DNA of 64,000 nt, taken from positions 62,001 to 126,000 of the forward strand of contig RFGC01000042.1 of assembly GCA_003697135.1 (NCBI GenBank). Direction: 5' to 3'. Under the pieces are notes generated by a model, which did not search any database, had not been told where the DNA came from, and saw nothing but the letters and a program-made list of their open reading frames with translations. Shown in pieces: positions 1 to 64,000 of the stretch. How positions within the stretch are numbered: position 1 is the first letter of the stretch; each line of letters starts with the position of its first letter. A program made the position numbers and the translations under genes. The DNA comes from Acidobacteriota bacterium. Its GTDB lineage: Bacteria > Acidobacteriota > Blastocatellia > Pyrinomonadales > Pyrinomonadaceae.

Positions 1-1713
1 CACGAAGTCGCGGATAATCCAATAGTCGTTTTTGATAAAAAGAACACTTCTCTTGTGCAGTGCTGGTGGGGTGATTTTCAAATAGCCGTTGTGATGCGCT
101 TCAAGGAAGTCAAAACGATCTTCGACGATGCAGAGATCAATTTTTGATAAAGCTTTTGTCCGCCAACTAAATTTACTACCGAATTCTGATGAAGACTTTT
201 CATCAATGGAAAGCGTATTGTGGGCTAAGGTAGAGCGAAAGTAGTTGCGAATAGGTTCTGAGTGAAAATAGCTATAGTTACCTGAGTCAATGAGAGTAGT
301 TTTTCCTAATGGTGAGAGTTCTATTGAGAGGTTATCTGCATGAGAGTGGGTGTTAGCTGTTTTTCCTGTTGAGCCGATACGAATAAGCATGTAATTACTG
401 GTTGCATTCCAACCATCGCGCATTATGAAATATCCACCATCTTTGAAGAAAACAGATTTTTGCTTTGGTTCTTGAGCTTGTAAGGAGTGGAAAATTTTTA
501 TTCCTTCGATGCTCTTAAGCCATAAGATCTCTTCGCCTAATTCTCTTGCGGTGAATTTGTAGTCACCTCTTCGGAAGAGCACAGACGCAACCGAAAGAGT
601 GCCTCGAAAGTCGTCAGGCTTTCTTTGAGATAGAGGAAGCATCCTGCCACCGTCAAGATCACCAATCAAAGGTGTTGTTCCATCAGGGCGGGTTGAGAAC
701 ATCAAGAAATCCAAGAGCCCCTGTAGTTTCTTTTGTGTTTTTTCTATCTCTTTCTTGTCTCGGTCAGGTTCGTTTAGTTCGTGTAAAATCAAAAAGTGGA
801 TATAGAAGTCTGCTGTGTAGCGGGCATACCATGAAGAATTTTCAAAATAGGTTCCATCATTCAAAATTTGAGTTTCCAGTTCCTTAAATAAAGTTTTTTT
901 GGCTACTTGACGCCATTTTTCTGATTCATTGAAGAAAGGCATTTGAGTGCTGAGATAATAAAGACCTAAAGCCTCGCATGTTGTATTTGGGTTGAAAAGA
1001 AGATAGTTTTCTATTCTTTGAGCGTGTAGATGCAAGAACTTCAAAGCCTTTAGGAAAATTGCATCATTAAAGCTCGGTGAATTTTCAAAAAATCTGAATG
1101 CCCATAACCAAGAGATTGCACGGAGTGATAGCTCGAAATTACTTACCCAGTTAATTCCTAATCCCGGTGGATTCTGCGACATCCAGCTTTCAAGATGATT
1201 GAAGAAAGTTTCTGCAAAAATCTCGTCTTCTGTTATCCAATAAGCTAGTCCCAAAGTAAAGAAATGCTGATGACGGTTGAACTCCCAGATAACCTGAACA
1301 TCTATGTTTTCCAAGGTGCTGAGGTCACTGAATTCATCCCAAGGTTTCAGCTCTAGGCGCTTAGCCGAAAAAGGTTCATAATGCCAGTCTATTGGCGAGC
1401 CAAAATCTAAATTCTCGTGCCCAAACAAGCTTATTTTTCCTGCTAAAACTCTCTCAGCTCTTTCAACGATTGATTTAAGAATTTCCTGACCTAGAAATTC
1501 GTCATAAGCTCTTAAGAACCTTTCTTTATCGGCACAAGAGAAGAAAAATTTCGATTGACTGTAAAATGCCTTTTTGATTTCTTCCGCACTTTGGAGATTT
1601 TTGAGAGTGTATGAAAAAAACTCTTCATCTGGCGGAAGTCGTCTGAAGATATTCTCGGCCTTGTTTGATGATGAATTGTAAGATTTTCTGGTGATTTCAG
1701 AGGATTCAGACAT
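1..1713 (-). CDS. Heparinase II/III-family protein, 3' end outside window
   Basis: The minus frame is open from an ATG at 1713 to base 1 (571 codons) with no stop, so the C-terminus lies outside the window. The translation shows the two-part layout of heparinase II/III-like proteins. An alpha-helical half contains IDWHYEPF, INWVSNFELSLRA and NPNTTCEALGL. A beta half contains GGYFIMRDGW, THSHADNLSIEL and LAHNTLSIDE. Family members cleave or bind uronic-acid polysaccharides, and many sit in exopolysaccharide loci. No signal peptide is evident at the N-terminus (MSESSEITRKSYNSS), which is usual for the polysaccharide-locus type. The substrate cannot be told from sequence. Confidence 0.8.
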   Translation of the reverse strand, partial: MSESSEITRKSYNSSSNKAENIFRRLPPDEEFFSYTLKNLQSAEEIKKAFYSQSKFFFSCADKERFLRAYDEFLGQEILKSIVERAERVLAGKISLFGHENLDFGSPIDWHYEPFSAKRLELKPWDEFSDLSTLENIDVQVIWEFNRHQHFFTLGLAYWITEDEIFAETFFNHLESWMSQNPPGLGINWVSNFELSLRAISWLWAFRFFENSPSFNDAIFLKALKFLHLHAQRIENYLLFNPNTTCEALGLYYLSTQMPFFNESEKWRQVAKKTLFKELETQILNDGTYFENSSWYARYTADFYIHFLILHELNEPDRDKKEIEKTQKKLQGLLDFLMFSTRPDGTTPLIGDLDGGRMLPLSQRKPDDFRGTLSVASVLFRRGDYKFTARELGEEILWLKSIEGIKIFHSLQAQEPKQKSVFFKDGGYFIMRDGWNATSNYMLIRIGSTGKTANTHSHADNLSIELSPLGKTTLIDSGNYSYFHSEPIRNYFRSTLAHNTLSIDEKSSSEFGSKFSWRTKALSKIDLCIVEDRFDFLEAHHNGYLKITPPALHKRSVLFIKNDYWIIRDFV

Positions 1714-1835
1714 AGAGAGCTAAATTATTTTATATTACACTCAGCTTTTTTGAAAAAACAGTTGTGGACAGGTTTTTGTGTTTGCCCATGTTAGTTTTCT
1801 CGGTTTGATTGAGGTCTGCTAAAATTGAGTTCGTT

Positions 1836-2183
1836 ATGAAGAAGATAATAGTTTATGAAAAACCTACATGCACGACTTGTAGGAACCTAGCAAAGTGGTT
1901 TGAAGAAAACGGCATTGATTATGAGAAGGTGAATTATTACATCGAACCTTTAACAGAGGAAAAGCTGAAGGAACTCTTGAAGAAGGCGGGACTTCGTGCC
2001 TATGACGTGCTTCGCAAGAAAGAACCGGCTTTTAAGAATTCGGGAATTACCGAGCAAACGCCCGATGATGAGATAATCAAGGCAATCATAGCCAATCCTG
2101 ATCTTTTACAAAGGCCAATAGTCGAGGTAGGAGAGAAGGCTGTTTTGGCAAGACCGATTGAGAAAGTCAAGGAGATTCTATGA
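1836..2183 (+). CDS. ArsC/Spx-family thioredoxin-fold protein (arsenate reductase-like)
   Basis: This 115-residue cytosolic protein has the ArsC/YfgD fold. The N-terminal strand is followed by PTCTTCR with Cys12 and Cys15, and the family's RPIVEV segment lies in the C-terminal half. ArsC-type enzymes reduce arsenate with glutathione or thioredoxin. Many family members without ars neighbours have no proven substrate, and no ars genes are nearby, so arsenate is only a possibility. I chose ATG 1836 over an in-frame TTG at 1809 because MKKIIVYEKP is the normal family start. Its last bases overlap the next gene by four (ATGA), so the two are probably translated together. Confidence 0.8.
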   Translation: MKKIIVYEKPTCTTCRNLAKWFEENGIDYEKVNYYIEPLTEEKLKELLKKAGLRAYDVLRKKEPAFKNSGITEQTPDDEIIKAIIANPDLLQRPIVEVGEKAVLARPIEKVKEIL

Positions 2184-2572
2184 AATACAGCATGAATGGA
2201 CATCATCCGAAACCGAAAAACGTTTTGGGCGGTGAGCTTAAATGTTGCTGTCTGAAGCCTTTAACAGGTTTTTACCGCGATGGCTACTGCCGAACAGGAC
2301 CTGACGATTTAGGCAGACACACGGTTTGCGCTGTTCTCACAGATGAGTTCTTGCAATTTACGCTTTCAAAGGGAAACGATTTGATAACTCCGAGACCAGA
2401 GTTTAATTTTCCGGGTCTCAAAGCGGGCGATAGATGGTGCTTGTGTGTTTTGCGCTGGCGTGAAGCGTTGGAAGCAGGAGTCGCTCCGCCTGTCATTTTG
2501 GAAGCGTGCCACGAGTCAGCTTTGGAATTTGTCAGCCTCGAAGACTTGCAGAGGCATGCTGTCAAATGCTAG
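2180..2572 (+). CDS. DUF2237 family protein
   Basis: This 130-residue protein matches the DUF2237 pattern along its length: NVLGGELKCC, PLTGFYRDGYC, GPDDLGRHTVCAV, TPRPEFNFPGLKAGDRWCLC, ACHESALEFVSLEDL. It has many cysteines and no signal peptide, so it is probably cytosolic. No biochemical role is established for the family. It overlaps the ArsC-like gene by four bases and probably shares its transcript. Confidence 0.85.
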   Translation: MKYSMNGHHPKPKNVLGGELKCCCLKPLTGFYRDGYCRTGPDDLGRHTVCAVLTDEFLQFTLSKGNDLITPRPEFNFPGLKAGDRWCLCVLRWREALEAGVAPPVILEACHESALEFVSLEDLQRHAVKC

Positions 2573-2644
2573 CGGCCTTTTTCATAGTAGCCTTGTTCAA
2601 CCGAGTTTAGTATGCTTTAGGTCAAGCTGGCGATTTTTTTTCTT

Positions 2645-3433
2645 ATGACGCAAGAGCTTGAATCGCAACAACTGAGTTTCGATTTTCATGTTAAAAAGGC
2701 GGAAATTCTGGCAGAATCTGAGCAAATTAAGCTCAGACTGGGCGAATTTGCTGGTCCTTTGGACCTATTGCTTTTCTTGATCAAGCAAGAAAAAGCGAAC
2801 ATATTTGATATTCCAATTGCGAAAATTACCGATGAGTATTTGCGCTATGTGCGTCTTATGGACGAACTTGACATCAAGGTTGCAAGCGATTTTTTGGTAA
2901 TGGCGGCAACGCTTATTGAAATCAAATCTAGAATGTTGCTTCCTCAACCTGAGTCAATTCTAGAAGATGAAGAAATCGAAGACCCACGCCAAAAATTGGT
3001 TGAACAGCTACTCGAATACGAAAAATTCAAAAATGCGGCTCAGATGCTTTGGGAAAAAGCTACTGTAGAGCAATCTATTTTCAAGCGAGGCAGAACGGAA
3101 TTCGACGAAGACGTTTTGGCGGACGTCACAGTATTTGAGTTGCTCAGTGCTTTTCAGAAAGTTTTGCGACGCTACGAAGAAAAAGAGGCGATGGAAATTG
3201 AGCGTGAGGAGATTTCTTTAGCCGAAATGATAAAGAGGCTCAGAAAGGAACTTTGGCGGATCGGGAAGTTAAGTTTGGAAAAGATCGCCATGCAGTTTCA
3301 CACGAGGAGAGCTTTGATAACAGTTTTTCTCGCTATTTTGGAAATTGTGAAAACAGAAAGAGTTTTGCTGATACAAGAAAAACCCTTCGGAGATATTTTG
3401 ATTGTTAGAGCCAAACATGCAAACAATCACTGA
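2645..3433 (+). CDS. scpA: Segregation and condensation protein A
   Basis: ScpA is the kleisin subunit that bridges the SMC heads and works with ScpB in chromosome condensation and segregation. This 262-residue protein has the typical N-terminal kleisin region (LGEFAGPLDLLLFLIKQEKANIFDIPIAKITDEYL) in two blocks from about residue 32, an acidic middle and a C-terminal winged-helix segment. Length is normal for the family. No scpB or smc lies in the window. It starts about 70 bases after the DUF2237 gene. Confidence 0.93.
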   Translation: MTQELESQQLSFDFHVKKAEILAESEQIKLRLGEFAGPLDLLLFLIKQEKANIFDIPIAKITDEYLRYVRLMDELDIKVASDFLVMAATLIEIKSRMLLPQPESILEDEEIEDPRQKLVEQLLEYEKFKNAAQMLWEKATVEQSIFKRGRTEFDEDVLADVTVFELLSAFQKVLRRYEEKEAMEIEREEISLAEMIKRLRKELWRIGKLSLEKIAMQFHTRRALITVFLAILEIVKTERVLLIQEKPFGDILIVRAKHANNH

Positions 3434-3462
3434 TTTCTGGCATTCGGCATGAGGAGTTGGCT

Positions 3463-3786
3463 ATGGAATGGATTTATCTGATCTTGGCGATAGTTTTGGA
3501 AGTTTCAGGCACCACGTCAATGAAGCTATCTGCAGGCTTTACCAAAAAGCTTCCATCAGTGTTGATTTTCGTTTTCTACGGGTTAAGTTTGACAGCATTA
3601 ACTTTTGCTTTGAGAAAAATAGACATCAGCATTGCTTATGCCGTATGGTCAGGTTTAGGGACAGCACTTATTGCTACGATTGGTATCTTGTGGGTTCGCG
3701 AACCTGTAACTATCGTCAAGATAATCTCACTCAGTCTCATAATACTCGGAGTTATAGGGCTACATCTTGAAGAAGGAAGATATTAA
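3463..3786 (+). CDS. Small multidrug resistance (SMR) family transporter
   Basis: This 107-residue inner membrane protein has four predicted membrane helices. The conserved glutamate that binds cation and drug or proton lies in the first helix (LAIVLEVSGTTSMKLSAGF), and AYAVWSGLGTA, typical of EmrE/QacE/Gdx proteins, is present. Members export quaternary ammonium compounds or guanidinium as dimers. I cannot assign the subtype. ATG 3463 is preferred over the in-frame TTG 3457 because a GAGGAG at 3451-3456 sits six bases upstream of it. It follows scpA by about 30 bases. Confidence 0.88.
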   Translation: MEWIYLILAIVLEVSGTTSMKLSAGFTKKLPSVLIFVFYGLSLTALTFALRKIDISIAYAVWSGLGTALIATIGILWVREPVTIVKIISLSLIILGVIGLHLEEGRY

Positions 3787-3838
3787 GCGGTGAAAACACA
3801 GCAATCCTACCTACTTTGCATGCGAGAGAATGCACTTT

Positions 3839-5248
3839 TTAATTTTCCAGAGCTTTGTAAGCGTTAATTCTACCGCCTGATTTAACTTTATCTTTCAACG
3901 AGTCCAATTTGTCAACAGCTTCGAGAAGCTTCTTTTTAAGTTTTTCAACGGTAATGTCTGGATTGAGCGAGACTATTAAAGCGGCGATGCCCGATACGTG
4001 TGGAGCGGCCATCGAAGTCCCTGAAGCTTCTTTGAACTCGTTATCAAGCCATGTTGAAATGATGTCTTTGCCCGGAGCCGCAACATGAACTGTTTTGACT
4101 CCGTAATTTGAGAACGAAGCGAGATTGTCATTTCTATCTAAAGCGGCAACGCTGATAACATTTGGCAGGTTGTAACTTGCTGGATAATGTGGGAACTGGT
4201 CATTATCGCTTGAATTATTTCCGGCCGCGGCAACAAACAAAATTCCGGCTTCTCCTGCCGCCCTGATTGTGTCTTCTAGTGCTTTTGAGTAAAAACGTGA
4301 ACCCCAACTAGCATTGATAACCCGGATGTTTACACCCTTTTGTTTCCGATCTATTGCGTAGTTTATAGCCTCGATTGCATCTTTAGTAGTTCCAGAACCG
4401 TTGCGGCTCAGGAACTTCAAAGGCATTATTTCTACTTGCCAGTTGACTCCTGCAATTCCTATTTCGTTGTTGCCTTCAGCGCCGGTAATTCCGGCGCAAT
4501 GCGTTCCGTGTCCGTTTTCGTCCATAGGATCGGCGAGATTGTCAACTGCGTTGAAGCCATAGGTATCATTTATCAAACCGAGTTCATCGTCTTCGTATGG
4601 TGGAATCTGATCAGGTCTAATCCAGATATTTGAAATCAAGTCTAGGTGTTGATAGTCAACTCCACTGTCAAGAACAGCAACGACTATTTTTTTGCTACCT
4701 TTTGTTTTTTGCCATGCTTTCAAAGCGCTTATGTCTGCGCCAGCTTTTCCTCCCATTTGCCCTGTGTTGTTCAAAGCCCATTGTTCACCGAAAAGAGTAT
4801 CATTTGGGAAAATATCGTTTAGGAAGGCGCCACTAGGAGGACTCGATTGAGGCTTCTCGAAGTCAATGTTTATCTCGTAGTTTGGTTCTGCGTAGATCAC
4901 TAAATCGGACATTTTTCTATATTCTTCAGCTACCTGTTCGGCGTTGAGTCCGTCAAGATCGTCAATTGCAACCAGGTTTTCTACGGATTCAATTTCATCT
5001 TCAACTCGGTCGTTTAGTTTTGCCGTGATTTTCTTTATATCTGACATTGAAATTTCAGGACGAAAGCGAACTAAAACTTCAGGCTCGCTATCTTTTTTCG
5101 TGCGATTCAGCTTTGTAGGTTTTGCTGTTGGCGATTGTTTGAATCTTTCAATTTCTGATTGCCAACGCCTGATCTGACCTAAAATAGCTGCTGCTATTAT
5201 CAATATCACTGCTAAAGTTAGATGAATCCAAAAATTCTGGCGATTCAT
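3839..5248 (-). CDS. Membrane-anchored subtilisin-like serine protease (S8)
   Basis: The protein has 469 residues. An N-terminal hydrophobic segment (about residues 7-24) is a signal anchor. A region of about 130 residues resembling a subtilase prodomain follows, then the catalytic domain. The triad is visible: Asp194 in AVLDSGVDY, His247 in NGHGTHCAG and Ser412 in SGTSMAAPH. The oxyanion Asn is about 344 in AAAGNNSS. It should act in the cell envelope or outside. A TTG at 5257 would overlap the upstream gene, and ATG 5248 five bases after that gene's stop is the alternative chosen. The small gene at 5254-5541 is immediately upstream and surely co-transcribed. Confidence 0.93.
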   Translation of the reverse strand: MNRQNFWIHLTLAVILIIAAAILGQIRRWQSEIERFKQSPTAKPTKLNRTKKDSEPEVLVRFRPEISMSDIKKITAKLNDRVEDEIESVENLVAIDDLDGLNAEQVAEEYRKMSDLVIYAEPNYEINIDFEKPQSSPPSGAFLNDIFPNDTLFGEQWALNNTGQMGGKAGADISALKAWQKTKGSKKIVVAVLDSGVDYQHLDLISNIWIRPDQIPPYEDDELGLINDTYGFNAVDNLADPMDENGHGTHCAGITGAEGNNEIGIAGVNWQVEIMPLKFLSRNGSGTTKDAIEAINYAIDRKQKGVNIRVINASWGSRFYSKALEDTIRAAGEAGILFVAAAGNNSSDNDQFPHYPASYNLPNVISVAALDRNDNLASFSNYGVKTVHVAAPGKDIISTWLDNEFKEASGTSMAAPHVSGIAALIVSLNPDITVEKLKKKLLEAVDKLDSLKDKVKSGGRINAYKALEN

Positions 5249-5253
5249 AAGCC

Positions 5254-5541
5254 TCAATCTCCGAAAATAATTTGATTTTCCCCTTTGAAGTCACAAAGCC
5301 TTATTTGATTGCTGTCGGCTCTGTATTCATAAGTTGAGCCTTTGACCTGGAGTTTTATTTTCCAGCCGCTGGTTATGATCTGCGCCGCCATCTCATCTTC
5401 AATCGGTGCACCTAAAGATGCATCAGGGAATTCAACGTCTTCCACCGACTTTATTGCGATTTCAGACTCGGGAATGCCTAAACGGCTGGCTAAGTCTTTT
5501 TTGGCGTGATTTAGAGCTACTTCTTTGTTAAGTTTCATCAT
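5254..5541 (-). CDS. Small PepSY-like conserved protein upstream of the protease
   Basis: This 95-residue protein has no signal peptide. The pattern LASRLGIPESEIAI, VEFPDASLGAP, GWKIKLQVKGSTYEYRAD resembles a small domain found alone or in lipoproteins of several phyla, in which a conserved WPDGSLG-like turn precedes a strand with a YEYH/YEYR motif. Function is not known to me. Its stop codon touches the start region of the S8 protease, so translation is probably coupled. A role as protease inhibitor or folding partner is possible because of this linkage, but that is inference only. Confidence 0.7.
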   Translation of the reverse strand: MMKLNKEVALNHAKKDLASRLGIPESEIAIKSVEDVEFPDASLGAPIEDEMAAQIITSGWKIKLQVKGSTYEYRADSNQIRLCDFKGENQIIFGD

Positions 5542-5808
5542 TAGACATTACCATTTTCCTTCTGTTAGCTGTAATAGTCAAGACGACAAAAGGCTAGATT
5601 GATGAGTAACGGCTGACAGGAATTTACTCTTTCGTTTATCTATGAACTATCTCGTTGAACTCTAAAGTGACGTAAACATAACTGGTAAGATAACTAGAAA
5701 CCCTGTAAATCCTTACTGTAAAGACCTTATTGTTTTTACTTTTTCAAGTGGCATAGAGATTGCTGAAGTTAAGGTTGCTCAATTTTAAGAGAAAGGAGAA
5801 AAAAGTTT

Positions 5809-6462
5809 ATGAGACGACTTGAAAGAATTTTGGCTGTTTTGGTGTTTCTGATGATGATTTTGGCGTTTATGCCTGCTTCTGGTTTTGGACAAGGGCGTGG
5901 GAAAGGAAAAGAGAAAAAAGATGAGTATTCACGTGTAGAGCGGAAAAGAGATGATGATTCGCGCATAGAGCGAAAAAAAGATGATAGCTACAAAGAAGAA
6001 CGCAGAAAAGATGATAAAGAAGATGACAGATATACACGTGGTGAAGTAATGGCTACTATCACGCGTCTTCAAAATCGAAGCAGGGAATTTGAAAGAAGAC
6101 TAAACAGAGAGTTGGACAGAACGGACAAAAAAATCTTTGAAAATCTTTGGGGTAAAAAAGATTATGTTCTTTTGTTAGCAAGGGACTTTAGGAGAGCAAC
6201 GGATCGCCTTGAGGATAGATACCGAGCCACTAGAAGCCTGAGCAGAACCTATTACGAAGCCCAAGAAGTATTGCGATTGGGGCGAGAACTTGAAGGTGCG
6301 CTCCGCACCTACGATCTGAACCGAAGGCTAGAAAAAGACTGGGATAGGATTCGTCGAGATTTGAATAGACTGGAAGACATCTACACTCGATACGATGACG
6401 ACAGAACGCGCCGCAATCGCAATTACCCGAAACTACCTCCTTCGGTTCCTTTTCCTTTCTAG
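5809..6462 (+). CDS. Secreted highly charged protein with KDD/ERK repeats
   Basis: The family is not recognised. The protein has 217 residues with a clear signal peptide (MRRLERILAVLVFLMMIL, cleavage probably near residue 27). A very charged repeat region about residues 30-75 follows, with units like RVERKRDDD, RIERKKDD, YKEERRKDD. A long Arg/Glu-rich helical part follows and the tail is proline-rich (KLPPSVPFPF). It has a strong ribosome binding site (AAAGGAG at 5792-5798) and a perfect terminator just after the stop, so it is probably a monocistronic gene. An exported periplasmic or surface protein is likely. Confidence 0.75.
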   Translation: MRRLERILAVLVFLMMILAFMPASGFGQGRGKGKEKKDEYSRVERKRDDDSRIERKKDDSYKEERRKDDKEDDRYTRGEVMATITRLQNRSREFERRLNRELDRTDKKIFENLWGKKDYVLLLARDFRRATDRLEDRYRATRSLSRTYYEAQEVLRLGRELEGALRTYDLNRRLEKDWDRIRRDLNRLEDIYTRYDDDRTRRNRNYPKLPPSVPFPF

Positions 6463-6474
6463 GTGAGAATCATC

Positions 6475-6504
6475 AAAAGCCTGAGTGTCAGTACTCAGGC
6501 TTTT
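6475..6504 (+). terminator. Strong hairpin terminator after the charged secreted protein gene
   Basis: Perfect 12-base arms AAAAGCCTGAGT (6475-6486) and ACTCAGGCTTTT (6493-6504) enclose a six-base loop. The A-rich and T-rich flanks make it likely to work in both directions. It lies between the stop at 6462 and the RsmI start. This argues against the longer RsmI reading frame that would begin at 6463 and translate through the hairpin. Confidence 0.9.
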
Positions 6505-6528
6505 GAGTTTGTGATATGCTTTTTTGGA

Positions 6529-7209
6529 ATGAAAGGAAATTTATATTTGGTTGCCACACCCATCGGCAACTTGAAAGATATATCTTTTCGTGCGATTGAA
6601 GTTTTGAAGGAAGTTGATCTCATAGCTTGTGAAGATACGAGACAGACAAAGAAGTTGCTCACGCATTACGGAATTCGTGGTAAAAAATTGATCAGCGTTC
6701 ATGATCACAACGAACAGGCAAGAGCAAAGCAAATTGCTGAAATTCTTGTTCAAGGAAAGTCAATAGCCTTGGTTTCTGATGCTGGCACGCCTGGCATTTG
6801 CGATCCAGGTTATAAAATCATCAAGAGTGCTATCGAATCGGGGGCGAAAGTCATACCGATTCCGGGAGCAGTAGCATTTGTCAATGCGGTTATAGCTTCT
6901 GGATTTCCAACCGATGCGATATTTTTCGGCGGGTTTCTTCCATCGAAGAAAAATCAAAGGCGCAGTCGCTTGCTAATGGTAAAGAGTCTGCCAGCTACAT
7001 TGTGCTTTTACGAATCACCTCACCGGCTTCTAAAGAGCCTTCAAGATTGCTTTGAAATACTCGGAGATCGGCGTATTGCTGTTGTTAGAGAGCTTACGAA
7101 AATATACGAAGAGGTTATTTCAGGGAATATTCAGGAAGTTATAGCTCATTTTTCAAACACGACGCCGCGGGGAGAAATTGTCTTGGTAATTGATAGAGAA
7201 TCCTCTTAA
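6529..7209 (+). CDS. rsmI: 16S rRNA (cytidine-1402-2'-O)-methyltransferase
   Basis: RsmI methylates the ribose of C1402 in the ribosomal P site using S-adenosylmethionine. The 226-residue protein shows the tetrapyrrole-methylase fold hallmarks: LVATPIGNLKDIS at the N-terminus, ACEDTRQTKKLL, VSDAGTPGICDPG, IPIPGAVAFVNAV and the C-terminal TTPRGEIVLVI. It is shorter than the E. coli enzyme (about 286 residues) because it lacks the C-terminal extension. That is common. The ATG at 6529 was chosen because it gives the standard family start MKGNLYLVATP and lies just past the terminator. Confidence 0.93.
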   Translation: MKGNLYLVATPIGNLKDISFRAIEVLKEVDLIACEDTRQTKKLLTHYGIRGKKLISVHDHNEQARAKQIAEILVQGKSIALVSDAGTPGICDPGYKIIKSAIESGAKVIPIPGAVAFVNAVIASGFPTDAIFFGGFLPSKKNQRRSRLLMVKSLPATLCFYESPHRLLKSLQDCFEILGDRRIAVVRELTKIYEEVISGNIQEVIAHFSNTTPRGEIVLVIDRESS

Positions 7210-7253
7210 GCCGTCTAACAGAAGCAAAGCGCTGAAGCCTCATCTTAAAGAAC

Positions 7254-7266
7254 GCGTCTGATAACA
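7254..7266 (+). repeat. 13-mer repeat copy (GCGTCTGATAACA)
   Basis: This is a plus-strand copy of the window-wide GCGTCTGATAACG word with the last base changed to A. It lies between rsmI and mutS. Confidence 0.85.
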
Positions 7267-7277
7267 CCTTCGGTGTT
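7263..7277 (+). terminator. Short hairpin between rsmI and mutS
   Basis: Six-base arms AACACC (7263-7268) and GGTGTT (7272-7277) flank a TTC loop and are followed by TTTTGC. This is a weak candidate terminator for the convergent rsmI and mutS transcripts. Its first arm overlaps the end of a copy of the 13-mer repeat. Confidence 0.45.
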
Positions 7278-7309
7278 TTGCTAATTTTCTTTTGTTCGTT
7301 GTTTTGGGG

Positions 7310-10009
7310 CTATATTATTTTGCTTTTCAGCTCAATCAGCAATTGCTTTGCCTCTGCGTCTGATAACGTTTCAGGATTTATTTGTCTCAATTCCTCAACA
7401 ACTTGTTCATTGACGATTGCAAATAAGCTGATTTGGCGTGCTATTTTGCGTCCTACGGCTTGCTTTAGTGCTTTGTCGCTTTGGTTTGGAGACGTTTTAT
7501 TTTCTGAGTTTTTTTCTGTTTTGCTTTCGGAAGTTTTATCTGATGTTTTTTCATCAGCGAGAACAGCGAGTTCATATTTTTCAAGTCTATTCAAGACTTC
7601 GCGAGCGCGTTTTATGACCGATTGAGGCAGACCTGCAAGTTGAGCTACGGCAATTCCGTATGATTTCGATGCTTTACCTTTTTCGAGTTTGTGAAGAAAA
7701 ATGACCTTACCGTCTTTTTCTACTGCTGTGATTTGATAGTTTTTTGCTCCCGGTAAGATTTCAGCTAGTTCTGTAAGTTCGTGATAATGAGTGGCGAAGA
7801 GCGTTTTAGCCGAGTGCTCGGGTGAATTATGAAGATACTCTGCAACCGCCCAAGCTATGGAAAGCCCGTCAAAGGTTGAAGTGCCACGTCCTATTTCATC
7901 AAGTAGAACCAAACTTCTCGGCGTAGCATTGTGCAAAATGGTTGCCGTTTCCGTCATTTCAACCATAAAAGTTGATCGTCCCGAAGCTAAATCGTCCGAA
8001 GCTCCGACTCTTGTCCAGATTCTATCTACGATAGGAAGCCTTGCCGAAGAAGCTGGAACGAACGAGCCTATTTGAGCAAGAATCTGTATCAGCGCAACCT
8101 GTCGGAGAATTGTTGATTTACCACCCATGTTTGGGCCTGTGATTATCAAAAGTCGGTCGGTAGAATTGTTCAAATAAATATCATTTGGAACGAAGGGTTC
8201 ATCAGAGAAAACTTCCACAATTGCATGTCTGCCTTGTTTAATTTCGATTTCGTCGCCTTCGTGAAGTATTGGCATTACATAGTTTCTTTTCACAGCAGTT
8301 TCTGCCAGCGATTGTAGGGCATCGAGCGTAGCAAGTGCGCGTGCGGTGGTCTGAAGTGTCTTTGTATATTTTTGAACTTGTTGACGGATTTGCGAGAAAA
8401 GCTCTACCTCTAGCTCTTTGATACGTTCTTCTGCACTCAAAACTTTCTGTTCCCACTCTTTTAGCTTCGGTGTGGTAAATCTTTCAGCATTCGTCAACGT
8501 TTGCCGTCTTTCATAATCGGCCGGCACTTTCGACAGGTTCCCTTTTGAAACTTCTATGAAATACCCAAACACATTGTTAAACTTCACCTTAAGATTCAAA
8601 ATTCCCGTTCGTTTTCTTTCTTCTTCTTCAAATGAGGCGATAATTTTCTTGCCGTCCAATGATATTTTTCTCAGTTCATCTAATTCCGAACTAAAACCTT
8701 CTTTTATTACGCCGCCTTCAGTAACATTTGCGGGAGCATCCTCATTTATCGAATCGAGAATCAGCCTTTGTATTTCCGGCAACGCATGAATGTTTTCTGC
8801 CAGCACCGTGAGCAGAGAACTTTGCGCGTCTGATAACGCATGGGAGATTTTTGGGACTTGTGCAAGCGACACTGCTAAGGCTCTCAATTCGCGAGGTGTT
8901 ATCGTTCCCAAATTAAGTTTCCCGATCAGCCTTTCTAAATCCGAAATTTCTTTGAGCGCAGAGCGGATTTTTTCTCTTAGCATCAAATCCGTAAGCTCGG
9001 AAACAGCTTCGAGACGAGTTTCTATTTCTGATTTCTTAATACATGGACGCAAAAGCCATGACTTGAGAAGTCTAGCTCCCATGCCAGTTATTGTCTGGTC
9101 AATCACTGAAAACAAGGTTTTTTTGTTTTGCTCGCTTCGGCTCTCGATGATTTCGAGATTGCGTAGCGTGATTGTGTCCAGAACCATGTAGTCTTTTTCT
9201 TCAAAATATTTGATTTCAGATACGTGATCGGCCATTGTGCGCTGTGTTTTGTGAGCATAATCAAGCACTGCACCAGCTGCGCGTATTGACTGAACTTTAT
9301 TCTCTATCTCAAAGGCGCTAAGTTCACGAACTTGAAATTGTTTTTTGAGTAAGTTCTTACAATCTTCCAAGTGAAAAGCCAAATTGTCTAAGGCTGTAAG
9401 CGTTATGTTGTTTTGAGGATTTTCTGACGAGCTGAACCTTGATTCAACAAGTTTTCTTAGAGACTCTGGAAAAAGAAGTTCGCGAGGATCGAACGACTCA
9501 ATTTCTTGGCAGATTCGCTCCCACGCATTTTCTGCCTTTATTTGGGTTGTTAGAAACTCTCCGGTTGAAATTTCTAAAAAGGCCGCACCGAAACAGTCGC
9601 CTGCACCACATACAGACGCCAGCCAAAGATTTTCACGAGGCTCTACCAACGCAGAATCAACGGCGGTTCCAGGTGTTATAACTCTAACAACTTCTCTACG
9701 AACCAGTTTCTTGTTTTTTGTAGCTTGTTCGACTTGCTCACAGATTGCAACTTTGTAGCCTTTTTTGATGAGTTTCGCAATGTAAGTCGAAGCGGCTGTG
9801 TAGGGAACTCCACACATCGGTATAGGATTGGGTGTGTCTTTGTGTCGTGCAGTTAGTGTAATTTCAAGTTCTCGTGAGCCGATTATTGCGTCCTCATTAA
9901 AAAGCTCATAAAAATCTCCTAGGCGAAAAAACAAAAGTATTCCGGGATATTTTTTCTTTATCTCCAAATACTGCCTAAGCATCGGAGTTATGTTCGCTAC
10001 ATTTTGCAT
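7310..10009 (-). CDS. mutS: DNA mismatch repair protein MutS
   Basis: MutS binds mismatches and recruits MutL through ATP-dependent clamp formation. The 899-residue protein has the N-terminal mismatch-reading domain with the Phe-X-Glu motif in RLGDFYELF. It also has connector, lever and clamp domains, a Walker A GPNMGGKSTILRQ near residue 625, and DEIGRGTSTFDG and THYHEL of the ATPase. The C-terminal part after about residue 820 is a variable Lys/Ser-rich linker. Two copies of the 13-mer repeat lie inside the gene (7356-7368 and 8826-8838) and are read as TLSDA and ALSDA in protein segments that are not catalytic. No mutL is in the window. Confidence 0.97.
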   Translation of the reverse strand: MQNVANITPMLRQYLEIKKKYPGILLFFRLGDFYELFNEDAIIGSRELEITLTARHKDTPNPIPMCGVPYTAASTYIAKLIKKGYKVAICEQVEQATKNKKLVRREVVRVITPGTAVDSALVEPRENLWLASVCGAGDCFGAAFLEISTGEFLTTQIKAENAWERICQEIESFDPRELLFPESLRKLVESRFSSSENPQNNITLTALDNLAFHLEDCKNLLKKQFQVRELSAFEIENKVQSIRAAGAVLDYAHKTQRTMADHVSEIKYFEEKDYMVLDTITLRNLEIIESRSEQNKKTLFSVIDQTITGMGARLLKSWLLRPCIKKSEIETRLEAVSELTDLMLREKIRSALKEISDLERLIGKLNLGTITPRELRALAVSLAQVPKISHALSDAQSSLLTVLAENIHALPEIQRLILDSINEDAPANVTEGGVIKEGFSSELDELRKISLDGKKIIASFEEEERKRTGILNLKVKFNNVFGYFIEVSKGNLSKVPADYERRQTLTNAERFTTPKLKEWEQKVLSAEERIKELEVELFSQIRQQVQKYTKTLQTTARALATLDALQSLAETAVKRNYVMPILHEGDEIEIKQGRHAIVEVFSDEPFVPNDIYLNNSTDRLLIITGPNMGGKSTILRQVALIQILAQIGSFVPASSARLPIVDRIWTRVGASDDLASGRSTFMVEMTETATILHNATPRSLVLLDEIGRGTSTFDGLSIAWAVAEYLHNSPEHSAKTLFATHYHELTELAEILPGAKNYQITAVEKDGKVIFLHKLEKGKASKSYGIAVAQLAGLPQSVIKRAREVLNRLEKYELAVLADEKTSDKTSESKTEKNSENKTSPNQSDKALKQAVGRKIARQISLFAIVNEQVVEELRQINPETLSDAEAKQLLIELKSKII
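7356..7368 (+). repeat. 13-mer repeat copy inside mutS (C-terminal end)
   Basis: Exact GCGTCTGATAACG on the plus strand. It is read on the coding (minus) strand as Thr-Leu-Ser-Asp-Ala near residue 882 of MutS. Confidence 0.95.
8826..8838 (+). repeat. 13-mer repeat copy inside mutS (core domain)
   Basis: Exact GCGTCTGATAACG on the plus strand. It is read on the coding strand as Ala-Leu-Ser-Asp-Ala near residue 392 of MutS. Confidence 0.95.
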
Positions 10010-10581
10010 AAGCGTCTTAAACCTTGCCAGTTTCGTTCTTAGACTATGATACGAAAATACGTTCTATTCAACAAAATTCCCGATTTTCCGCAATCAAAAC
10101 CCATTTTACTGTCTAACTTAATTGCGTCTGATAACGAAAGCGCTCGAGTTGAAAAATTATACGCGTCTGATAACGATTAGAGGGCACTCGGATTGAGTAG
10201 GGAAAGGGTGAAGTTGAAAGCTGTTGGGTCTGATAACGTTTAACTAGACTTGGTTAATGCATCTCGTCTCATTTACTTTGTGAGTTTGTTGTACTGCGGA
10301 TAACGCTTAACTGATTAAGTTTTAGAGTTTTCAAGGGCATGGCTAATTTGTCCTATGCGTTGAGCATGAACTTCAGACCCAAGTTAGCTTCTTTTTTTCT
10401 AATTTCTTTTCTAGGTTTATGAGAACAAGTTCGGCTTTGCACTCAAAGCCAGACCGTTAATTTTTCATTTTCCAATTTCTCCGTTCATCTTGATAGATTA
10501 GGATTAAGTGTTTTATGTTGTTAGTTTCGTTGAAATTTTGCTTGTGTTTTCTCGAACGGTGAAGATTCTTCTATGGTTTTT
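10010..10581 (+). repeat. Intergenic region with a cluster of 13-mer repeats
   Basis: This 572-base gene-free stretch lies between mutS and lysA. It holds exact copies of GCGTCTGATAACG at 10124 and 10163, a GGGTCTGATAACG variant at 10226-10238 and a degenerate copy ending GATAACG near 10299-10305. Spacing is irregular (39, 63 and about 67 bases), which rules out a CRISPR. The plus strand is visibly G-rich. No tRNA, riboswitch or credible small gene was seen. The promoter of mutS must be at its left end. Confidence 0.85.
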
Positions 10582-12006
10582 TTAGTTCTCCTCAAATACC
10601 TCATTTGCGATTAAGTCCTCGAAAGAGTCTCTCTTGCGGGCTACTTTGACGTTGCCGTTTTCTTCTACTAAAAGCACACAAGGCAAGAATCTACCGTTGT
10701 AGGGAAACATTTGTGCAATCGAATAAGCGCCACAGTTGAGAATTGCCAACAGGTCACCCGGTTTAGTGTTTGGTGGTAAGAGTCTGTAGTCAGGCAATCT
10801 TCCTTCACCTTCAATGTCAAAATAAACGTCGCCACCGTCACAAAGCGGGCCACCGATTTTGTAAGGATAAGAATGCTCTTCACAAGAGCGCTCGGCATGA
10901 ATCATTTGGTAATACCATTTGTAAGTTTCCATCGAAAGCAAGATGTTAAATCCTGCGTCCGTCAAAAGCCATGTTTCGGTTGTTGTAGAATTCAAAGTGT
11001 CTTTGTCTTGAGAATTCTGCGGTCTTTCCTTTTTGTTTCTGACAGTCGTGAGACAAATGCCAGCATCAGCGATGATGCTTCTGCCGGGTTCGAGAAGTAA
11101 AGTCAAATCATCAGTTTTAACTTCTGGAAAGTTTCTTTTAGCTTCTTTCCAAGCTTCACCGACGGCTTCGTAAGGCTCAAAATCCGCTGAAAAAATTTGC
11201 TTGACGGAAGGCGCAAAGTCTTTTTCTTGTGTTTTATCACGCAGGTAATTTACCGGAAATCCGCCGCCTAAGTTAAGGTGCTTTAGTTTAACATTGGCTT
11301 CCTTTTCTATTCGTAAGAGATTCTCAAACAAAAACAGCATAGCATTGGTGTATGAGGACTTATCAGGATTTTGCGAACCAATGTGAATATGAATCCCGCA
11401 AAGATTCAAAAAATCGCATGACTTGTAGTTCTTGAATGCAAAAAGAGCTTCATCAGGCATCATGCCGAATTTTGAAGTTGAAAGCGCTGTTTGCAAGCCT
11501 GAATGAGTTTTCGTTTCAACTTCAGGCACAAGTCGCAGGCTAACATTAGCTTTTTTGCCCATTTTTCGGGCTATTTTTCCGATTAAAGACAACTCATAAA
11601 GCGAGTCAACCTGTATTGCGTAGATTTCAGCCTCAATAGCTTTTTCTATTTCCCAATCTTCTTTGCTAGTGCCGTTGAAGATTATTTGCTCACCTTTGAA
11701 ACCTGCTTTTAATGCTTTCCAAAGCTCACCGCCGGAATTGACTTCAATGTCGCATCCGATTTTACGGATTGACTGCAAGATAGCCATGTTGGAATTAGCT
11801 TTCGCCGCATAGCAAACCTTTAGTTTGCAGTCTATTGCTTCTTCGACTTTGTAAAGCCTCTGAATGTTCTGTCTAATCCGCATTTCGCTGAATACGAAAA
11901 GCGGAGTGCCGAATCTTTCAGCAAGCTCTTTTGCGGAAAATTTCCCGATAAAAAGCTGATTGTCTTGCGCTCTTAAAAATCCTTCCAATTCCCAAGCTTT
12001 CGTCAT
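10582..12006 (-). CDS. lysA: Diaminopimelate decarboxylase
   Basis: LysA is a PLP enzyme that converts meso-diaminopimelate to lysine, the last step of lysine synthesis. The 474-residue fold-type III protein shows the PLP lysine in CYAAKAN, the glycine loop in LNLGGGFPVN, HIHIGSQ, LEPGRSIIADAG and the substrate-binding CDGGDVYF near the C-terminus. It is a little longer than usual because of inserts such as one around residues 325-340. Its start overlaps the nagZ stop by four bases, so the two are co-translated. The pairing fits peptidoglycan turnover supplying diaminopimelate, although that link is inference. Confidence 0.95.
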   Translation of the reverse strand: MTKAWELEGFLRAQDNQLFIGKFSAKELAERFGTPLFVFSEMRIRQNIQRLYKVEEAIDCKLKVCYAAKANSNMAILQSIRKIGCDIEVNSGGELWKALKAGFKGEQIIFNGTSKEDWEIEKAIEAEIYAIQVDSLYELSLIGKIARKMGKKANVSLRLVPEVETKTHSGLQTALSTSKFGMMPDEALFAFKNYKSCDFLNLCGIHIHIGSQNPDKSSYTNAMLFLFENLLRIEKEANVKLKHLNLGGGFPVNYLRDKTQEKDFAPSVKQIFSADFEPYEAVGEAWKEAKRNFPEVKTDDLTLLLEPGRSIIADAGICLTTVRNKKERPQNSQDKDTLNSTTTETWLLTDAGFNILLSMETYKWYYQMIHAERSCEEHSYPYKIGGPLCDGGDVYFDIEGEGRLPDYRLLPPNTKPGDLLAILNCGAYSIAQMFPYNGRFLPCVLLVEENGNVKVARKRDSFEDLIANEVFEEN

Positions 12007-13868
12007 TTTTCGGATTGCATGTTTTGAGATTTTTTTAGACTGATGCCAGTTCCTTTCGGAAATCCCGGCATTATTGTAATCGGAAGTTTCCCTTTGAAAT
12101 CTATCTCACCGATAATCGCTCGTGCCGTTGCCGCTTGCAAACTCGGCATGTCACCATAAGCTACAATATAAGTCCCAAGTGATGGGAAATCTCTCAATAG
12201 ATAAGGATTTCCAAAACTGATGCCCACGATTTTTTTCTTTTCCGCGATAAGGCTTTCAATCAGTTTACGCCCTTTTTCCGGCATCTCGATAGAATTTCTT
12301 GCCCCAGAACGGACTCTAACGAAAAATCCACCCAGCACAATATCGCTTTCGGCGATTTCTTTAGTGATTTTCTCGAGTTCATCCTGAGTAGTTCTATCGT
12401 TTATTTGACCGATTTTTAAGCTGGCAAAGGAATTTCTGCGCAGTGTTCTTACAAATTCTTCGCCGATATATTCGGGGGCTTCCTGATTTGTGATGGCTAA
12501 AAAGAAAATCTTTTTGTCTTTTGCCAATGGCAGGAGATTGTCATCGTTTTTGACGAGCGTAATTGCATTTTCGGCGATCTCGGTTGCTAGTTGTCTTGAA
12601 GAACGATTTGAAACGATTCGATCAATCGCATCGAGCGGAACTGTTTTTTGTTTTGTTAGTCCGAGATAGTATTTCCATGCAAGTTGTTTGCGAACAGATT
12701 CGTTGATTCTCTCTTCGCTTAATCTGCCTGATTTTACAGCTTCACGGATGCCACGGATTGCTTCATTTGCATTTGTAGGTTTTAAGATTATGTCTGCACC
12801 TGCCTCAATTGCCCGAACTGCCGCTTCATCTTGAGTAAAATAAATCGTCAAGCCGCTCATGTCCATTGCGTCGGTTACTATCAAACCGTCAAATTTCATC
12901 TCATTTTTCAGTATATCGGTTACGACCTTTTTCGACAGAGTAGCTGGTATCGTTGCGTCTTCGACTATCACTTCTTCGTCCGTATAGGTGGCTCTGTATC
13001 TGTCTTTGAGTGGTGTAACTTTTTCTGAATCAAGTTCCGGTAGTGAAATATGAGAAATCATTACCGACGCAACGCCAGCTTTTATGGCTTCACGAAACGG
13101 ATAGAGTTCATACTCATCAAGTCTTTTGCGTGAAACTTTGATTACAGGCAAACCTCTGTGCGAATCAATGTTCGTATCGCCGTGGCCGGGAAAATGTTTT
13201 GCAGTAGCTATGACACCGCCACTTTGCAAGCCTTCGATAAACGCAATTGCAAACTTTGCTACTTCTTTAGGGTCTTCGCTGTATGAACGAACGTTGATGA
13301 CGGGATTTTCGGGATTATTATTGACATCAACGACGGGAGCGAAAACTTGATGGACGCCTAAAGCTCTTGCTTCTCTCGCTATTATTTCACCTTGTTTTCG
13401 TGCAAATTCTGGATTTCCGGTTGCGGCAACTGCCATATTCCATGGGAAAACAAGAGTATCTTCAAGTCTCATCCCAACACCGGTTTCAAAGTCTGCCGAA
13501 ATCAATAGCGGAATATCTGCAAGCTCCTGCATTCGATTCATCAGGTGAACCGTTTCGTAAACATGTCCGACGAAAAATATAATTCCACCGATTTTGTTTT
13601 CGACCACCTGGCGTTTTAACTGCTGAAATTCCCAACTATCCTGTGGGAGAAACCTTGCATTGATTCCGATATGGACCAGTTGGCCGACTTTTTCGTCTAA
13701 GGACATCTTTTTGAGCTTTTCATCAGCCCATTTCCAAGCATCTTCCGAAGGACGGAACTTGCTTTGTCCTAAAGCTTGGAAATCTCCAGAAACCGAACTT
13801 AAAAAGAATGTTCCGAAAAGCATAAGTTTCAGAATTGCTGAAATTTGCTGTAAAGTTGGGCTTTTCAT
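12003..13868 (-). CDS. nagZ: Exported glycoside hydrolase family 3 beta-N-acetylhexosaminidase
   Basis: The protein has 621 residues. The N-terminal signal peptide ends near residue 35 and a GH3 catalytic barrel follows. The NagZ signature is present: KHFPGHGDTNIDSHRGLP, whose Asp-His pair is the acid/base. The nucleophile is in GLIVTDAMDMSGL. A GH3 C-terminal domain follows. NagZ removes GlcNAc from muropeptides. Here the signal peptide indicates periplasmic rather than cytosolic action, as in Bacillus NagZ. A NamZ-like protein, the known partner in periplasmic muropeptide recycling in some bacteria, is at 49454-50626. Confidence 0.92.
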   Translation of the reverse strand: MKSPTLQQISAILKLMLFGTFFLSSVSGDFQALGQSKFRPSEDAWKWADEKLKKMSLDEKVGQLVHIGINARFLPQDSWEFQQLKRQVVENKIGGIIFFVGHVYETVHLMNRMQELADIPLLISADFETGVGMRLEDTLVFPWNMAVAATGNPEFARKQGEIIAREARALGVHQVFAPVVDVNNNPENPVINVRSYSEDPKEVAKFAIAFIEGLQSGGVIATAKHFPGHGDTNIDSHRGLPVIKVSRKRLDEYELYPFREAIKAGVASVMISHISLPELDSEKVTPLKDRYRATYTDEEVIVEDATIPATLSKKVVTDILKNEMKFDGLIVTDAMDMSGLTIYFTQDEAAVRAIEAGADIILKPTNANEAIRGIREAVKSGRLSEERINESVRKQLAWKYYLGLTKQKTVPLDAIDRIVSNRSSRQLATEIAENAITLVKNDDNLLPLAKDKKIFFLAITNQEAPEYIGEEFVRTLRRNSFASLKIGQINDRTTQDELEKITKEIAESDIVLGGFFVRVRSGARNSIEMPEKGRKLIESLIAEKKKIVGISFGNPYLLRDFPSLGTYIVAYGDMPSLQAATARAIIGEIDFKGKLPITIMPGFPKGTGISLKKSQNMQSEK

Positions 13869-13889
13869 TTTCCCTTGCTCCTTGTTTTG

Positions 13890-14414
13890 TTATATTGCTT
13901 TTATTTGGTTGACCGAGAGCAAAACAGCAGTGAAATGATGTTGAGTGTGTCCACCAAAAAGCGTTCCCTTTGCTTCAACAAGCTTCCCAACTAATTTTTT
14001 TGCTTTTCTGTAATCACTCAAGGCTAATTGGATTCTTTGAACATTTTTTTGCTGAAGGTTGAATTCGTTATTTAGGTCTTCGTTAACGCAAATGGGCTTA
14101 CTAAGTTCCAGCAAGAAGACGTTTTCCCGTTTGTTTGAGGCATTGATAAAAGTTCGACGCACAAGACGTCCGCGCAAGCTAACTATTTCAGGTTCATAGT
14201 TTAAGCATGACCGCGTTTGTCTGAAAATTATACCACTGTTGGTGTTTGGTTTTGCTATTTCATTTTCCAGATCAGCAATTTGCAAAGTTTGAAGTCCAAA
14301 CGTAGCAGGCAGTTGAACAATTGCTTCTTGGGCTTTTACGTTGTTTTTTCCTTGCCAAAGCATAAGCCCGAGAATGAATAAAACTGATAAGCACGCAAAA
14401 TATGAAATCTTCAT
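13890..14414 (-). CDS. Secreted DUF4431-like protein
   Basis: This 174-residue exported protein has a signal peptide of about 28 residues. The conserved part, SCLNYEPEIVSLRGRL, ELSKPICV, VQRIQLALSDY and KGTLFGGHTQHHFTAVLLSV, follows the DUF4431 pattern. Function is unknown. It is separated from nagZ by only about 20 bases and is probably in the same transcript. Confidence 0.7.
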   Translation of the reverse strand: MKISYFACLSVLFILGLMLWQGKNNVKAQEAIVQLPATFGLQTLQIADLENEIAKPNTNSGIIFRQTRSCLNYEPEIVSLRGRLVRRTFINASNKRENVFLLELSKPICVNEDLNNEFNLQQKNVQRIQLALSDYRKAKKLVGKLVEAKGTLFGGHTQHHFTAVLLSVNQIKAI

Positions 14415-14499
14415 GATTGTTTTCGTCCTTTAATCGAGTATGTTTTCCGAATGCTTCTTTTGGAAGAAGATTAAAAATCCTAGGGAGCATTTCGGAGAA

Positions 14500-15699
14500 T
14501 TAAAATTTTGAAAAAGCTTCCTTTATTTTTTCGTAAGCCTTTTGCAAATTTTCCATTGAAGTTGCGTAAGAAAGCCGCAAGAATCCATCTGCACCGAACC
14601 CTGCTCCATCTGTGACGGCAACATGCACTTCATTCAAAAGAAAACTTGCTACATCTTCCGAAGCTCGAAAGCCATTTTTGCCAAGCATTTCTCGAACATC
14701 AACCAATGCATAGAAGGCACCTTCAGGTAAGTTACACTTGATTTGCTCGATGGTTTGAAGTTTCGGTATAAAAAAGTTTCGCCTGCGGTTGTATTCGGCG
14801 AGCATTTTTTCGACTTCTTTCATTGCAATTTCAGATGCTTGCATGGCTTTAGCGCAAGCGTATTGAACGAAGCTTGTAGGATGAGTTGCCGAATGGCTTT
14901 GGAGTTTCGTCATCGCCTTTATCCAGCTTTCATCGGCAATCACAAAGCCTATTCTCCAGCCTGTCATCGAGAAAGTCTTTGAAAAACTCCCAGCAATACA
15001 GACAAATTTTCTGAGTTCTTCAGGTAAAACGGCGCAAGTGAAAACTTTAGACGGTGGATATACAAAGAAGAGATAGCATTCATCGGCAATTACATAAATG
15101 TTTCTATCTGCACAAAACTCGATTATTTTGATGATCTCATTTTCGGGAATTACTCGACCTGTTGGGTTGTTAGGTGAATTCAAAATCAGAAGTTTAGTTT
15201 TGTCGGTTACTGCCGCTTTGATTTGATCGAGTGTGATGACAAATTCGGTTGCTTCGGTTTCGATAAAAACGTTTTTTGCTCCACAGAAATTCACTATTTC
15301 GGGAAATGTCACCCAGTAAGGTTTTGGAATCAAAACCTCATCGCCAGGATTTACAAGCGAGCAGATGGCATTGAAGATAGCTTGCTTCCCACCGCAGGTC
15401 GCCGCTACTTGATTTGGTGAGACTTTTGCTTTGAACTGCGATTGAAAAAATTCGGCAACCGATTCAGTGAAAATTTTCAAACCTTCCGAAGGTGTGTATT
15501 TCGTAAAACCTTTCTGCAAGCCTTCTATTGCGTATTCCTTTATGAAATCCGGTGTCGGAAAGTCAGGTTCGCCAACTGTGAGGTCAATCACTTCAACGCC
15601 TTTTTCACGAAGTTTTGAGGCTTCTTTCATCGCCCTGATCGTCGGTGAGCCTTGCATTCGAGCCACGCTTTCAGAAACCGGAAAATTCATACAAAACAT
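14500..15699 (-). CDS. Class I aspartate/aromatic aminotransferase
   Basis: This 399-residue PLP enzyme of fold type I has the family order of motifs: DLTVGEPDFPTP, NSPNNPTGRV, the PLP lysine in SFSKTFSMTGWRIGF and the C-terminal LRLSYATS with the carboxylate-binding Arg. It resembles the AspC/AatA (subgroup Ib) aspartate aminotransferases of Thermus and Bacillus. Some of these also act on prephenate, so aspartate is the likely but not certain substrate. Two in-frame ATGs exist, at 15699 and 15690. Confidence 0.92.
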   Translation of the reverse strand: MFCMNFPVSESVARMQGSPTIRAMKEASKLREKGVEVIDLTVGEPDFPTPDFIKEYAIEGLQKGFTKYTPSEGLKIFTESVAEFFQSQFKAKVSPNQVAATCGGKQAIFNAICSLVNPGDEVLIPKPYWVTFPEIVNFCGAKNVFIETEATEFVITLDQIKAAVTDKTKLLILNSPNNPTGRVIPENEIIKIIEFCADRNIYVIADECYLFFVYPPSKVFTCAVLPEELRKFVCIAGSFSKTFSMTGWRIGFVIADESWIKAMTKLQSHSATHPTSFVQYACAKAMQASEIAMKEVEKMLAEYNRRRNFFIPKLQTIEQIKCNLPEGAFYALVDVREMLGKNGFRASEDVASFLLNEVHVAVTDGAGFGADGFLRLSYATSMENLQKAYEKIKEAFSKF

Positions 15700-15757
15700 T
15701 TTGCCATAAGTTATGCTGAATGAGAAGAAAAAGAAAATAAGATTTTGCTATGCAAGT

Positions 15758-16294
15758 TTAGCCGAAAGAGAATCCCAGTTTGATGCCTGCAAGCGTTAAG
15801 CCGATAATTGTTTTCGCATCTTCAAATTTTCCGCTTTTGATCATTTCAAAAACGGTAGGGAAGTCGTATCTTTCGACTTCTAGAATTTCATCGAATTCTG
15901 GTTTTTGTTTTGTTTGTCTAAGTTCTGTGGCGAGAAAGACAAACATTTTTTCCGAAAGGAAACCGGGAGAGACAAAAAATTCGGCTATTTTTTCAAGCTT
16001 GTTTGCCATGAGGCCAACTTCTTCGAGTAATTCTCTTCGGGCGCATTCTTCTACGGATTCGCCTTTTTCGATCGAGCCTGCTGGAATTTCGAGAAGATAT
16101 TTCCCAGCGGCGTGGCGGTATTGCCGAACGAGAGTTACTGTCATATCTTCAAAGACAGGGACTATCACTGCGCTTCCGTTGTGGTGAACGATCTCGCGTT
16201 CGTAAACTACATTCGATTCGCGGATTTTGGATAGCAGAACATCAAAAACTCTGCCCTGATAAATTAACTTGCTTTCTATGATTTCGGGTTTCAT
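15758..16294 (-). CDS. NUDIX hydrolase, ADP-ribose pyrophosphatase type
   Basis: This 178-residue cytosolic protein has a complete NUDIX box (GSIEKGESVEECARRELLEEVG) that carries the metal-binding glutamates, preceded by LVRQYRHAAGKYLLEIPAG as in ADP-ribose pyrophosphatases. It probably hydrolyses ADP-ribose or related sugar nucleotides. It is divergent from the gene at 16352. Confidence 0.9.
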   Translation of the reverse strand: MKPEIIESKLIYQGRVFDVLLSKIRESNVVYEREIVHHNGSAVIVPVFEDMTVTLVRQYRHAAGKYLLEIPAGSIEKGESVEECARRELLEEVGLMANKLEKIAEFFVSPGFLSEKMFVFLATELRQTKQKPEFDEILEVERYDFPTVFEMIKSGKFEDAKTIIGLTLAGIKLGFSFG

Positions 16295-16351
16295 ATCAGC
16301 TAAAATCTAAACAACAAGAAATTCTCTCAGAAAAAGGCAGAAAAACGAAAG

Positions 16352-16864
16352 ATGAAAACGCTTGAAGAGCAAACGAGAAGTTCACCTGAAAGAAGAAGGT
16401 ATATGTTGGTAGCGTTTCTATTAGCGACTTTGATTGTTGGTGCAGGTGTTTACGTATTTCTTTCGATTCCTACAACGGAAGAAATTGAGCGGAGAAGTTT
16501 AGAGGGAGCAGTGCGGGAAGGCTCACCGGAGTTTGAAGTTTTGACGCGCAAAATATCAATAAGCACCGACGAAGAGAACACAAAGGAAGCTACTACAGCG
16601 CTAGGGACAATTGTGATGTTTATTGCTGGAAAAATCCGCAACATGACGGGGAAGAACATAACTGGTTTAGAAGTGAAAGTTGCAGTGGTTGATCAACTGA
16701 ATAAGCCTGTTAAAGAAAGAGTTTTAACAGTTGTGCCGACACAAAAGGAGGTTCTCAAGCCAGAAGAAGTTATGCCTGTTCGGGTTATGATTGATGGGTT
16801 TAGAAAAGACGATGATCGTGCAAATGTTCGCTGGAAGGTTACTGCAATAAAGGTGCAGGATTAG
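16352..16864 (+). CDS. Single-pass membrane protein, FxLYD-like domain, function unknown
   Basis: The 170-residue protein has an N-terminal cytoplasmic charged stretch, one membrane helix (about residues 18-37) and an external beta-rich domain. The segment IAGKIRNMTGKNITGLEVKV followed by LNKPVKERV resembles FxLYD-type domains, which are usually extracellular and of unknown function. It lies alone between a divergent NUDIX gene and a convergent regulator gene. Confidence 0.6.
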   Translation: MKTLEEQTRSSPERRRYMLVAFLLATLIVGAGVYVFLSIPTTEEIERRSLEGAVREGSPEFEVLTRKISISTDEENTKEATTALGTIVMFIAGKIRNMTGKNITGLEVKVAVVDQLNKPVKERVLTVVPTQKEVLKPEEVMPVRVMIDGFRKDDDRANVRWKVTAIKVQD

Positions 16865-16868
16865 CTTT

Positions 16869-18266
16869 TCAGGTATTTGAGCTTCTTATTTGGGCTGAAA
16901 GTGAGCGGATATTGTGTTTATCAAGCAAATGCCTAAAGGAGCGAACCGGCATTTTCAGTAGTTGTGCGGCTTTGGTTTGGTTGCCGCCGGTTTTTCTCAA
17001 GGCTTCTACGACGTATGTTTTTTCTAGGTTTTCGAGATGCGCAAATAAGTTTATTCCTTCTTCAGGCAAGATAAATTCGGCTTTAATTCTTTCGGGATTG
17101 TAGTTTGTGATGTGTTCTGGCAGCGATTCGGGTTGAATTTCATTTGTTTTTTCGAGTGCGACTGCTCTTTCTATTGTATGCTCAAGCTCCCGAACGTTGC
17201 CGTGCCATGAGTAATTTTCAAGCAATGTCATAGCCTTTTTGCTGATGGTTAGTTTCTTTCCTGTTTGCTCGCAGTATTTTTTGATGAAATGTTCTACGAG
17301 GAGCGGAATATCTTCGCGTCTTTCGCGAAGTGGTGGAAGATTGATCGGGATTACGGATATTCGATAATAAAGGTCTTCCCTGAAAGAGCCTTCTTCAACC
17401 AGAGTTTTTAGGTCTCTGTTGGTTGCGGCTATAACTCTTGCGTCAATTGGAATTTCTTCGTGAGCACCGACAGGACGAACGCGTCGCTCTTGCAAAACTC
17501 TAAGGAGCTTTACCTGCATCGCTGGTGACATTTCGCTTATTTCGTCCAAAAATATCGTTCCCTTATTTGCGGCTTCAAAAAGTCCTTTTCTGTTTTGAGT
17601 TGCGCCGGTAAAAGCACCTTTGACATAGCCGAAAAGTTCTGATTCGAGGAGTGTTTCGGTAAACGCACCGCAGTTGACCGAAATAAACGGTTTTTCAGCT
17701 CTTGGTGAAAGATCGTGAATAGCGCGTGCAACCAGTTCTTTTCCTGTTCCCGATTCTCCAGTAATCAAAACGGTTGATTGAACTTGAGCAACAGTTTCGA
17801 TCATTTGAAAGACTGCTTGCATTTTCGGCGAAATGCCGATTATGTTAGTTAGCTTTCCTTTCTGTCTTTGAGAGCGCTTAAAAGCTTCGTTTTCGGCTAT
17901 CAGAGCTTGCTTTTCGAGAGTCTTTTTGACGATTATTTGAAGTTCTTCTATGTCGAAAGGCTTTTGTATGAAATCATCTGCTCCGAGTTTGAATGCTTCG
18001 CGTGCGGTTTCGACGGTGGCAAATGCGGTCATCATGATAATGCCTATGTTTGAATCCAGTTCGCGAACAGCTCGAAGAAGTTCTATGCCGTCCATGTCGG
18101 GCATTCTTACGTCGGAGATTATGACCTGCACAGGCTCATTTTGCAGTAACTTCAGCGCCTCAGCACCGGAAGCGGCGGTGCGGACCTTGTTTCCTTCAGC
18201 CTCAAACACGAGTTTCAGTAGTTGCCTATAGCTTTGTTCGTCATCAACTATAAGTAAATTCGCCAT
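16869..18266 (-). CDS. NtrC-family sigma-54-dependent response regulator
   Basis: The 465-residue protein has three domains. The first is an N-terminal receiver with phospho-acceptor Asp52 (VIISDVRMPDMDG). The second is an AAA+ sigma-54 activation domain with Walker A GESGTGKE and the GAFTGA loop that contacts sigma-54. The third is a C-terminal Fis-type helix-turn-helix (GGNQTKAAQLLKMPVRSFRHLL). It should activate sigma-54 promoters when phosphorylated by a histidine kinase. No kinase gene is adjacent, so its partner and regulon are unknown. Confidence 0.95.
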   Translation of the reverse strand: MANLLIVDDEQSYRQLLKLVFEAEGNKVRTAASGAEALKLLQNEPVQVIISDVRMPDMDGIELLRAVRELDSNIGIIMMTAFATVETAREAFKLGADDFIQKPFDIEELQIIVKKTLEKQALIAENEAFKRSQRQKGKLTNIIGISPKMQAVFQMIETVAQVQSTVLITGESGTGKELVARAIHDLSPRAEKPFISVNCGAFTETLLESELFGYVKGAFTGATQNRKGLFEAANKGTIFLDEISEMSPAMQVKLLRVLQERRVRPVGAHEEIPIDARVIAATNRDLKTLVEEGSFREDLYYRISVIPINLPPLRERREDIPLLVEHFIKKYCEQTGKKLTISKKAMTLLENYSWHGNVRELEHTIERAVALEKTNEIQPESLPEHITNYNPERIKAEFILPEEGINLFAHLENLEKTYVVEALRKTGGNQTKAAQLLKMPVRSFRHLLDKHNIRSLSAQIRSSNT

Positions 18267-18374
18267 TTCTCACCGAGACCTAAATTTTAATCTGCTTTTA
18301 TTTTCGCTGAAAAAACAAGGATTTTTCAAGATTTTTAAGGCTTGTTTTTGTTTGGCAGGTTTTAACTCAGGGTA

Positions 18375-19364
18375 TTACTCGACTAAGTGAATCGGAAATG
18401 GCGTAAAGCTGAGAATGAAAATTAGAAGAACCAGCAGAGCAATGAATTTTCTTTTCACGTCGAGTGGTGTTTCATCGGGGAGAGCGGGATGCGGAATCAT
18501 CATCATCACTCCAAGAAGAAGCGCAAACAAGAATCCTGATGGGCTGTTGTAAAGATAAAAGCCCGTTATTGCCAAGAAAGACATTGCAACAAAACTAATA
18601 AATCCTGTGAGTTTATGAATTCTTTTGCCGAAAAGAGCATAGATCGCATGACCGCCATCAAGTTGACCAGAAGGAAGCAGATTTAGAGCTGTTACGAGCA
18701 GACCCAACCATGCAGCAGCATAGTAAGAGTTCATTTTCACCAAGCTAGTGCTTTCCAAATCAACACCGAAAAGCCACGCTAAAATTTTTATCAATAATGG
18801 GTCTGAAAACTCTAGATCAATGACAGGTTTTGATGTAGGAGCGACTTCATAAACATTCATGATTCCCAAAACAGCTATAGGAAGAAGTGCTATAAAGCCA
18901 GCTATGGGACCTGCGACTCCTATATCAAAAGTTGCTTTTTTGGAAGGTATGAGAGAACGAATTTTGATAAAGGCTCCGAATGTTCCGGCAGGTCCCATCA
19001 AAGGTGGTGCTGGAAGAAAGTAAGGCAAAGTAGCTTTAACTTTGTAAAATCGGCATGCAAAATAATGTCCAGCTTCGTGAGCTGAGAGAATGAAAAGCAA
19101 AGATATAGAAAATTTTAACCCTGCAGTCAGGACTTCTTCATTCGTAAGAAGCAGGTGCAATGCGCTGATCAAGAACCAAAAATAATCAACGGGAAATCGT
19201 AGGTAATCCCAAAAAGTTATAGCCTGTTTTTCTTCTGCAAAAATCTGGACAGGCCCGAAGGGATAAAGCGAACCTGCTATCGTTGTAGTGGCGAAAGTCA
19301 ACAAAAATAAAAGCAGATGCTTCCCGTTGATAATCCAATACGTTTTTGTTTCAATTTTTTGCAT
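18375..19364 (-). CDS. Site-2 protease family membrane metalloprotease (M50)
   Basis: This multi-pass membrane protein has the HEAGH zinc motif (LSAHEAGHYFACRFY) in one helix and the third ligand in LLPSGQLDGGHAIYALFG, as in site-2 proteases. The segment PYFLPAPPLMGPAGTFGAFIKIRS is typical of the branch found in plants (EGY) and bacteria. It likely cleaves membrane proteins within the bilayer. ATG 19364 (MQKIETKTYW) is preferred, since a GTG start at 19373 falls inside the hairpin that follows hup. Confidence 0.9.
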   Translation of the reverse strand: MQKIETKTYWIINGKHLLLFLLTFATTTIAGSLYPFGPVQIFAEEKQAITFWDYLRFPVDYFWFLISALHLLLTNEEVLTAGLKFSISLLFILSAHEAGHYFACRFYKVKATLPYFLPAPPLMGPAGTFGAFIKIRSLIPSKKATFDIGVAGPIAGFIALLPIAVLGIMNVYEVAPTSKPVIDLEFSDPLLIKILAWLFGVDLESTSLVKMNSYYAAAWLGLLVTALNLLPSGQLDGGHAIYALFGKRIHKLTGFISFVAMSFLAITGFYLYNSPSGFLFALLLGVMMMIPHPALPDETPLDVKRKFIALLVLLIFILSFTPFPIHLVE

Positions 19365-19365
19365 G

Positions 19366-19398
19366 AGAACCACGTTTTAGGTGAACGTTTGTGGTTCT
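19366..19398 (-). terminator. Inverted repeat directly after the HU gene
   Basis: Eight-base arms AGAACCAC (19366-19373) and GTGGTTCT (19391-19398) flank a 17-base loop, starting one base after the hup stop codon. There is no T-run on the minus strand. It may therefore be an attenuating or RNA-stabilising hairpin between hup and the protease gene rather than a full terminator. Confidence 0.5.
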
Positions 19399-19674
19399 TT
19401 AATCTTTTGGTTCTGGAGAGATTTTCTTTCCCGGTTTGAACCTAATCGCTTTTCCTTCGGGAATAGGGACGCTTTCACCTGTTCTAGGGTTTCTTCCCAC
19501 ACCTTTTTTGCGCGGTTTCACGGAGAAAACTCCAAAACCGCGAAGCTCTATTCTTTCGCCCTTTGCTAGTGCTTCTTTCATAGTTTTTAGAACAAGGTTT
19601 ACGACCTGTTCCACTTTAGTTTTGGATACGCCTGTTTTTTTAGCTATGTTGCTGACGATATTTGTTTTTATCAT
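19399..19674 (-). CDS. HU/IHF family DNA-binding protein
   Basis: This 91-residue histone-like protein bends and compacts DNA as a dimer. The signature GVFSVKPRKKGVGRNPRTGE, which forms the DNA-binding arm, and the helical N-terminus (IAKKTGVSKTKVEQVV) are present. HU is more likely than IHF. The 5' untranslated region is long (about 150 bases) and carries a hairpin, and a promoter-like sequence with an overlapping palindrome lies at 19834-19868. Confidence 0.95.
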   Translation of the reverse strand: MIKTNIVSNIAKKTGVSKTKVEQVVNLVLKTMKEALAKGERIELRGFGVFSVKPRKKGVGRNPRTGESVPIPEGKAIRFKPGKKISPEPKD

Positions 19675-19796
19675 TTTACCTCGCTGTAATTTAGTTTTTC
19701 AGAAATTCCCAACCTAGGGAGTTCACAAGAGAAAAACTTTGAGTTTATCTCTTGTTAGGCACGTCCGAAAAAAATTGACTTTGCGCTTTGTTAGAA

Positions 19797-19822
19797 CAAG
19801 GTTGCTTTTGCAATCAACCTTG
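19797..19822 (-). promoter_or_regulatory. Hairpin in the HU 5' untranslated region
   Basis: Perfect eight-base arms CAAGGTTG (19797-19804) and CAACCTTG (19815-19822) with a ten-base loop lie about 120 bases upstream of the HU start codon, downstream of the likely promoter. They would form a stem at the 5' end of the transcript. A role in mRNA stability or translation control is possible. Confidence 0.55.
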
Positions 19823-19833
19823 ATGCGTGTAAA

Positions 19834-19868
19834 TGATATTGTATCAACGCTTTTTTTGTGTTTGTCAA
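19834..19868 (-). promoter_or_regulatory. Candidate HU promoter with overlapping palindrome
   Basis: On the minus strand a perfect TTGACA (19863-19868) is followed by GATACAAT, which can serve as a -10 element at a spacing of 17 to 19 bases. The -10 region lies in the palindrome TGATA-CAA-TATCA (19834-19846), a possible operator. Confidence 0.5.
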
Positions 19869-19930
19869 GTTAGGGTATCAATCAGGCTGTCGAAATCCTT
19901 GAAATTTGCTATTTTTGGTTTGTGTTAGAC

Positions 19931-21301
19931 TCAAAAAAACCGATCTAGAACTTCTTTCAAGGTCTTAACACCGATGAGTCTAAGTCCTAAGAGTTTTTCG
20001 AGTCCTTTTTTATTGTAGGCAGGTAAGACGACATATCTAAAGCCCAGCTTTTGTGCTTCGCGGACCCTTGCTTCGGCTTGAGAGACGCTGCGGATTTCGC
20101 CTGCTAAGCCTACCTCTCCAAAAAATACAGTATCAGACGGCAAGGGAATATTTCTGTAACTTGAAAAGATAGCTACTAGAACTGCTAGATCAACAGCAGG
20201 TTCTTCGATCTGCAATCCACCTGCCACGTTTATAAAGATGTCTTCGCGAAAAAGCGGTAGCTGAAAGCGTTTTTCGAGAACTGCCGTTAAAAGTGCGGCT
20301 CGATTGTAGTCAATACCTTGAGTCATTCGGCGTCCTAAGGCTTTGAAGTTTTCTTTAGTTTCTGTCACAAGAGCTTGAATTTCTACAAGGAAAGGGCGTG
20401 TTCCTTCCATGCAAACCGTGATAGCGGAGCCTGAGACGTTTTCTGGTTTTTCTTGCAAGAAAACTCTTGATGGATCGGGAACGGGAATCAGCCCGAATTC
20501 AGTCATCTCAAAAACGCCTATCTCATTTGTTGCTCCGAATCTGTTCTTTACAGCTCTTATGATTCTATGGTTATGGTAGCTATCGCCTTCAAAGTAAAGA
20601 ACTGTATCAACTATGTGTTCAAGCGTTTTTGGCCCTGCTATTAAGCCTTCTTTTGTGACGTGACCGATGAGAAAGCATGTAGTCTCTTTGGTCTTGGCAT
20701 GAAACATCAGGCTCGTTGCTGCTTCTCGGACTTGACCGACAGAGCCGGGAAAAGACTCCAATCGAGAACTGTAAACTGTTTGAATGGAGTCAACTATGAT
20801 GTAATCAGGTCTCATTCTTTCGGCTTGTTCTAGGATATTTTCGAGGTTTGTCTCGCAAAGTATGAAAAGACCTTCAGCCGTTACTTTGAGCCTTTCCCCG
20901 CGCATTTTTATTTGTTCTGCCGATTCTTCGCCGCTTACGTAAAGCACCGTCTCGCCCCTTTGAGTTAGTCTGTCGGCGACTTGTAGTGTCAAGGTAGATT
21001 TACCTATTCCGGGCGTTCCACCTATAAGCACGAGCGAGCCTTTGACTATTCCGCTGCCTAAGACTCTGTCGAATTCTTCTAAACCGGTTTGAATGCGTTC
21101 ATTATCCCAAGATTCGATTTCCGAATAACTGATAGGTTCGCTTTGTCTGAAGGTAAATTCTCTTGATTTATTTTCTTTTGCAATGATTCTTTCTTCAGTA
21201 AGAGTGCCGAATTCTCCGCATTCGGGACACCTGCCGAGCCACTTCTTTTCGTGTCTTCCACAGTTTTGACAAACGTAAATGATTTGCTCTTTCTTTGCCA
21301 T
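19931..21301 (-). CDS. radA: DNA repair protein RadA/Sms
   Basis: RadA is a RecA-like helicase that assists branch migration in recombination. The 456-residue protein has an N-terminal four-cysteine zinc finger (CQNCGRHEKKWLGRCPECG), Walker A GGTPGIGKST near residue 95, the RadA-specific KNRFGATNEIG and a C-terminal Lon-protease-like domain (FINVAGGLQIEEPAVDLAV). Length is normal. Its stop lies three bases from the trpC side, so radA and trpC probably form one transcript with trpC first. Confidence 0.97.
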   Translation of the reverse strand: MAKKEQIIYVCQNCGRHEKKWLGRCPECGEFGTLTEERIIAKENKSREFTFRQSEPISYSEIESWDNERIQTGLEEFDRVLGSGIVKGSLVLIGGTPGIGKSTLTLQVADRLTQRGETVLYVSGEESAEQIKMRGERLKVTAEGLFILCETNLENILEQAERMRPDYIIVDSIQTVYSSRLESFPGSVGQVREAATSLMFHAKTKETTCFLIGHVTKEGLIAGPKTLEHIVDTVLYFEGDSYHNHRIIRAVKNRFGATNEIGVFEMTEFGLIPVPDPSRVFLQEKPENVSGSAITVCMEGTRPFLVEIQALVTETKENFKALGRRMTQGIDYNRAALLTAVLEKRFQLPLFREDIFINVAGGLQIEEPAVDLAVLVAIFSSYRNIPLPSDTVFFGEVGLAGEIRSVSQAEARVREAQKLGFRYVVLPAYNKKGLEKLLGLRLIGVKTLKEVLDRFF

Positions 21302-21303
21302 TC

Positions 21304-22086
21304 TTACGCCTTTAGCTTCGTCAATTCTGTTCTTATATCGGCACTTCTCATGAAAAGCTCTCCGATCAAGAAACCCGAAAACCCTAGTTCCTTTAGTTCG
21401 ATGATTTCTTCTTTTCTTGATATACCGCTTTCCGAAACCATTAAAACGTCTTTTGGAGCTTCTTTTATCAAGTTTCGAGAAACATCCAATGAGACGCTGA
21501 AATCGTGAAGATTGCGGTTGTTAATGCCGATTATTTTAGCTCCGATTTTGGTAGCTGTTTCGAGTTCTGCTTTTGTGTGAACCTCAACCAGTGCATCGAG
21601 GCCCAAGTTTTCGGCAAATTTATAAAGCCTTCCGAGTTTTTCTTCATCGAGCATTGCCACGATAAGCAGAACCGCATTGGCACCTGCCTGTTTTGCCTTG
21701 TAGATTTGAAATTCATCGAAGATGAAATCCTTGCACAAAATAGGCAATTTCACGGTTTGACGCACCTTTTCTAAATCGCTCAAGCTACCACGGAATTTAT
21801 CTTCTTCCGTAAGGACGGAGATTGCACAAGCACCGTTCGATTCGTAAATTTTGGCTGTTTCGACTATGTCAATTCGGTCGTTGAGTGTTCCTTTTGAAGG
21901 AGAAGCTCTTTTTATCTCGGCGATTATGTTGATTTCGTCTCTTTTCAATGCTTCATAGAAAGAGTATGGTGAAGGCGTTTTTGCGAGTGCATCTAGTTTT
22001 TCGGCCCAATCGGGTTCTTTTTGTTTGTTTTCGCGGATGCGCTTTTGTTTAAGTGTTAAAATTTCTGCAAGGAAATCCTTTGACAT
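21304..22086 (-). CDS. trpC: Indole-3-glycerol phosphate synthase
   Basis: TrpC closes the indole ring in tryptophan synthesis. This 260-residue TIM barrel shows IIAEIKRASPSKG, ISVLTEEDKFRGS, ILCKDFIFDEFQIYKA, GINNRNLHDFSVSLD and VSESGISRKEEI, which contain the catalytic Lys and Glu residues of the family. It stands apart from other trp genes, directly upstream of radA and divergent from a 3-hydroxyanthranilate dioxygenase gene. Confidence 0.97.
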   Translation of the reverse strand: MSKDFLAEILTLKQKRIRENKQKEPDWAEKLDALAKTPSPYSFYEALKRDEINIIAEIKRASPSKGTLNDRIDIVETAKIYESNGACAISVLTEEDKFRGSLSDLEKVRQTVKLPILCKDFIFDEFQIYKAKQAGANAVLLIVAMLDEEKLGRLYKFAENLGLDALVEVHTKAELETATKIGAKIIGINNRNLHDFSVSLDVSRNLIKEAPKDVLMVSESGISRKEEIIELKELGFSGFLIGELFMRSADIRTELTKLKA

Positions 22087-22145
22087 AACTGAAGATTTTC
22101 ACGCAAAATTTTTATGAAAGCAAATAAGACGGGAAAAGGTGAGTT

Positions 22146-22670
22146 ATGGCAGTTCAGAGACCTTTCAACTTGAAAAAATGGATTGACGAACACAGGCATC
22201 TTTTGAAACCGCCTGTGGGGAATCAATGCGCCTACGATGCTGAAGATTTTATCGTAATGGTTGTCGGTGGCCCAAATTCGAGGAAAGATTATCATTATGA
22301 CGAAGGCGAAGAGTTTTTCTATCAACTCGAAGGCGATATTGTTGTGAAAATTCAAGAAGGCGGAAAGCCGGTGGATATTCCGGTGCGGGAAGGGGAGGTT
22401 TTTCTCTTGCCGCCGCGCGTGCCTCATAATCCTGTCAGAGGACCTAACACGATTGGGTTAGTTATCGAACGAAAGCGCCGTCCCGGTGAAAAAGATGGGC
22501 TTCTTTGGTTTTGTGAAAACTGCAACGAGAAACTATACGAGGAGTATTTTGAGCTTACGGACATAACAAAGCAGTTTCAAGAAGTATTCAAGCGTTTTTA
22601 TGGGAATATAGAGTTGCGGACTTGTAAAAAGTGTGGCGCTGTTATGGAGCCGCCGCCAGTAGTTGCTTAA
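22146..22670 (+). CDS. 3-hydroxyanthranilate 3,4-dioxygenase
   Basis: The 174-residue cupin is close to Nba[21 protein letters not shown] and the histidine in [11 protein letters not shown] supply the iron ligands, and the C-terminal CENC and CKKCG pairs form the rubredoxin-like second metal site seen in bacterial forms. It opens 3-hydroxyanthranilate in the kynurenine route of tryptophan breakdown or NAD synthesis. No other kynurenine genes lie here, so the pathway direction cannot be told. It is divergent from trpC, with about 60 bases between start codons. Confidence 0.9.
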
Positions 22671-22750
22671 AGATTTTCGTTATACTTCGTTTTTGTGGCA
22701 TTGACACTTATTTCAGGCTTTGAAGCAATGCATTTTTCCCAGTTGGGCGA

Positions 22751-23407
22751 ATGAACAATCTAGTTTATGTCAACGAAGAATTTTTCTCAACGAACGTTTC
22801 CGCTGAAAGGTTAGATGCGCTGTTAGCAGAAGGGTGGCGACACTTTGGCGTTTATTTTTTTCGCTATAGTTTCTCGCTTTATAACGGAAAAATCTATCAC
22901 GTAATACCGCTTAGAATAAGGTTGGAGCGTTTTTCTTTGTCGAAAAGTCAGAGAAGAGTTATCAGAAAAAATAGCGATTTGAGATACGAAGTCAGACCCA
23001 TAAAAATTGACGCTGAAAAGATTAAACTTTTTGAAAAGCACAAAAAAAGATTCAAGCAAAATGTGCCTGATTCCATATACACCTTTCTTTCACCGACAAG
23101 GGGAATTCCTTGCGAGACGATGGAGATAGATGTTTTTTTGGGAAACAAGCTACTCGCGGCGTCATTTTTCGATATTGGAAAGGAAAGCGTATCAAGCGTT
23201 TATGCTATTTTCGATCTTGAAGAAAGCAAGCGAAGCTTGGGGATTCTGACGATGCTTTTGGAGATAGATTTTTCCACAGTGACAAGAAAAAAGTTTTACT
23301 ACCAGGGATATGCCCACCGAGAAAATTCTTTTTACGACTACAAGAAGAGATTTCAAGGCATCGAGGCATACGACTGGAACAGCGGGAGTTGGAAAGCCTT
23401 AAGTTGA
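22751..23407 (+). CDS. Arginyl/leucyl-tRNA-protein transferase-like GNAT-fold protein
   Basis: This 218-residue protein resembles the C-terminal half of Bpt/Ate1 N-end-rule transferases: GWRHFGVYFFRYS, LSKSQRRVIRKNSDL, HKKRF, LLAASFFDIG, SSVYAIFD, SLGILTMLLEI and YYQGYA. It lacks the N-terminal Cys-rich part of Ate1, so full transferase function is not certain. It may be a short bacterial arginyltransferase-like enzyme. It stands alone on the plus strand after the dioxygenase gene. Confidence 0.7.
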   Translation: MNNLVYVNEEFFSTNVSAERLDALLAEGWRHFGVYFFRYSFSLYNGKIYHVIPLRIRLERFSLSKSQRRVIRKNSDLRYEVRPIKIDAEKIKLFEKHKKRFKQNVPDSIYTFLSPTRGIPCETMEIDVFLGNKLLAASFFDIGKESVSSVYAIFDLEESKRSLGILTMLLEIDFSTVTRKKFYYQGYAHRENSFYDYKKRFQGIEAYDWNSGSWKALS

Positions 23408-23529
23408 GTTTTTTCAAAAATGGGGCAGAGTAAGTTTCTGGACATTTTTTTTGTTTCATAATTCACGGATTGACTTTTGAAAATATCTTGAAGTCTGACC
23501 AAAATTTAGTTTTTGGAGATTTTTGAGTG

Positions 23530-24747
23530 ATGGTAACGATAAAAGCTTTTCGTGCTTTAAGGCCGGTGCCGGAAAAGGCAAAATATGTTGCCAGCGCGCC
23601 TTACGATGTGGTTTGTGAAGTCGAAGCTCGTAGCATAGTGTCGAGGAATCCCTTAAGTTTTCTCAGGGTTTCTCTTTCAGATGCGATGCGAGCAAGTTTC
23701 GAGCCTACGGGCCTTTCAGCAAGGCAAGTTCTAGAAGGATTTATTGCCAATGGTGTTTTTATTCAAGAAGAAGAGCCAAGCATTTATGTTTATCGTCTTC
23801 AAAGCGGAGAAGGAACGCAAACGGGCATAGTTGCTTGTTGTAGTCTCGATGAATACGAAAAGGGTTTGATTAAAAGGCATGAAAACACGAAACCTGAGAA
23901 AGTAGAGGAAAGATTTTTGCAAACCTTGAGTTTGCGAGCTGATACGGGATTGATTTTTCTCGCATTTCGTGACGATGAGACTGTTAAACGACTTATTTTG
24001 GAGGTAACGAAAGAAGAACCGATATATGATTTCGTGTGTGATTCTGGTGTTAGGCAAATTATTTGGCGTGTTTCGAGGCTGAGTGAAGAATTTATTGAAG
24101 CATTTGCAAATGTGCCGGCCCTTTATGTTGCTGATGGGCACCACAGGCTTGAAAGTGCGTGGCGAGTGAGAGAAAAAATCAGATCGGAAAATCCGAGCCA
24201 TCAAGGGACGGAAGAATACAATTACGTTATGGCTGGAATGTTTCCGGCTTCAGAACTTCAAATTTTGCCATATAATCGAATGGTTAAGGATTTGAACGGT
24301 TTATCGGAGCAGGAGTTTTTAGAAAGCTTATCTGAGCGTTTTCTGATACTTGAAAATTCTGGGGCTGAGAAAAAGCCTAGTCAAAAGGGCGATTTTTGCG
24401 TTTACTTTGGAAATGGTAGATGGGTGAAGTTAAGATTCAAAGCTGAACGCAAACTAGACTTAATTGAGAGTTTAGACGTAAGCATCTTACAGAATTTTAT
24501 TTTGGATCGAGTTCTTGGGATAAAGGATCAGAGAACTGATGACAGGGTGATTTTTGTAGGTGGCAGGGATTCGATTGAAAAGATTGAGAGAGCGGTTGAT
24601 GCTAAAGAAGCAAGAATCGGGTTTTCGCTCTATCCAACTTCGATAGATGAACTTCTTGAGGTAGCCGATCTAGGCGGGCAAATGCCACCAAAATCAACTT
24701 GGTTCGAGCCGAAACTAAAAGACGGATTGTTGGTTCATCTGCTTTGA
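23530..24747 (+). CDS. DUF1015 family protein (SerK/ParB-like fold)
   Basis: This 405-residue cytosolic protein matches DUF1015: IKAFRALRPVPEKAKYVASAPYDV at the N-terminus in two blocks, the central VADGHHRLESAWRVR and the C-terminal MPPKSTWFEPKLKDGLLVHLL. An archaeal relative is an ADP-dependent free-serine kinase (SerK), and the DGHHR motif corresponds to its catalytic region. Bacterial members may have a different substrate. The start is ATG 23530, with a GTG at 23527 in frame and better spaced from GGAG at 23515, so the start is ambiguous by one codon. Confidence 0.85.
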   Translation: MVTIKAFRALRPVPEKAKYVASAPYDVVCEVEARSIVSRNPLSFLRVSLSDAMRASFEPTGLSARQVLEGFIANGVFIQEEEPSIYVYRLQSGEGTQTGIVACCSLDEYEKGLIKRHENTKPEKVEERFLQTLSLRADTGLIFLAFRDDETVKRLILEVTKEEPIYDFVCDSGVRQIIWRVSRLSEEFIEAFANVPALYVADGHHRLESAWRVREKIRSENPSHQGTEEYNYVMAGMFPASELQILPYNRMVKDLNGLSEQEFLESLSERFLILENSGAEKKPSQKGDFCVYFGNGRWVKLRFKAERKLDLIESLDVSILQNFILDRVLGIKDQRTDDRVIFVGGRDSIEKIERAVDAKEARIGFSLYPTSIDELLEVADLGGQMPPKSTWFEPKLKDGLLVHLL

Positions 24748-25126
24748 TGCTTCTTCAATTATCCGCGTCTGATAACGTATTGAGAAGTGTCGATTAGAGA
24801 GAGTGCGCGTCTGATAACGAAAGAAGCAACAACGGAAAATTGGGTCTGATAACATCTTGAGCTTTGTATAATCACTGGGTTTGCAAGATAGAATAGATTG
24901 CAAGTATAAGTTGCAAATTAAAGAAAATTGAGTTTGCGTCTGATAACGCTATAGGATGAGTTTGAGCGATGCAAACAGGATTACGGGCTGGGGTTTTTGA
25001 GGTTCTACGAAAAATAGATTTCGTGAGATGAAAAGGCGGTTTGGAGTTTGTGATGCAAAGAGGTTGTAGTGTGAAGAGATTGGTTTCGTAAAAAGAAAAA
25101 TCTAGCAGTTAGGAAGATTAAGGTCT
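24748..25126 (+). repeat. Intergenic region with four 13-mer repeats
   Basis: This 379-base gene-free stretch has exact GCGTCTGATAACG copies at 24765-24777, 24807-24819 and 24936-24948 and a GGGTCTGATAACA variant at 24842-24854. I counted 88 G and 31 C in 24781-25080, a very strong G excess. No hairpin terminator or clear promoter was seen. Confidence 0.9.
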
Positions 25127-25906
25127 GTGGAAATATTGGAAAGACAAGTGATTTTTCAAAACAATAAATGGCTTTTGGTTAGGTGTTTGTTTATCTTTCT
25201 TGTTTTGGCTTCAAGTAGCATCCTTTATGCACAGGCACACGAACAACCGAAGCTGCTTAAGTTTGAGGAATTCACGGAGATGGAGAAAGAGAAATCTCTA
25301 ATCGTTGAGAAGTTTTATCCGATTGGGTGGTCGAAAGATGGCAAGTTTGCATATTTGGTCGAGCCTGCTGATGAGGCTTGTGGATGCTATTTTGCAAAGG
25401 TTGTAGTTCAGGATTTGCGATCTGATAAAAAGCTCTGGAGTTATTCCTATGTTGGCAAGGAAGGCGCAAAAGAATCAATTGACACTTTTTGGAAATCAAA
25501 CAAGAAGAAAATCTCACAGAAGCTAAGGAAATATGGGATTATCGCACTTTCAACGGGAGGCTTTGCTTTGATCAAAGGGGATATAAGATGGCGAGATAAT
25601 CTTTTGAGGGCAGAGCTTAAGGTAACGAAAAATCCCGATATAGAGGACGATTTTAACAAAATAAGTTCAATAGTTCTTGAGCTAATTTCGGAGCGTAAAG
25701 GAAGAAAAACAATTTATGCGGAGCGTTTTGGGCCAAAAAGTTACAGCGGCATACTTGATGCAAGAGTAGTTGGCTATTTGAAAAGCCCTTTTGAGGCGCG
25801 AGTTGCTTTCATACTGGTAAAAGTTCGCCGTGGATACGAGGGCTTGCCGCATGTAACCGTAAATGAAGTGATAGGAGCGGATTTAATCAGCGGATTCAAG
25901 AAGTGA
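25127..25906 (+). CDS. Secreted protein of unknown function
   Basis: The family is not recognised. The protein has 259 residues starting at a GTG. An N-terminal signal peptide or anchor (WLLVRCLFIFLVLASSSILYA, two short blocks, about residues 15-36) is followed by a beta-rich soluble domain with IGWSKDGKFAYLVEPADEACG, typical of a propeller-like strand, and DARVVGYLKSPFEARVAFILV. It is exported. The gene is followed after 30 bases by an SDR gene. Confidence 0.55.
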   Translation: MEILERQVIFQNNKWLLVRCLFIFLVLASSSILYAQAHEQPKLLKFEEFTEMEKEKSLIVEKFYPIGWSKDGKFAYLVEPADEACGCYFAKVVVQDLRSDKKLWSYSYVGKEGAKESIDTFWKSNKKKISQKLRKYGIIALSTGGFALIKGDIRWRDNLLRAELKVTKNPDIEDDFNKISSIVLELISERKGRKTIYAERFGPKSYSGILDARVVGYLKSPFEARVAFILVKVRRGYEGLPHVTVNEVIGADLISGFKK

Positions 25907-25936
25907 ATTTGAGTGCAATTTTCGGTGGAATGAGAT

Positions 25937-26710
25937 ATGTCAAAGCATGTTCGTGAGCTTTTCGATCTTACGGGAAAAGTGGCGATTGTGACTGGTGGCA
26001 GTCGTGGACTAGGCAAAGAGATGACTGAGGGATTGGCTGAAGCTGGTGCGAGCGTGATGATTTGCGCGAGACGCAAAGAATGGCTTGATCCTACTCTGGA
26101 AGAATTCAAGCTAAAAGGTTTTCAAGTAGCGGGAGAAATAGCAGATGTTTCAAAGCCAGAAGACGTGGAAAAATTAGTTGAGAAAACTCTGGAAGCTTTT
26201 GGTAAAGTTGACATTCTGGTGAATAATGCTGGGATTTCATGGGGTTGCATGCCTGAGGAAATGCCGCTTGACAAGTGGCAGAAAGTTTTGGATGTGAATC
26301 TAACGGGTTGTTTCTTAATGGCGCAAGCAGTTGGGCGTGAAATGATAAAGCAGAAAAGTGGCTCTATCATTAACATAACTTCTGTTTCGGGAATTACTTC
26401 AAGCGCCAATGGGCCTTTTTATGCCGGATATGTTGCCAGCAAAGCGGGCTTGATAGGTTTGACAAGAGAACTAGCGGCGAGTTGGGGTAGGAGAGGCATT
26501 CGAGTTAATGCCATTGCGCCTGGATTTTTCCACTCAAGGCTTGCCGATCCAGTCATTGATATTTACGAAAGCACAATCCAAGCGAACAATCCAATACCCA
26601 GAATCGGGCGTGAAGGAGAGCTTAAAGGTGTTGTTGTATTTTTAGCAAGTGAGGCTTCCAGTTACATTACCGGCCAAGTTATAGTTGTTGACGGAGGTTT
26701 GACGATTTAG
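25937..26710 (+). CDS. SDR-family NAD(P)-dependent oxidoreductase
   Basis: This 257-residue classical short-chain dehydrogenase has the cofactor motif VTGGSRGLGKE, NNAGIS, the catalytic Ser region ITSVSGITS and the Tyr-X3-Lys pair in YVASKAGL. The C-terminal ITGQVIVVDGG is typical. It looks like the gluconate 5-dehydrogenase or 3-oxoacyl-ACP reductase group. The substrate is not determined, but the next gene is an acyl-CoA ligase, so a role in fatty acid metabolism is plausible. Confidence 0.9.
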   Translation: MSKHVRELFDLTGKVAIVTGGSRGLGKEMTEGLAEAGASVMICARRKEWLDPTLEEFKLKGFQVAGEIADVSKPEDVEKLVEKTLEAFGKVDILVNNAGISWGCMPEEMPLDKWQKVLDVNLTGCFLMAQAVGREMIKQKSGSIINITSVSGITSSANGPFYAGYVASKAGLIGLTRELAASWGRRGIRVNAIAPGFFHSRLADPVIDIYESTIQANNPIPRIGREGELKGVVVFLASEASSYITGQVIVVDGGLTI

Positions 26711-26853
26711 CCTGTTTGGTTTAATCTTTCTTCGGAATTTTAATGCCTGCGATCTTTTGAGTCTTACGTTGAAAAGCTTTGAGAAAGACTCAGGGAGTTG
26801 AGGGATTTTGATTTTTCAAATTCGGACAAAAAGATGAGGAGGATTTTTGAGTG

Positions 26854-28446
26854 ATGGGACATAGTGCAACTTCTTTGAATTTAGCTTCGATAATAGAACA
26901 CAATGCGCGCCTAACTCCGAACAAAGAAGCTGTGATTTGTTTCGATAAGAGATTAACCTATGGAGATTTGAATAGCGCCGCTAATCGGGTTGCGAATGTC
27001 TTGAGGGAGCTAAACATTGGTTATGGAGATAAGGTAGCGCTTTCTTGTCCTAACGTGCCGTTTTTCCCGATAGTTTATTACGGCATTTTGAAGGCTGGGG
27101 CAGTTGTTGTTCCACTGAATGTATTGTTTAAGCCACGTGAAATCGAATACCATTTGCGAGACTCAGATGCGAAAGCGCTTTTTGTATTTGAAGGCACGGC
27201 AGAATTGCCGATGGCACAGATGGCAAAAGAGGCTTTTGAAAAGGTAGAAACCTGCGAGCATTTAATCATCATGACTCAATCGGGCGAGAGTCCGTTTTCG
27301 GAGTATCCTAGCTTGCTGCAGCTTATGGCGGCGGTTTCTGACAAGTTTGAAACTTATCCGACTGCGCCAGATGATACTTGCTCGATCCTTTACACTTCTG
27401 GGACTACAGGGAAGCCGAAAGGGGCGGAGCTTACGCATTCAAACGTTTGCATGAATGCGATAGCGGCTTGGGAACTTCATGTTGCTTCTCTAGAATTCAA
27501 AACAAAAGAGCAGTTGGTTTGTTTGATTACATTGCCGCTTTTCCACACAACCGGGCAAACTGCTCAAATGAATGCTCAACTTTATGCGGGCAATAAGATT
27601 GTGTTGCTACCGCGCTTTGAGCCACAGGCGTTTTTGGAAACAGTGAAAAAAGAGAAGGTGAATTTTTGGACTGGCGTTCCAACGATGTATTGGGCAATCT
27701 TGAAATATGTGGAAGAGAACAAGATAGATGTTGCGCCCTATGCAGAAAGCTTGACGGTTTTGAGTTCTGGTGGGGCTCCGATGCCGGTTGAGGTCATGAA
27801 AAAATTTGAAAAGATTTTCGGCGTAAGAGTGCTTGAAGGATACGGACTTTCTGAAACTTCGCCTATAGTGAGTTTCAATCATCCACAGCTTCCTTCAAAG
27901 CCAGGAACTGTGGGACAGCCGATTTTCGGGGTTGAGATAAAATGTGTTGATGAAAATGATCAAGAAGTGCCGCGAGGAGAACGTGGCGAGATAGTTGTTC
28001 GAGGGCATAACGTGATGAAAGGCTACTACAAAAATCCTGAAGCAACGGCAGAGGCAATGAAAAATGGATGGTTTCATACTGGCGACATAGGCGTGATTGA
28101 TGAAGACGGATACCTTTCGATTGTTGATCGCAAAAAGGAGATGATTTTACGTGGCGGATACAACATTTATCCACGTGAACTTGAAGAAGTGATAATGACT
28201 CATCCGGCCGTATCGCTTTGCGCCGTTATAGGTGTGCCTGATGAACGTTTGGGGGAAGAAGTGAAAGCCTATGTGGTTAAAAAACCGGGTGCTCAACTTA
28301 CTGAAGAAGAGTTTATAGAGTGGTGCAAAACTCAATTTGCGGCGAATAAATATCCGCGATATGTTGAGTTTCGCGAAAGCCTTCCTATTGGTGGAACAGG
28401 CAAAATTCTAAAGCGTTTATTGAAAGAAGAATTGATGAACAAATGA
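26854..28446 (+). CDS. Long-chain fatty acid-CoA ligase (AMP-forming)
   Basis: This adenylate-forming enzyme of about 530 residues activates a fatty acid with ATP and CoA. Visible motifs are the P-loop YTSGTTGKPKGAELTH, LEGYGLSETSP, GWFHTGDIG, VDRKKEMILRGGYNIYP and the C-terminal catalytic lysine in GGTGKILKR. Substrate length cannot be told. A GTG at 26851 is eight bases after AGGAGG (26837-26842) and the ATG at 26854 is eleven bases after it, so either could start it. Its stop overlaps moaD by four bases. Confidence 0.93.
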   Translation: MGHSATSLNLASIIEHNARLTPNKEAVICFDKRLTYGDLNSAANRVANVLRELNIGYGDKVALSCPNVPFFPIVYYGILKAGAVVVPLNVLFKPREIEYHLRDSDAKALFVFEGTAELPMAQMAKEAFEKVETCEHLIIMTQSGESPFSEYPSLLQLMAAVSDKFETYPTAPDDTCSILYTSGTTGKPKGAELTHSNVCMNAIAAWELHVASLEFKTKEQLVCLITLPLFHTTGQTAQMNAQLYAGNKIVLLPRFEPQAFLETVKKEKVNFWTGVPTMYWAILKYVEENKIDVAPYAESLTVLSSGGAPMPVEVMKKFEKIFGVRVLEGYGLSETSPIVSFNHPQLPSKPGTVGQPIFGVEIKCVDENDQEVPRGERGEIVVRGHNVMKGYYKNPEATAEAMKNGWFHTGDIGVIDEDGYLSIVDRKKEMILRGGYNIYPRELEEVIMTHPAVSLCAVIGVPDERLGEEVKAYVVKKPGAQLTEEEFIEWCKTQFAANKYPRYVEFRESLPIGGTGKILKRLLKEELMNK

Positions 28447-28694
28447 AACGAGAAATCTGCATTAGAGTAATGTTTTTCGCCTCAACTGCAGATGTAGTTG
28501 GCAAGAGAACGATAGAAGTTCTAGTTCCTGAAGGCTCGAAATCGAAAGAGCTTTTCGATAAGTTAATTGCTGAGTTTCCGGAATTGAGTGACAAAAAGCT
28601 GCTTTTTGCGGTCAATCAAGAGTACGCAAATGGCAACGAGGTTTTGCGAGATGGTGATGAAGTAGCAATTTTTACACCTGTCAGTGGTGGTTAA
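28443..28694 (+). CDS. moaD: Molybdopterin synthase sulfur carrier subunit
   Basis: This 83-residue beta-grasp protein ends in the diglycine (TPVSGG) that is thiocarboxylated to carry sulfur for molybdopterin formation. IRVMFFASTADVVGKRTIEV and DGDEVAIFTPV are family patterns. It is translationally coupled to the acyl-CoA ligase by an ATGA overlap, and moaE follows after a gap that holds two 13-mer repeats. Confidence 0.93.
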   Translation: MKREICIRVMFFASTADVVGKRTIEVLVPEGSKSKELFDKLIAEFPELSDKKLLFAVNQEYANGNEVLRDGDEVAIFTPVSGG

Positions 28695-28707
28695 TTTTTC
28701 CGATTTC

Positions 28708-28741
28708 GCGTCTGATAACAAAAGATACGCGTCTGATAACG
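28708..28741 (+). repeat. Two 13-mer repeats between moaD and moaE
   Basis: GCGTCTGATAACA at 28708-28720 and exact GCGTCTGATAACG at 28729-28741, 21 bases apart, begin 14 bases after the moaD stop. Confidence 0.95.
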
Positions 28742-28824
28742 TTTAGGGAATAATTTGGGGCTGAGCGAAAGCCTTAGCGAACTTCTGTGGAAAAGGTAGC
28801 TTGAGTTTTGCAGAGTAGAGAGGC

Positions 28825-29313
28825 ATGGAAAGCCGAAGCGTTGTGAATAAGAAGGGAAAGGTGGACTTTTGGGCGTTGACGACTGAGCCTTTGGATGTTG
28901 GCAGGATAGCTAGAAGGATCGTGCCTGAGACTTGTGGAGCAATAGTTACCTTAGATGGATTCGTTCGGCGATTCACGAAGGGGAAGGAGACGCTGTATTT
29001 GGTTTATGAAGCTTATGAGGCAATGGCTTTGAGAGAAATGGAAAAGCTTATTGAGCAAGCTCATGAAAAGTTTGATATAGAAAGCGTCAGCATGGTGCAT
29101 AGACTTGGCAAGCTTGAGATAGGCGAAACAAGCGTCGTTATATCTGTTGCCGCTCCTCACAGAAAGGCTGCTTTCGAGGCTTGCCAGTGGCTTATCAAGG
29201 AACTTAAAAGAACTGTCCCTATCTGGAAAAAAGAGGTTTACAAAGACGAAGAAATATGGGTTGAAGGCGAAGAGAATTTTAGTGAAAATGCGTCTGATAA
29301 CGATCAACCTTGA
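28825..29313 (+). CDS. moaE: Molybdopterin synthase catalytic subunit
   Basis: MoaE combines with MoaD to convert precursor Z into molybdopterin. The 162-residue protein has GAIVTLDGFVRRF, LVYEAYEAMALREM, VHRLGKLEIGETSVVI, HRKAAFEAC and the catalytic lysine segment VPIWKKEVY. The last few codons (ASDNDQP) lie beyond the conserved domain and contain a 13-mer repeat, so the C-terminal tail was apparently extended through it. Confidence 0.95.
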   Translation: MESRSVVNKKGKVDFWALTTEPLDVGRIARRIVPETCGAIVTLDGFVRRFTKGKETLYLVYEAYEAMALREMEKLIEQAHEKFDIESVSMVHRLGKLEIGETSVVISVAAPHRKAAFEACQWLIKELKRTVPIWKKEVYKDEEIWVEGEENFSENASDNDQP

Positions 29314-29341
29314 TGAAAGTTAATACTTGCGTCTGATAACG
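29290..29341 (+). repeat. Two 13-mer repeats at the end of and after moaE
   Basis: Exact GCGTCTGATAACG at 29290-29302, read in frame as Ala-Ser-Asp-Asn-Asp within the MoaE tail, and at 29329-29341 just after the stop. They are 39 bases apart. Confidence 0.95.
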
Positions 29342-29420
29342 TTTGAATTCGAGAGCTAACGCGCTTAGATGACCTTGAACGGGCTTAAGGTGAATGCGCT
29401 TAACAAGGAGATAAGAAAAA

Positions 29421-30482
29421 ATGAGGTATGGTATTGTAGTTTTGTTAGTGATTCCTTTAGTCTTTCCTGTAGCAAAAGCACTGCGTGAGGATTCAGTCTT
29501 CGGCAATACCAATAGAAAACCAGCGGCAGAGCTATCTGAAACGGTGGTTTTGGCAGGATTGAATGAAAATGTGCAGAAGAGTTTGGATGTTAAACTCACT
29601 TTGCCTGAGAGAATTTTGGAAGGTGAAAACTTTATCGTCGAGATAAAGGTGAGTAATACTTTGAAGAATCCCATCGCTCTAACGGAAGTAGTGTTAGAAA
29701 AACTACCAGCTCAATCGTTTCGTGGCATGAGTGATATTACATACTATGAGAACATCCGTCCTATGGAAGCACGAGCGCCGCAAGTTTATAGCAGCGGCTA
29801 TTCAAGTGTTGAAATTTTAATGCCTGGCAAAGCAAAAGAGATTCGGCTACGCGCTAAAGGCATGATTGGCGGTAAGGCAGTTGCAAAAGTTTACTGGATT
29901 CCGATCAATCGAGATATGATTTACATTAGCACTGCTAAGGAAGGCATTCCATCGGTTAGCACGGTGCCTCCAACTTTTAGAAAACTTAACAGCGATGAAG
30001 CTATTCCAGAGAATGCCACGCTGAAAAACAATGAGATTCCACCAAGAAAGATGGTTACAGCCGAAGCAAGTTTTGCCCCTTCTCCTCGCGAATATTCTTT
30101 GAAAAAGGCGAGCGGAGATGCCAATTTGAACCCTTTATTCACAACCTTTTACGTTCCTTCTGGACATTGGGTTATCTCAGATGGTTTGGTTACAGCATTT
30201 TGCCGTTCAGGGGAAGTTCATAAGGTTAAAGGAAACCATGTAAGCTTTCTGGAAGATTTAGACTTGAGTGATACAGACTCAAAAAATTTTTCTGGGATTT
30301 TGAGCAATAAAGATAAGAAACTACGCAAGTTTCTTGAGCGATTTAATGCTGTAGAGCTATTAGGCAAAGATGGTCAAACAAGAATAGTAGTTACAGTTAC
30401 AAAGGCTCAAGTAGTGGACTTCATAGTAGGGCTTGACAATCTTGGCTACAGTCTCAACGGTGGTTACTGGAAAAGACGCTGA
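29421..30482 (+). CDS. Secreted protein of unknown function
   Basis: The family is not recognised. The protein has 353 residues with an N-terminal signal peptide (MRYGIVVLLVIPLVFPVAKA). A beta-sandwich-like domain about residues 50-165 (VKLTLPERILEGENFIVEIKV) resembles the adhesion or transglutaminase-associated folds. A linker and a C-terminal domain with FYVPSGHWVISDGLVTAFC follow. It is exported. It sits between moaE and mobA in the same direction but has its own ribosome binding site AAGGAG at 29404-29409. Confidence 0.5.
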   Translation: MRYGIVVLLVIPLVFPVAKALREDSVFGNTNRKPAAELSETVVLAGLNENVQKSLDVKLTLPERILEGENFIVEIKVSNTLKNPIALTEVVLEKLPAQSFRGMSDITYYENIRPMEARAPQVYSSGYSSVEILMPGKAKEIRLRAKGMIGGKAVAKVYWIPINRDMIYISTAKEGIPSVSTVPPTFRKLNSDEAIPENATLKNNEIPPRKMVTAEASFAPSPREYSLKKASGDANLNPLFTTFYVPSGHWVISDGLVTAFCRSGEVHKVKGNHVSFLEDLDLSDTDSKNFSGILSNKDKKLRKFLERFNAVELLGKDGQTRIVVTVTKAQVVDFIVGLDNLGYSLNGGYWKRR

Positions 30483-30527
30483 TTTGTTGGTGTAGAGTCT
30501 TTCCTTAAATTGATTCATGCTTGATTT

Positions 30528-31163
30528 ATGGAAGTTGCTATCACAGATACCTCTGGTTTTATTTTAGCGGGCGGTAAATCTTCTAGGATGGGGTTCGACA
30601 AAGCATTTCTTGAGATATGCGGAAAGACTTTGCTTGAACATGCTGTGGATAAGCTGAAACCTTTTTGCAGTCGTGTTTTTATTGTTTTGAGTGATGTTCA
30701 AGAGAGCTTTCCTTGTAGTGCTGAATTAATGTTCGATATTTTGAAAGGGCGTGGGGCTTTGGGCGGAATTCATACAAGCTTGAGAAATTGTAAGTCCGAG
30801 TTTGCTTTTATCTTAGCCGTTGATTTACCTTTGATTAGACACGAAACAATCAAAACCTTGATAGTCACAATCAAAGAAGACCCAAAGGCTGATGCAGTCG
30901 TTCCAATTGAATTCAAGCGAAAGTTTGACGAAACCGAAAAAGACGTCAGTGGCTCTAGATTGCAACCTTTGTGCGCAGTCTACAGAGCAGAGAAATGTTT
31001 GCCAATAGTTGAAGAAATTCTCCACAAAAAGAAAAAGGCTTCGGTTCATGATTTCCTAAAACTGATTTCGGTAAGAATTTTGAAATTCACAGATGAAGAG
31101 TTTCTCAATGTAAACACCCAAAAAGACTACGAGGAAGTTTTACGGATATGGCAAAAGCAGTAA
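30528..31163 (+). CDS. mobA: Molybdenum cofactor guanylyltransferase
   Basis: MobA attaches GMP to molybdopterin. The 211-residue nucleotidyltransferase has the N-terminal FILAGGKSSRMGFDKAFLE motif that binds nucleotide, GALGGIHTSL and the metal-binding ILAVDLPLI. It completes a set with moaD and moaE in this region. moaA, moaC and moeA are not present here. Its end overlaps the next gene by 16 bases. Confidence 0.92.
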   Translation: MEVAITDTSGFILAGGKSSRMGFDKAFLEICGKTLLEHAVDKLKPFCSRVFIVLSDVQESFPCSAELMFDILKGRGALGGIHTSLRNCKSEFAFILAVDLPLIRHETIKTLIVTIKEDPKADAVVPIEFKRKFDETEKDVSGSRLQPLCAVYRAEKCLPIVEEILHKKKKASVHDFLKLISVRILKFTDEEFLNVNTQKDYEEVLRIWQKQ

Positions 31164-31849
31164 TGAATTGGAGTGGTGGAAAAGACTCCGCAATCGCTCT
31201 TTACAGAGCTTTGCGAGACAAAAATCTAGAAGTGAAATACCTGCTAACGACGGTAAATGAACATTGGCAAAGAGTTTCAATGCATGGTGTTAGGAGAGAA
31301 CTCTTGAAAGCGCAAGCTGAAGCAATTGGAATTGAACTTATCGAGGTGATGCTTCCAGAAGTAGCCTCGATGGAAGTTTACGAAAGCCAAATGAGTAAAG
31401 CTTGGGATTTTTTGATAGAGAAAGGCGTAACCCATGCAATCTTTGGAGACATTTTTCTGGAAGACTTAAGAAAGTATCGCGAAGATCAACTTGCGAAGAA
31501 AGGTTTACATGGTGTTTTTCCGCTTTGGGGATGCTCAACAAAGGATTTGATCGAGGAATTTCTTGCTTTGAAGTTTCGAGCTGTGATAGTTTGTGCTGAT
31601 GCTTCCAAGCTAGATGCAGGTTGGTGCGGGAGACTAATTGACGGAAACTTTCTTGCCGAGTTGCCAGCAGGTGTCGATCCATGCGGAGAAAACGGCGAAT
31701 TTCACACTTTCGTATTCGACGCACCTTACTTCAAGAAACCTATAGAAATAGAAATCGGCGAAGTAGTGTATCGGGAGCAGGAAGATAAAAACGCTAGCTG
31801 GTCAACGAAATTTTACTATTGTGATTTGGTTTGCAAGTCTAATAGCTAA
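31148..31849 (+). CDS. Dph6/MJ0570-type ATP-pyrophosphatase (diphthine-ammonia ligase-like)
   Basis: This 233-residue protein has the PP-loop MNWSGGKDSAIALYRAL at the start, followed by VSMHGVRRELL, HAIFGDIFLEDLRKYRE and AGVDPCGENGEFHTFV, all typical of the diphthine-ammonia ligase family. The eukaryotic and archaeal enzymes amidate diphthine on elongation factor 2. Bacteria have no diphthamide, so the bacterial substrate is unknown. It overlaps mobA and is probably co-translated. Confidence 0.8.
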   Translation: MAKAVMNWSGGKDSAIALYRALRDKNLEVKYLLTTVNEHWQRVSMHGVRRELLKAQAEAIGIELIEVMLPEVASMEVYESQMSKAWDFLIEKGVTHAIFGDIFLEDLRKYREDQLAKKGLHGVFPLWGCSTKDLIEEFLALKFRAVIVCADASKLDAGWCGRLIDGNFLAELPAGVDPCGENGEFHTFVFDAPYFKKPIEIEIGEVVYREQEDKNASWSTKFYYCDLVCKSNS

Positions 31850-31885
31850 AAGAGCTACTTTCCAAGTGGTAAAGTAAATTTGCTC

Positions 31886-31944
31886 GCGTCTGATAACGTA
31901 TAGGATTTAATGTATCACTGAAGAATCATGCGCGTCTGATAACG
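31886..31944 (+). repeat. Two 13-mer repeats downstream of the Dph6-like gene
   Basis: Exact GCGTCTGATAACG at 31886-31898 and 31932-31944 lie between convergent genes, 46 bases apart. Confidence 0.95.
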
Positions 31945-31983
31945 TTTTTGGTAGCATTAGCTACAACTCTTCTTGTTGTAGAA

Positions 31984-32658
31984 TCAGAAAAGATTTTTGT
32001 AGTTGTTCAGACTATCTGACAAAATATCAGACTTTAGCCTATCGAGCAGGCTTGTCATTTTGTCTTCAAGTGACTTTGTGAAGACCTTAGGATCGAAGCT
32101 TTCTTTTGCCTCAACCTTTTCAGGTTCGCCTATTTTGACGAAAATCTCAGGCTTGAAATTTCCCAGAAACTCGTAGCGCATAGCAAGAGGTATACAAACA
32201 GCTATCTTTACTTTCTCGATAATCCGAGAAACCCCGTGATAAAAAGAAAGCGGACGTTTGTCATTTGGCAAAATCTTGCCTTGTGGGAAGATGAGAAGAG
32301 CGGTTTTTGAATTTTCAGTCATAATTTTGGCAGCGTAGTTTATGCTTTTGACAGCTTCGCGCGGGTTTTCTCTGACGACTGAAAAAGCTCCTAACCAACG
32401 AAATGGAAAAAGCTTTTTTAGCTGTTTTTCTTCCATCATCACAAACCAATCAAATTCGGTGTGCAATGAAATTTCAAAAACAACCAAGCCGTCCCACCAG
32501 CTCGAGTGGTTAGCATAAACCAACAAAGGAGCATCATGGTTTGTGGCTAGAAAATCCAAACCACCAACCTGCATCGAATTAAAGCGTCTTTTCAGGAGAT
32601 TTCTGTTATAGATTGCAAAGATTTTGTAAAAAAAGCGATTTTTCCTTGCTTCTAACAT
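31984..32658 (-). CDS. Lysophospholipid acyltransferase (PlsC-like)
   Basis: This 224-residue membrane-associated acyltransferase has the His-X4-Asp catalytic motif in YANHSSWWDGL and the phosphate-binding FPQGKILP block. Family members acylate lysophosphatidate or related lysolipids. The FPQG variant resembles the group acting on other lipid acceptors, so the exact substrate is open. Confidence 0.85.
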   Translation of the reverse strand: MLEARKNRFFYKIFAIYNRNLLKRRFNSMQVGGLDFLATNHDAPLLVYANHSSWWDGLVVFEISLHTEFDWFVMMEEKQLKKLFPFRWLGAFSVVRENPREAVKSINYAAKIMTENSKTALLIFPQGKILPNDKRPLSFYHGVSRIIEKVKIAVCIPLAMRYEFLGNFKPEIFVKIGEPEKVEAKESFDPKVFTKSLEDKMTSLLDRLKSDILSDSLNNYKNLF

Positions 32659-32673
32659 GCTGTTCTGACAAAC

Positions 32674-32686
32674 GCGTCTGATAATG
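32674..32686 (+). repeat. 13-mer repeat variant GCGTCTGATAATG
   Basis: One-base variant of the repeat located between the acyltransferase and alanine racemase genes. Confidence 0.85.
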
Positions 32687-32726
32687 TTTGATAATTCGGC
32701 AACGCTGTTCTCTCAACACGCTCTCA

Positions 32727-33857
32727 CTACTCTTTGAAGATTCTAGGCACTCTGGAGCTTATACCACAAGTTATTTCGTAAGAGATCGTGTCGCAAATAG
32801 ATGCAAGGGTTTCCGCAGTCACTTCCAACCCATTGCTTTCGCCGATTAACATTACTTCATCACCGATTTCGACACCGACTACGTCAGTTACGTCAATCAA
32901 AGTCCAGTCCATCGAGATTCTACCGACCACGTTGGCATAGCAACCCCTGACTATGACTTTTGCCTTGTTCGAGAAGCATCGTCGGTAGCCATCGTTGTAA
33001 CCTATTGGAAGCGATGCTATTACAGAGTCACGCGTTGTTGTAAAGGTGCGGCCATAGCCAATAGTCTCGCCCTTCGGCACAGTTTTGATAAAGCGAACTT
33101 CAGTATGAAGCGTCATAACCTGTTTTAGTTCGGGAATCTCGATTCCAGAAGGCAAAACATCTGACCGAAGACCGTAAAGAACACCACCTAAGCGCACCAT
33201 GTTGCCTAGAAAGGATTTGTCATATCCCAAAGCACCGGGGGAATTCGCAAGATGACGGTAAACAGGATTAAAACCTTCCCGATGAAAAAGTCGAACCGCA
33301 TCGTCAAAACGTTTCACCTGCAGCATGGTAAACTCCATGTCGGAGTCAGCTACGGCAAAATGAGTCATTACACCTTCGATCTCAAGATTTTTCAGCTTTT
33401 TAAGACCTTGAACAAACTCTTGTAGCTCATCGAATCTAACTCCGACGCGATTCATGCCAGTATCAACCTTAATGTGAACTTTTGCTCTGATGTTTCTTCT
33501 GCGAGCCAGTTCATTGAGTCTCGATGCGGTTTGGAGATCGAATATTACAGGTGTCAGATCATTTTCCAAAACCATTTCCTCTTGTTTTTCTTGAAAGCTA
33601 CCGAGACAAAGAATTGGCTTCCTTATGTGATGTTTTCTGAGTTCAGAGCCTTCTTCAGGCAAAGCTACTGCGAACCAGTCAACCCCAACTTGTTCAAGCT
33701 TTCGCGCACACCCGACAGCGCCATGACCGTAAGCATTCGCTTTCACAACAGCCATGTATTTGATGTCCTCTCCAAGCTTGCTCTTAATAGATTGAAAATT
33801 AAACGCAAGACGATCAAGATGAATTTCTGCCCAGGTTCGCCTTTTCCCATCAAACAT
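32727..33857 (-). CDS. alr: Alanine racemase
   Basis: Alr makes D-alanine for peptidoglycan. The 376-residue PLP enzyme has the lysine motif VVKANAYGHG, the catalytic tyrosine region PIGYNDGYRR, HLANSPG and the C-terminal ISMDWTLIDV. The start is set at ATG 33857 (MFDGKRRTWAEIHLD), which gives the usual length. The longer frame to a TTG at 33905 adds an atypical 16-residue leader. Confidence 0.95.
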   Translation of the reverse strand: MFDGKRRTWAEIHLDRLAFNFQSIKSKLGEDIKYMAVVKANAYGHGAVGCARKLEQVGVDWFAVALPEEGSELRKHHIRKPILCLGSFQEKQEEMVLENDLTPVIFDLQTASRLNELARRRNIRAKVHIKVDTGMNRVGVRFDELQEFVQGLKKLKNLEIEGVMTHFAVADSDMEFTMLQVKRFDDAVRLFHREGFNPVYRHLANSPGALGYDKSFLGNMVRLGGVLYGLRSDVLPSGIEIPELKQVMTLHTEVRFIKTVPKGETIGYGRTFTTTRDSVIASLPIGYNDGYRRCFSNKAKVIVRGCYANVVGRISMDWTLIDVTDVVGVEIGDEVMLIGESNGLEVTAETLASICDTISYEITCGISSRVPRIFKE

Positions 33858-33915
33858 AAACTCAAGAAATAACACAATGCGTTTGAAGTGTCTAATTTGC
33901 GACAAGGCTAACTAA

Positions 33916-34125
33916 ATGAGACTTTTTTCTCCAAGCTCCTTGCTGTCTGCTGGATTGAGCTTTATCTCGAATCCCTTTGTCGTCTTAGTGCGCACAGATT
34001 CAAAAAAGCGCCTTGAACCCGAGTGGTTATCTCGTTATAAGAATAACTCAACGAATTGGAATTTAGAGAAGAGCGATTTTGATAGAACTTTTGCAGTCTT
34101 GAGATGGATACTTGACGAAGGTTAG
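33916..34125 (+). other. Doubtful 69-codon reading frame divergent from alr
   Basis: A 69-residue frame (MRLFSPSSLLSAG start, RWILDEG end) lies between alr and the tRNA gene. There is no obvious ribosome binding site and no family resemblance. I treat the gap 33858-34157 as holding nothing else recognisable. Confidence 0.2.
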
Positions 34126-34157
34126 GGAAAAATCGGAGTAAAGGTTGTATTCAAAGT

Positions 34158-34233
34158 TGGTAGCGCCAACGGGATTCGAACCCGTATTTGCGGCTTGAGG
34201 GGCCGCCGTCCTAAGCCCTTAGACGATGGCGCC
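34158..34233 (-). tRNA. tRNA-Glu (anticodon CTC)
   Basis: The minus-strand gene folds as a cloverleaf. Acceptor GGCGCCA pairs with TGGCGCT (first pair G-T) and ends in the encoded ACCA. The D arm is CGTCTAAGGGCTTAGGAC. The anticodon stem GCGGC/GCCGC encloses the loop CCCTCAA and the T-arm is CGGGTTCGAATCCCG. With seven loop bases the anticodon is CTC, for glutamate. The base before it is C rather than the nearly universal T at position 33, which is odd. The identity agrees with the general shape of bacterial tRNA-Glu. Confidence 0.9.
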
Positions 34234-34246
34234 GCCTAAGTTCTAA

Positions 34247-34275
34247 ATACTAAACCAGAAAAGCGGTAAAATCAA
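34247..34275 (-). promoter_or_regulatory. Candidate promoter of the tRNA-Glu gene
   Basis: On the minus strand TTGATT (34270-34275), a 17-base spacer and TAGTAT (34247-34252) lie 13 bases upstream of the tRNA 5' end. Confidence 0.55.
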
Positions 34276-34366
34276 AATACGAATCCGAAATTTCAAGTGC
34301 AAGTTACAATCAGAAAGAGTTTGCCACGAGCATTTTCTAACTTCTAACTTGCCAGTCTCCAAGCTG

Positions 34367-35353
34367 CTAATAATTCGCAAGCCTTCTTGCCGCCTCGACG
34401 ACTTCGCCGATGCTTGGCAAATAGTAATCTTCAAGCTGTGGTGCGAAAGGCACGGGAGTATCAATTGAGCCGATTCTCAAAATAGGTGCATCGAGCCATT
34501 CAAAGGCTTCTTCGGCTATTATTGCGGCAATTTCACCACCAATCCCACCAGTTACGCTCGCTTCATGTAGGATAATCACGCGATTTGTCTTCTTTACGGT
34601 ATCGAGAATCGCAGGTTTATCAAGCGGAGCGAGAGTCCTGAGGTCTAGAACTTCAACCTGCAAACCATCTTCTTTCTCCAGAATCTCTGCTGCGTCCAAA
34701 GCGTTCAGAACTTGCGCACCAAAGGTGATTATCGAAAGGTCTTTGCCTTCACGAGCAATGCGAGCTTTTCCGATGGGAACGATGTAATCTTCTTCAGGTA
34801 GTTCTTGCTTGATTCTCGGCAAACGGTAGAGCTTTTTATGCTCGAAAAACAAAACGGGATCAGGATCACGAATAGCGGCTTTTATCAGGCCCTTTGCATC
34901 GTAGGGCGTAGAAGGCTCGACCATTTTCAAGCCTGCCGTGTTTAGGAAGAAACTTTCAGCATTGAGAGAGTGAAAAGGACCGCCACGCACTCCAGAGCCA
35001 CAGGGACCACGAAAAACGGCAGAAATAGCACCACAACCACGGTAACGCGACTTTGCGGCGTAGTTTGTAAGCATATCGAAGCCGCAAGAGATAAAGTCAA
35101 TGAACTGAAACTCCGCAACGGGTTTCATTCCCATCAGCGCGGCGCCGCAGGCTACTCCAACGATAGCCGCTTCGCTTATAGGTGTGTCTATCACTCTCTC
35201 AGGACCGAATTCATCAATAAATCCTTCGGTGAGTTTGAAGGCTCCGCCGTAGATGCCGACATCTTCACCGATGATAAAGACGCTTTCGTCGCGCTTCATC
35301 TCTTCCCAAAGACCTTGTCTGATCGCTTCAAGTAGCGTTACTTCTTTGCCCAT
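34367..35353 (-). CDS. Pyruvate (or branched-chain 2-oxoacid) dehydrogenase E1, beta subunit
   Basis: The 328-residue beta subunit of a heterotetrameric E1 carries TPP-binding and subunit-contact motifs IGEDVGIYGGAFKLTEG, DTPISEAAIVGVACGAA and FQFIDFI. It ends in VPFAPQLEDYYLPSIGEVVEAA. With E1 alpha it decarboxylates a 2-oxoacid and acetylates the lipoyl group of E2. Pyruvate is likely but branched-chain acids cannot be excluded. The alpha subunit gene is upstream, separated by an antiporter gene. Confidence 0.92.
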   Translation of the reverse strand: MGKEVTLLEAIRQGLWEEMKRDESVFIIGEDVGIYGGAFKLTEGFIDEFGPERVIDTPISEAAIVGVACGAALMGMKPVAEFQFIDFISCGFDMLTNYAAKSRYRGCGAISAVFRGPCGSGVRGGPFHSLNAESFFLNTAGLKMVEPSTPYDAKGLIKAAIRDPDPVLFFEHKKLYRLPRIKQELPEEDYIVPIGKARIAREGKDLSIITFGAQVLNALDAAEILEKEDGLQVEVLDLRTLAPLDKPAILDTVKKTNRVIILHEASVTGGIGGEIAAIIAEEAFEWLDAPILRIGSIDTPVPFAPQLEDYYLPSIGEVVEAARRLANY

Positions 35354-35356
35354 AAT

Positions 35357-36577
35357 TCATGCTTGCGGAAGTTCTGTGACTTCCAGGTCCATCGTTTCAA
35401 CGTCTTCATCTACTAATTCTGGCGCTCCGAATAGCTTAAGCCACGTGAGCCCCAGCAATCCGGACGCAAAAGATGCAATCAATATGGCTAATTTCGAGCC
35501 ATTTATTTCTGCTGGATTATCGGAAAAAGCCAGATTCGTGATAAAAATTGACATTGTAAATCCGATACCACCTAGCATACCTGCGCCAAAAACGTGCTTG
35601 AGGTTGATGTCCAGAGGGAGCCTGATAAGTTTCATTTTCAAAGCCAAAAATGTTAAAAGAAATATGCCAATAGGTTTGCCCAAGAAAAGACCCAATATGA
35701 TTCCGAGTTCGTTGTTTTGCATCAAACCTTGAATCGCCGTTAGGTCAACCACTATTGCCGTGTTTGCAAAAGCGAAAATAGGCAGTATTACGAATGCAAC
35801 AGGTTTATGCAGAAAATGTTCTAGCTGATGCGATATTGATTCTTCATCGTCTTCTACTTTGGAGAAGGGAAGAGCAAAAGCAAGTAAAACGCCTGCAACC
35901 GTAGCGTGAACACCGGATTTGAGCATGAAAAACCACATCAGCAAGCCGCCAATAAGGTAAAAAGCCAAACTGTTTACTCTAAAGAATATGTTTGAGGCGT
36001 ATAAGAGAATCCATATTCCGAGAGAAGCAGAAAGGAAGGTGACATTTAGATCAGACGTATAGAAAACTGCGATGACTATAACGGCTATTAGGTCATCAAT
36101 TACGGCCAGTGCGGTTAGAAAGACTTTCAAGGATGCCGGGACTTGATTTCCCAAGAGTGAAAGAACTCCGATGGCAAACGCAATGTCCGTTGCCATAGGA
36201 ATTCCCACACCAGCTTGTGTCGGTGTGCCTGCGTTTAGAGAGAGATGAATAGATGCAGGGACAATAACACCACCGAGGGCGGCAAAAATTGGCAATAAAG
36301 CAGTTTTAAGATTTGAAAGCTCACCGTTGTAAAACTCACGCTTTATTTCCAAACCAACCAGGAGGAAAAATATAGCCATTAGACCGTCGTTTATCCAATG
36401 CTCTAAACTCATTCCGCCGATATAGGAATGCCAAAAGGACGTATATTTTTCGCCTAGGAACGAGTTTGCAAGTAGCATGGAAACCACAGTGCAAATTATC
36501 ATTAGAACGCCACTAGACCTTTCGGATTCAAAAAACGCCTTGAAAGATTTTGAAAGTCTTTTTCTCAGTATGGGCAT
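35357..36577 (-). CDS. nhaA: Na+/H+ antiporter NhaA
   Basis: This 406-residue integral membrane protein has about a dozen helices. NhaA hallmarks include SGVLMIICTVVSMLLANS, WINDGLMAIFFLLVGLEIKRE and the aspartate pair in ALAVIDDLIAVIVIA, which binds Na+ and H+. It exchanges sodium for protons across the inner membrane. It lies between the two E1 subunit genes, three bases from pdhB and about a dozen from pdhA, on the same strand, an arrangement that links the three genes. Confidence 0.95.
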   Translation of the reverse strand: MPILRKRLSKSFKAFFESERSSGVLMIICTVVSMLLANSFLGEKYTSFWHSYIGGMSLEHWINDGLMAIFFLLVGLEIKREFYNGELSNLKTALLPIFAALGGVIVPASIHLSLNAGTPTQAGVGIPMATDIAFAIGVLSLLGNQVPASLKVFLTALAVIDDLIAVIVIAVFYTSDLNVTFLSASLGIWILLYASNIFFRVNSLAFYLIGGLLMWFFMLKSGVHATVAGVLLAFALPFSKVEDDEESISHQLEHFLHKPVAFVILPIFAFANTAIVVDLTAIQGLMQNNELGIILGLFLGKPIGIFLLTFLALKMKLIRLPLDINLKHVFGAGMLGGIGFTMSIFITNLAFSDNPAEINGSKLAILIASFASGLLGLTWLKLFGAPELVDEDVETMDLEVTELPQA

Positions 36578-36589
36578 ACTCGAACTACC

Positions 36590-37654
36590 TCAACTTTCCA
36601 AGAATTTTTTCTTGAAAGCAGGTGGCACTATGCTGTTATCGAAAACGTCATAAGCTGCTGTGATTGGTTCAGGAGATGGAGCTGATTCCGCGATTGTCAG
36701 TTCCTCTTCTAAGTATTCTGCAACGTCTTTTTCGATTTGGAGCAATTCTTCTTTTGAAAAGATGTTTTCTTCCGTCAGAAAAAGCTCGAAGCGCTTGATT
36801 GGGTCGTTATGCTCTGCCCACCATTCAATTTCACCAGGAGGCACATAGCTTTGGTTATCATGTTCGGCGTGCCCTTTGCGTCGGTAAGTGATTGCTTCAA
36901 TCAGAACAGAACCATTACCGCTTCTAGCGTATTCAACCGCCTTTTTAGCTGTTTCATAGCAAGCTACAACGTCATTACCGTCAACCTGCAAACCTAAAAT
37001 GCCGTAGCCTACTGCTTTATCAACAAAGTGCTTGGCAGCGCATTGTTTGTGAGTTGGTGTTGAGTAGGCATATCCGTTATTTTCAACCACGACGATCAAG
37101 GGAAGTTTTTGAACTGCCGCGAAGTTTATTCCTTCGTGAAAAGCGCCTGTGGAAGTTGCACCTTCGCCCACGTATGCAATCGCTACGCGGTCTTCCCTGC
37201 GCATTTTAGAAGCGAGCAAGACTCCTGCCATTACGGAGACCATGTCTCCGAGATGCGAGATAGGACCGATGAATCCTTTCTTCAAATCTGCAAAGTGAAA
37301 TTGCAAGTCAGTTCCGCGATTAGGCGAAGTTGCTCTGCCGAGATATGAAGCAAAAATTTCGCGCGGCAGGATTCCTTTGACAAAACAAGCTCCTATGTCC
37401 CTGATTAAAGGCGCTATAAAGTCGCGTTCTTCCAAAGCATAGCAAGTTCCTACAGCCGTTGCTTCTTGACCTAATGAACTAAAAACACCGCCTGTTATCT
37501 TTGCTTGACGTTTGAGTCTAACGGTTATTTCGTCAAACATTCGTGTTATCTTCAGAAAGCGATAGAGCTTCGCAAAATCTTCCTTCTTCAAGGAAGTTTC
37601 TTTTGTGCAGCTAAGCGGTTTTTCTGGTTTTTTCAATCTTACAGACAGATTCAT
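36590..37654 (-). CDS. Pyruvate (or branched-chain 2-oxoacid) dehydrogenase E1, alpha subunit
   Basis: This 354-residue TPP-dependent subunit has the cofactor motif from GEGATSTGAFHEGINFAAV to VVENNGYAYSTP, the GDG...NN pattern, and the phosphorylation-loop region TYRRKGHAEHDNQSY. It is the first gene of a group with nhaA and the beta subunit. ATG 37654 is preferred to the TTG at 37669. No E2 or E3 gene is adjacent. Confidence 0.92.
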   Translation of the reverse strand: MNLSVRLKKPEKPLSCTKETSLKKEDFAKLYRFLKITRMFDEITVRLKRQAKITGGVFSSLGQEATAVGTCYALEERDFIAPLIRDIGACFVKGILPREIFASYLGRATSPNRGTDLQFHFADLKKGFIGPISHLGDMVSVMAGVLLASKMRREDRVAIAYVGEGATSTGAFHEGINFAAVQKLPLIVVVENNGYAYSTPTHKQCAAKHFVDKAVGYGILGLQVDGNDVVACYETAKKAVEYARSGNGSVLIEAITYRRKGHAEHDNQSYVPPGEIEWWAEHNDPIKRFELFLTEENIFSKEELLQIEKDVAEYLEEELTIAESAPSPEPITAAYDVFDNSIVPPAFKKKFLES

Positions 37655-37773
37655 TTTGGCTTTTCGCAAATAGAATTTTCCGAGAGAATGCCTACTGATT
37701 GAGCATCAATGAAGATTCTACAATGCAGGTTGAAGCGTTTGCAATTTCGGTTTTTCGGATATTTTTGCTTGAT

Positions 37774-37802
37774 TTGAACAAAGCCTATGTGCAGAGTAAA
37801 AT
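37774..37802 (+). promoter_or_regulatory. Sigma-70-type promoter for HMG-CoA reductase
   Basis: TTGAAC (37774-37779), 17 bases, then TAAAAT (37797-37802), 40 bases before the HMG-CoA reductase ATG. The ribosome binding site GGAGG follows at 37833-37837. Confidence 0.7.
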
Positions 37803-37841
37803 CGGTTTGTTTTGAATTAAAAAGACTTTAGTGGAGGTTCT

Positions 37842-39386
37842 ATGTTTTCAATTCCGAAAATGCTTCTGAGGCAACTTTATACTTTCAACACGCTGAAGAA
37901 CATAGAAGGCGGGGTTCAATTCACGATTAAGAACCGCTTAATTGATGTGGAGTTCACAGAACTTGTTTCAGTCAAGATAAATTCAGCCGAAGTGCCGAAA
38001 GATAGGATATTTCTTGATTGGGGCGACGGAACGCTAATGCCCGCAACATCTGTAAGTGAAGAAAATTCTATTCAGTTCCCACTGAGGAAGCAGGTTAAGG
38101 TCAACTGCATGATGGGAAACCTCGAACATGGGAAGCACCGAATCGAGATAGCTTTCAAGGCAAAGGGTTATGGGCTATTGAGGTTTGATGTTGAGGATGC
38201 AATAGCGGAAGTCAGAAGCTTAAAAGTGCGGATTCCGCGCGATGAAAACGATGATTATTCTGACGAAATCGTGAAGGCAAGACAGCAGTTTGTAGAAGAG
38301 TTTACAGGTGTTAAGCTGAACCATATAAAGCACTATTCCTTTGATCCGCACATTACAAAGGGAAACATAGAAAATTTCACAGGCGTTGCACAGATTCCGA
38401 TAGGTTTTGCAGGGCCGATAAAGATAAACGGCGAGTATGCAAACGGGGAATTTTTGATTCCGCTCGCTACTACCGAAGGCACTTTAGTAGCTTCATATAA
38501 TCGGGGCATAAAGGTTTTGAATCTTTCGGGCGGCGTTAAGACGACGGTCATAGCTGATGCGATGCAGCGCGCACCTGTCTTTGTTTTCGACGACGCGCGA
38601 GAGGGAAGAAAGTTTGTTACTTGGGTTTGGGACAATATCGAGAAAATTAGAGAAGAAGCAGAGGCAACATCAAATGTTGCAAAGCTCAAGGATATAGAGG
38701 CATACACATCGAACAAATTTGTTTATCTGAGGTTCAACTACACGACTGGCGACGCGGCAGGTCAGAATATGGTCGGGCGCGCAACTTTTGCCGCTTGTAG
38801 CTGGATTCTGGATAATTACGAAGGCATAAGGCACTTCTATTTGGAATCCAACTTCGCCACCGATAAGAAAGCGTCTCAAGTTAACATAATGAGAACGCGC
38901 GGGAAAAGAGTCACGGCTGAGGCGACGATACCGAGGCAAATTTTGATAGAGCACATGCGCGTTGAGCCGGAAGCGCTCACATATCACTGGGGCGTGGCAA
39001 ATGTTGGGACGTTTTTGTCAGGTGCAAACAACAATGGCTGTCACTCTGCAAATGCCATAACAGCATTGTTTATTGCGACAGGACAGGACGTAGCTAACGT
39101 TGCTGAGTCATCTGCTGGAGTTGTTTACGCCGAGCTTACACCTGAAAAAGACCTTTACATTTCGATAACGATTCCATCGTTGATAGTGGCGACATACGGT
39201 GGTGGAACGGGATTAGCAACGCAAAGGGAATGCTTGGAAATTTTGGGATGTTACGGAAAAGGCGGAGTTTACAAGTTTGCTGAAATAGTTGCAGGTGTAG
39301 CTCTTGCGGGAGAGATTTCTTTAGCTTCTGCGATTTCTTCAAACGATTGGGTATCGAGTCATGAAAAATACGGCAGAAACAGGTAG
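37842..39386 (+). CDS. Hydroxymethylglutaryl-CoA reductase, with N-terminal extension
   Basis: The reductase makes mevalonate from HMG-CoA, the committed step of the mevalonate route to isoprenoids. The 514-residue protein has the catalytic domain from about residue 140. It shows ENFTGVAQIPIGFAGPI, the catalytic Glu in TTEGTLVAS, NMVGRAT, the lysine region ATDKKASQVNIM, GQDVANVAESS and GGGTGLATQREC. The first 130 or so residues form an extra, beta-rich domain I do not recognise. Whether it uses NADH or NADPH is not clear. It has its own promoter and ribosome binding site. Confidence 0.93.
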   Translation: MFSIPKMLLRQLYTFNTLKNIEGGVQFTIKNRLIDVEFTELVSVKINSAEVPKDRIFLDWGDGTLMPATSVSEENSIQFPLRKQVKVNCMMGNLEHGKHRIEIAFKAKGYGLLRFDVEDAIAEVRSLKVRIPRDENDDYSDEIVKARQQFVEEFTGVKLNHIKHYSFDPHITKGNIENFTGVAQIPIGFAGPIKINGEYANGEFLIPLATTEGTLVASYNRGIKVLNLSGGVKTTVIADAMQRAPVFVFDDAREGRKFVTWVWDNIEKIREEAEATSNVAKLKDIEAYTSNKFVYLRFNYTTGDAAGQNMVGRATFAACSWILDNYEGIRHFYLESNFATDKKASQVNIMRTRGKRVTAEATIPRQILIEHMRVEPEALTYHWGVANVGTFLSGANNNGCHSANAITALFIATGQDVANVAESSAGVVYAELTPEKDLYISITIPSLIVATYGGGTGLATQRECLEILGCYGKGGVYKFAEIVAGVALAGEISLASAISSNDWVSSHEKYGRNR

Positions 39387-39387
39387 A

Positions 39388-40350
39388 TCAGTTTTGAGTT
39401 TTTGGAGACGAGGAAAATTGATCGGTGTTCTTAAGCTTTTGAATGATTTTTTCAGCAATAGTTGGAATAATCATGCGTTCATTCGCTACGTCCTCCGTGA
39501 AAACAACTAGAATAAATTTTAGGCGGTCTTCGGTTTCGACGTAAGCGGCATCGTGGCGCGAAACGCTTGTTAAGCCTGCTTTTGACCAAAGTTTTGAGTT
39601 CGGTCTGTTTTTAAGCGCAAGACCCGTGAAGCCTGTGTCTTGGCTGTTTGGGTCTTTTTCCTCCTTGTAGGGGTTTCTTTTTAGAAGCTCCATCATTTGC
39701 CTAGATGCATCGGGACTTACAGCCTTGCCGAGAACGATTTCCGACAAAAGTCTTGCAACTGCGTTCGTTGTGAGCATGTTGCGGTTTCTACCTTCGTTCC
39801 AGAATTGTCGTTCTCGTCCGTATATGTCTTCGCAATAGGTTTTTTGGACAACATTTATGTTTTCATAGCCGATGGATTTGAAATAACGGTTAACGGCTTC
39901 TCTCTTGTAAGCCCATTTTTGCAACTCTTCAGGAGTAAGTTCACTACCTCCGGTTGCATCTGTCAGGACATCAACAATGAAGTGTGTAGCATCGTTCGAT
40001 GAATCAACGATCATGTCGCGCATGGCGCGTCTAAGTTCAGGAGTATCTTTCAATTTTCCGTCTTTGAGCCACTGGTGAGTTGCAACAAGATAGAACATTT
40101 TCACGATGCTTGCTGGGTAGATCGGTTGATCGCCGCGAAAATTTCCTGAACTTAACCTTGACGGATCCCGCATGTCAATTAGCGTGATTGCAAGTTTTTC
40201 TGGTTTCAAGCCCTTGCTAGCAAATTCCTTCAATGTTTGTTCTGCCGTCTCGTTAACTATCTTCGTTAATTCGGGAGAAACCAGTATCTTATTCTCTTGA
40301 GCAAAGATGCCGGCAGTGAAAAAGAAGACCAAAAGGATTATTCTTTTCAT
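39388..40350 (-). CDS. Exported serine hydrolase, class A beta-lactamase-like
   Basis: This 320-residue protein has a signal peptide (MKRIILLVFFFTAGIFA). The beta-lactamase/transpeptidase fold motifs are the SxxK pair in YPASIVKMFYL, SSNDATHF in place of SDN, and KAGLTS in place of KTG. The changed third motif and context suggest a divergent member, possibly not a resistance enzyme. ATG 40350 is used because GAGAAAG lies upstream and the signal peptide starts there. A GTG at 40398 would precede it. Confidence 0.8.
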   Translation of the reverse strand: MKRIILLVFFFTAGIFAQENKILVSPELTKIVNETAEQTLKEFASKGLKPEKLAITLIDMRDPSRLSSGNFRGDQPIYPASIVKMFYLVATHQWLKDGKLKDTPELRRAMRDMIVDSSNDATHFIVDVLTDATGGSELTPEELQKWAYKREAVNRYFKSIGYENINVVQKTYCEDIYGRERQFWNEGRNRNMLTTNAVARLLSEIVLGKAVSPDASRQMMELLKRNPYKEEKDPNSQDTGFTGLALKNRPNSKLWSKAGLTSVSRHDAAYVETEDRLKFILVVFTEDVANERMIIPTIAEKIIQKLKNTDQFSSSPKTQN

Positions 40351-40415
40351 AGGCAAACTTTCTCGAGGTCGGGAAGGGAAGTCGAATTTTGAACCCACTA
40401 TTCCAACTCGGCAGG

Positions 40416-40877
40416 TTAGTCCATTTGCTTCAGGATAATTCTTTCACGACCTGGAACGCCAACCCTTTCGGATGTAAGTTTTTCGAGTTCTTCGATGTGG
40501 ATTTGTTCTTCTGCGATTCGTCCTTCGAGCCAGAATTTTTGCGGAAGGTCATTTTCGTCGCAGGAAGCCCAAGCGGCCATGTAGGTTTTTAGGGCTTCTC
40601 TTTCAAGTTCTAGGTCTTGTCTAAGCATCTCCTTTAGGTCACTAGACTGACGGATTTCTGCAGGCTCAACCGTGGGAGTTCCACCAAGAGCAACTATTTT
40701 GTCACCCAGTTCTTCTGCATGTTTTTGAGCTTCCTTTGCACCATTGCGAAAGAAACCCTTAAAAACCTCTCTTTCAGGTCCAGTTACCAGGTAGCTATGC
40801 TGCATGTATTGAATAACCGCTGCCAGCTCCAAAGAAAGCGCTCTGTTTAGATTTTCTAGTAATTCTGTTCTCGCCAT
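40416..40877 (-). CDS. Bacterioferritin-like ferritin-family protein
   Basis: This 153-residue four-helix protein has ferritin-type di-iron ligands: Glu in ALSLELAAVIQYM, EAQKHAEELGDKI and EEQIHIEELEKL. Bacterioferritins store iron or detoxify peroxide. The haem-binding methionine of true bacterioferritin is not obvious. The gene has a strong ribosome binding site (AAGGAGG directly upstream of ATG 40877) and a promoter at 40924-40953. Confidence 0.8.
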   Translation of the reverse strand: MARTELLENLNRALSLELAAVIQYMQHSYLVTGPEREVFKGFFRNGAKEAQKHAEELGDKIVALGGTPTVEPAEIRQSSDLKEMLRQDLELEREALKTYMAAWASCDENDLPQKFWLEGRIAEEQIHIEELEKLTSERVGVPGRERIILKQMD

Positions 40878-40923
40878 TTTGTCCTCCTTGAAAAAGTTTC
40901 TTAAAAAGAATTCCTTAAGTTTC

Positions 40924-40953
40924 AGGATAAGCAAAAAGAATATGGCTTGTCAA
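40924..40953 (-). promoter_or_regulatory. Candidate promoter of the ferritin-family gene
   Basis: Minus strand TTGACA (40948-40953) and TATCCT (40924-40929) are separated by 18 bases, about 47 bases upstream of the start codon. Confidence 0.6.
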
Positions 40954-41058
40954 GCTAAGTTCTTTATTTTCAATAAAATAGAAATGAAATTCACTTTCAG
41001 TTTCAATTTTGTTGAGGAGGCGCGAAATTTTCAAGGTACGATTTTTTTCGGAAAGGGC

Positions 41059-41088
41059 TTGACAAACATTGAGCATGTGGTTTATTGT
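41059..41088 (+). promoter_or_regulatory. Candidate promoter for the aromatic amino acid operon
   Basis: TTGACA (41059-41064) and TATTGT (41083-41088) are separated by 18 bases. The start point would fall close to the ATG of the leader peptide at 41095, so the leader message may be nearly leaderless. Confidence 0.6.
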
Positions 41089-41094
41089 TAAAGC

Positions 41095-41178
41095 ATGAAT
41101 AATTTTGCTCTCATCTTCGGCTTTTGGTTTTATGCAGGCGAAATGGCTGAGGGTGGGGGCGTGTTTAAGGAAATTTGA
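41095..41178 (+). CDS. Aromatic-rich leader peptide (attenuator)
   Basis: A 27-codon frame starts at ATG 41095 and ends at TGA 41176-41178. It is unusually rich in aromatic residues. FALIFGFWFYAG occupies residues 4-15, with four Phe, one Trp and one Tyr. It is followed 27 bases later by a perfect hairpin with a T-run (41206-41236), and then by chorismate mutase, prephenate dehydratase and DAHP synthase. This is the classic layout of a translation-coupled attenuator such as pheL or trpL. No Shine-Dalgarno sequence lies before it. Which amino acid is sensed is inference; Phe is most likely. Confidence 0.7.
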   Translation: MNNFALIFGFWFYAGEMAEGGGVFKEI

Positions 41179-41205
41179 AAGTAACCTAAAAAGAATCCCA
41201 ACCTG

Positions 41206-41236
41206 AAGCCGTGAAAAAAGAAATCACGGCTTTTTT
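41206..41236 (+). terminator. Attenuator terminator of the aromatic operon
   Basis: Arms AAGCCGTGA (41206-41214) and TCACGGCTT (41224-41232), perfect over nine bases, are followed by a T-run to 41236. They lie between the leader peptide and the chorismate mutase gene. The bases CGGCTT (41118-41123) inside the leader coding region can pair with AAGCCG of the first arm, a possible antiterminator. GGG-rich 41150-41158 can pair with 41196-41204. Confidence 0.8.
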
Positions 41237-41298
41237 GTTTTTTGGTGGATTTTGGCTGGTTAAAAATTCAGGATTTCAGAAGGTAGGAGTTGAGGAAA

Positions 41299-41604
41299 AT
41301 GAGTTTAGATGATTGGCGAAGGGAGATAGACAAAATTGACATGCAGATAGTCAAGTTACTCAATAGACGTGCAGAAATATGTAAGAAGATAGGCAAGCTG
41401 AAGCAAGAGCTTGGACTTCCAGTAATTGATCTGGAAAGGGAAAGGACAATTGTGAAAAACGTTTTGATGAACAATGAAGGTGCGATAGGTGATTTGGAGC
41501 TTTTGATGATTTTTCGTGAGGTTGTACGTCAATGCAGGAATCTGCAAATTGAAGCTCAAGCCGAATGGCCGGAATCAAACAGCGAGCGGGAGTTTGCGTC
41601 ATGA
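41299..41604 (+). CDS. Chorismate mutase (AroQ type)
   Basis: This 101-residue all-helical enzyme converts chorismate to prephenate. LDDWRREIDKIDMQIVKLLNRRAEICKKIG, in two blocks, is the AroQ helix with the catalytic Arg and Lys. The frame could also start at a TTG (41290). ATG 41299 is chosen because AGGAG at 41285-41289 lies nine bases upstream. Its stop overlaps the prephenate dehydratase start (ATGA). It is the first enzyme gene after the attenuator. Confidence 0.92.
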   Translation: MSLDDWRREIDKIDMQIVKLLNRRAEICKKIGKLKQELGLPVIDLERERTIVKNVLMNNEGAIGDLELLMIFREVVRQCRNLQIEAQAEWPESNSEREFAS

Positions 41605-42146
41605 GAAAGAAAGTAGCAATTCAAGGTTTTTCGGGTTCCTACAGTGAAGAAGCTGTAGAGAAAATGCTACATGATGATTTTGAGGTTCTTTCGTTTTTTA
41701 ACTTTGAAGATGCTTTCAGAAGCGTTCTTTGCGGCGAAGCTGATTGTGGGGTGTTTCCTATTCAGAACAAAATTGTCGGGAACATCAATCAGACCATTTC
41801 TTTGATAGAAAAAACTGGACTGAAGGTTTATGAGCAATTGAAGCTGAGGATCGAGCATGTTCTAGTTGGGACGCCGAACTCTGAGTTAGAACAGGTTAAG
41901 TTTGTTCATTCGCAAAAAGAAGCGCTTTTGCAGTGCAAAGGATTTTTTCTAAGAAATCCGAGGCTAAAACAAGTTGAGAGTTCCGACACGGCTTTGAGTG
42001 TTAAGGAAATTATGCAAAGGGGACTACCCGAGAACGCGGCTATTGCAAGCAGAAGAGCTGTGCTTGCTTATGAAGCAAGGATTTTGTGCGAAGACATCGC
42101 AGACGACCCAGAGAATTGGACTCTATTTTGTCTTGTAGGGAGATGA
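41601..42146 (+). CDS. pheA: Prephenate dehydratase, catalytic domain only
   Basis: This 181-residue protein has the dehydratase features [55 protein letters not shown] and the terminal [10 protein letters not shown]. These form the usual two-lobed domain that converts prephenate to phenylpyruvate. It ends where the catalytic domain ends, so the C-terminal ACT domain that gives phenylalanine feedback in most PheA proteins is missing. ATG 41601 overlaps the chorismate mutase stop, and its own stop overlaps the DAHP synthase start. Confidence 0.9.
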
Positions 42147-43018
42147 AGAATATGCTGGACGCAGGAAGAGATGATAAGAGAGCAAAAGACGGAAAAGGTT
42201 ACGAGGGTATTTTTTTAGCTTTGAACAAAGAATTAAAGAGGAAGACAGTAGTTAGAGTCAAGGACGTTTTGATTGGTGGTGAAGAAGCCGTTGTAATTGC
42301 AGGACCTTGCTCTGTTGAATCACGCGAGCAAGTAATTGAAACGGCTTTTGCTGTGAAAAAGTACGGAGCAGTAATGCTGCGCGGAGGAGCTTACAAACCA
42401 CGCACTTCGCCCTATGATTTTCAAGGTTTGGGAGTTGAAGGATTGAAGTTTTTACACGAAGCAGGAAAAATTGCTGGTCTTCCGGTTGTTACAGAGGTTA
42501 TGAGTGAGGAAGACATTGAAACTGTGTGCGAATATGTAGACATGCTTCAAATTGGGGCGAGAAACATGCAAAATTTTGCGCTTTTGAAGAAGGTTGCTAA
42601 AACAAGAAAGCCTGTGCTTCTAAAACGCGGACCTGCCGCTACAGTTAAAGAGTGGTTATTTGCGGCGGAGTATTTGCTGCATGGCGGGAATGAGAATGTG
42701 GTTTTATGTGAGCGTGGAATAAAAACCTTCGACAATTCTTTGAGGAATACATTAGACCTAGCGGCAGTGGCCTTGGTAAAGGAAATTTCTCATCTTCCTG
42801 TAATAGTTGATCCTTCTCATGCTACAGGAAGAAGGAGCTTGATTTCTGCTACTGCAAAAGCAGCCATTGCTGTTGGAGCGGACGGTGTTATAGTTGAAGT
42901 GCATCCGTGTCCCGAAAAAGCACTCTCGGATAGTGCCCAGCAACTGAGTTTCACGGATTTTGCTAAGATGATGACCGAGTTACAAACTCCGCTGAAAAAG
43001 ATTGCGACTTGCTTTTGA
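42143..43018 (+). CDS. aroF: 3-deoxy-7-phosphoheptulonate (DAHP) synthase
   Basis: This 291-residue type I beta DAHP synthase of the Bacillus/Thermotoga kind has [61 protein letters not shown] and the metal-binding [10 protein letters not shown]. It condenses phosphoenolpyruvate and erythrose 4-phosphate, the first step of aromatic synthesis. About 60 residues precede the catalytic part; no clear regulatory domain was recognised there. It is the third gene of the operon, coupled to pheA by ATGA. Confidence 0.95.
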
Positions 43019-43191
43019 CAGAAGTAGAACGAGAGAAAAGATTTTCGTTAGCTGAAGGTGTATGGTTAAATGAATTTTGAATCTTTTAGCTTGTCTGAAA
43101 CTTCTACGTTGGGGTAAATGCTGTATAGTGCTAAGTGGCAGTTTTCTTTGGTGTGAATATGTTAGAGTAAGGGGTTGTGCCTACATCTTTT

Positions 43192-43219
43192 GCGTCTGAT
43201 AACAGATATTATGTAAAGC
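43192..43219 (+). other. Candidate chromosomal dif site (XerC/XerD)
   Basis: A 28-base site with XerC-side arm GCGTCTGATAA (43192-43202), central CAGATA (43203-43208) and XerD-side arm TTATGTAAAGC (43209-43219). The arms have the ATAA and TTAT inner ends of known dif sites, and the right arm agrees well with the Bacillus TTATGTAAACT and E. coli TTATGTTAAAT arms. It lies in a gene-free stretch. The plus strand has G 49 and C 19 in 43019-43191 but about G 28 and C 32 in 43220-43380. Confidence 0.7.
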
Positions 43220-43278
43220 TAGGTTAAGAGAAGGCAAACTAGCCTTCTTTCTCGAAACTTCCTTGAAACAAAAATCCC

Positions 43279-43303
43279 GTAGCGCAAGCCACTTTGTCGC
43301 TAC
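43279..43303 (+). other. Hairpin upstream of metK
   Basis: Arms GTAGCG (43279-43284) and CGCTAC (43298-43303) with a 13-base loop, followed by TGTCTTTT. It may be a weak terminator for transcription coming from the aromatic operon. It is not part of a known SAM riboswitch as far as I can see. The rest of the 370-base gap 43019-43388 holds only the dif candidate and the metK promoter. Confidence 0.4.
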
Positions 43304-43309
43304 TGTCTT

Positions 43310-43338
43310 TTGACACAAGTTACGAAAAGAAATAAAAT
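43310..43338 (+). promoter_or_regulatory. Strong sigma-70-type promoter for metK-ahcY
   Basis: Perfect TTGACA (43310-43315), 17 bases, TAAAAT (43333-43338), 50 bases upstream of the metK start. Confidence 0.8.
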
Positions 43339-43388
43339 TTGAAATTTACAAGTTTGCAAGACTACAAGACAAAAAGGAGCGAAAAGAA

Positions 43389-44555
43389 TTGACAAGGAAA
43401 GATTTTTTGTTCACTTCAGAGTCGGTAACGGAAGGTCACCCAGACAAGATAGCCGATCAAATATCTGATGCTATCTTGGACGCGATACTCGAGCAAGACC
43501 CAGAGGGTCGAGTAGCATGCGAGACAATGGTAACAACCGGTTTGGCCATAATAGCTGGTGAGATAACTACGAAAGCAAGAGTAAACTACAAAAAGATTGT
43601 TCGAGAAACCATAGAAGAAATCGGTTACACAGACGCGAATTTTGGATACGACTGCAAAACGCTATGCGTGATTGACGCTATAGGCACGCAATCACCGGAT
43701 ATAGCGATGGGAGTTGACACGGGAGGCGCCGGAGATCAAGGCATGATGTTCGGCTTCGCGTGTGATGAGACACCAGAATTGATGCCGCTTCCGATTCAAC
43801 TAGCGCACAATCTCACGAAAAGGATCTCCCAAGTGAGAAGAAGCAAGGAGATAGATTATCTGAGGCCGGACGGAAAATCCCAAGTAACAGTTGAGTATAG
43901 AGACGGAAAACCTTACAGGGTTGAAGCTATAGTCATCTCAGTTCAGCACTCAGACGACGTATCAAACGAGCAAATAAGACAGGACATTTTGGAGAAAGTC
44001 ATAAAACCGACGATACCAGCACATTTCCTAGACGAAAGAACAAAATATCACATAAACCCGACCGGAAGGTTCGTGATAGGCGGACCTATGGGAGACGCCG
44101 GACTCACGGGAAGGAAGATCATCGTTGATACATACGGAGGCTATGCACCACACGGCGGCGGAGCTTTCTCTGGCAAAGATCCAACGAAAGTTGATCGCTC
44201 AGGTGCCTACATGGCAAGATACATCGCCAAGAACATAGTAGCGGCTGGACTTGCCCAAAAATGCACCATACAGTTAGCTTACGCCATAGGTATAGCAGAG
44301 CCAGTATCAGTGCTGGTTGACACCCACGGCACAGGAGTAGTGAGCGATGAGACGTTATCAACACTAGTCAGAGAAAACTTTCAATTGACGCCCAGAGGCA
44401 TAATAGAAGAGCTAGACCTGCGAAGGCCGATTTACAAGAGAACTGCCAGATTCGGGCATTTTGGAAGAACGGAAGAAGATTTCACGTGGGAAAGGACAGA
44501 TAAAGCAGAAATACTGAGATCGCAAGTGAACCAAACAGTCAGGAGGAGTGCATAG
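43389..44555 (+). CDS. metK: S-adenosylmethionine synthetase
   Basis: MetK makes S-adenosylmethionine from methionine and ATP. The 388-residue protein has [53 protein letters not shown] and [19 protein letters not shown]. It starts at a TTG with AAGGAG about nine bases before it. Codons end mainly in A or C, unlike the G/T-ending codons of plus-strand genes to the left. This agrees with a strand-composition switch at the dif site. It is followed directly by ahcY. Confidence 0.98.
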
Positions 44556-45833
<1,278 letters not shown>

Positions 45834-45848
45834 AACTTTAGTCTGGGA

Positions 45849-48122
45849 TCAGGTTTTTGCCTTTGAAAGAAGATAAATACCGACGGCACAAAACAGAATT
45901 AGTGGTGCCCAAACCGCTACTTTAGGTTGAATCCAACCGCTTAGCGCCATCTGTTCCATTAGATTGCTTGCTCCTATAAAGGCAACCCAAAGGGCTACTG
46001 AATAACCGATCCCAGCCATACTCTTGTAGGTTTTCAGCGAGAAAGAAGTAGCTACAATTATGGCAATCAGGGGAAGCAAAACAGAAGAGTACCTTTTCTC
46101 TAGGGCTGTGATGTAGAGTCTCTGTTCACTATCGGAAATCTTTAAAGATATGTCCGAGTTTTTTATCCTTTCAGCAATTTCGGCTGCTGTCATATAAGAA
46201 GGTTTGAGCTGCGTTCCGAGCATTTCTGGTTCAAGGTCTTCAACAAGAATGCTTTCGACCCAACTATCAGTCTTCACAGTTCCTTCCAGTAAGAGCAACT
46301 TGTTTGCAGGTTTCAGGGGTTCGATGTTGCAAAAGCTTTCGGATTCGCTAGAAAGGAGAACCTCCTTGGAGGTTAATATGGACTTCACTTTATTTCCATC
46401 GAACTCGAAGAGATAGAAATCACTTCCCTGCCCTTTCTCTCGGTCGTATGCTTTTAGGGAAAGCAAGCGATTGTCGGCAATAGCCCAAATTCTGCTGCCA
46501 ACATTGACAGTTGTAACACCTCTCTGGCGTATTGTTGTTCTAAGCACGTCCTGACGTTTATTGGCTTCTGGAGCTACCTTCTCTTGGATAACCCAATTTA
46601 CAATGCCTACGACAAGGCCTATGAGAACACAAGGAAGAAGAACAACCCTGTAGATGCTTTGCCCTGAAGCTGTGAGGGTGATCAACTCGTTCTGTCTGGA
46701 TTTGATGGTGACAGCTGCCAGGCAGGCAATCATCATGCAAGAAGGAGAGATTTGCAAATAAACGTAGGGCAATAGATAGACTAGATACTGGATAAGCAGT
46801 TTTGTCCCGTTAGTCATGGCTCCAGCGAATTTCCACAGCTCAAATGCCGTGAAAACAAGGTATGTTGTGAGCAAGAACAAGCAGGCTAGGATGTAGAACT
46901 TCAGCAAACCCCTAGCCAAATCTAGATCGGAAAGTCTTGGAAATTTGAGGACTAAGAAACTGCCGGACTCAGTTTTCCTGGTGAAAGCCTTCCTGAATGC
47001 TTTGAGGAATCCTGACTTGAGAGAGTCCATAGGTTTGTCCGCTGCAAGTGCAAGCATCAGAATCAAAGGGATAGTGGAAATAGGCATAAAGCTTCCGACC
47101 GTAGGACTAACTTGCCCTGTTCGCGCCATCTGCTCACCTAGTAAGCCGACTAGGTAAAAGATAATAAGAATCAAAAGGGATACGAAGATGCCATTTCCCC
47201 TACTGTGTCTTTTTAGCCTTGCGCCAAGCACAGCACCTAGAAAGGCGAAGATCAATGGCGCGGTGGATAGGACGATTCTGCGGTTGAAAAGAATCTGGGC
47301 TTCTAACTTGTCTTTTCCGTCTCTTTGCAAGGTTGCTTTGTAGAGTTCTTCTAATCCGAGTTCCTCTAGGGATTCCTCAGTTTTCTTCAGCCTTTCCTCC
47401 AGTTCAGCTTTTTTAGTTTTCACAGCAACTCTTACGCTTTCGGACTTTTCAAATGCAATAGCTTCTTTGGGAAAGGAAATGACCCAAGCATCTTTTAACA
47501 CAAACTCCACGTAATCGTCTGGAACAGACATATAGCCTTCATTGGCTATCGTGATGGCTTTCTCGCTAGGAGTTTCTCTGAAGACGATTATTCCCTGCCA
47601 TGCATTTTGATTAAGATCACCTTCTCTCACGTAAACGGTCAAGTTAGGAATGTCTGTGCTTAGACTGCCGGGTTCGAGCGGAGAAGCTAGTTTCGCCAAG
47701 GCGGTTTTCAAAGCCACCTGACGGACTATCTTAGATGCTGCAGGGACAGCTTTCCAGTTTATAAAAAAGGCAAACAGAGAAAGGAAAAATCCCAGAACTA
47801 CTATTGGTAGGACTATCTGAGCGTAGCTTGCGCCTGAAGCTTTTATCGCAATGGTCTCTCTATCGGAATGCATTTTCCCGATACCTATGAGGACACCAAC
47901 CAGAATAGCCATTGGGCAGGTGAATGAAATAACGCTGGGAAGCAACGCAAAGGTTAACTGCCAAAGTAGAAAGTTCGGCAGGTTGGGGTTAAAAAAGATG
48001 TCCGCATAACGTCCTGCTTGTTGGACAAACAAAACCACTGTTAGCAATATCCATGCTGAAAGGAAGTAAGGGAAAATGGACTGAACAACATAAACGCTGA
48101 TTTTCAGGCTGAGATTTCTCAT
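45849..48122 (-). CDS. Fused LptF-LptG lipopolysaccharide transport permease
   Basis: The 757-residue protein has two LptF/LptG (YjgP/YjgQ) permease domains in one chain. The first ends near residue 370 (RHSRGNGIFVSLLILIIFYL, AADKPMD) and the second occupies about residues 395-757. Each half has three transmembrane helices, a periplasmic beta-jellyroll and three more helices. In most bacteria LptF and LptG are separate proteins that, with LptB, power lipopolysaccharide export. The fused form is plausible in this phylum. Its start overlaps recO by four bases. Confidence 0.9.
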   Translation of the reverse strand: MRNLSLKISVYVVQSIFPYFLSAWILLTVVLFVQQAGRYADIFFNPNLPNFLLWQLTFALLPSVISFTCPMAILVGVLIGIGKMHSDRETIAIKASGASYAQIVLPIVVLGFFLSLFAFFINWKAVPAASKIVRQVALKTALAKLASPLEPGSLSTDIPNLTVYVREGDLNQNAWQGIIVFRETPSEKAITIANEGYMSVPDDYVEFVLKDAWVISFPKEAIAFEKSESVRVAVKTKKAELEERLKKTEESLEELGLEELYKATLQRDGKDKLEAQILFNRRIVLSTAPLIFAFLGAVLGARLKRHSRGNGIFVSLLILIIFYLVGLLGEQMARTGQVSPTVGSFMPISTIPLILMLALAADKPMDSLKSGFLKAFRKAFTRKTESGSFLVLKFPRLSDLDLARGLLKFYILACLFLLTTYLVFTAFELWKFAGAMTNGTKLLIQYLVYLLPYVYLQISPSCMMIACLAAVTIKSRQNELITLTASGQSIYRVVLLPCVLIGLVVGIVNWVIQEKVAPEANKRQDVLRTTIRQRGVTTVNVGSRIWAIADNRLLSLKAYDREKGQGSDFYLFEFDGNKVKSILTSKEVLLSSESESFCNIEPLKPANKLLLLEGTVKTDSWVESILVEDLEPEMLGTQLKPSYMTAAEIAERIKNSDISLKISDSEQRLYITALEKRYSSVLLPLIAIIVATSFSLKTYKSMAGIGYSVALWVAFIGASNLMEQMALSGWIQPKVAVWAPLILFCAVGIYLLSKAKT

Positions 48123-48871
48123 TCTATTCCCTCTTTTACAGAATGAAGGAGATGCTCAATTACCCCATGCAAATAGCTTGCTTCTTTCAAGAAGTTTCCT
48201 TCAATGTTTTTGATGAAGTTTTGTGGATCGAGTTTCAGAGCTAAACGAAAGATTTCCAGATGTTCCTTGTTGAGAGAAGTTGACGCCTTCTCAGCTCTGC
48301 GACAAGAGGCGCAAAAAGCGTTGAAATTGTTAATGAAAATTCTCAAGTGATAATCTTCATCAAACCGCTTTTTACATCCTCCGCAGTATTTCCAATTGGG
48401 AAGGTAACCACTAAGCTTAAGCATCCAAATTCCAAAGTAAAGCGTCAAAAGCTTCATTTCGTTGGGAACACTTTGGGCGTTTGGGAGATTGAGGCTACTT
48501 GCCGTTTCTAGGCAAGCTTTTACCATTCGGTAGGTTGTTTCTTCGTTGACTCCTTGGGGAATGAAGCTTATAAGAGTGTCAGCAATAAATGCGAAATAAG
48601 GAAGTAGTAATGGTTTGCTAACGAGGTGAAAATAAGATTTCTTTAGCTCTGCCTTTTCTATCCTCACAAGCTCTCTTTCTCTGTGTGAAAAGGTCACGTT
48701 AACACTTGAGAACGGTTCTAGAGTGCCTGAGAACCGGCTCTTTACGTTTCTTGCTCCGTTAGCGACTCCTCTTAGGACACCGTAGTTTGGGGTTAGAAAT
48801 GTCACCACTTTATCCGCTTCGGCTAGCGGGAATGAACTAAGAACTATGGCTTCTGTTTCGTAGTAAAACAT
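48119..48871 (-). CDS. recO: DNA repair protein RecO
   Basis: RecO assists loading of RecA onto SSB-coated DNA in the RecFOR pathway. The 250-residue protein has an N-terminal OB-fold (YYETEAIVLSSFPLAEADKVVTFLTP) in two blocks, a helical core and a C-terminal zinc-binding part (CGGCKKRF, CASCRR). It is coupled to the LptFG gene by a four-base overlap and preceded by a small membrane protein gene. Confidence 0.93.
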   Translation of the reverse strand: MFYYETEAIVLSSFPLAEADKVVTFLTPNYGVLRGVANGARNVKSRFSGTLEPFSSVNVTFSHRERELVRIEKAELKKSYFHLVSKPLLLPYFAFIADTLISFIPQGVNEETTYRMVKACLETASSLNLPNAQSVPNEMKLLTLYFGIWMLKLSGYLPNWKYCGGCKKRFDEDYHLRIFINNFNAFCASCRRAEKASTSLNKEHLEIFRLALKLDPQNFIKNIEGNFLKEASYLHGVIEHLLHSVKEGIE

Positions 48872-48883
48872 GCTGTCATGCTG

Positions 48884-49054
48884 TTAGGAAAACAAAAGAT
48901 AGAAAATCCAAGCTATCCCTAGGCTAATCCCGACAAACTTTGCGAAAGTTTTTATGCCGAGGAGAAGCCTTTCTTTAGTGTTTCCCTCGGATAAAATAGC
49001 GAACATTATTGATATGAATAGAGAAAAAAGGCAAAGGTAAACTAAGTGCGTCAT
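48884..49054 (-). CDS. Small two-helix membrane protein (56 residues)
   Basis: A short frame begins at ATG 49054 and ends at TAA 48884-48886. The peptide starts MTHLVYLCLFSLFISIMF and has a second hydrophobic stretch (FVGISLGIAWIFYLLF) after a charged middle GNTKERL. Its start overlaps the stop of the upstream DUF6677-like gene (ATGA), and recO begins 12 bases after it. This tight packing supports it as a real gene. No family was recognised. Confidence 0.65.
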   Translation of the reverse strand: MTHLVYLCLFSLFISIMFAILSEGNTKERLLLGIKTFAKFVGISLGIAWIFYLLFS

Positions 49055-49431
49055 TTTTTCCTCCTCGAAGATATATCGAAACAGTTGAGAATCATGAGGT
49101 AGTTCATCAAACCCGCGATTTCGACGAGTCTCCCGCCGTATTCAAAAGTAATTTTTGATGCCGCTTCTGGAGAACTGTTTCCGAACAAGAGAAAGATAAT
49201 GTATCCTAGCCCGCTTCCCAGACGTGCGAATATGTTGAGAAAGTGTAGTAGGAAGCTATCCCTGCTGATGCTAGCGCCTGGATAATCCAATCCGCCGTTT
49301 GCGGCCCCTATCGCAAACATTAGAGCAAAAGTGACTGCCACCACGATGCCGGTTTTGATTCGCCTTTCGAGAATGTGCCCTAGTCCTGGGCAGAACCATG
49401 CTAAAGCGACCGAAAGAGCAGTTTTCTCCAT
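49051..49431 (-). CDS. DUF6677-like small membrane protein
   Basis: The 126-residue protein has three or four membrane helices. The start KTALSVALAWFCPGLGHILE resembles TM2/DUF6677 proteins, whose PGxGH motif follows the first helix, and the end FEYGGRLVEIAGLMNYLMIL matches the EYG...AGLMN pattern of DUF6677. Function unknown. It leads an apparent operon with the 56-residue protein, recO and lptFG. Confidence 0.7.
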   Translation of the reverse strand: MEKTALSVALAWFCPGLGHILERRIKTGIVVAVTFALMFAIGAANGGLDYPGASISRDSFLLHFLNIFARLGSGLGYIIFLLFGNSSPEAASKITFEYGGRLVEIAGLMNYLMILNCFDISSRRKK

Positions 49432-49453
49432 AAGAGTTTATTTTACTCAAGGT

Positions 49454-50626
49454 TTAGTCATAAAGCAGGTATCTTTGGCGCTTTTTTGCGAAAGTTTCTT
49501 CGTCTTCCTTCCATGACTGAACGATCTCTTGCAGGCTGCATCCGCTTTCTATTTGCACTCTCAATTTGTTTGTTCCGGCGATTACATCGAATGGATTTTT
49601 GTCAAAGACGTATTCGTATGGGGGTTCTTTCCATCTAAAGTCAAGAGGGTAGAGATCGTGTATGGTTTTCAGCAACGCTATTCCTGTTAGGACAGGCTTG
49701 AACTCCCTTCTATTTGTGACATGCAGAAAAACTCCACCACAGCTTTTTCCTGAGTGCTTTTGGAATGTTGGTATGAAATTCACTGGGCGGAAGATCACCC
49801 CTGGGAGTTGTAGTGCGTTCATCTCTTCGGCCAATTTTCTTGCATCTATGTATGGTGCGCCGATCATCTCGAAAGGTCTAGTGGTTCCTCTTCCTTCAGA
49901 GACTTGAGTTCCTTCAAAGAAGACTGTTCCGGGAAAAACGACAGCCGTATCAACGGTTGGCATGTTAGGTGATGGCATGACCCAAGGGGCGTCGGTTTCG
50001 TCGTAGAAGTAATTTCTCTTCCAGCCCTGCATCTCCAATACCTGCAAGCTGCAGTTAATGTTGAATTCTTGGTTAAACATCAATGCAAGTTCTCCAACCG
50101 TCATTCCATGTCTCATGGGTATCGGGAACATACCTACAAAAGATTCGTAGCCGCTTTCAACCAAGTTTCCTTCTATTTCTATCCCACCTATTGGGTTGGG
50201 TCTGTCTAGCACTATGAATTCCTTGTTGTTTTCTGCACATGCCAACATGGAGTTGGCCATTGTGTAGATGTAAGTATAGACCCTACACCCTACATCTTGC
50301 AGGTCAAACAGCAAGGTGTCTATATCTTTCAGCATCTCCGCAGTAGGCTTTCTGGTTTCACTGTAAAGAGAGAACGCGGCAATGCCTCTATACGTAGAGT
50401 GAGGCGTTTCTATCATGTTGTCTTGAACATCTGTGTTGAATCCGTGCTGTGGGCCAAATATCGCTTTTAGTTTTAGGTCTTTGTCTTCAAGCAGTAGGTC
50501 TGCTGCGAAGTTGTATTTGTGGTTGACGGAAGCCTGATTGCATATCAACCCTATTCGTTTGCCTTTCAACAGGGACTTTTTCTCCGATAAAAGCCTTTCT
50601 AAGCCAAGTTTTACTTTTCGCTTCAT
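49454..50626 (-). CDS. DUF1343 protein, NamZ-like exo-beta-N-acetylmuramidase
   Basis: The 390-residue protein belongs to the DUF1343 family, whose Bacillus member NamZ releases terminal MurNAc from peptidoglycan fragments (GH171). Conserved blocks are IGLICNQASVN, FGPQHGF, LLFDLQDVGCRVYTYIYTM, VLDRPNPIGG, MPSPNMPTVDTAV and FEGTQVSEGRGTTRPFE. The protein has no signal peptide, so it would act in the cytosol unless exported otherwise. It pairs functionally with the NagZ-like enzyme at 12003-13868. Confidence 0.9.
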   Translation of the reverse strand: MKRKVKLGLERLLSEKKSLLKGKRIGLICNQASVNHKYNFAADLLLEDKDLKLKAIFGPQHGFNTDVQDNMIETPHSTYRGIAAFSLYSETRKPTAEMLKDIDTLLFDLQDVGCRVYTYIYTMANSMLACAENNKEFIVLDRPNPIGGIEIEGNLVESGYESFVGMFPIPMRHGMTVGELALMFNQEFNINCSLQVLEMQGWKRNYFYDETDAPWVMPSPNMPTVDTAVVFPGTVFFEGTQVSEGRGTTRPFEMIGAPYIDARKLAEEMNALQLPGVIFRPVNFIPTFQKHSGKSCGGVFLHVTNRREFKPVLTGIALLKTIHDLYPLDFRWKEPPYEYVFDKNPFDVIAGTNKLRVQIESGCSLQEIVQSWKEDEETFAKKRQRYLLYD

Positions 50627-50738
50627 GATTTCCTTATTTCCTTCGGAGTAGTTAAAATTTCATCTTCGTTCAGGAAACTGTGTTTTGTCAATTTGTTAGA
50701 CCTGGTTTGAAGTTTTAAGATGGATTTTTTGGGTTCTT

Positions 50739-51275
50739 ATGCCGGGGAATTTTCATGCGACTACCGTCATCATGGTCAAGAAAGACGGTAAAACTGTGAT
50801 GGCGGGTGATGGGCAAGTTACTCTGGGCGAAACGGTTTTGAAAAGTAACGCAAGAAAGGTTCGCCGTCTATACAATGACAAGGTTCTCGTGGGGTTTGCA
50901 GGCGCTACAGCTGACGCTCTTGCTCTTCTTTCGAGATTAGAATCAAAGCTGGAAGAGTGTCAAGGGCATTTGGGCAAGGCTGTGATTGAACTTAGCAAAG
51001 ACTGGAGGACTGATAGGATTCTGAGGCATTTGGAGGCACTGATGATAGTTGCTGACAAAGAGAGTGCGTTTTTGGTTTCCGGCAAGGGCGATGTCATATC
51101 TCCTGAAGAAGGATTGCTTGCTGTGGGATCGGGAGGGATGTATGCTTTGGCTGCGGCACGCGCTCTCATGAAGCATACTAATCTTTCCGCTCGCGATATA
51201 GCAGAAGAGTCTCTCAAAATTGCGAGTAGCATCTGCATTTACACAAATTCTGAAATCGTTGTGGAGGAGTTGTGA
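50739..51275 (+). CDS. hslV: ATP-dependent protease subunit HslV
   Basis: HslV is the proteolytic core of the HslVU (ClpQY) complex. The 178-residue protein has the start [26 protein letters not shown], given here in outline; the mature N-terminal Thr follows cleavage of the short propeptide. [20 protein letters not shown] and ICIYTNSEI match the family. It overlaps hslU by one base, so they are translated together. Confidence 0.97.
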
Positions 51276-52636
51276 TGTTGAGCTTGGAGAAAAAGTTAGA
51301 TGAGTTAACGCCTCGCCAGATCGTTGAAGAGCTTGACAAGTATATCGTAGGGCAGACCAAGGCGAAAAGAGCTGTCGCCATTGCCTTGAGGAACCGCATC
51401 CGTAGGCAAAAGCTTCCGCGTAGCATTGCCCAGGAAATTCTCCCGAAGAATATCTTAATGATAGGCCCGACGGGCGTTGGCAAAACAGAAATCGCAAGGC
51501 GTCTTGCAAAGCTCTCCAATTCCCCTTTTGTGAAGGTAGAAGCCTCGAAGTTCACCGAAGTAGGCTACGTTGGCAGGGACGTTGAAAGCATGGTGAGAGA
51601 ACTCGTAGAGGTTGCTGTTGAGATGGCAAAGCAATCTGCTTTTGAGGAAGTTCGTCCTAAAGCGGAAGCAAATGTCGAAGAAAGATTGCTTGACATTCTT
51701 TTTCCTCGCTTTGATCAAGAACATAGTGACGCTGATAGAACTGAGAGATTCAATCGCACTAGGGAAAAGCTACGTCAACAGCTGCGCGCAGGTGAACTTG
51801 ATGACAGATTTGTCGAAGTTGATGTTCAGGATCGTTTTGTTCCCTTCATTGACGTTGTCGGAATTGGTGGACAGGGTTTTGAAGAAATGGGAGTCAATTT
51901 CGGCGATGTTTTGAGCCATTTATTTCCACGGAAAACAAAGAAAAAAAGGCTCAAAGTGTCTGAGGCAAGGCAGTATCTGCTCAGGGAAGAACAAGAAAAT
52001 CTGATTGATATGGAAGCGGTTATCCGATCTGCTATCGAGAGAGCCGAAAACTCGGGGATTATCTTCTTGGATGAAATAGACAAAATTGCTGGTAGAGAGT
52101 CTGGTGTCGGACCTGATGTGTCGCGTGAAGGAGTTCAAAGGGACCTTCTGCCGATAGTCGAAGGAACTAATGTTAATACTCGCTATGGGATGGTTAACAC
52201 GGAACATATCCTGTTTATAGCCGCTGGTGCTTTTCATGTCTCGAAACCCTCGGATTTAATTCCAGAGTTGCAGGGTAGATTTCCGATTAGAGTTGAGCTG
52301 GAAGCATTAGGTGCTGAAGATTTTAAGCGAATCCTTAAAGAACCTAAGAATTCGCTTATTAAGCAGTATGAAGCGCTTTTAAGCACTGAAGGCATTACAC
52401 TCCGCTTCACTGACGACGCTATTGAAGCCATAGCCGAAATGGCTGATTATGTTAATCGAATGACTGAAAATATTGGAGCGCGCAGACTTCACACGCTAAT
52501 GGAAAGGCTTTTGGAAGATATAAGTTTTGAAGGGGCTGATCTCGAAGAAAAACTCCAGATTATCGATGCGGATTTTGTTAAGAGAAAGCTTGAAGCAGTT
52601 GTTAAAGATGTTGACTTAAGTAATTATGTATTATAA
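51275..52636 (+). CDS. hslU: ATP-dependent protease ATPase subunit HslU
   Basis: HslU is the AAA+ unfoldase that feeds HslV. The protein of about 453 residues has [21 protein letters not shown], Walker [29 protein letters not shown], Walker [10 protein letters not shown] and the C-terminal domain ending in VDLSNYVL, which reaches into HslV. The start is ATG 51275, five bases after GGAGGAG; a GTG lies three bases earlier. Confidence 0.97.
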
Positions 52637-52664
52637 AGCTGTTGCTTAAAATCCTGCTTAAGTT

Positions 52665-53690
52665 ATGCACTCTACCTTTATTAAAGCAAATTTAGTGTTT
52701 ATATTTCTTGCATTGTTTAACTTCGCTTGTGGTAAGCGTCTTCCGCCTATGCCTCCTTCCTCTCGAGTTTCTCCACCAGTAAAAGTGGCTGGATTTCAAA
52801 GGGGAAGTAATCTAATCTTGTCATGGCAGCTTCCTCCTGGCACTTCGAGAACTGATGTTTATCGTTTTGTCGAATCATCTACTGCTTCGCCCGGAGTAAC
52901 CAAGGAGGATTTTTCTGCCCGCAGCATCTTGATAGCTTCTGTGTTAGGTGATGCTTCATACTCGGATAGGTTGGAATTTGCTGATCAGCCAGTTCGTGTT
53001 TACTATGCCGTGAGATTTGTCAATGAATTTGGTCAAAAAAGCGATTTTTCTGAGTTTCTGGTTATTCAACCCGTTCCGAATGTTTCGCTTCCGCCTTCCC
53101 TTCTTTCTGTTGATGTCTCGCAAGACAAGCTTACCGTTAAGTGGAAGGAACCAAATGAGAATGTTGATGGTTCATCTCCTCCTAATGTTCGAGGTTATAA
53201 TGTCTATCGCGTTGAGAAGGGCAGTGAATTAAAAAAGCTTAATTCTTCTCCTGTTTCATCGGATTCTTTTGATGATTTTTTCTTTGAGTTTGGAGTGTCT
53301 TATAAGTATTTCGTCAGAAGTGTCTCACTTGACAAAGATGGAAATTTCATAGAAAGTGACGATTCAAATATTTTTGAGGTCGTGCCTAAAGACGTTTTCC
53401 CGCCTTCTCGTCCTGAAGGGCTAAGTGTAGCAGCTTCGCCGGGCGCTATTTCGATTTTCTTTGCTGCAAGCCCTGAAAAGGATGTAGTTGGTTATTTTGT
53501 TTTCCGTTCTGAGGACCCGAATTTGCCGCTTTTGCAATGGCAAAAACTGAATGTTGAGCCTTCTGAAATTACTGCTTTTAGCGATCGGAATGTTCAAAGC
53601 GGAAAGACTTACTATTACTTTGTGAGAGCTGTAGACAAGTTTGGCAACTTGAGTGAGCCATCTGAAGTAGTGGCTGAGACTTTACCTTGA
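52665..53690 (+). CDS. Lipoprotein with fibronectin type III domains
   Basis: The 341-residue protein has a short signal sequence with a Cys at residue 22 (FNFACGKR), a likely lipidation site. It is followed by a proline-rich linker and three fibronectin type III-like modules, about residues 40-130, 140-230 and 240-340. Their Trp/Tyr pattern is visible in WQLPPGTSRTDVYRF, VKWKEPNENVDG and YYYFVRAVDKFGN. It is likely anchored to the outer membrane or cell surface and may bind polysaccharide or protein. Function unknown. Confidence 0.75.
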   Translation: MHSTFIKANLVFIFLALFNFACGKRLPPMPPSSRVSPPVKVAGFQRGSNLILSWQLPPGTSRTDVYRFVESSTASPGVTKEDFSARSILIASVLGDASYSDRLEFADQPVRVYYAVRFVNEFGQKSDFSEFLVIQPVPNVSLPPSLLSVDVSQDKLTVKWKEPNENVDGSSPPNVRGYNVYRVEKGSELKKLNSSPVSSDSFDDFFFEFGVSYKYFVRSVSLDKDGNFIESDDSNIFEVVPKDVFPPSRPEGLSVAASPGAISIFFAASPEKDVVGYFVFRSEDPNLPLLQWQKLNVEPSEITAFSDRNVQSGKTYYYFVRAVDKFGNLSEPSEVVAETLP

Positions 53691-53699
53691 GGAGTTTCT

Positions 53700-54494
53700 A
53701 TGAAGTTAGCAAGGTTCGTTTATGAGGGAGTAGTTTATTGTGGACAGGTCAGAGACAGTGAAGTTTTTCCGCTGGGAAAGTCGGAATTTTCCTTGGTGAA
53801 AGATGTCTGGGAAAAATGGGAAAATGTTATCAGACCCATTTCCTTATCGAAGGTAAAGCTTCTTCCACCAGTTCAACCATCGAAAATAGTCTGCGTTGGT
53901 AGAAACTATGTTGCTCATGCGTTAGAACTAGGAAACTTAGTTCCTGAAGAGCCGCTCATTTTTTTGAAACCGCCATCATCTTTAATCGGTCATGAGGATT
54001 TTATACTTCTTCCCCCTCAATCGTCTAGAGTTGAATGCGAAGGAGAGCTGGCAATCGTTATCAGACGCGAATGTCAGTTCCTTCCTCTCGACTCTGATGT
54101 ATCCGATTATATTCTCGGCTACACTTGCCTGAATGATGTAACTGCTAGAGATATACAAAAGAAAGATATCCAATTCACACGTGCGAAGTCTTTCGATACT
54201 TTCTGTCCTCTGGGGCCGTTTATCGCAACAGACATAAATCCTTCTAATCTCTGCATAACTACAAAGGTTAACGGAAACATAAAACAACAAGCTCGAACTT
54301 CTCAAATGGTTTTTTCGGTTGATTTTCTGGTAAGATATATCTCTCATCACATGACCTTGATGCCTGGTGATGTGATAGCCACGGGAACTCCTGCAGGAGT
54401 TTCAGAACTTCACGATGGCGATGTTTGCGAAGTTGAAATAGAAGGCATCGGTGTTTTGAGAAACTTTGTGAAAAAGAGGATAAAGGGATTATGA
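53700..54494 (+). CDS. Fumarylacetoacetate hydrolase family protein
   Basis: This 264-residue metal-dependent hydrolase/decarboxylase has [24 protein letters not shown], the metal ligands [10 protein letters not shown] and [14 protein letters not shown], and [12 protein letters not shown]. Members act on 2-oxoacids such as acylpyruvates or oxaloacetate. The substrate is not determinable. It overlaps the transaldolase gene by four bases. Two 13-mer repeat copies, in reverse orientation, lie inside it (53825 and 54056). Confidence 0.88.
53825..53837 (-). repeat. Reverse-oriented 13-mer variant inside the FAH-family gene
   Basis: The minus strand reads GGGTCTGATAACA, the same variant as at 24842. 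It is read in the gene as Asn-Val-Ile-Arg-Pro. Confidence 0.8.
54056..54068 (-). repeat. Reverse-oriented 13-mer inside the FAH-family gene
   Basis: The minus strand reads exact GCGTCTGATAACG. It is read in the gene as Ile-Val-Ile-Arg-Arg, just after the metal-ligand motif. Confidence 0.95.
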
Positions 54495-55141
54495 AGTTCT
54501 TTATTGATACGGCAAATCTGGATGAGATTAAACAAGCTTCTGAAATGGGATTGATTGATGGTGTAACAACTAATCCTTCTCTCATAGCAAAGGAAGGTAA
54601 CGTTGATTTCAAAGAACATATACGCAAGATTTGCGAGTTGGTAAGTGGAGATGTATCTGCTGAAGTAACAGCAGTTGATACCGAAGGAATGCTTCAGCAA
54701 GCGAGAGAATTGGCTTCAATAGCTCCGAATGTCGTCATAAAGTGTCCGCTTACACTTGAGGGACTCAAAGCTACCAAAATCCTAAGCAGCGAAAATATAA
54801 AGGTAAATGTCACTTTGTGCTTCTCTCCAGCTCAAGCTTTGTTAGCTGCTAAGGCGGGCGCAACCTATGTTTCCCCTTTCATAGGAAGACTAGATGATGT
54901 CGGACATGACGGAATGCAGCTGATTCGCGATATCGTCCAAATATACAAAAATTACAACTTCCCTACGCAAGTTTTGGCCGCTTCCATAAGACATCCTAGG
55001 CACGTGATTGAATCAGCATTAGCTGGCGCTCACGTGGCTACAATCCCGTTTAAGGTTATACAACAGCTCGTGAAACATCCCTTGACGGACAAGGGACTAG
55101 ATGCATTCCTGGCTGACTGGAAAAAGAGCGGAAGAAGTTGA
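54491..55141 (+). CDS. tal: Transaldolase (TalC/MipB type)
   Basis: This 216-residue short transaldolase of the pentose phosphate pathway shows [28 protein letters not shown], the Schiff-base lysine in [19 protein letters not shown]-type context (the catalytic region ending [13 protein letters not shown]) and [10 protein letters not shown]. The short form is related to fructose-6-phosphate aldolase, so either activity is possible. It overlaps the preceding gene by four bases. Confidence 0.92.
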
Positions 55142-55174
55142 TAAAGTTTGCGAATTTGTTATGATGTCTAAGTT

Positions 55175-55630
55175 ATGAAAGTGCTTTTAGCAACAGATGG
55201 AGGCAAACATAGCCAAGCGGCGGTAGAGGCTATACGAATTCTGAACCCTGAAACACTGACAGAACTCAAAATTATCTCAGTAATAGACATGAGTGTCCCG
55301 CTAGCGATTGACATATATGCGGGATACCTTCCTTCGACTGCTGAGATTGAAGCTGCAGCAAAAGAAACTGCTGAAAATATACTCAAAGAAGCATCCCAAA
55401 AAGTGTCAGAGATGCTTGGGAATAAACCAGTCAAAATAACAACGGAAATCTTGGTAGGCTCACCAGAAAGCGCAATTGTCGAAACTGCTGAGCAAATGCC
55501 CGCAGACCTTATAATTGTCGGTTCTCATAGCTACAACCGCTGGGAAAGATTGCTCCTAGGTTCGGTCTCCGACTCTGTCGTGCATCATGCTCACTGTTCT
55601 GTATTGATTGTCAAAAGCCAAGCAGGTTAA
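55175..55630 (+). CDS. Universal stress protein (UspA family)
   Basis: This 151-residue single-domain protein has LLATDGGKHSQAAVEA at the start and the nucleotide-binding GSHSYNRWERLLLGSVSDSV near the end, which matches the G-2X-G-9X-G-(S/T) pattern. Role: stress response, mechanism not defined. Confidence 0.9.
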   Translation: MKVLLATDGGKHSQAAVEAIRILNPETLTELKIISVIDMSVPLAIDIYAGYLPSTAEIEAAAKETAENILKEASQKVSEMLGNKPVKITTEILVGSPESAIVETAEQMPADLIIVGSHSYNRWERLLLGSVSDSVVHHAHCSVLIVKSQAG

Positions 55631-55636
55631 ACTCTT

Positions 55637-56419
55637 ATGCTTTACTTCGAGAAGCTCGGAACAGACTCGAAAAATGTGTGTGTTTTTCTTCATGCTTTTC
55701 CGCTTGATCGTGAAATGTGGCAGCCACAAGTAGAAGCATTGAAGGAAAAGATGCAGGTGATTTTGATTGACTTGCCGGGATTTGGAAAGAGTCTGCCCAT
55801 CAAAAATTTGTCGATGGAATTTATGGCTTCCGAGGTCATAAGAACGCTCGATAGCTTAAAAATAGAAAAAGCTATCTTTGTGGGGCTTTCAATGGGCGGA
55901 TATGTTATCTTCAACCTCTATAGGCTCTTTCCGCAAAGAGTCTCAGCAATGGTTCTATGCGACACGACTCCAGCTTCCGACTCTGAAGAAAGAAAATCAA
56001 TGCGGTTTGAGTTGATAGAACAAATCAAATCACAAGGGGTTGAGGTCCTAGCTCAACAAATGCTCCCCAACCTCGTTTCAAAACATACAGCCCTTAATAA
56101 CACTCTTCTTATGGAGTGGTTAAGACAAAAATTTCTTAACGTAAATCCTGAAGCTGCAGTTTCAGCTCTCAAAGCCATGGCAGATCGCAAAGATCATACT
56201 GAATGGATTTCTAACATAAACGTCCCTACCTTACTTATTTTCGGCGAAGAAGATAAGGTAACGAACATCGAAATGGCTGAAAAGATGAACTCTGTCATTG
56301 CAAATTCGTCTCTTGTAAGAATCGCAAATGCTGGTCATTACTCCAATCTAGAAAATCCTGAAGGGTTCAACTCAGCGTTGATTGGATTTATAGAAAGGCA
56401 TTTTCCCAACGACAAGTGA
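55637..56419 (+). CDS. Alpha/beta hydrolase
   Basis: This 260-residue protein has the oxyanion region VFLHAFPLDREMW, the nucleophile elbow GLSMGGYV, the acid-site loop IFGEEDKVT and the final His in ANAGHYSNLENP. It looks like the 3-oxoadipate enol-lactonase/esterase group. The substrate is unknown. Its stop overlaps the GTG start of the DUF402 gene. Confidence 0.88.
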   Translation: MLYFEKLGTDSKNVCVFLHAFPLDREMWQPQVEALKEKMQVILIDLPGFGKSLPIKNLSMEFMASEVIRTLDSLKIEKAIFVGLSMGGYVIFNLYRLFPQRVSAMVLCDTTPASDSEERKSMRFELIEQIKSQGVEVLAQQMLPNLVSKHTALNNTLLMEWLRQKFLNVNPEAAVSALKAMADRKDHTEWISNINVPTLLIFGEEDKVTNIEMAEKMNSVIANSSLVRIANAGHYSNLENPEGFNSALIGFIERHFPNDK

Positions 56420-56943
56420 AAGTTCTTAACATAAACGCAAGAAAGCTCAACCAAAAAACTCAAAAGTCATGGCAGGCCGAGCTGATTACCCAGAACGAGA
56501 AGTTCATTCTTCTTTCTGGACAGTTCGAGAAAGAAATATGGCATCCCCATCTAAACGTTATCAGACGCGGCACAATCTCCTATGAGTTCTTTTGGTGGGA
56601 AAAGTGGTATAGTATATTCAGATTTCACGAGCCAGATGGTAAGTTCAAAATCTTCTACTGCAACATAAATTTGCCACCTATTGTCTCAGATAACACTTTA
56701 GATTATGTTGATCTTGACATAGATATAATTGTCCGAGAGGACATGTCATACAAAATTCTCGACTTAGAAGAATTCCAACAAAACAGCTTGAAGTTCTCTT
56801 ATCCCGAAGAAATCGTAAAAAAATGCTTCAAAAGCCTTTGTGAGCTACAAGCAATGATAAACGCTCGCTCCTTTCCTTTCAACCTTCCTCTCGACCTTCC
56901 CCTAACTGGTTTAATTCTCCAACGTTATCAAACTCAACCCTAA
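56416..56943 (+). CDS. DUF402 domain protein
   Basis: This 175-residue protein has a GTG start and a DUF402 core (RWY-like WWEKWYSIFRFHEPDGKFK, YYC-like FYCNINLPPIVS, LDYVDLDIDIIV, YPEEIVKKC). Characterised relatives are nucleoside tri- and diphosphate phosphatases or RNA-associated proteins. The exact activity is not known here. A reverse-oriented exact 13-mer repeat lies inside at 56556-56568. Confidence 0.75.
   Translation: MKVLNINARKLNQKTQKSWQAELITQNEKFILLSGQFEKEIWHPHLNVIRRGTISYEFFWWEKWYSIFRFHEPDGKFKIFYCNINLPPIVSDNTLDYVDLDIDIIVREDMSYKILDLEEFQQNSLKFSYPEEIVKKCFKSLCELQAMINARSFPFNLPLDLPLTGLILQRYQTQP
56556..56568 (-). repeat. Reverse-oriented 13-mer inside the DUF402 gene
   Basis: The minus strand reads exact GCGTCTGATAACG. 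It is read in the gene as Asn-Val-Ile-Arg-Arg. Confidence 0.95.
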
Positions 56944-56948
56944 CACTT

Positions 56949-56961
56949 CGCTATCAGACGC
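56949..56961 (-). repeat. Reverse-oriented 13-mer variant between convergent genes
   Basis: The minus strand reads GCGTCTGATAGCG, one base different from the consensus, just after the DUF402 stop. Confidence 0.85.
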
Positions 56962-56980
56962 AATTACTCGTATTCTGCTC

Positions 56981-57745
56981 TTAATTCTCTGGTTGCTCCA
57001 TCTTTTGCTTTAATGCTTCCATCCTCTGCTTTGCTTCCTTTGCCTCTTGAGAATTCGGATATTTGTCAAGGATTTCCTTCCAAGCCTGACCGTCGTAGTG
57101 ATAGGACTTTGTCTTAGGATTAAAGAGAAAAACCGCGCCCAACCTGCGGTATCTATCTAAACCGCTATAGTTCAGATAAAAACTCTCTATTCTTGCACTG
57201 GAAGACCTCATCTCGACTTGATCTAGCCTTCTCGATGCTTCTTTACTTAAGTTCTCAGCAGCCTCTTCCAGTAAATCACCAAATAACAGTAATGCAGCGC
57301 TACGAAGGTCTGAGTTCGGAAAATGCTTCAAAAACAATGCCACTCTTTCAATCTTGTCAAAACCTTTCGAGCCTTGTATAAGCCTCAAAAGTCTCATCTC
57401 CTCGCTTTTTTCTCCTGCTATGACAAAAGCGTCAGATTGAACCCATCCTGAAATATTCCCTGCCTGAATTTGATAATATTTTACTCCATCCACATTCTGA
57501 ACAGCTTTCAAAACTACAACTCTCCCGCGTCTCATTCTTTGTATAGGAAAGGCATAAGGACTGGGCGCATCTCTAATCACTGAAAGTCTCTCATCAATCA
57601 CAACCAAAGTCTTCTGTCTAATTACCTGAGAAGGCTCTTCTTTTTTCTTCGACTGTCTCCGATGCTGTCGCTGAGAATAACCATCAGCCAAAAGACACCC
57701 AGCTAGAAAACAAAGCATCAAAAAACGCAGGAATACACGTCCCAT
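56981..57745 (-). CDS. Exported lipoprotein with SH3-like domain and helical C-terminus
   Basis: The 254-residue protein has an N-terminal lipoprotein-type signal (LMLCFLAGC) and a Lys-rich linker. A bacterial SH3-like domain follows (RLSVIRDAPSPYAFPIQRM through GNISGWVQSDAFVI), and then a helical part with YPNSQEAKEAKQRM like a tetratricopeptide unit. SH3b domains often bind cell wall. Function unknown. Confidence 0.65.
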   Translation of the reverse strand: MGRVFLRFLMLCFLAGCLLADGYSQRQHRRQSKKKEEPSQVIRQKTLVVIDERLSVIRDAPSPYAFPIQRMRRGRVVVLKAVQNVDGVKYYQIQAGNISGWVQSDAFVIAGEKSEEMRLLRLIQGSKGFDKIERVALFLKHFPNSDLRSAALLLFGDLLEEAAENLSKEASRRLDQVEMRSSSARIESFYLNYSGLDRYRRLGAVFLFNPKTKSYHYDGQAWKEILDKYPNSQEAKEAKQRMEALKQKMEQPEN

Positions 57746-57787
57746 AAAATCCCCTCCTCAAGCTATACGCAAACCAGAAATACGCTT

Positions 57788-58219
57788 TTACTCAATCCTA
57801 CACATCATCACTACAGCATCTTCATCTGGATTTCTATAAAAACGCCTCCTTTCAAAAACAACCGAAAAACCATGCTTTTCGTAGAAGCTTCTCGCTTTGA
57901 GATTTGATTTTCTTACGTCCAGCCAAATTTCACGCACGCCCTTACTCTTTGCCAATTCCTTACAAGCTTCCACAAGCTGACTGCCCACACCGCATCTTTG
58001 CCATTCAGGAGCTACAGCCAAGTTCAAAATTTCTACTTCCTCCAAAGCAAATTTCGCAACAATAAATCCCACAACTAGCCCACACTTCTCATAAACCAAA
58101 CCAACATATTCGTTACTCAAAGCCTCTCTGTATCCTTCAACTCCCCAAACGCAAACCCCTGTTTGCTTCTCTATCTCACAAACTGCTGGAATATCACTTA
58201 GCTCCATCGAACGAACCAT
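57788..58219 (-). CDS. rimI: Ribosomal protein alanine N-acetyltransferase-like GNAT
   Basis: The 143-residue GNAT acetyltransferase has the acetyl-CoA loop QRCGVGSQLVEAC, LNLAVAPEWQRCGVG and LDVRKSNLKARSFYEKHGF. RimI acetylates the N-terminus of ribosomal protein S18 and often neighbours tsaB, as here. ATG 58219 overlaps tsaB; an ATG at 58207 is the alternative. Confidence 0.85.
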   Translation of the reverse strand: MVRSMELSDIPAVCEIEKQTGVCVWGVEGYREALSNEYVGLVYEKCGLVVGFIVAKFALEEVEILNLAVAPEWQRCGVGSQLVEACKELAKSKGVREIWLDVRKSNLKARSFYEKHGFSVVFERRRFYRNPDEDAVVMMCRIE

Positions 58220-58868
58220 GTATTCTCCTATAAACTACTCCTGAAACATATAATGGCTCAATAACTTCTGAAGCATTTCCCCTCAACGCAATTACTCCCA
58301 GATACTTTGCAAGATTGCTCACCGAAAGTACTTGTTCAACAAACTTTCCATCAATACCAAAAACAAAACCAGTATCCGAAGATACGATCAATGCGTGTCG
58401 ACTTATAACATCAGACGAACTTATCTGCGGCTCACATAACTCCTCAACTACATACTTTTCTTTAATTAGAAACTCCTGAGTAAAAAATGAACCTCTTCCC
58501 GCATCAATAACACACAAAACTTTCCCCACAAAAACTTCGGACGATGCCATGGCTAATGCCATTAAATTGCTTGCTCCCAATAATTTTACGTATCTAGAAC
58601 CAAACTTAATTCCTTTTGCAACCGCCACCCCAGCCCTTATGCCTGTGAAACTGCCAGGACCTAGAGAAATTACTATTGATTCTATTTCTCTCAAAGTAGC
58701 TCCCTGCTTTTGCAGTAAACGAGTAATCTTGCTCAATAAACTCTCCGATATTGTGTCTTTCCCTACGTACCCCACAATTTCTCTGCCAGAAATTGACGAA
58801 AATAAGGAAATGCTCAAAACACGACTTGCCGTGTCAAAACATAACATAAATTTTCTTTCGTTATCCAT
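58194..58868 (-). CDS. tsaB: tRNA threonylcarbamoyladenosine biosynthesis protein TsaB
   Basis: The 224-residue TsaB is the partner of TsaD in t6A formation on tRNAs. CFDTASRVLSISLF, ISLGPGSFTGIRAGVAVAKG and CVIDAGRGSFFTQEF are the typical ASKHA-fold blocks. It lacks the catalytic metal site, as usual for TsaB. It overlaps rimI at its end and its start overlaps the nucleotidyltransferase gene. Confidence 0.92.
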   Translation of the reverse strand: MDNERKFMLCFDTASRVLSISLFSSISGREIVGYVGKDTISESLLSKITRLLQKQGATLREIESIVISLGPGSFTGIRAGVAVAKGIKFGSRYVKLLGASNLMALAMASSEVFVGKVLCVIDAGRGSFFTQEFLIKEKYVVEELCEPQISSSDVISRHALIVSSDTGFVFGIDGKFVEQVLSVSNLAKYLGVIALRGNASEVIEPLYVSGVVYRRIHGSFDGAK

Positions 58869-59727
58869 AGCCCTTTCTAAAAGCGTCTGAAATGTCTTTC
58901 AGCACCCTACTTAAGAATCCCCAAAATCTTAAAAGAAAACTCTTAAACTGATAAAAAGCCACAATCAACCTTTTGTCCGTAAGCTTGCCTTCCACTTCTA
59001 CCATCGCTTGCAAAGGATTTGGTGGTATCCTTCTTCTTACCTGTTTGAAAAACTCTTTTATATCTTTTCTTCTCAAACAGATATGTAATGGTACCCATCT
59101 GATCTCCAATCCCCATTCTCTTTCTAGCGCTCTAAAAACCCACTTCGGTATGCGCTCAGCTACTCCTTCAAAAGGCGTTCCTTTCAACTCAAGCCCATAG
59201 TATACACTCGTCAATCCAACAACACATTCTAACCATCCCCGCCGATTTTCATCTTTCCCCAAAAACCTCTCCCAATCAAAGTCCACCGACCTATTCTTCA
59301 CCGTGTAATAGATGTCTAGAAGCCTTTCCTTATCTGCACCTCCGTTTGTCAACCAGTGAATACATAAAACTCGTAGGTGATCCTCATCTCTTAAAACCCT
59401 AATTTTTCCTTTTTCGGTTTCTATCAATCTCGAATTGGCAAACAAATCCTCCCAAGGGGTTAAGTCCAAATGCCTCAATCCCTCATGTAAATCAACATCG
59501 CTTTCTTTCAGTAGTGCCTTGGCTTTCTGAAAGTCCTTGGGATCAACACAAAGGTCTATATCTGTGTAAGCCCTTTTCAGCGCAGGATATTTTATAGCTA
59601 TCGCCCAACCCTTTATCAAGATCGGCTCTATACCGTGGCTTCTTAAAAGATTAAAAGCCCGCACGATTCTATACTCGTTGCGGGCATGATTTATAAGATA
59701 CCACTGCTCCTCCCTAACCACGAACAC
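58861..59727 (-). CDS. PF14907-type nucleotidyltransferase-like protein
   Basis: The protein of about 288 residues has the pattern ILIKGWAIAIKYPALKRAYTDIDLCVDPKDF of uncharacterised nucleotidyltransferases (PF14907), where the DID-like pair of acidic residues binds metal. Genes of this type are known beside PqqD and HprK-like genes in peptide- or polysaccharide-modifying clusters. The start is uncertain. An in-frame TTG at 59841 overlaps the PqqD gene, and I prefer the GTG at 59727, which lies about 40 bases after the PqqD stop. Confidence 0.65.
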   Translation of the reverse strand: MFVVREEQWYLINHARNEYRIVRAFNLLRSHGIEPILIKGWAIAIKYPALKRAYTDIDLCVDPKDFQKAKALLKESDVDLHEGLRHLDLTPWEDLFANSRLIETEKGKIRVLRDEDHLRVLCIHWLTNGGADKERLLDIYYTVKNRSVDFDWERFLGKDENRRGWLECVVGLTSVYYGLELKGTPFEGVAERIPKWVFRALEREWGLEIRWVPLHICLRRKDIKEFFKQVRRRIPPNPLQAMVEVEGKLTDKRLIVAFYQFKSFLLRFWGFLSRVLKDISDAFRKGYG

Positions 59728-59767
59728 TTCAGCTATAGTGAAAGCAATTCCAGCATTCTCTTTTTTT

Positions 59768-60235
59768 TCAGATACAGGTCCCTCCCGAACACGTAGTGCA
59801 TGGCGGTGTACACTGCGCAGGTGAAGTGCAAGGCAATCCAAAACAGCAAGCTGTAGCCAATGCTGTATTTGGCACGCTTAAAGAAGCTACCAGAGGAAGC
59901 ACTATCATTGCCGCCACTCCAACCTTTCTTAACGCCTCTCTTCTTGAAATTTTAGCAAACCCTGTTTCGATAGGAGTCTCTAAAAGCCCCTCACGATTTA
60001 ATTCCTCTAGTGCAAGTAACACAAAATCTTCGTTTACTTTGCTGTCAAACCGTTCTTCAGTTTTCTGCCTTATCTGCTGAATCGAATTCTTACCATCACA
60101 GCAATTCCATATAAACGCAGCTGTTTCCGTTAAACAATGAGCTTTGTTGTTTCGCAGATCATAGACTAAAAGCTCATTATTCGCTTCTTGAACAACTATG
60201 TCTTCTCTTCGAGCTATTGGTCTTAAATTTTCCAT
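59768..60235 (-). CDS. PqqD-fold protein with Tat-like signal and Cys-rich tail
   Basis: The 155-residue protein has three parts. Residues 1-90 form a PqqD-like domain (ARREDIVVQE, LLVYDLRNNKAHCLTETAAFIW, LLALEELNREGLLE). A twin-arginine-type segment (SRREALRKVGVAAMIVLPLV) follows. The last 27 or so residues hold seven cysteines (CCFGLPC, CTPPCTTCSGGTC). PqqD domains act as recognition elements for modified peptides (RRE), but here the domain, an export-like signal and a Cys-rich peptide are in one chain. The ribosome binding site AGGAGG lies just upstream. Function unknown. Confidence 0.75.
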   Translation of the reverse strand: MENLRPIARREDIVVQEANNELLVYDLRNNKAHCLTETAAFIWNCCDGKNSIQQIRQKTEERFDSKVNEDFVLLALEELNREGLLETPIETGFAKISRREALRKVGVAAMIVLPLVASLSVPNTALATACCFGLPCTSPAQCTPPCTTCSGGTCI

Positions 60236-60279
60236 AACATCCTCCTAAAGCTTTCTAAAAAACACAATTTTTTCGGAAA

Positions 60280-61053
60280 TTATAACATTTGCAAAACTTT
60301 CCTTGCAAATTCTGCAGCCTCTCCGCGCTTTTGCTTTATAATCTTCGCTCCGTCCAGAGCTTTTTTCAGAAACTTAAGCGTCTCTGCCGGTCTTTCACTG
60401 AAAGGAACCGTATGCGAGACTATTTCTAACATACCTTGCGCTTGACTAAGAAACTCAGGATTCCAACTCACACCAGGCTCATACTCTGTAATCAAAACCA
60501 TACCTATCGGAATCGGGTCTTTGCCAACCTTACCACCGATGCTTTCTACAGGTGTGTCAACTTGCTTCAAATCATCTATTATGCCGCGTAACGAAAGATA
60601 CTTCGGAAAAGGGTGCACCAGACCTTTCTCATCTAAAACCGCATACTCATCAGAGTAATAGTCCGCTCCAAGCTTTACAAATTCCGCTGTCAGGGCGCTT
60701 TTTCCCTTGTAGCTAAAACCTGGAAATATAATTGCCTTCCCCTTCCAGCCTACAGCACCAGCGTGGATAAAAGTCTTATCAGCTCTACACGCAATCCCAA
60801 CACGCAGCTTGCTATCAAACACTTCCATTACTGCATCCTGTGACCCCTTGTAAATCTCTTCACCATCCAAAAACAAAGCTTTTTCCTCTTTCCCCCCAAT
60901 ATGAAAATGAAAGCCACCGTTAACTTCATCAATTATTCTAAAACACCCTCCTAGACCCGTGGTCAGAATTTTTTCTATCTGCAAAAAATCTTCCTCGAAC
61001 TCTGTAGATATATTCACCTTTACCCCAAAGGATTCAATGCAAATTTTTCTCAC
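60280..61053 (-). CDS. HPr kinase-like P-loop protein
   Basis: The 257-residue protein has a GTG start. The C-terminal half has an HprK-like P-loop FPGFSYKGKSALTAEF followed by GADYYSDEYAVLDEKG, which carries the acidic residues of the kinase fold. The N-terminal HprK domain is missing. Such truncated HprK homologues occur beside PqqD genes and, in some lasso peptide clusters, phosphorylate the peptide. Here the substrate is unknown. Confidence 0.75.
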   Translation of the reverse strand: MRKICIESFGVKVNISTEFEEDFLQIEKILTTGLGGCFRIIDEVNGGFHFHIGGKEEKALFLDGEEIYKGSQDAVMEVFDSKLRVGIACRADKTFIHAGAVGWKGKAIIFPGFSYKGKSALTAEFVKLGADYYSDEYAVLDEKGLVHPFPKYLSLRGIIDDLKQVDTPVESIGGKVGKDPIPIGMVLITEYEPGVSWNPEFLSQAQGMLEIVSHTVPFSERPAETLKFLKKALDGAKIIKQKRGEAAEFARKVLQML

Positions 61054-61087
61054 TTTGTCTTTTACTAGCTCCTCGAAACAGTCTTTC

Positions 61088-62137
61088 TTATTTTACCTTC
61101 CGTTTTTCAACTATGTCAACAGCTACCACGAGAAATAACACACTCAAAAGACCCAAAACTACGGGAACTAGTTCATGATCCTTACTACCAATAAAAAGAA
61201 GCATCCAAACAGCAGAATTTGCCGTAAAAAGCGATAAAAAAATATAAAACATCGTAACCTTATCATGCGGTATTCCTGCTTTGACAAGTCTCTGATATAG
61301 ATGAGAACGATGGGCTTGCCATACCTTTTCACCTCGCAAAGCTCTTCTAATGAGCGTAAAAGTCGTATCAAACAAAGGTAAGAATAAGCAAAATACGGCA
61401 AATGTAAACCAGAAACCATTAGGAACCTGCTGAAATAGTAACCCCGAAGCCAAAAGAGGCATAACTGCAAAACAGTAACCTAAAAATGTGCTTCCGACGT
61501 CTCCCATGAAAACCTTCGCAGGCGACCAGTTATGAACCAAAAACCCTAACACTGACGTAACCACAACAGAGGTTAGAAAAAATACAGATTCGCTTTTTGA
61601 AACGATGCTGACTACAGCCCAACCTGCTCCAGCTACCACTCCTAACGCCGACATGAGACCGTCAATTCCATCCATAAAGTTGTATGCGTTGATAACCCAT
61701 ACAATCCATAAGAAAGTCACAACCATCCCAAAACTTCCTAAATACACATCACCCAAAACCGGGATATACAAATTATCCCAATACCCAAGAAGATAGATCA
61801 CTAAAAAAGCAGTTACCGAATGAGTCAAAAAACGTATCCATACCGGTAACGACAAAACATCATCCAACCAACTGATTGCTACTACCACAATTCCACCAGC
61901 AAAAAAATAAAGAAGAGTTCTTTCCCAAATTGCTCCGTAAATTAAAGCACTCGCCAAGCAAATAGCAACAAATACTATGCCACCACCTCTTGGCACAGGT
62001 TCAACATGTGAGCTTCTTTCATTAGGAATGTCCAAAAGCACCCCTCTTCTCAAGCTCCATCTTATAAATATTTTTGTTCCCCAAAAAGACAGCACAAACG
62101 GCAAAAATAATGTCACTAACCCAACTTCCAAGAACAT
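61088..62137 (-). CDS. Undecaprenyl-phosphate sugar-phosphate transferase (WecA/MraY family)
   Basis: This 349-residue membrane protein has about ten helices. IPNERSSHVEPVPRGGGIVF, AWLDDVLSLPVWIR, NAYNFMDGIDGL and FMGDVGSTFLGY, the last with the catalytic aspartates, place it in the WecA/WbpL group. It starts a polymer on undecaprenyl phosphate from a UDP-HexNAc. It sits in a polysaccharide gene block with a glycosyltransferase and an epimerase. Confidence 0.92.
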   Translation of the reverse strand: MFLEVGLVTLFLPFVLSFWGTKIFIRWSLRRGVLLDIPNERSSHVEPVPRGGGIVFVAICLASALIYGAIWERTLLYFFAGGIVVVAISWLDDVLSLPVWIRFLTHSVTAFLVIYLLGYWDNLYIPVLGDVYLGSFGMVVTFLWIVWVINAYNFMDGIDGLMSALGVVAGAGWAVVSIVSKSESVFFLTSVVVTSVLGFLVHNWSPAKVFMGDVGSTFLGYCFAVMPLLASGLLFQQVPNGFWFTFAVFCLFLPLFDTTFTLIRRALRGEKVWQAHRSHLYQRLVKAGIPHDKVTMFYIFLSLFTANSAVWMLLFIGSKDHELVPVVLGLLSVLFLVVAVDIVEKRKVK

Positions 62138-62181
62138 TTTTTCGTAGATTTGAAACCTATGGATTCAAAAATTCAAAGTTT

Positions 62182-63399
62182 TTACTTCCTTTTTACTCCA
62201 TTAAAAACCTCTATGTAACTCTTTATGGCTTTTTCTGGCGAATATTTCTCCAATGCCGCTTCTCTAGCTCTAACTCCCATTTCATGCAATAAATTCTTAT
62301 TTTCGTATATCTCGAAAATCCTTTCTAGAAGCTTCTGCGGATTTCTAGGTTCGACTACCCAGCCAGCCTCTTCTTCTTTCAAAATCATAGCAACCTCGCT
62401 ATCTTCTTCCACCAAAGCCAATATAGGCTTTCCTGCTGCAAGCAGATTGTAAGTTCTAGAAGGAACCGAAACTCCTCGCATTCCTTTAACAAGCGAAACT
62501 ATTCCCACATCACAAGCATTCAGAAATATCTTTTGTTCGTTTCTAGGACGTGACGGCAACAACGTAACGTTTCTAAGTCCCCTCGTTTCTTCCTCAAGCC
62601 ATTTCCGTTTCACTCCAGAACCCAAAAAAATAAAGTGAAATCTTTCGTCATTATTCAACTCTTTTACGCAGTAAACAATGCTTTCAAGATCATTCGGATA
62701 CCCCATGTTACCCGCGTACAAAAACACAAACTTATCTTTTATTCCCAACTCCTGTAGTAGTTGGTTTTCATCTCTAGGACACGGCTCAACTTGTTCTAAC
62801 TCTGCCCAATTCGGTATACACTCCAAAGACACATCGAACCCCTCTGCCTTGACTTTGATCAACTCAAGCATGTCTCTTCCAACCACTATTATTTTGCTTG
62901 CATTTTTGTAAAGCCAGCGATTAAAGAAATTGAGTAGCTTAACAAAAAAAGAATCTTCTTTTAACTTCCCAACAGCTACGAGCACCTCCGGATAGTTGTC
63001 ATGGATCAACAAAAAGTAAGGTGCCCGTCTAATTAAAGATGAGACAGCCACTAAAAAAGGCAAAATAGGTGGTGTCGTCACCACTAAAACAAAATCCCCC
63101 TTTCTGAATCTCAAAAGCCCATTAAGAAAAATCGAGATTCCTAAGGTAACCATATTTACTATGCGAAAAAGTATCACGTCTTTGTTTAAGGTCGTCCCAA
63201 TAAGACGAAATATCTCGACGTCGTTACGAACTTCATGTTTCGGTGCTTTTATTCCCCTTGCGCCATAACTCGGCTGTCCACATAAAACCTTTACATCAAA
63301 ATCTTTTGCTAATCCCTCAGCTATCTTCGTCAAGTAATAACCTGTAGAAGTCAACTCAGGATAATAAAGTTCTGTTACTACCCAAAGCCTCTGCTTCAT
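62182..63399 (-). CDS. WbuB-like glycosyltransferase family 4
   Basis: The 405-residue GT-B enzyme starts with VVTELYYPELTSTGYYLTKIAEGL, a typical WbuB start. It has LFLYAGNMG-type (KFVFLYAGNMGYPNDLES) and DVGIVSLVKGMRGVSVPSRTYNLLAAGKPIL, the C-terminal nucleotide-sugar site. These enzymes often transfer fucosamine or related sugars in O-antigen and capsule synthesis. The exact sugar is unknown. It lies five bases from wecB. Confidence 0.88.
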   Translation of the reverse strand: MKQRLWVVTELYYPELTSTGYYLTKIAEGLAKDFDVKVLCGQPSYGARGIKAPKHEVRNDVEIFRLIGTTLNKDVILFRIVNMVTLGISIFLNGLLRFRKGDFVLVVTTPPILPFLVAVSSLIRRAPYFLLIHDNYPEVLVAVGKLKEDSFFVKLLNFFNRWLYKNASKIIVVGRDMLELIKVKAEGFDVSLECIPNWAELEQVEPCPRDENQLLQELGIKDKFVFLYAGNMGYPNDLESIVYCVKELNNDERFHFIFLGSGVKRKWLEEETRGLRNVTLLPSRPRNEQKIFLNACDVGIVSLVKGMRGVSVPSRTYNLLAAGKPILALVEEDSEVAMILKEEEAGWVVEPRNPQKLLERIFEIYENKNLLHEMGVRAREAALEKYSPEKAIKSYIEVFNGVKRK

Positions 63400-63403
63400 A
63401 ATT

Positions 63404-64000
63404 TCAAGAGAAGTGTTTTCTTATGCTCGTATAACCAAGAATTATCTTGCTAACTACTTGAGAGACATTCTCTGCCAAATATTCTTTAGGTGCACTCCAA
63501 CGTTGCTGCTGCGAAATAGCTACTTCTACCGACCTAAGAATAGAAAAAGGTTCAGCGCCACTTAAAATGTTACTCCCAACCTCAATTGTTTCCGGCCTTT
63601 CCGTAACATCCCGCAATGTCACATTCGGAATCTTGAAAATAGCACACTCTTCTTGAACTGTGCCACTGTCGGTAAGAACTGCTAAAGCATTTTTCTCGAG
63701 CTTTACAAAATCAAAAAATCCTAAAGGCTCTAGTAGAACTACATGCTCAGAGTTTATTTTCACGCGCTTGAGCTTCTCGGCTGTCCGCGGATGCACACTG
63801 ACAAATACACGTTTTTTGAATTTGTCCGCTACTAGTGAAACTCCTTCAAATATTCTCTTTAGCCTTTCCAACAAGTCAACGTTTTCAGCCCTATGCAAAG
63901 TCATCAAAAAATACCCATTCCGCTCCGTCTTTAACCTCTCCAAAACATCGCTCGCTTCGATTTTCTCTCTAAACGTTTCTAAAACCTCGTAAATAGGATT
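63404..64000 (-). CDS. wecB: UDP-N-acetylglucosamine 2-epimerase, 5' end outside window
   Basis: About 199 codons of the C-terminal part are seen, open through the window edge at 64000. The protein makes UDP-ManNAc from UDP-GlcNAc. MTLHRAENVD, SVHPRTAEKL, LLEPLGFFDFVKLEKNAL, VLTDSGTVQEECAIF and TERPETIEVGSN are family motifs. It belongs to the same polysaccharide transcript as the two genes downstream. A TTG at 63943 is internal to the frame and is not the start. Confidence 0.93.
   Translation of the reverse strand, partial: NPIYEVLETFREKIEASDVLERLKTERNGYFLMTLHRAENVDLLERLKRIFEGVSLVADKFKKRVFVSVHPRTAEKLKRVKINSEHVVLLEPLGFFDFVKLEKNALAVLTDSGTVQEECAIFKIPNVTLRDVTERPETIEVGSNILSGAEPFSILRSVEVAISQQQRWSAPKEYLAENVSQVVSKIILGYTSIRKHFS

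Follow-up and report, generated by a model that had tools for sequence, protein, structure and literature searches.

A 13-bp word, GCGTCTGATAACG, that recurs in a single orientation on either side of the terminus of an Acidobacteriota chromosome corresponds to the XerC arm of that chromosome's own dif site followed by CG, and our best reading of its arrays, which we regard as an even call, is that these XerC half-sites make up a replication fork trap. The direct support consists of the identity of the word with the XerC arm, its polarity, its position near the terminus, its conservation across the class, and the coincidence in informative genomes between words and a strand-composition switch that lies off dif. 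These half-site arrays hint at an as yet undescribed mode of terminating replication at a defined location.

The word and its polarity

The window (the whole stretch of 64,000 nucleotides that was analysed, on contig C19) belongs to G000, a draft genome of 47 contigs (2.79 Mb, 97% complete) whose contigs carry C-numbers; the other genomes compared carry G-numbers and their genera g-numbers. With up to two mismatches allowed, the word matches the window 23 times (14 exact, 6 with one mismatch and 3 with two) against a chance expectation of 0.84 (sd 0.87; maximum of 3 among 100 shuffles), in keeping with the initial annotation, which had estimated about 22 copies with essentially none by chance. 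Eighteen matches lie on the plus strand (7254-43192) and five on the minus strand (53825-56949), so the earlier description of plus copies to the left and minus copies to the right stands, except that it missed one minus copy at 56923, which carries two mismatches. The further claim, that the 5' to 3' reading of the word points to the terminus on each arm, is supported.

The plus-strand series opens with two words (7254-7368: 7254 with one mismatch, 7356 exact, at the 3' end of a mutS-like ORF at 7310-10009) and an exact word inside that ORF, a minus-strand gene (8826-8838), and continues with intergenic clusters of three (10124, 10163 and 10226; 10124-10238) and four words (24765, 24807, 24842 and 24936; 24765-24948), an intergenic pair (28708-28741), a pair at an ORF 3' end and in the gap beyond it (29290-29341), an intergenic pair of exact words (31886-31944), a one-mismatch intergenic word (32674-32686) and the innermost plus word, inside dif at 43192. 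On the minus strand lie a two-mismatch word within a plus ORF (53825-53837), an exact word (54056-54068), and three words just past the inferred switch in replication direction (56556-56961: 56556 exact, 56923 with two mismatches, 56949 with one).

Across the genome the exact word occurs 70 times (43 plus, 27 minus; reversed-pattern control 0) and the 11-mer GNGTCTGATAA 93 times (59 plus, 34 minus; control 3). Because the draft contigs stand in arbitrary order and on arbitrary strands, the 43:27 total is meaningless and polarity is meaningful per contig. The genome-wide strand count that the initial annotation had proposed gave a clear outcome at that level: each contig with at least two copies of the 11-mer has a single polarity (C4, 5 copies; C13, 7; C14, 2; C18, 9; C20, 2; C21, 4; C26, 22; C33, 6), except the window contig C19, where 22 plus copies are followed by 11 minus copies with one flip, the only flip in the genome. 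C43, C44 and C45 hold one copy apiece, and contig C24, which bears dnaA and a large smc frame, holds none. The word forms tandem clusters, and on three contigs the sequence outside ORFs, 8.9% of the bases, holds 49 of the 64 copies. Over 436 kb of the genome the strand ratio is 81:0 for GTCTGATAAC; contigs other than C19 were oriented there using the word itself, so that for them the ratio expresses one-strandedness per contig.

Two other kinds of element were considered and rejected. The initial annotation had named a mobile element as an alternative; the flanks of 90 sites are alike over only about 16 bp, and there is no sign of such an element or of a longer repeat. A Chi-like or uptake word was set aside since the copies cluster near the terminus, with no chromosome-wide over-representation, and one copy is dif itself.

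Correspondence with the XerC arm of dif

The dif site of the window (43192-43219, plus strand) consists of the XerC arm GCGTCTGATAA, the centre CAGATA and the XerD arm TTATGTAAAGC, and matches what we take to be the B. subtilis dif sequence at 20 of 28 positions. The word is this XerC arm plus CG, and the whole 11-bp arm is identical. The initial annotation did not remark that one of the copies, at 43192, forms the left arm of dif. In the same 436 kb the XerC arm is distributed 89:1 by strand and the XerD arm (TTATGTAAA) 3:3, so the XerD arm is not repeated. Two tyrosine recombinase genes are present in the genome, one XerD and one XerC-like.

Dif-like sites of the same layout occur in relatives, with an arm reading GCGTC(T/C)GATAA or GAGTC(T/C)GATAA. 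A two-arm dif search with at most two mismatches matched 32 of 60 genomes and its reversed control 18 of 60, and for that reason we retained dif sites only where layout and context were as expected. After the arm the word favours CG, where most relatives' dif sites have TN, and in G001 the dif arm reads GAG, yet most of the words keep GCG; the word thus does not simply repeat the dif of its own genome. Taken on sequence grounds, the identity of the word as a XerC half-site is strongly supported.

Polarity flips and opposed words in relatives

Comparison with related genomes, also proposed in the initial annotation, recovered the polar word in relatives of the same class, with fewer polar copies near dif, and on both chromosomes of the two-chromosome relative G050. 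A single polarity flip lies within 60 kb of the terminus in G001, G023, G072, G027, G073, G076, G017, G022 and both G050 chromosomes (on chromosome 1 of G050, 7 of 8 GTCTGATAAY copies lie within 67 kb). Five Pyrinomonadaceae (G023, G027, G072, G073 and G076) have the flip at a distance of 8.6-10.4 kb from dif, and the flip interval touches dif in G000, G001, G022 and G050; as the G000 interval begins at dif, the window alone cannot decide whether the flip falls there.

Six of the genomes examined have an innermost opposed pair separated by 1.3-1.7 kb; in all six the peak of raw cumulative GC skew lies between the two words, and in the five with dif located it is 9.4-9.8 kb from dif. One word of each of these six pairs sits in the same conserved gene, which indicates largely one ancestral arrangement, retained in four genera. 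Words beyond 60 kb include misfits (e.g. G023 168249 and G072 1862124). In six genomes of genus g9 read on both sides (G092, G103, G110, G112, G117 and G126), words occur only on the dif side, and in most of these the skew is too weak to place a switch. The exact word is absent from genera g3, g10, g11 and g21 of the same family. In a search of named genomes, from which records of the window's own genome were possibly excluded, close word pairs occurred, among the matches listed, only in Pyrinomonadaceae SSF31, whose contig matches G117:C1.

Position of the replication switch

Gene orientation confounds a reading of GC skew by itself (mean skew is negative in the 3 kb beside dif, a stretch of genes oriented against the fork), and we therefore modelled composition at 4-fold sites with gene orientation as a covariate, once with G and C only and once with all four bases. 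For the window this places the inferred switch at 54407-56107 (C19 116407-118107 minus 62000), with a best estimate of 55907; the maximum of the raw cumulative GC skew is at 55904-55908. In the four-base run an off-dif switch beats a switch at dif by 126 lnL units in G001, 35 in G000, 12 in G027, 9 in G023 and 7 in G076, and in each of these five genomes the 2-unit switch interval holds a word or ends no more than 0.5 kb from one. The G001 interval (83779-84478) lies inside one gene that bears the last plus word (83925), and 4-fold keto/amino composition in G001 differs across 84200 (Fisher p = 1e-6, for a split picked after seeing the model). The modelled switch is at dif in G022 and on G050 chromosome 1. 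For the six close-pair genomes, in which opposed words bracket the switch by raw skew, the controlled model agrees in G023, G027 and G076 and gives no information for G072, G073 and G017.

Over all 25 regions, polarity agrees with the modelled switch in 116 of 126 words; relative to the raw skew maximum, 109 agree and 17 disagree. The 10 misfits to the model comprise two each in G000, G014 and G003 and one each in G076, G072, G017 and G040, and both of those in G000 lie in the window (53825 and 54056), displaced by about 2 kb from the modelled switch toward dif, against the rule. Dif itself fits the polarity rule in 15 of the 19 regions where it is more than 1.5 kb from the modelled switch, G030 being one exception. 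Switches with no adjoining word were placed, with weak gain, in G112 (148421-149321, 13.7 kb from dif) and G044 (38 kb from dif). The two runs agree for G000, G001, G022, G023, G027, G076, both G050 chromosomes, G030 and G040, roughly so for G073 and G033, and disagree for G058, G072, G103, G117 and G044; in G058 the G/C-only run gives +8.1 kb and the four-base run +0.4 kb, its range extending to +8.7 kb. The controlled model is also uninformative for G014 and G003, and switch ranges are wide or end-limited in G003, G009, G014, G092, G110 and G126.

Additional searches gave the following. Rfam at the gathering threshold returned one tRNA and no other family; 48 short spacings showed no helical phasing (R 0.20, p ~0.16); parS matches near dif in the regions scanned were scattered and reached 13 of 16 at best; and no Tus homologue was found in six genomes, with a positive E. 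coli control. Among the literature matches listed, which included few subscription papers, no half-dif fork barriers and no such word were recognised.

Interpretation and alternative explanations

We infer that XerC binds single half-sites and that forks are arrested there. The half-sites, present without the XerD arm and facing one way over the final stretch of each replichore, would become one-way barriers when occupied by XerC or a complex containing it: origin-derived forks would reach the 5' GCG end first and pass, while forks that have run past the terminus would reach the 3' ...ATAACG end and be stopped. The two opposed sets of words would then form a replication fork trap whose innermost opposed members fix the place where forks meet; dif would be one member of the array, and the meeting point may lie elsewhere. 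Against this reading, any system under selection to point along the arms would likewise flip where they meet. PMC10331603 and PMC13220808 describe fork traps as limited to a small bacterial group and to two unrelated proteins. A third kind of trap, related to neither Tus nor RTP, with XerC on polar dif half-sites (about 93 here, mostly clustered) both stopping forks and resolving dimers, is a proposal that we put forward tentatively, at somewhat short of even confidence. The GC-skew switch so near dif has been termed enigmatic (PMC3317982), and the simulations of Kono 2012 in other bacteria favoured other models, the fork trap included, over termination at dif (PMC3317982). Where, as in this lineage, the switch is off dif but still beside lone XerC half-sites, the two variables can be told apart; a part for Xer proteins in setting the end of replication thereby becomes testable, and the word is a directly assayable sequence.

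The half-sites could instead unload origin-derived SMC complexes, as XerD does in B. subtilis, only through XerC and directionally. XerD-dependent unloading at the B. subtilis terminus is described in PMC12322038, PMC8357415, PMC8242196 and PMC13342612, SMC-type frames of 1236-1296 aa occur in the six genomes searched, and the half-sites keep near the terminus and are missing from the contig with dnaA and smc. We nevertheless consider this rather unlikely, since unloading predicts repetition of the XerD arm, which is not repeated, and alone leaves unexplained a switch within a few hundred bases of a mid-gene word. The initial annotation had likened the polarity to that of KOPS or Chi-like sequences, and the word, being part of dif, might steer FtsK to the terminus: it is polar from origin to terminus on both arms, an FtsK gamma domain (with putative binding to the word) is present, and, of the words that lie between the modelled switch and dif across the 25 regions, 5 of 11 point at dif (13 of 19 using the raw skew maximum). 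Against this, polarity in five genomes flips 8.6-10.4 kb past dif, as KOPS should not do, leaving six words that point away from it (one each in G023, G072, G073 and G027, two in G076); the word is 13 bp long and gathers near the terminus (eight contigs, 770 kb together of 2.79 Mb, hold 88 of 93 copies) where a short G-rich motif spread chromosome-wide would be expected, and the canonical GGGNAGGG is polar on its own (11:1). An FtsK-orienting role is accordingly improbable.

Equally doubtful is a barrier or landmark for some other protein that shares with XerC the use of the left dif arm; the CG after the arm and the GCG words of G001 would fit such a protein, but the complete identity of the 11-bp arm in G000 and the lack of a Tus homologue in six genomes argue otherwise. 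That the words are non-functional relics, either Xer insertions or recombination products or a mutation-biased repeat following the leading strand, seems to us very improbable. Among 29 orthologous gene gaps, the word-bearing gap of G000 is 225 bp against 12 bp in wordless form in G001, which suggests gain with added DNA; the only orthologous gap with a G001 word, however, is of near-equal length in the two (182 and 179 bp), polarity holds across genera, the opposed pair with its word in one gene has been kept in four of them, and neither the short reach of the similarity between flanks nor the excess outside ORFs is what relics would lead one to expect.

Comparison with known systems

The fork trap proposed here resembles Tus-Ter of E. 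coli and its relatives in having opposed sets of polar sites round the terminus with the switch between or beside the innermost ones, and departs from it in lacking a Tus homologue in the six genomes searched and in using half of dif as its site, clustered in tandem in G000. Where both a close pair and dif were located, in five genomes, the innermost words do not enclose dif, whereas in E. coli dif lies between the innermost sites (PMC10331603). With RTP-Ter of Bacillus subtilis the proposed trap shares closely spaced innermost opposed sites (PMC13220808); RTP sites are described as two half-sites bound by dimers (PMC10331603), whereas ours are single asymmetric 13-bp words matching the XerC arm. 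The dif-stop model of Hendrickson and Lawrence 2007, as summarised in PMC3317982, also ties the composition switch to Xer and dif, and in G022 and on G050 chromosome 1 the modelled switch is at dif; in G000, G001, G023, G027 and G076, by contrast, the modelled switch lies off dif, beside isolated half-sites. KOPS are similarly polar and read toward the terminus on both arms, but the word is longer, near-terminus, part of dif, and converges off dif in five genomes. Work by Karaboja in 2021 is said to have described unloading of SMC by XerD around the terminus of B. subtilis, which would likewise give a Xer recombinase near the terminus a role beyond dimer resolution, as predicted here; the present system differs in its use of the XerC arm, its polarity and its coincidence with the replication switch.

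Word copies and their relation to dif

The initial annotation had described a polar 13-base repeat, GCGTCTGATAACG, and this was borne out, with 23 matches of at most two mismatches in the window against 0.84 expected. Across the genome that contains the window (G000), 70 exact copies are found and none of the reversed control, while GNGTCTGATAA occurs 93 times and keeps a single polarity on every contig except the window's own (C19), where there is one polarity flip, between window positions 43192 and 53825. Over 436 kb of this genome, with contigs other than C19 oriented by the word itself, GTCTGATAAC has a strand ratio of 81:0, where a second-order model expects about 0.3 per strand. A neighbouring copy lies within 150 bp for 72 of the 93 copies; helical phasing of closely spaced copies was looked for and not found. 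On contigs C18, C19 and C26, 49 of 64 copies fall outside ORFs, where only 8.9% of bases are non-ORF; 39 of these share the strand of the left-hand gene and 10 are opposite, and the 15 copies inside ORFs divide into 4 on the ORF strand and 11 against it. Word polarity tracks replichore rather than transcription. The sole RNA gene found in the window is a tRNA-Glu (CTC) at 34158-34233.

The copy at window 43192 is the left arm of dif, the chromosome-dimer resolution site (window 43192-43219; GCGTCTGATAA-CAGATA-TTATGTAAAGC). Its right arm, TTATGTAAAGC, matches the XerD arm described for other dif sites, which makes the word the XerC arm plus CG. The logo over 90 G000 sites reads Y-G-C-G-T-C-T-G-A-T-A-A-C-G-N-W, the base ahead of the first G being only T or C. 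The XerD arm is not repeated in G000 (3:3 by strand). Among relatives, a two-arm dif pattern matched 32 of 60 genomes, chance matches included (reversed control, 18 of 60); correctly laid-out sites were seen in several families and then placed in genomic context. Two tyrosine recombinase genes were found in G000, one above the XerD cut-off and one scoring best with XerC (331.6, slightly below the cut-off of 335.15), and FtsK is present, including its gamma domain. Canonical KOPS, GGGNAGGG, is rare in G000 (42% GC) yet polar in oriented regions (11:1, same direction as the word), and a conventional KOPS system may therefore operate alongside it.

Distribution among relatives

The exact word is present in 77 of 162 genomes of the class, probably Blastocatellia, G000 counted. 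G000 is assigned to Pyrinomonadaceae through its family, f1, to which G117, a match to the Pyrinomonadaceae SSF31 record, also belongs. A phylum sample gave 30 of 396 genomes, comprising 26 of 47 inside the class and 4 of 349, with 6 copies, outside it. It is absent from the same-family genera g10, g11, g3 and g21; in g3, the one of these in which the dif arm was read, that arm is either identical or carries a single base change. The genome G050, presumably Chloracidobacterium thermophilum and the basis for naming the class, has two chromosomes of 2,683,362 and 1,012,010 bases. On the first, with dnaA at base 1120 and dif at 1463555, 7 of 8 GTCTGATAAY copies (dif counted) lie inside 67 kb and polarity flips just past dif; the second has its own dif (L153, G050:C2 353070) flanked by polar half-sites, with 6 copies and one polarity flip.

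In several Pyrinomonadaceae (G023, L078:18799-19680 and L079; also G072, G027, G073 and G076) dif adjoins a ParB-family gene, an unusual position for such a gene, and dnaE, accA and ssb lie within 10 kb of it; these genes were assigned by Pfam in G023 and by BLAST grouping in the other four. No good parS match was found nearby. The G000 dif, unlike these, sits between the DAHP synthase and S-adenosylmethionine synthetase genes.

Word polarity and the strand-composition switch

Because gene orientation also skews composition, the strand-composition switch, read as the change in replication direction, was modelled in 25 regions from 4-fold degenerate sites, the orientation of genes entering as a covariate. 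Within 60 kb and with dif excluded, 116 words are concordant in polarity with the modelled switch and 10 discordant; against the raw skew maximum, weak or at an edge in G009, G014 and G126, the ratio is 109:17. Of the 19 regions with dif more than 1.5 kb from the modelled switch, 15 have a dif whose own polarity obeys the rule. In G030, dif (G030:C1 74918) is oriented against the modelled switch, and the two strict words agree with that switch.

Placing the switch off dif rather than at dif gains 126 log units in G001, 35 in G000, 12 in G027, 9 in G023 and 7 in G076. The modelled switch is at dif in G022 and on G050 chromosome 1, and within 1.8 kb of it on G050 chromosome 2. G030 (+10 kb, wide) is intermediate, as is G040 (+4 kb); in G058 the switch may be at dif or at +8.7 kb, and no word fits the switch in G044 (+38 kb, gain 8) or G112 (-14 kb, gain 10). 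Fits were weak or uninformative in G072, G073, G017, G003, G014 and the g9 genomes G009, G033, G092, G103, G110, G117 and G126.

In six of the genomes read, from four genera (G017, G023, G027 and the congeneric G072, G073 and G076; similar pairs occur on fragments elsewhere, e.g. G074, G075 and G122), the innermost opposed words are 1.3-1.7 kb apart. The raw cumulative GC-skew maximum falls between them in all six, 9.4-9.8 kb from dif in the five with dif located. The same conserved gene (family 2) contains one word from every pair, so the six count as one inherited arrangement. Gene order differs in genus g1 (G000, G001), a more independent case. The G001 switch (83779-84478) adjoins the word at 83925, the last on the plus strand; the G000 switch (C19 116407-118107) has a minus word on either side, at 116054 and 118554. 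Since the word-flip interval reaches dif in both, it is composition, not the word flip, that lies 12 kb from dif there. The change can be seen within a single G001 reading frame, where 4-fold G:C goes from 25:17 as far as position 84200, leaving out the word, to 10:34 beyond it, and keto:amino from 64:48 to 57:142 (p = 1e-6, optimistic because the split was taken from the model).

Candidate mechanism and alternatives

Under a fork trap, forks from one arm would pass words met at their 5' ends and would stop on reaching the 3' end of a word belonging to the other arm; we infer both XerC binding to the words and fork arrest. A sharp switch adjoining a word, off dif, would be the trace expected from such a polar barrier. 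No Tus homologue was found in the six genomes searched.

Five genomes speak against an FtsK-orienting, KOPS-like role for the word: there the flip comes 8.6-10.4 kb past dif, leaving six words that point away from it. This argument is not uniform over the 25 regions: between dif and the modelled switch, five words point toward dif (two in G000, one each in G076, G003 and G040) against six away, and with the raw skew maximum the count becomes 13 toward and 6 away. Were the half-sites to serve SMC unloading, polarity along the arms would be expected too, but a switch in mid-gene would be left without explanation; we consider this role less likely than a fork trap.

Relation to known systems

Judging by titles and abstracts, none of the papers listed in our literature searches describes this half-dif word arrangement. 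Passages of PMC10331603 and PMC13220808 describe fork traps as confined to a small set of bacteria that use Tus or RTP. Sections of PMC3317982 describe the dif-stop idea and term the correlation of dif with skew enigmatic, its simulations favouring a fork-trap model. At the B. subtilis terminus, XerD acts beyond dimer resolution, as cited in portions of PMC12322038, PMC8357415, PMC8242196 and PMC13342612.

Follow-up and report, generated by a model that had tools for sequence, protein, structure and literature searches.

A candidate dif site in an acidobacterial replication terminus shares its XerC-side arm with a polar, possibly fork-trap-like array

Is the 28 bp sequence at 43192-43219 the site on which XerC and XerD act in this chromosome (dif), and is it also where replication ends? 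The window, the whole stretch of 64,000 nucleotides analysed here, comprises bases 62001-126000 of contig C19 (165154 bp) in a 2.79-Mb draft genome of 47 contigs. The original prediction read the sequence as dif and placed the replication terminus in the window. We conclude with high confidence that the sequence is dif. We also found what the original prediction had missed: copies of the left arm of the site make up a large polar array that converges near the switch between replichores. The site and its arms are as follows.

43192-43219, plus strand: dif site, 28 bp (11-bp left arm, 6-bp centre, 11-bp right arm)
43192-43202, plus strand: left arm of dif, taken as the XerC side by comparison with E. 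coli dif; one unit of the polar array consists of this arm plus base 43203
43209-43219, plus strand: right arm of dif, the XerD side by analogy; outside any array

The sequence at 43192-43219 is GCGTCTGATAA-CAGATA-TTATGTAAAGC. Its right arm resembles known XerD arms (TTATGTAA-type), as had been claimed, and its location is intergenic, between the genes for DAHP synthase (42086-43018) and metK. We scored both strands of the 165-kb contig with a matrix built from six known dif sites, and the 28-mer ranked first. The full site was found, within 3 mismatches, at this one place in the whole genome; a search for other dif-like 28-mers, suggested earlier as a check, thus gave none. Seventeen of 162 genomes of the class contained a match to the 28-mer within 3 mismatches. 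With the centre left free and at most one mismatch in the arms, matches were found in 76 of the 162 genomes, mostly as a single copy, compared with 1/162 for the reversed pattern. The two 11-bp arms are conserved among relatives and the 6-bp centre is variable, which bears out the predicted 11-6-11 division. The more distant flanks are not alike between relatives. An A at 43185, 7 bases upstream of dif and outside the 28-mer, is invariant in 13/13 genomes. Some relatives have 2-5 dif-like sites (G086, on contigs C27, C176, C80, C122 and C278; also G122, G134 and G154), possibly marks of mobile elements that use Xer.

The proteins expected to act at dif are encoded in the genome. There are two tyrosine recombinases; one exceeds the XerD cut-off, and XerC is the top match of the other, which scores 3.6 bits below the XerC cut-off. 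An FtsK gamma domain is also encoded. Because dif had already been predicted in Acidobacteria by Kono and colleagues (PMC3025954), a dif site here was to be expected.

We found that a short KOPS-like motif changes strand at dif. We analysed the terminus regions of five genomes first and of eight more later as a held-out set (13 regions, 2.24 Mb in total). We chose AGGGAAG among polar k-mers after inspecting the first five regions. Its best flip interval included dif in 12 of the 13 regions, among them 7/8 of the held-out ones (the exception was G022). In a 200-kb region of E. coli MG1655, used as a control, KOPS flipped at dif (20/20) and the XerC arm occurred once. AGGGAAG is a candidate FtsK-orienting motif. 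In the window its position is:

40375-45083, no strand: span of the AGGGAAG copies closest to dif, at 40375 (plus) and 45077 (minus); the best flip interval of the motif includes dif

The gene next to dif is metK; the closest metK found is 83% identical and comes from a Pyrinomonadaceae bacterium (Acidobacteriota).

43389-44555, plus strand: metK, which adjoins dif in 10/13 genomes, in either relative orientation

It is very improbable that the 28-mer is a conserved regulatory element of metK rather than dif: it lies 153-485 bp upstream of metK in 10 of 13 genomes, as such an element might, but it is 2.4, 7.8 and 19.5 kb away in the other three, occurs in both orientations (parallel to metK in 4 genomes, antiparallel in 9), coincides with the AGGGAAG flip, shows arm-centre-arm conservation as in dif, and matches no Rfam family. 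A riboswitch at the 28-mer was considered and rejected, as the sole Rfam match in the window is a tRNA.

Strand composition did not behave as predicted. It had been said to change at 43.2 kb, and the maximum of cumulative GC skew was to be sought there. Computed over the whole contig, the maximum falls instead at C19:117904 (~55904 in the window), ~12.7 kb to the right of dif; a local rise in AT skew at 43-46 kb overlaps metK-ahcY. From dif to ~55.9 kb the strand-corrected third-position skew was 0.12, compared with 0.21 expected if the switch were at 116.8 kb of the contig and -0.21 if it were at dif. By this measure the stretch from dif to the skew maximum is still part of the left replichore. 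GC skew gives an imperfect indication of where forks meet (PMC6199493). The placement of dif and of the terminus in the window is supported by the conserved and usually single site, the Xer recombinases, the FtsK gamma domain, the KOPS-like flip at dif and the replichore switch on the same contig. Based on these results we infer that 43192-43219, as a candidate XerC/XerD site, very probably serves chromosome dimer resolution.

A search for further copies of dif gave matches common to the left arm alone, which is how the array was found. This array is polar, spans the terminus and is built of the left arm, GCGTCYGATAAY, of which this genome has 84 copies. There were 78 exact copies of the 12-mer GCGTCTGATAAC genome-wide and 0 of the reversed pattern. 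The 12-mer had a single orientation on each contig; the exception was C19, the dif contig, on which all array sites are plus up to dif and all minus from 115826 on. Within the window, GSGTCYGATAAY was observed 21 times and 0.04 were expected. The array sites other than dif are:

7254-10237, plus strand: six array sites of 12 bp each (7254, 7356, 8826, 10124, 10163 and 10226), around and inside minus-strand mutS
24765-24947, plus strand: four array sites (24765, 24807, 24842 and 24936)
28708-29340, plus strand: four array sites (28708, 28729, 29290 and 29329)
31886-32685, plus strand: three array sites (31886, 31932 and 32674)
53826-54068, minus strand: two array sites of opposite orientation (53826 and 54057)
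56557-56568, minus strand: one array site of opposite orientation

Orientation of the sites is independent of genes, as seen in the six plus sites at mutS. The right arm had no array comparable to that of the left arm. Profiling of the other contigs in this genome covered 3-kb flanks. Sites often occur in clusters of 2-5, and their number here (84) compares with roughly 0-21 in relatives; the high copy number and the clustering suggest a recent local expansion. Among the papers returned by a literature text search with the core sequence, those listed were unrelated.

The array is also polar in relatives. We counted GCGTCYGATAAY in the 162 class genomes and listed its positions for 18. In the 13 terminus regions, 114 copies had the orientation that reads toward the switch and 0 had the opposite one; for this count the flip point was defined by skew alone in seven genomes and by array sites in some others. 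Permuted motifs (n = 200) gave means of 0.36 and 0.38 per strand and a maximum of 4. A single flip per genome fits 102/102 array sites, dif excluded. Because all 13 genomes are from one family, these counts are not independent events. Single substitutions abolished the excess of the motif unless they fell at position 2 or at either of the two Y positions. Array density was 9.4 per 100 kb within 20 kb of the flip and 0.4 at 80-100 kb, and the array reaches out from the terminus for roughly 60 kb in both directions, with a longer reach in this genome. Compared with ORFs, 48 sites were on the same strand as the gene, 21 on the opposite strand and 33 outside ORFs of 100 aa. At positions 12-13 the array favours C then G, whereas dif has T then A. 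In five genomes (G092, G110, G103, G112 and G014) strict-motif sites were one-sided, and four others (G044, G052, G130 and G151) have a dif with the same arm and no array. Outside the class, a phylum-wide search for the motif gave counts at the control level. We regard it as practically certain that the array is real and polar. Facing pairs of array sites occur on several contigs in G051 (C22, C35 and C71) and G024 (C72, C287 and C827), as if these genomes had more than one replicon or terminus.

We found that the array flip is separate from dif in those relatives in which the two can be told apart. For the window, the interval is:

43204-56000, no strand: interval of the switch in array polarity and GC skew; array flip between 43203 and 53826, GC-skew maximum at ~55904

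In this genome the array could flip anywhere from dif to 53.8 kb, including just to the right of dif, and the separation of dif from the flip therefore rests here on skew and on the relatives. In five genomes (G072, G076, G078, G023 and G014) the array flip interval leaves out dif, by ~9 to 15 kb; in three of these, G072, G076 and G023, the skew maximum falls inside the interval. The skew maximum within 30 kb of dif lay on its XerD-arm side in 11/13 genomes; in the two exceptions, G014 and G078, the array flips on the expected side. Of the 10 genomes that were informative for strand-corrected skew, 8 favoured a switch where the array flips, G014 was neutral and G022 (with only two informative genes) favoured the opposite. 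Dif orientation relative to metK agreed with the side on which the flip lies in all 13 genomes. The simplest interpretation is that movement of the switch point was accompanied by inversion of dif at its place upstream of metK. Selection may act on dif orientation.

Some neighbours of the switch point recur. A gene for a 76-aa DUF465 protein (L180, G072:C1:1555218-1555448, and its orthologues) is within ~0.4 kb of it in 10/13 genomes, with ssb ~2 kb away; both may reflect conserved gene order only. At 50739-52636 in the window, a gene for a proteasome-like subunit adjoins one for a Clp-type AAA ATPase, an arrangement that resembles the HslVU pair.

We propose that the 12-mer array works in termination as a polar, fork-trap-like set of sites, recognised with XerC-arm specificity, and we put the probability of this reading, in which both fork arrest and a binding protein are postulated, at roughly 0.5. 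It fits best because the array is strictly polar, is confined to the terminus and flips at the replication strand switch and not at the point where FtsK motifs converge. In this model, the XerC-side arm sequence would double as a one-way sign, GCGTCYGATAAY, reading toward the replication strand-bias switch. A putative protein with XerC-arm specificity, either XerC or another reader of the same sequence, would bind the array sites, and the bound sites would form a polar barrier, such that forks could enter the terminus and could not leave it. The innermost facing sites would then set the place where forks meet, and FtsK would be guided separately to dif, a few kb aside, by AGGGAAG-type motifs. 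Dif would be tied in orientation to its replichore because it carries the sign too. The presence of the same arm in the dif of array-free genomes suggests that Xer function maintains the arm and that the array draws on the same specificity. The different preferences of array and dif at positions 12-13 indicate that the reader may not be XerC.

Like known fork traps, the terminus has several non-palindromic sites in opposite orientations on its two sides. The search for a known terminator protein covered Tus, which was found in 0/58 class genomes (the E. coli control was positive). Among the conserved neighbours of the switch point (DUF465, SSB, accA, a GNAT acetyltransferase and similar genes) there was no clear candidate for a terminator gene. 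The stronger proposal, that a third kind of bacterial fork trap evolved independently here, with XerC (or a protein of like specificity) blocking forks in one direction from single dif arms and with dif itself as a terminator, is tentative and in our view rather less likely to be right than wrong.

The array might instead be a second FtsK-orienting (KOPS-like) signal, or another segregation signal, that directs the translocase to the terminus and has no effect on forks. Its leading-strand bias and its peak density near the terminus are like those of KOPS and AIMS, and FtsK gamma is encoded. However, where the two can be resolved, the 12-mer flips 9-15 kb from dif (this genome being compatible with a flip at either place), whereas AGGGAAG flips at dif, as does KOPS in the E. 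coli control, and array sites between dif and the switch would take FtsK beyond dif. The 12-mer is also sparse, 12 bp long, intolerant of substitution and terminus-confined. AGGGAAG is the better KOPS candidate here, and we think a segregation signal unlikely.

We give a similarly low chance to a role for the array in Xer recombination, in which single XerC half-sites would keep XerC close to dif or bring it there, or label sister termini so that they synapse, and in which replication would impose the orientation for some other reason. This would account for an array unit that is the 11-bp XerC-side arm, for the conservation of that arm in the dif of array-free genomes and for the right arm being without repeats. 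In contrast, a reservoir of half-sites needs no polarity, and 114 versus 0 was observed; the preference at positions 12-13 is unlike that of dif; and E. coli has no such array. Finally, that the repeats are remnant arm copies of mobile elements integrating at dif, as the several dif-like sites in relatives such as G086 might suggest, is scarcely credible, since remnants would share the orientation of dif on both sides, whereas the array inverts across the switch in every genome with two-sided sites and has sites inside housekeeping genes such as mutS. An integrated element spanning 31.9 to 43.2 kb and bounded by arm copies was ruled out because the copies are genome-wide and polar.

The proposed fork-trap-like array has features of several known systems. 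The site itself is like other XerC/XerD-dif sites in its 28-bp 11-6-11 structure, its TTATGTAA-type XerD arm, its usually single copy near the terminus and the KOPS-like motifs that converge on it; it differs in having an XerC arm that recurs as the unit of a polar array, and an orientation that follows the replichore. KOPS, SRS and other architecture-imparting sequences also have a leading-strand bias that grows toward the terminus, but the 12-mer is biased 114 to 0, is confined to the terminus and flips at the skew switch, not at dif. The matS sites of the MatP terminus macrodomain are likewise confined to the terminus region; matS is near-palindromic, whereas the array motif is strictly oriented. 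Tus-Ter and RTP-Ter consist of short, non-palindromic terminus sites that point inward, in opposite orientations on the two sides (layout in PMC6549158). In contrast to these, the array here has an unrelated site sequence that it has in common with a dif arm, has far more sites in this genome and occurs where Tus is absent.

The chromosomal fork traps that have been described are Tus and RTP only, each in narrow clades (PMC6549158), and the array appears to be a stop system for replication that has not been described before. In a phylum other than theirs, a polar array built from the sequence of a dif arm would show how fork traps can arise. If the proposal is true, dimer resolution and replication termination use one DNA-recognition code. 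Within one terminus, the convergence of FtsK-type motifs, at dif, is set apart from the switch in replication strand bias, and this bears on whether replication ends at dif.

Follow-up and report, generated by a model that had tools for sequence, protein, structure and literature searches.

The window, that is, the whole stretch of 64,000 nucleotides analysed here, carries a dif-like site on the plus strand at positions 43192–43219. The site, GCGTCTGATAA-CAGATA-TTATGTAAAGC, has the 11+6+11 layout: an XerC arm, GCGTCTGATAA (43192–43202), assigned also by comparison with the dif sites of the family; a 6-bp centre, CAGATA (43203–43208), which in the relatives is mostly TAAAGA/TAGAGA or TATATA/TACATA; and a canonical XerD arm, TTATGTAAAGC (43209–43219), of the TTATGT type. 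It is the only exact full dif in the genome and lies near the terminus, with the skew break 13 kb off. The same genome codes for an FtsK with a gamma domain and for only two tyrosine recombinases, i.e., XerD (TIGR02225, above the cut-off) and an XerC-like protein, whose best match is TIGR02224 with a score of 331.6, just below the cut-off of 335.2. With XerC, XerD, and FtsK gamma all present, the 43192 copy is, by its sequence, a standard XerCD/dif site and a candidate for recombination.

The metK gene (43389–44555, plus strand), coding for a methionine adenosyltransferase, adjoins dif in the window and is adjacent or close to it in many relatives. Compared with most of these, the window has the block from metK to hslUV (43389–56943) on the far side of dif and in reverse orientation, a placement that suggests a terminus-proximal inversion in its lineage. 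A single ORF of 757 residues (45849–48122) matches LptF with its N-terminal half and LptG with its C-terminal half (fused LPS export permease).

A polar word that equals one arm of dif

The 12-mer GCGTCTGATAAC starts at 43192 on the plus strand and is directly followed by AGATATTATGTAAAGC. At no more than one mismatch it occurs 22 times in the window, while shuffled sequences gave 0.11 expected copies and a maximum of 2. All the copies up to 43192 are on the plus strand and all those from 53826 on are on the minus strand. The plus-strand half-sites include two exact copies at 7254 and 7356 (7254–7367), one copy within an ORF, antisense to 7310–10009 (8826–8837), an intergenic cluster of three at 10124, 10163, and 10226, the last one being GGGTCTGATAAC (10124–10237), an intergenic cluster of four at 24765, 24807, 24842, and 24936 (24765–24947), an intergenic pair 21 bp apart (28708–28740), two further pairs at 29290 and 29329 (29290–29340) and, again intergenic, at 31886 and 31932 (31886–31943), and the variant GCGTCTGATAAT (32674–32685). 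On the minus strand, the innermost half-site is GGGTCTGATAAC (53826–53837), and the innermost exact one lies at 54057–54068; another one (56557–56568) falls within the support interval (55450–56646) of the skew at third codon positions (GC3), and the variant GCGTCTGATAGC is found at 56950–56961. The flip zone between the innermost convergent words (43204–53825) is free of further words.

The whole genome (2.79 Mb, 47 contigs) contains 78 exact copies of GCGTCTGATAAC, 50 forward and 28 reverse, and no copy of a control word with the reversed pattern. The copy counts per contig come from pattern searches, and the other analyses were carried out on stretches of the genome. Each of the contigs bearing the word has it in a single orientation, except for C19, which is the contig with the flip. 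Most copies are gathered on eight contigs of about 770 kb in all (C4, C13, C18, C19, C20, C21, C26, and C33), and none was found on any of four contigs of 516, 315, 250, and 202 kb. All the copies close to the terminus are directed towards it. When words were counted without bias in 397 kb of word-oriented terminus sequence, pieces of this one proved to be by far the most strand-polar 8-, 10-, and 12-mers, with GTCTGATAAC reaching 82 vs. 0; since some of these stretches were oriented by the words themselves, the independent evidence of polarity is the flip on the single contig C19. By the same count, TTATGTAA, the word from the XerD arm, shows no polarity (7 vs. 9).

The full motif, obtained from 77 copies, reads YGCGTCTGATAACGNWW. 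All 77 copies have C or T at position −1, 69/77 have G at +12, and +14 and +15 are mostly A/T; the flanks of the 77 copies share no sequence outside the motif. Although 89% of the sequence is coding, 62 out of 73 copies are intergenic. They stand in same-direction clusters with spacings of 21–129 bp and with no helical phasing (R = 0.20).

The original prediction was that the first 11 bases of the repeat are identical to the XerC arm of dif, that the next base (C) is shared as well, and that only the copy at 43192 continues into an XerD arm, the others being half-sites. The first and the last of these statements hold: the same GCGTCTGATAA serves as arm and as word in many genera, family-wide, and only one of the 77 flanked copies has the XerD arm (9/9 to TTATGTAAA at the right distance), the next best reaching 7/9 (TTAGGTGAAGT) and the rest being background-like. 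The match at base 12 is true of the window but not a general feature, as the relatives' dif mostly has T there; the C is therefore a local peculiarity, and what dif and the repeat truly have in common is the 11-bp arm. A dif with an unrelated XerC arm was not found elsewhere in a search limited to two mismatches of the dif pattern, in which the only other match in the genome was a word copy with a weak right arm. Without an XerD arm, the isolated copies are not expected to serve for recombination.

Half-sites, dif, and the compositional switch across the family

A dif-like pattern with this XerC arm was retrieved from 37 out of 60 Pyrinomonadaceae genomes; the dif of Pyrinomonadaceae bacterium SKYG66 (JANWYH010000007.1), for instance, is identical to that of G001, a genome of the same genus as the window, and the window itself is placed in this family (Acidobacteriota, Blastocatellia). 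Many genomes of the family also harbor the isolated word, usually in one to nine copies each, and some genera have this dif but no words. Among the listed contigs with both orientations, the change is always convergent (plus and then minus) and never divergent. In the family regions that were inspected closely, the polarity of the exact word near the flip is absolute, and the wrong orientation is confined to two weak variants, ATGTCTGATAA and ATGTCCGATAA. In G132 (4.1 Mb, with a contig of 2.77 Mb), all six copies of GCGTCTGATAA lie within 28.6 kb (1538301–1566888), in the order + + + + − −, dif being the third one. The recurrence of the word across the family, together with the shuffles and the genome control given above, rules out chance as the origin of the identity between arm and word, which had been left as one option.

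The centre of dif varies by genus: it is mostly TAAAGA/TAGAGA where words occur and TATATA/TACATA in several of the word-lacking genera (G010, G044, G045, G049, G059, G062, and G073).

Outside the class, an identical or almost identical XerC arm (GMGTCYGATAA) is present in the dif-like sites of many phyla and is common in those of Brevibacillus, Paenibacillus, Nitrospira, and deltaproteobacteria; the isolated arm is not enriched in the tested genomes of these four groups. Since the arm is widespread in dif where isolated copies are not enriched, dif is the older element, from which the polar words derived later. This, in turn, overturns one half of the original reading, i.e., that dif was made by adding an XerD arm to a pre-existing polar word, and leaves the other half, the half-site relation, in place. 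Another Blastocatellia family (G098:C42 and G087) likewise has isolated words and a dif whose XerC arm is the same.

In the relatives, the flip does not coincide with dif but mostly lies 8–10 kb from it, on the XerD side. In six of them (G018, G020, G023, G054, G065, and G132), the distance is 9–10 kb and the innermost convergent words are 1.3–1.9 kb apart; G042 has the same arrangement, with dif about 9 kb from the flip. Several plus words stand between dif and the flip and thus point away from dif, and the XerC arm of dif itself follows the polarity of its side. Most of these relatives share the gene order around the flip and, therefore, are not independent of one another. Two genomes have the flip on the other side of dif with the polarity rule kept: in G001 the segment bearing dif is inverted, and in G022 dif is turned round relative to metK and is itself the innermost reverse word. 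In both (G001:C21 and G022:C3; L055 and L068), dif is inverted with respect to the neighbouring genes, and the orientation of dif and the side of the flip change together. In G014, the stretch read has no reverse word.

The compositional switch was placed by a two-segment fit to the GC skew. It falls between the innermost words in 9 out of the 11 genomes in which a single contig carries both innermost words (G001, G017, G018, G022, G023, G042, G054, G065, and G132). The exceptions are the genome of the window (G000), with the skew break about 2 kb outside the innermost interval, and G020, where the cumulative maximum falls within the interval and the fit puts the break 0.5 kb beyond it. The GC3 skew rejects a switch at dif by 81 (G000), 120 (G001), 20 (G054), 11 (G023), and 8 (G065) log units, differences that overstate the certainty because sites are treated as independent. 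In G001 the GC3 switch is 192–564 bp from the innermost forward word, and in G042 the GC3 support interval (66519–69027) encloses the innermost words (66696, plus, and 68108, minus); in G022, the GC3 switch coincides with dif, itself the innermost word of that genome. In clear cases, the GC3 skew has the same sign for the genes of both strands; a gene-strand artefact is thereby ruled out in G000, G001, G022, and G054, where this holds on each side. The skew is uninformative in G009, G014, G048, and G083, and the GC3 signal of G017, G018, and G020 is too weak for a decision. Nearly all the informative genomes have their compositional switch at the flip of the words and not at dif.

Unlike the Pyrinomonadaceae pattern, the skew break of G098, from the other family, lies among words of the same orientation. 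Among five genomes of word-lacking genera (G010, G044, G045, G049, and G073), the break is near dif in two (G045 and G049).

A possible role of the half-sites at the end of replication

The explanation that we favour, if tentatively, is that the words are putative XerC half-sites whose convergent arrays bound the zone where the forks meet and act like Ter sites. Each word would represent a high-consensus site for one XerC protomer, i.e., half of a dif. As XerC is expected to read this arm in dif, the most economical assumption is that it reads the isolated words too, and XerC, or a complex containing it, would most likely be the polar barrier on them. A fork reading the word in the 5′–3′ sense would pass; beyond the flip, the same fork would meet opposing words and be stopped or slowed until the other fork arrives. 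Dif would be one more such site plus an XerD arm, with its own XerC arm in the same polarity. The half-site motif extends as C-G-N-W-W where the dif centres of the relatives have T-A, so that binding could involve another protein. To our knowledge, no Xer protein has been described as stopping forks.

Polar sites that converge around the terminus, one feature of a fork trap in the general sense, are present here. In Edwardsiella tarda, a sharp skew flip between paired Ter sites has been read as functional fork arrest (PMC8707476); since any polar motif of the leading strand flips near the terminus, coincidence with the skew is not by itself proof of arrest. The likeness to the Tus-Ter system of Enterobacterales concerns the opposed polar sites round a narrow zone and the sharp GC-skew flip (PMC8707476). 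By contrast, no Tus was found here, and the site sequence is unrelated and equals a dif arm. The place of dif differs too: here it is at the edge of the innermost pair or beyond it, and in E. coli and several other tus-bearing species it is enclosed by the innermost Ter sites (PMC10331603). The RTP-Ter system of Bacillus subtilis also has polar terminus sites, but RTP was not found either: searches of 20 relatives' genomes retrieved neither Tus (PF05472) nor RTP (PF02334), with positive controls in E. coli and B. subtilis, respectively.

A known fork trap is probably absent from most bacteria (PMC10331603). Whether dif is the place where replication ends has long been disputed, with Hendrickson and Lawrence's proposal on one side and Kono et al. 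on the other (PMC3025954). In the Pyrinomonadaceae lineage, the compositional switch follows words that are half a dif, and the point of termination would thus be separated from dif. If XerC does bind them, a recombinase would have a second, polar job in the terminus, beside that of B. subtilis XerD, and this would point to Xer proteins as general organisers of the terminus. The site is short and sharply defined, so that both binding and arrest can be readily tested.

The main rival, possible but on balance unlikely, is that putative XerC-bound half-sites unload or halt SMC-ScpAB in the terminus, polarity reflecting the direction from which SMC arrives. In B. subtilis, XerD unloads SMC at terminus sites (Karaboja et al. 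2021, as summarised in PMC10945525, PMC8357415, and PMC8242196), and a full SMC is encoded in the genome of the window. Clusters of many sites would suit an unloader, for which several sites may be needed according to the account in PMC10945525, and unloading would explain the clustering and perhaps the polarity. As far as they are described in these accounts, the B. subtilis sites (XDS) resemble the words in being Xer sites of the terminus with a role outside dimer resolution; they belong, however, to XerD and affect SMC, whereas the words match the arm of XerC, have an absolute polarity, and track the switch point of replication, and the XerD-arm word is not polar. Moreover, SMC unloading gives no account of a compositional switch that lies some 9 kb from dif and no more than about 1 kb from the innermost words.

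It seems more doubtful still that another terminator protein reads YGCGTCTGATAACGNWW, the likeness to the XerC arm either allowing this protein to sit on dif too or being inherited from dif. In its favour, the half-sites are constrained beyond the 11-bp arm (C/T at −1, G at +12, and mostly A/T at +14 and +15) and at these positions differ from the dif of the relatives; against it, the searches gave neither a third tyrosine recombinase nor Tus or RTP, and the ORFs inspected at the flip in G018 include no obvious DNA-binding candidate besides Ssb.

KOPS-like sequences, directing the FtsK motor to dif, are a poor fit, and we regard this role as improbable. The words share with the KOPS/SRS of FtsK/SpoIIIE a strong polarity towards the terminus, and an FtsK with a gamma domain is present, but polarity does not switch at dif: in most relatives the words reverse 8–10 kb past it, and the plus words in between point the wrong way. 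Furthermore, the word is longer than KOPS/SRS and far rarer in the relatives (fewer than ten copies per genome in most of them), and it is unlike GGGNAGGG, which is itself mildly polar (10 vs. 2). Finally, it is scarcely conceivable that the copies were left behind by mobile elements or by failed dif integrations of Xer-using elements: they do share one dif arm, but their unrelated flanks rule out such a spread, the exact word has an absolute polarity near the flip, and the copies are for the most part (62/73) intergenic and clustered in one direction.

Some polar words also lie within genes. In G017 and G018, one is located inside rimI (L061:17932–18567 and L063:10082–10636), near the flip and at an apparently orthologous coding position, where it apparently encodes RLIT. 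In G048, the homologue of LptF-LptG (L265:12084–14810) has several in-frame polar words in its linker, read as ASDNE/ASDNV.
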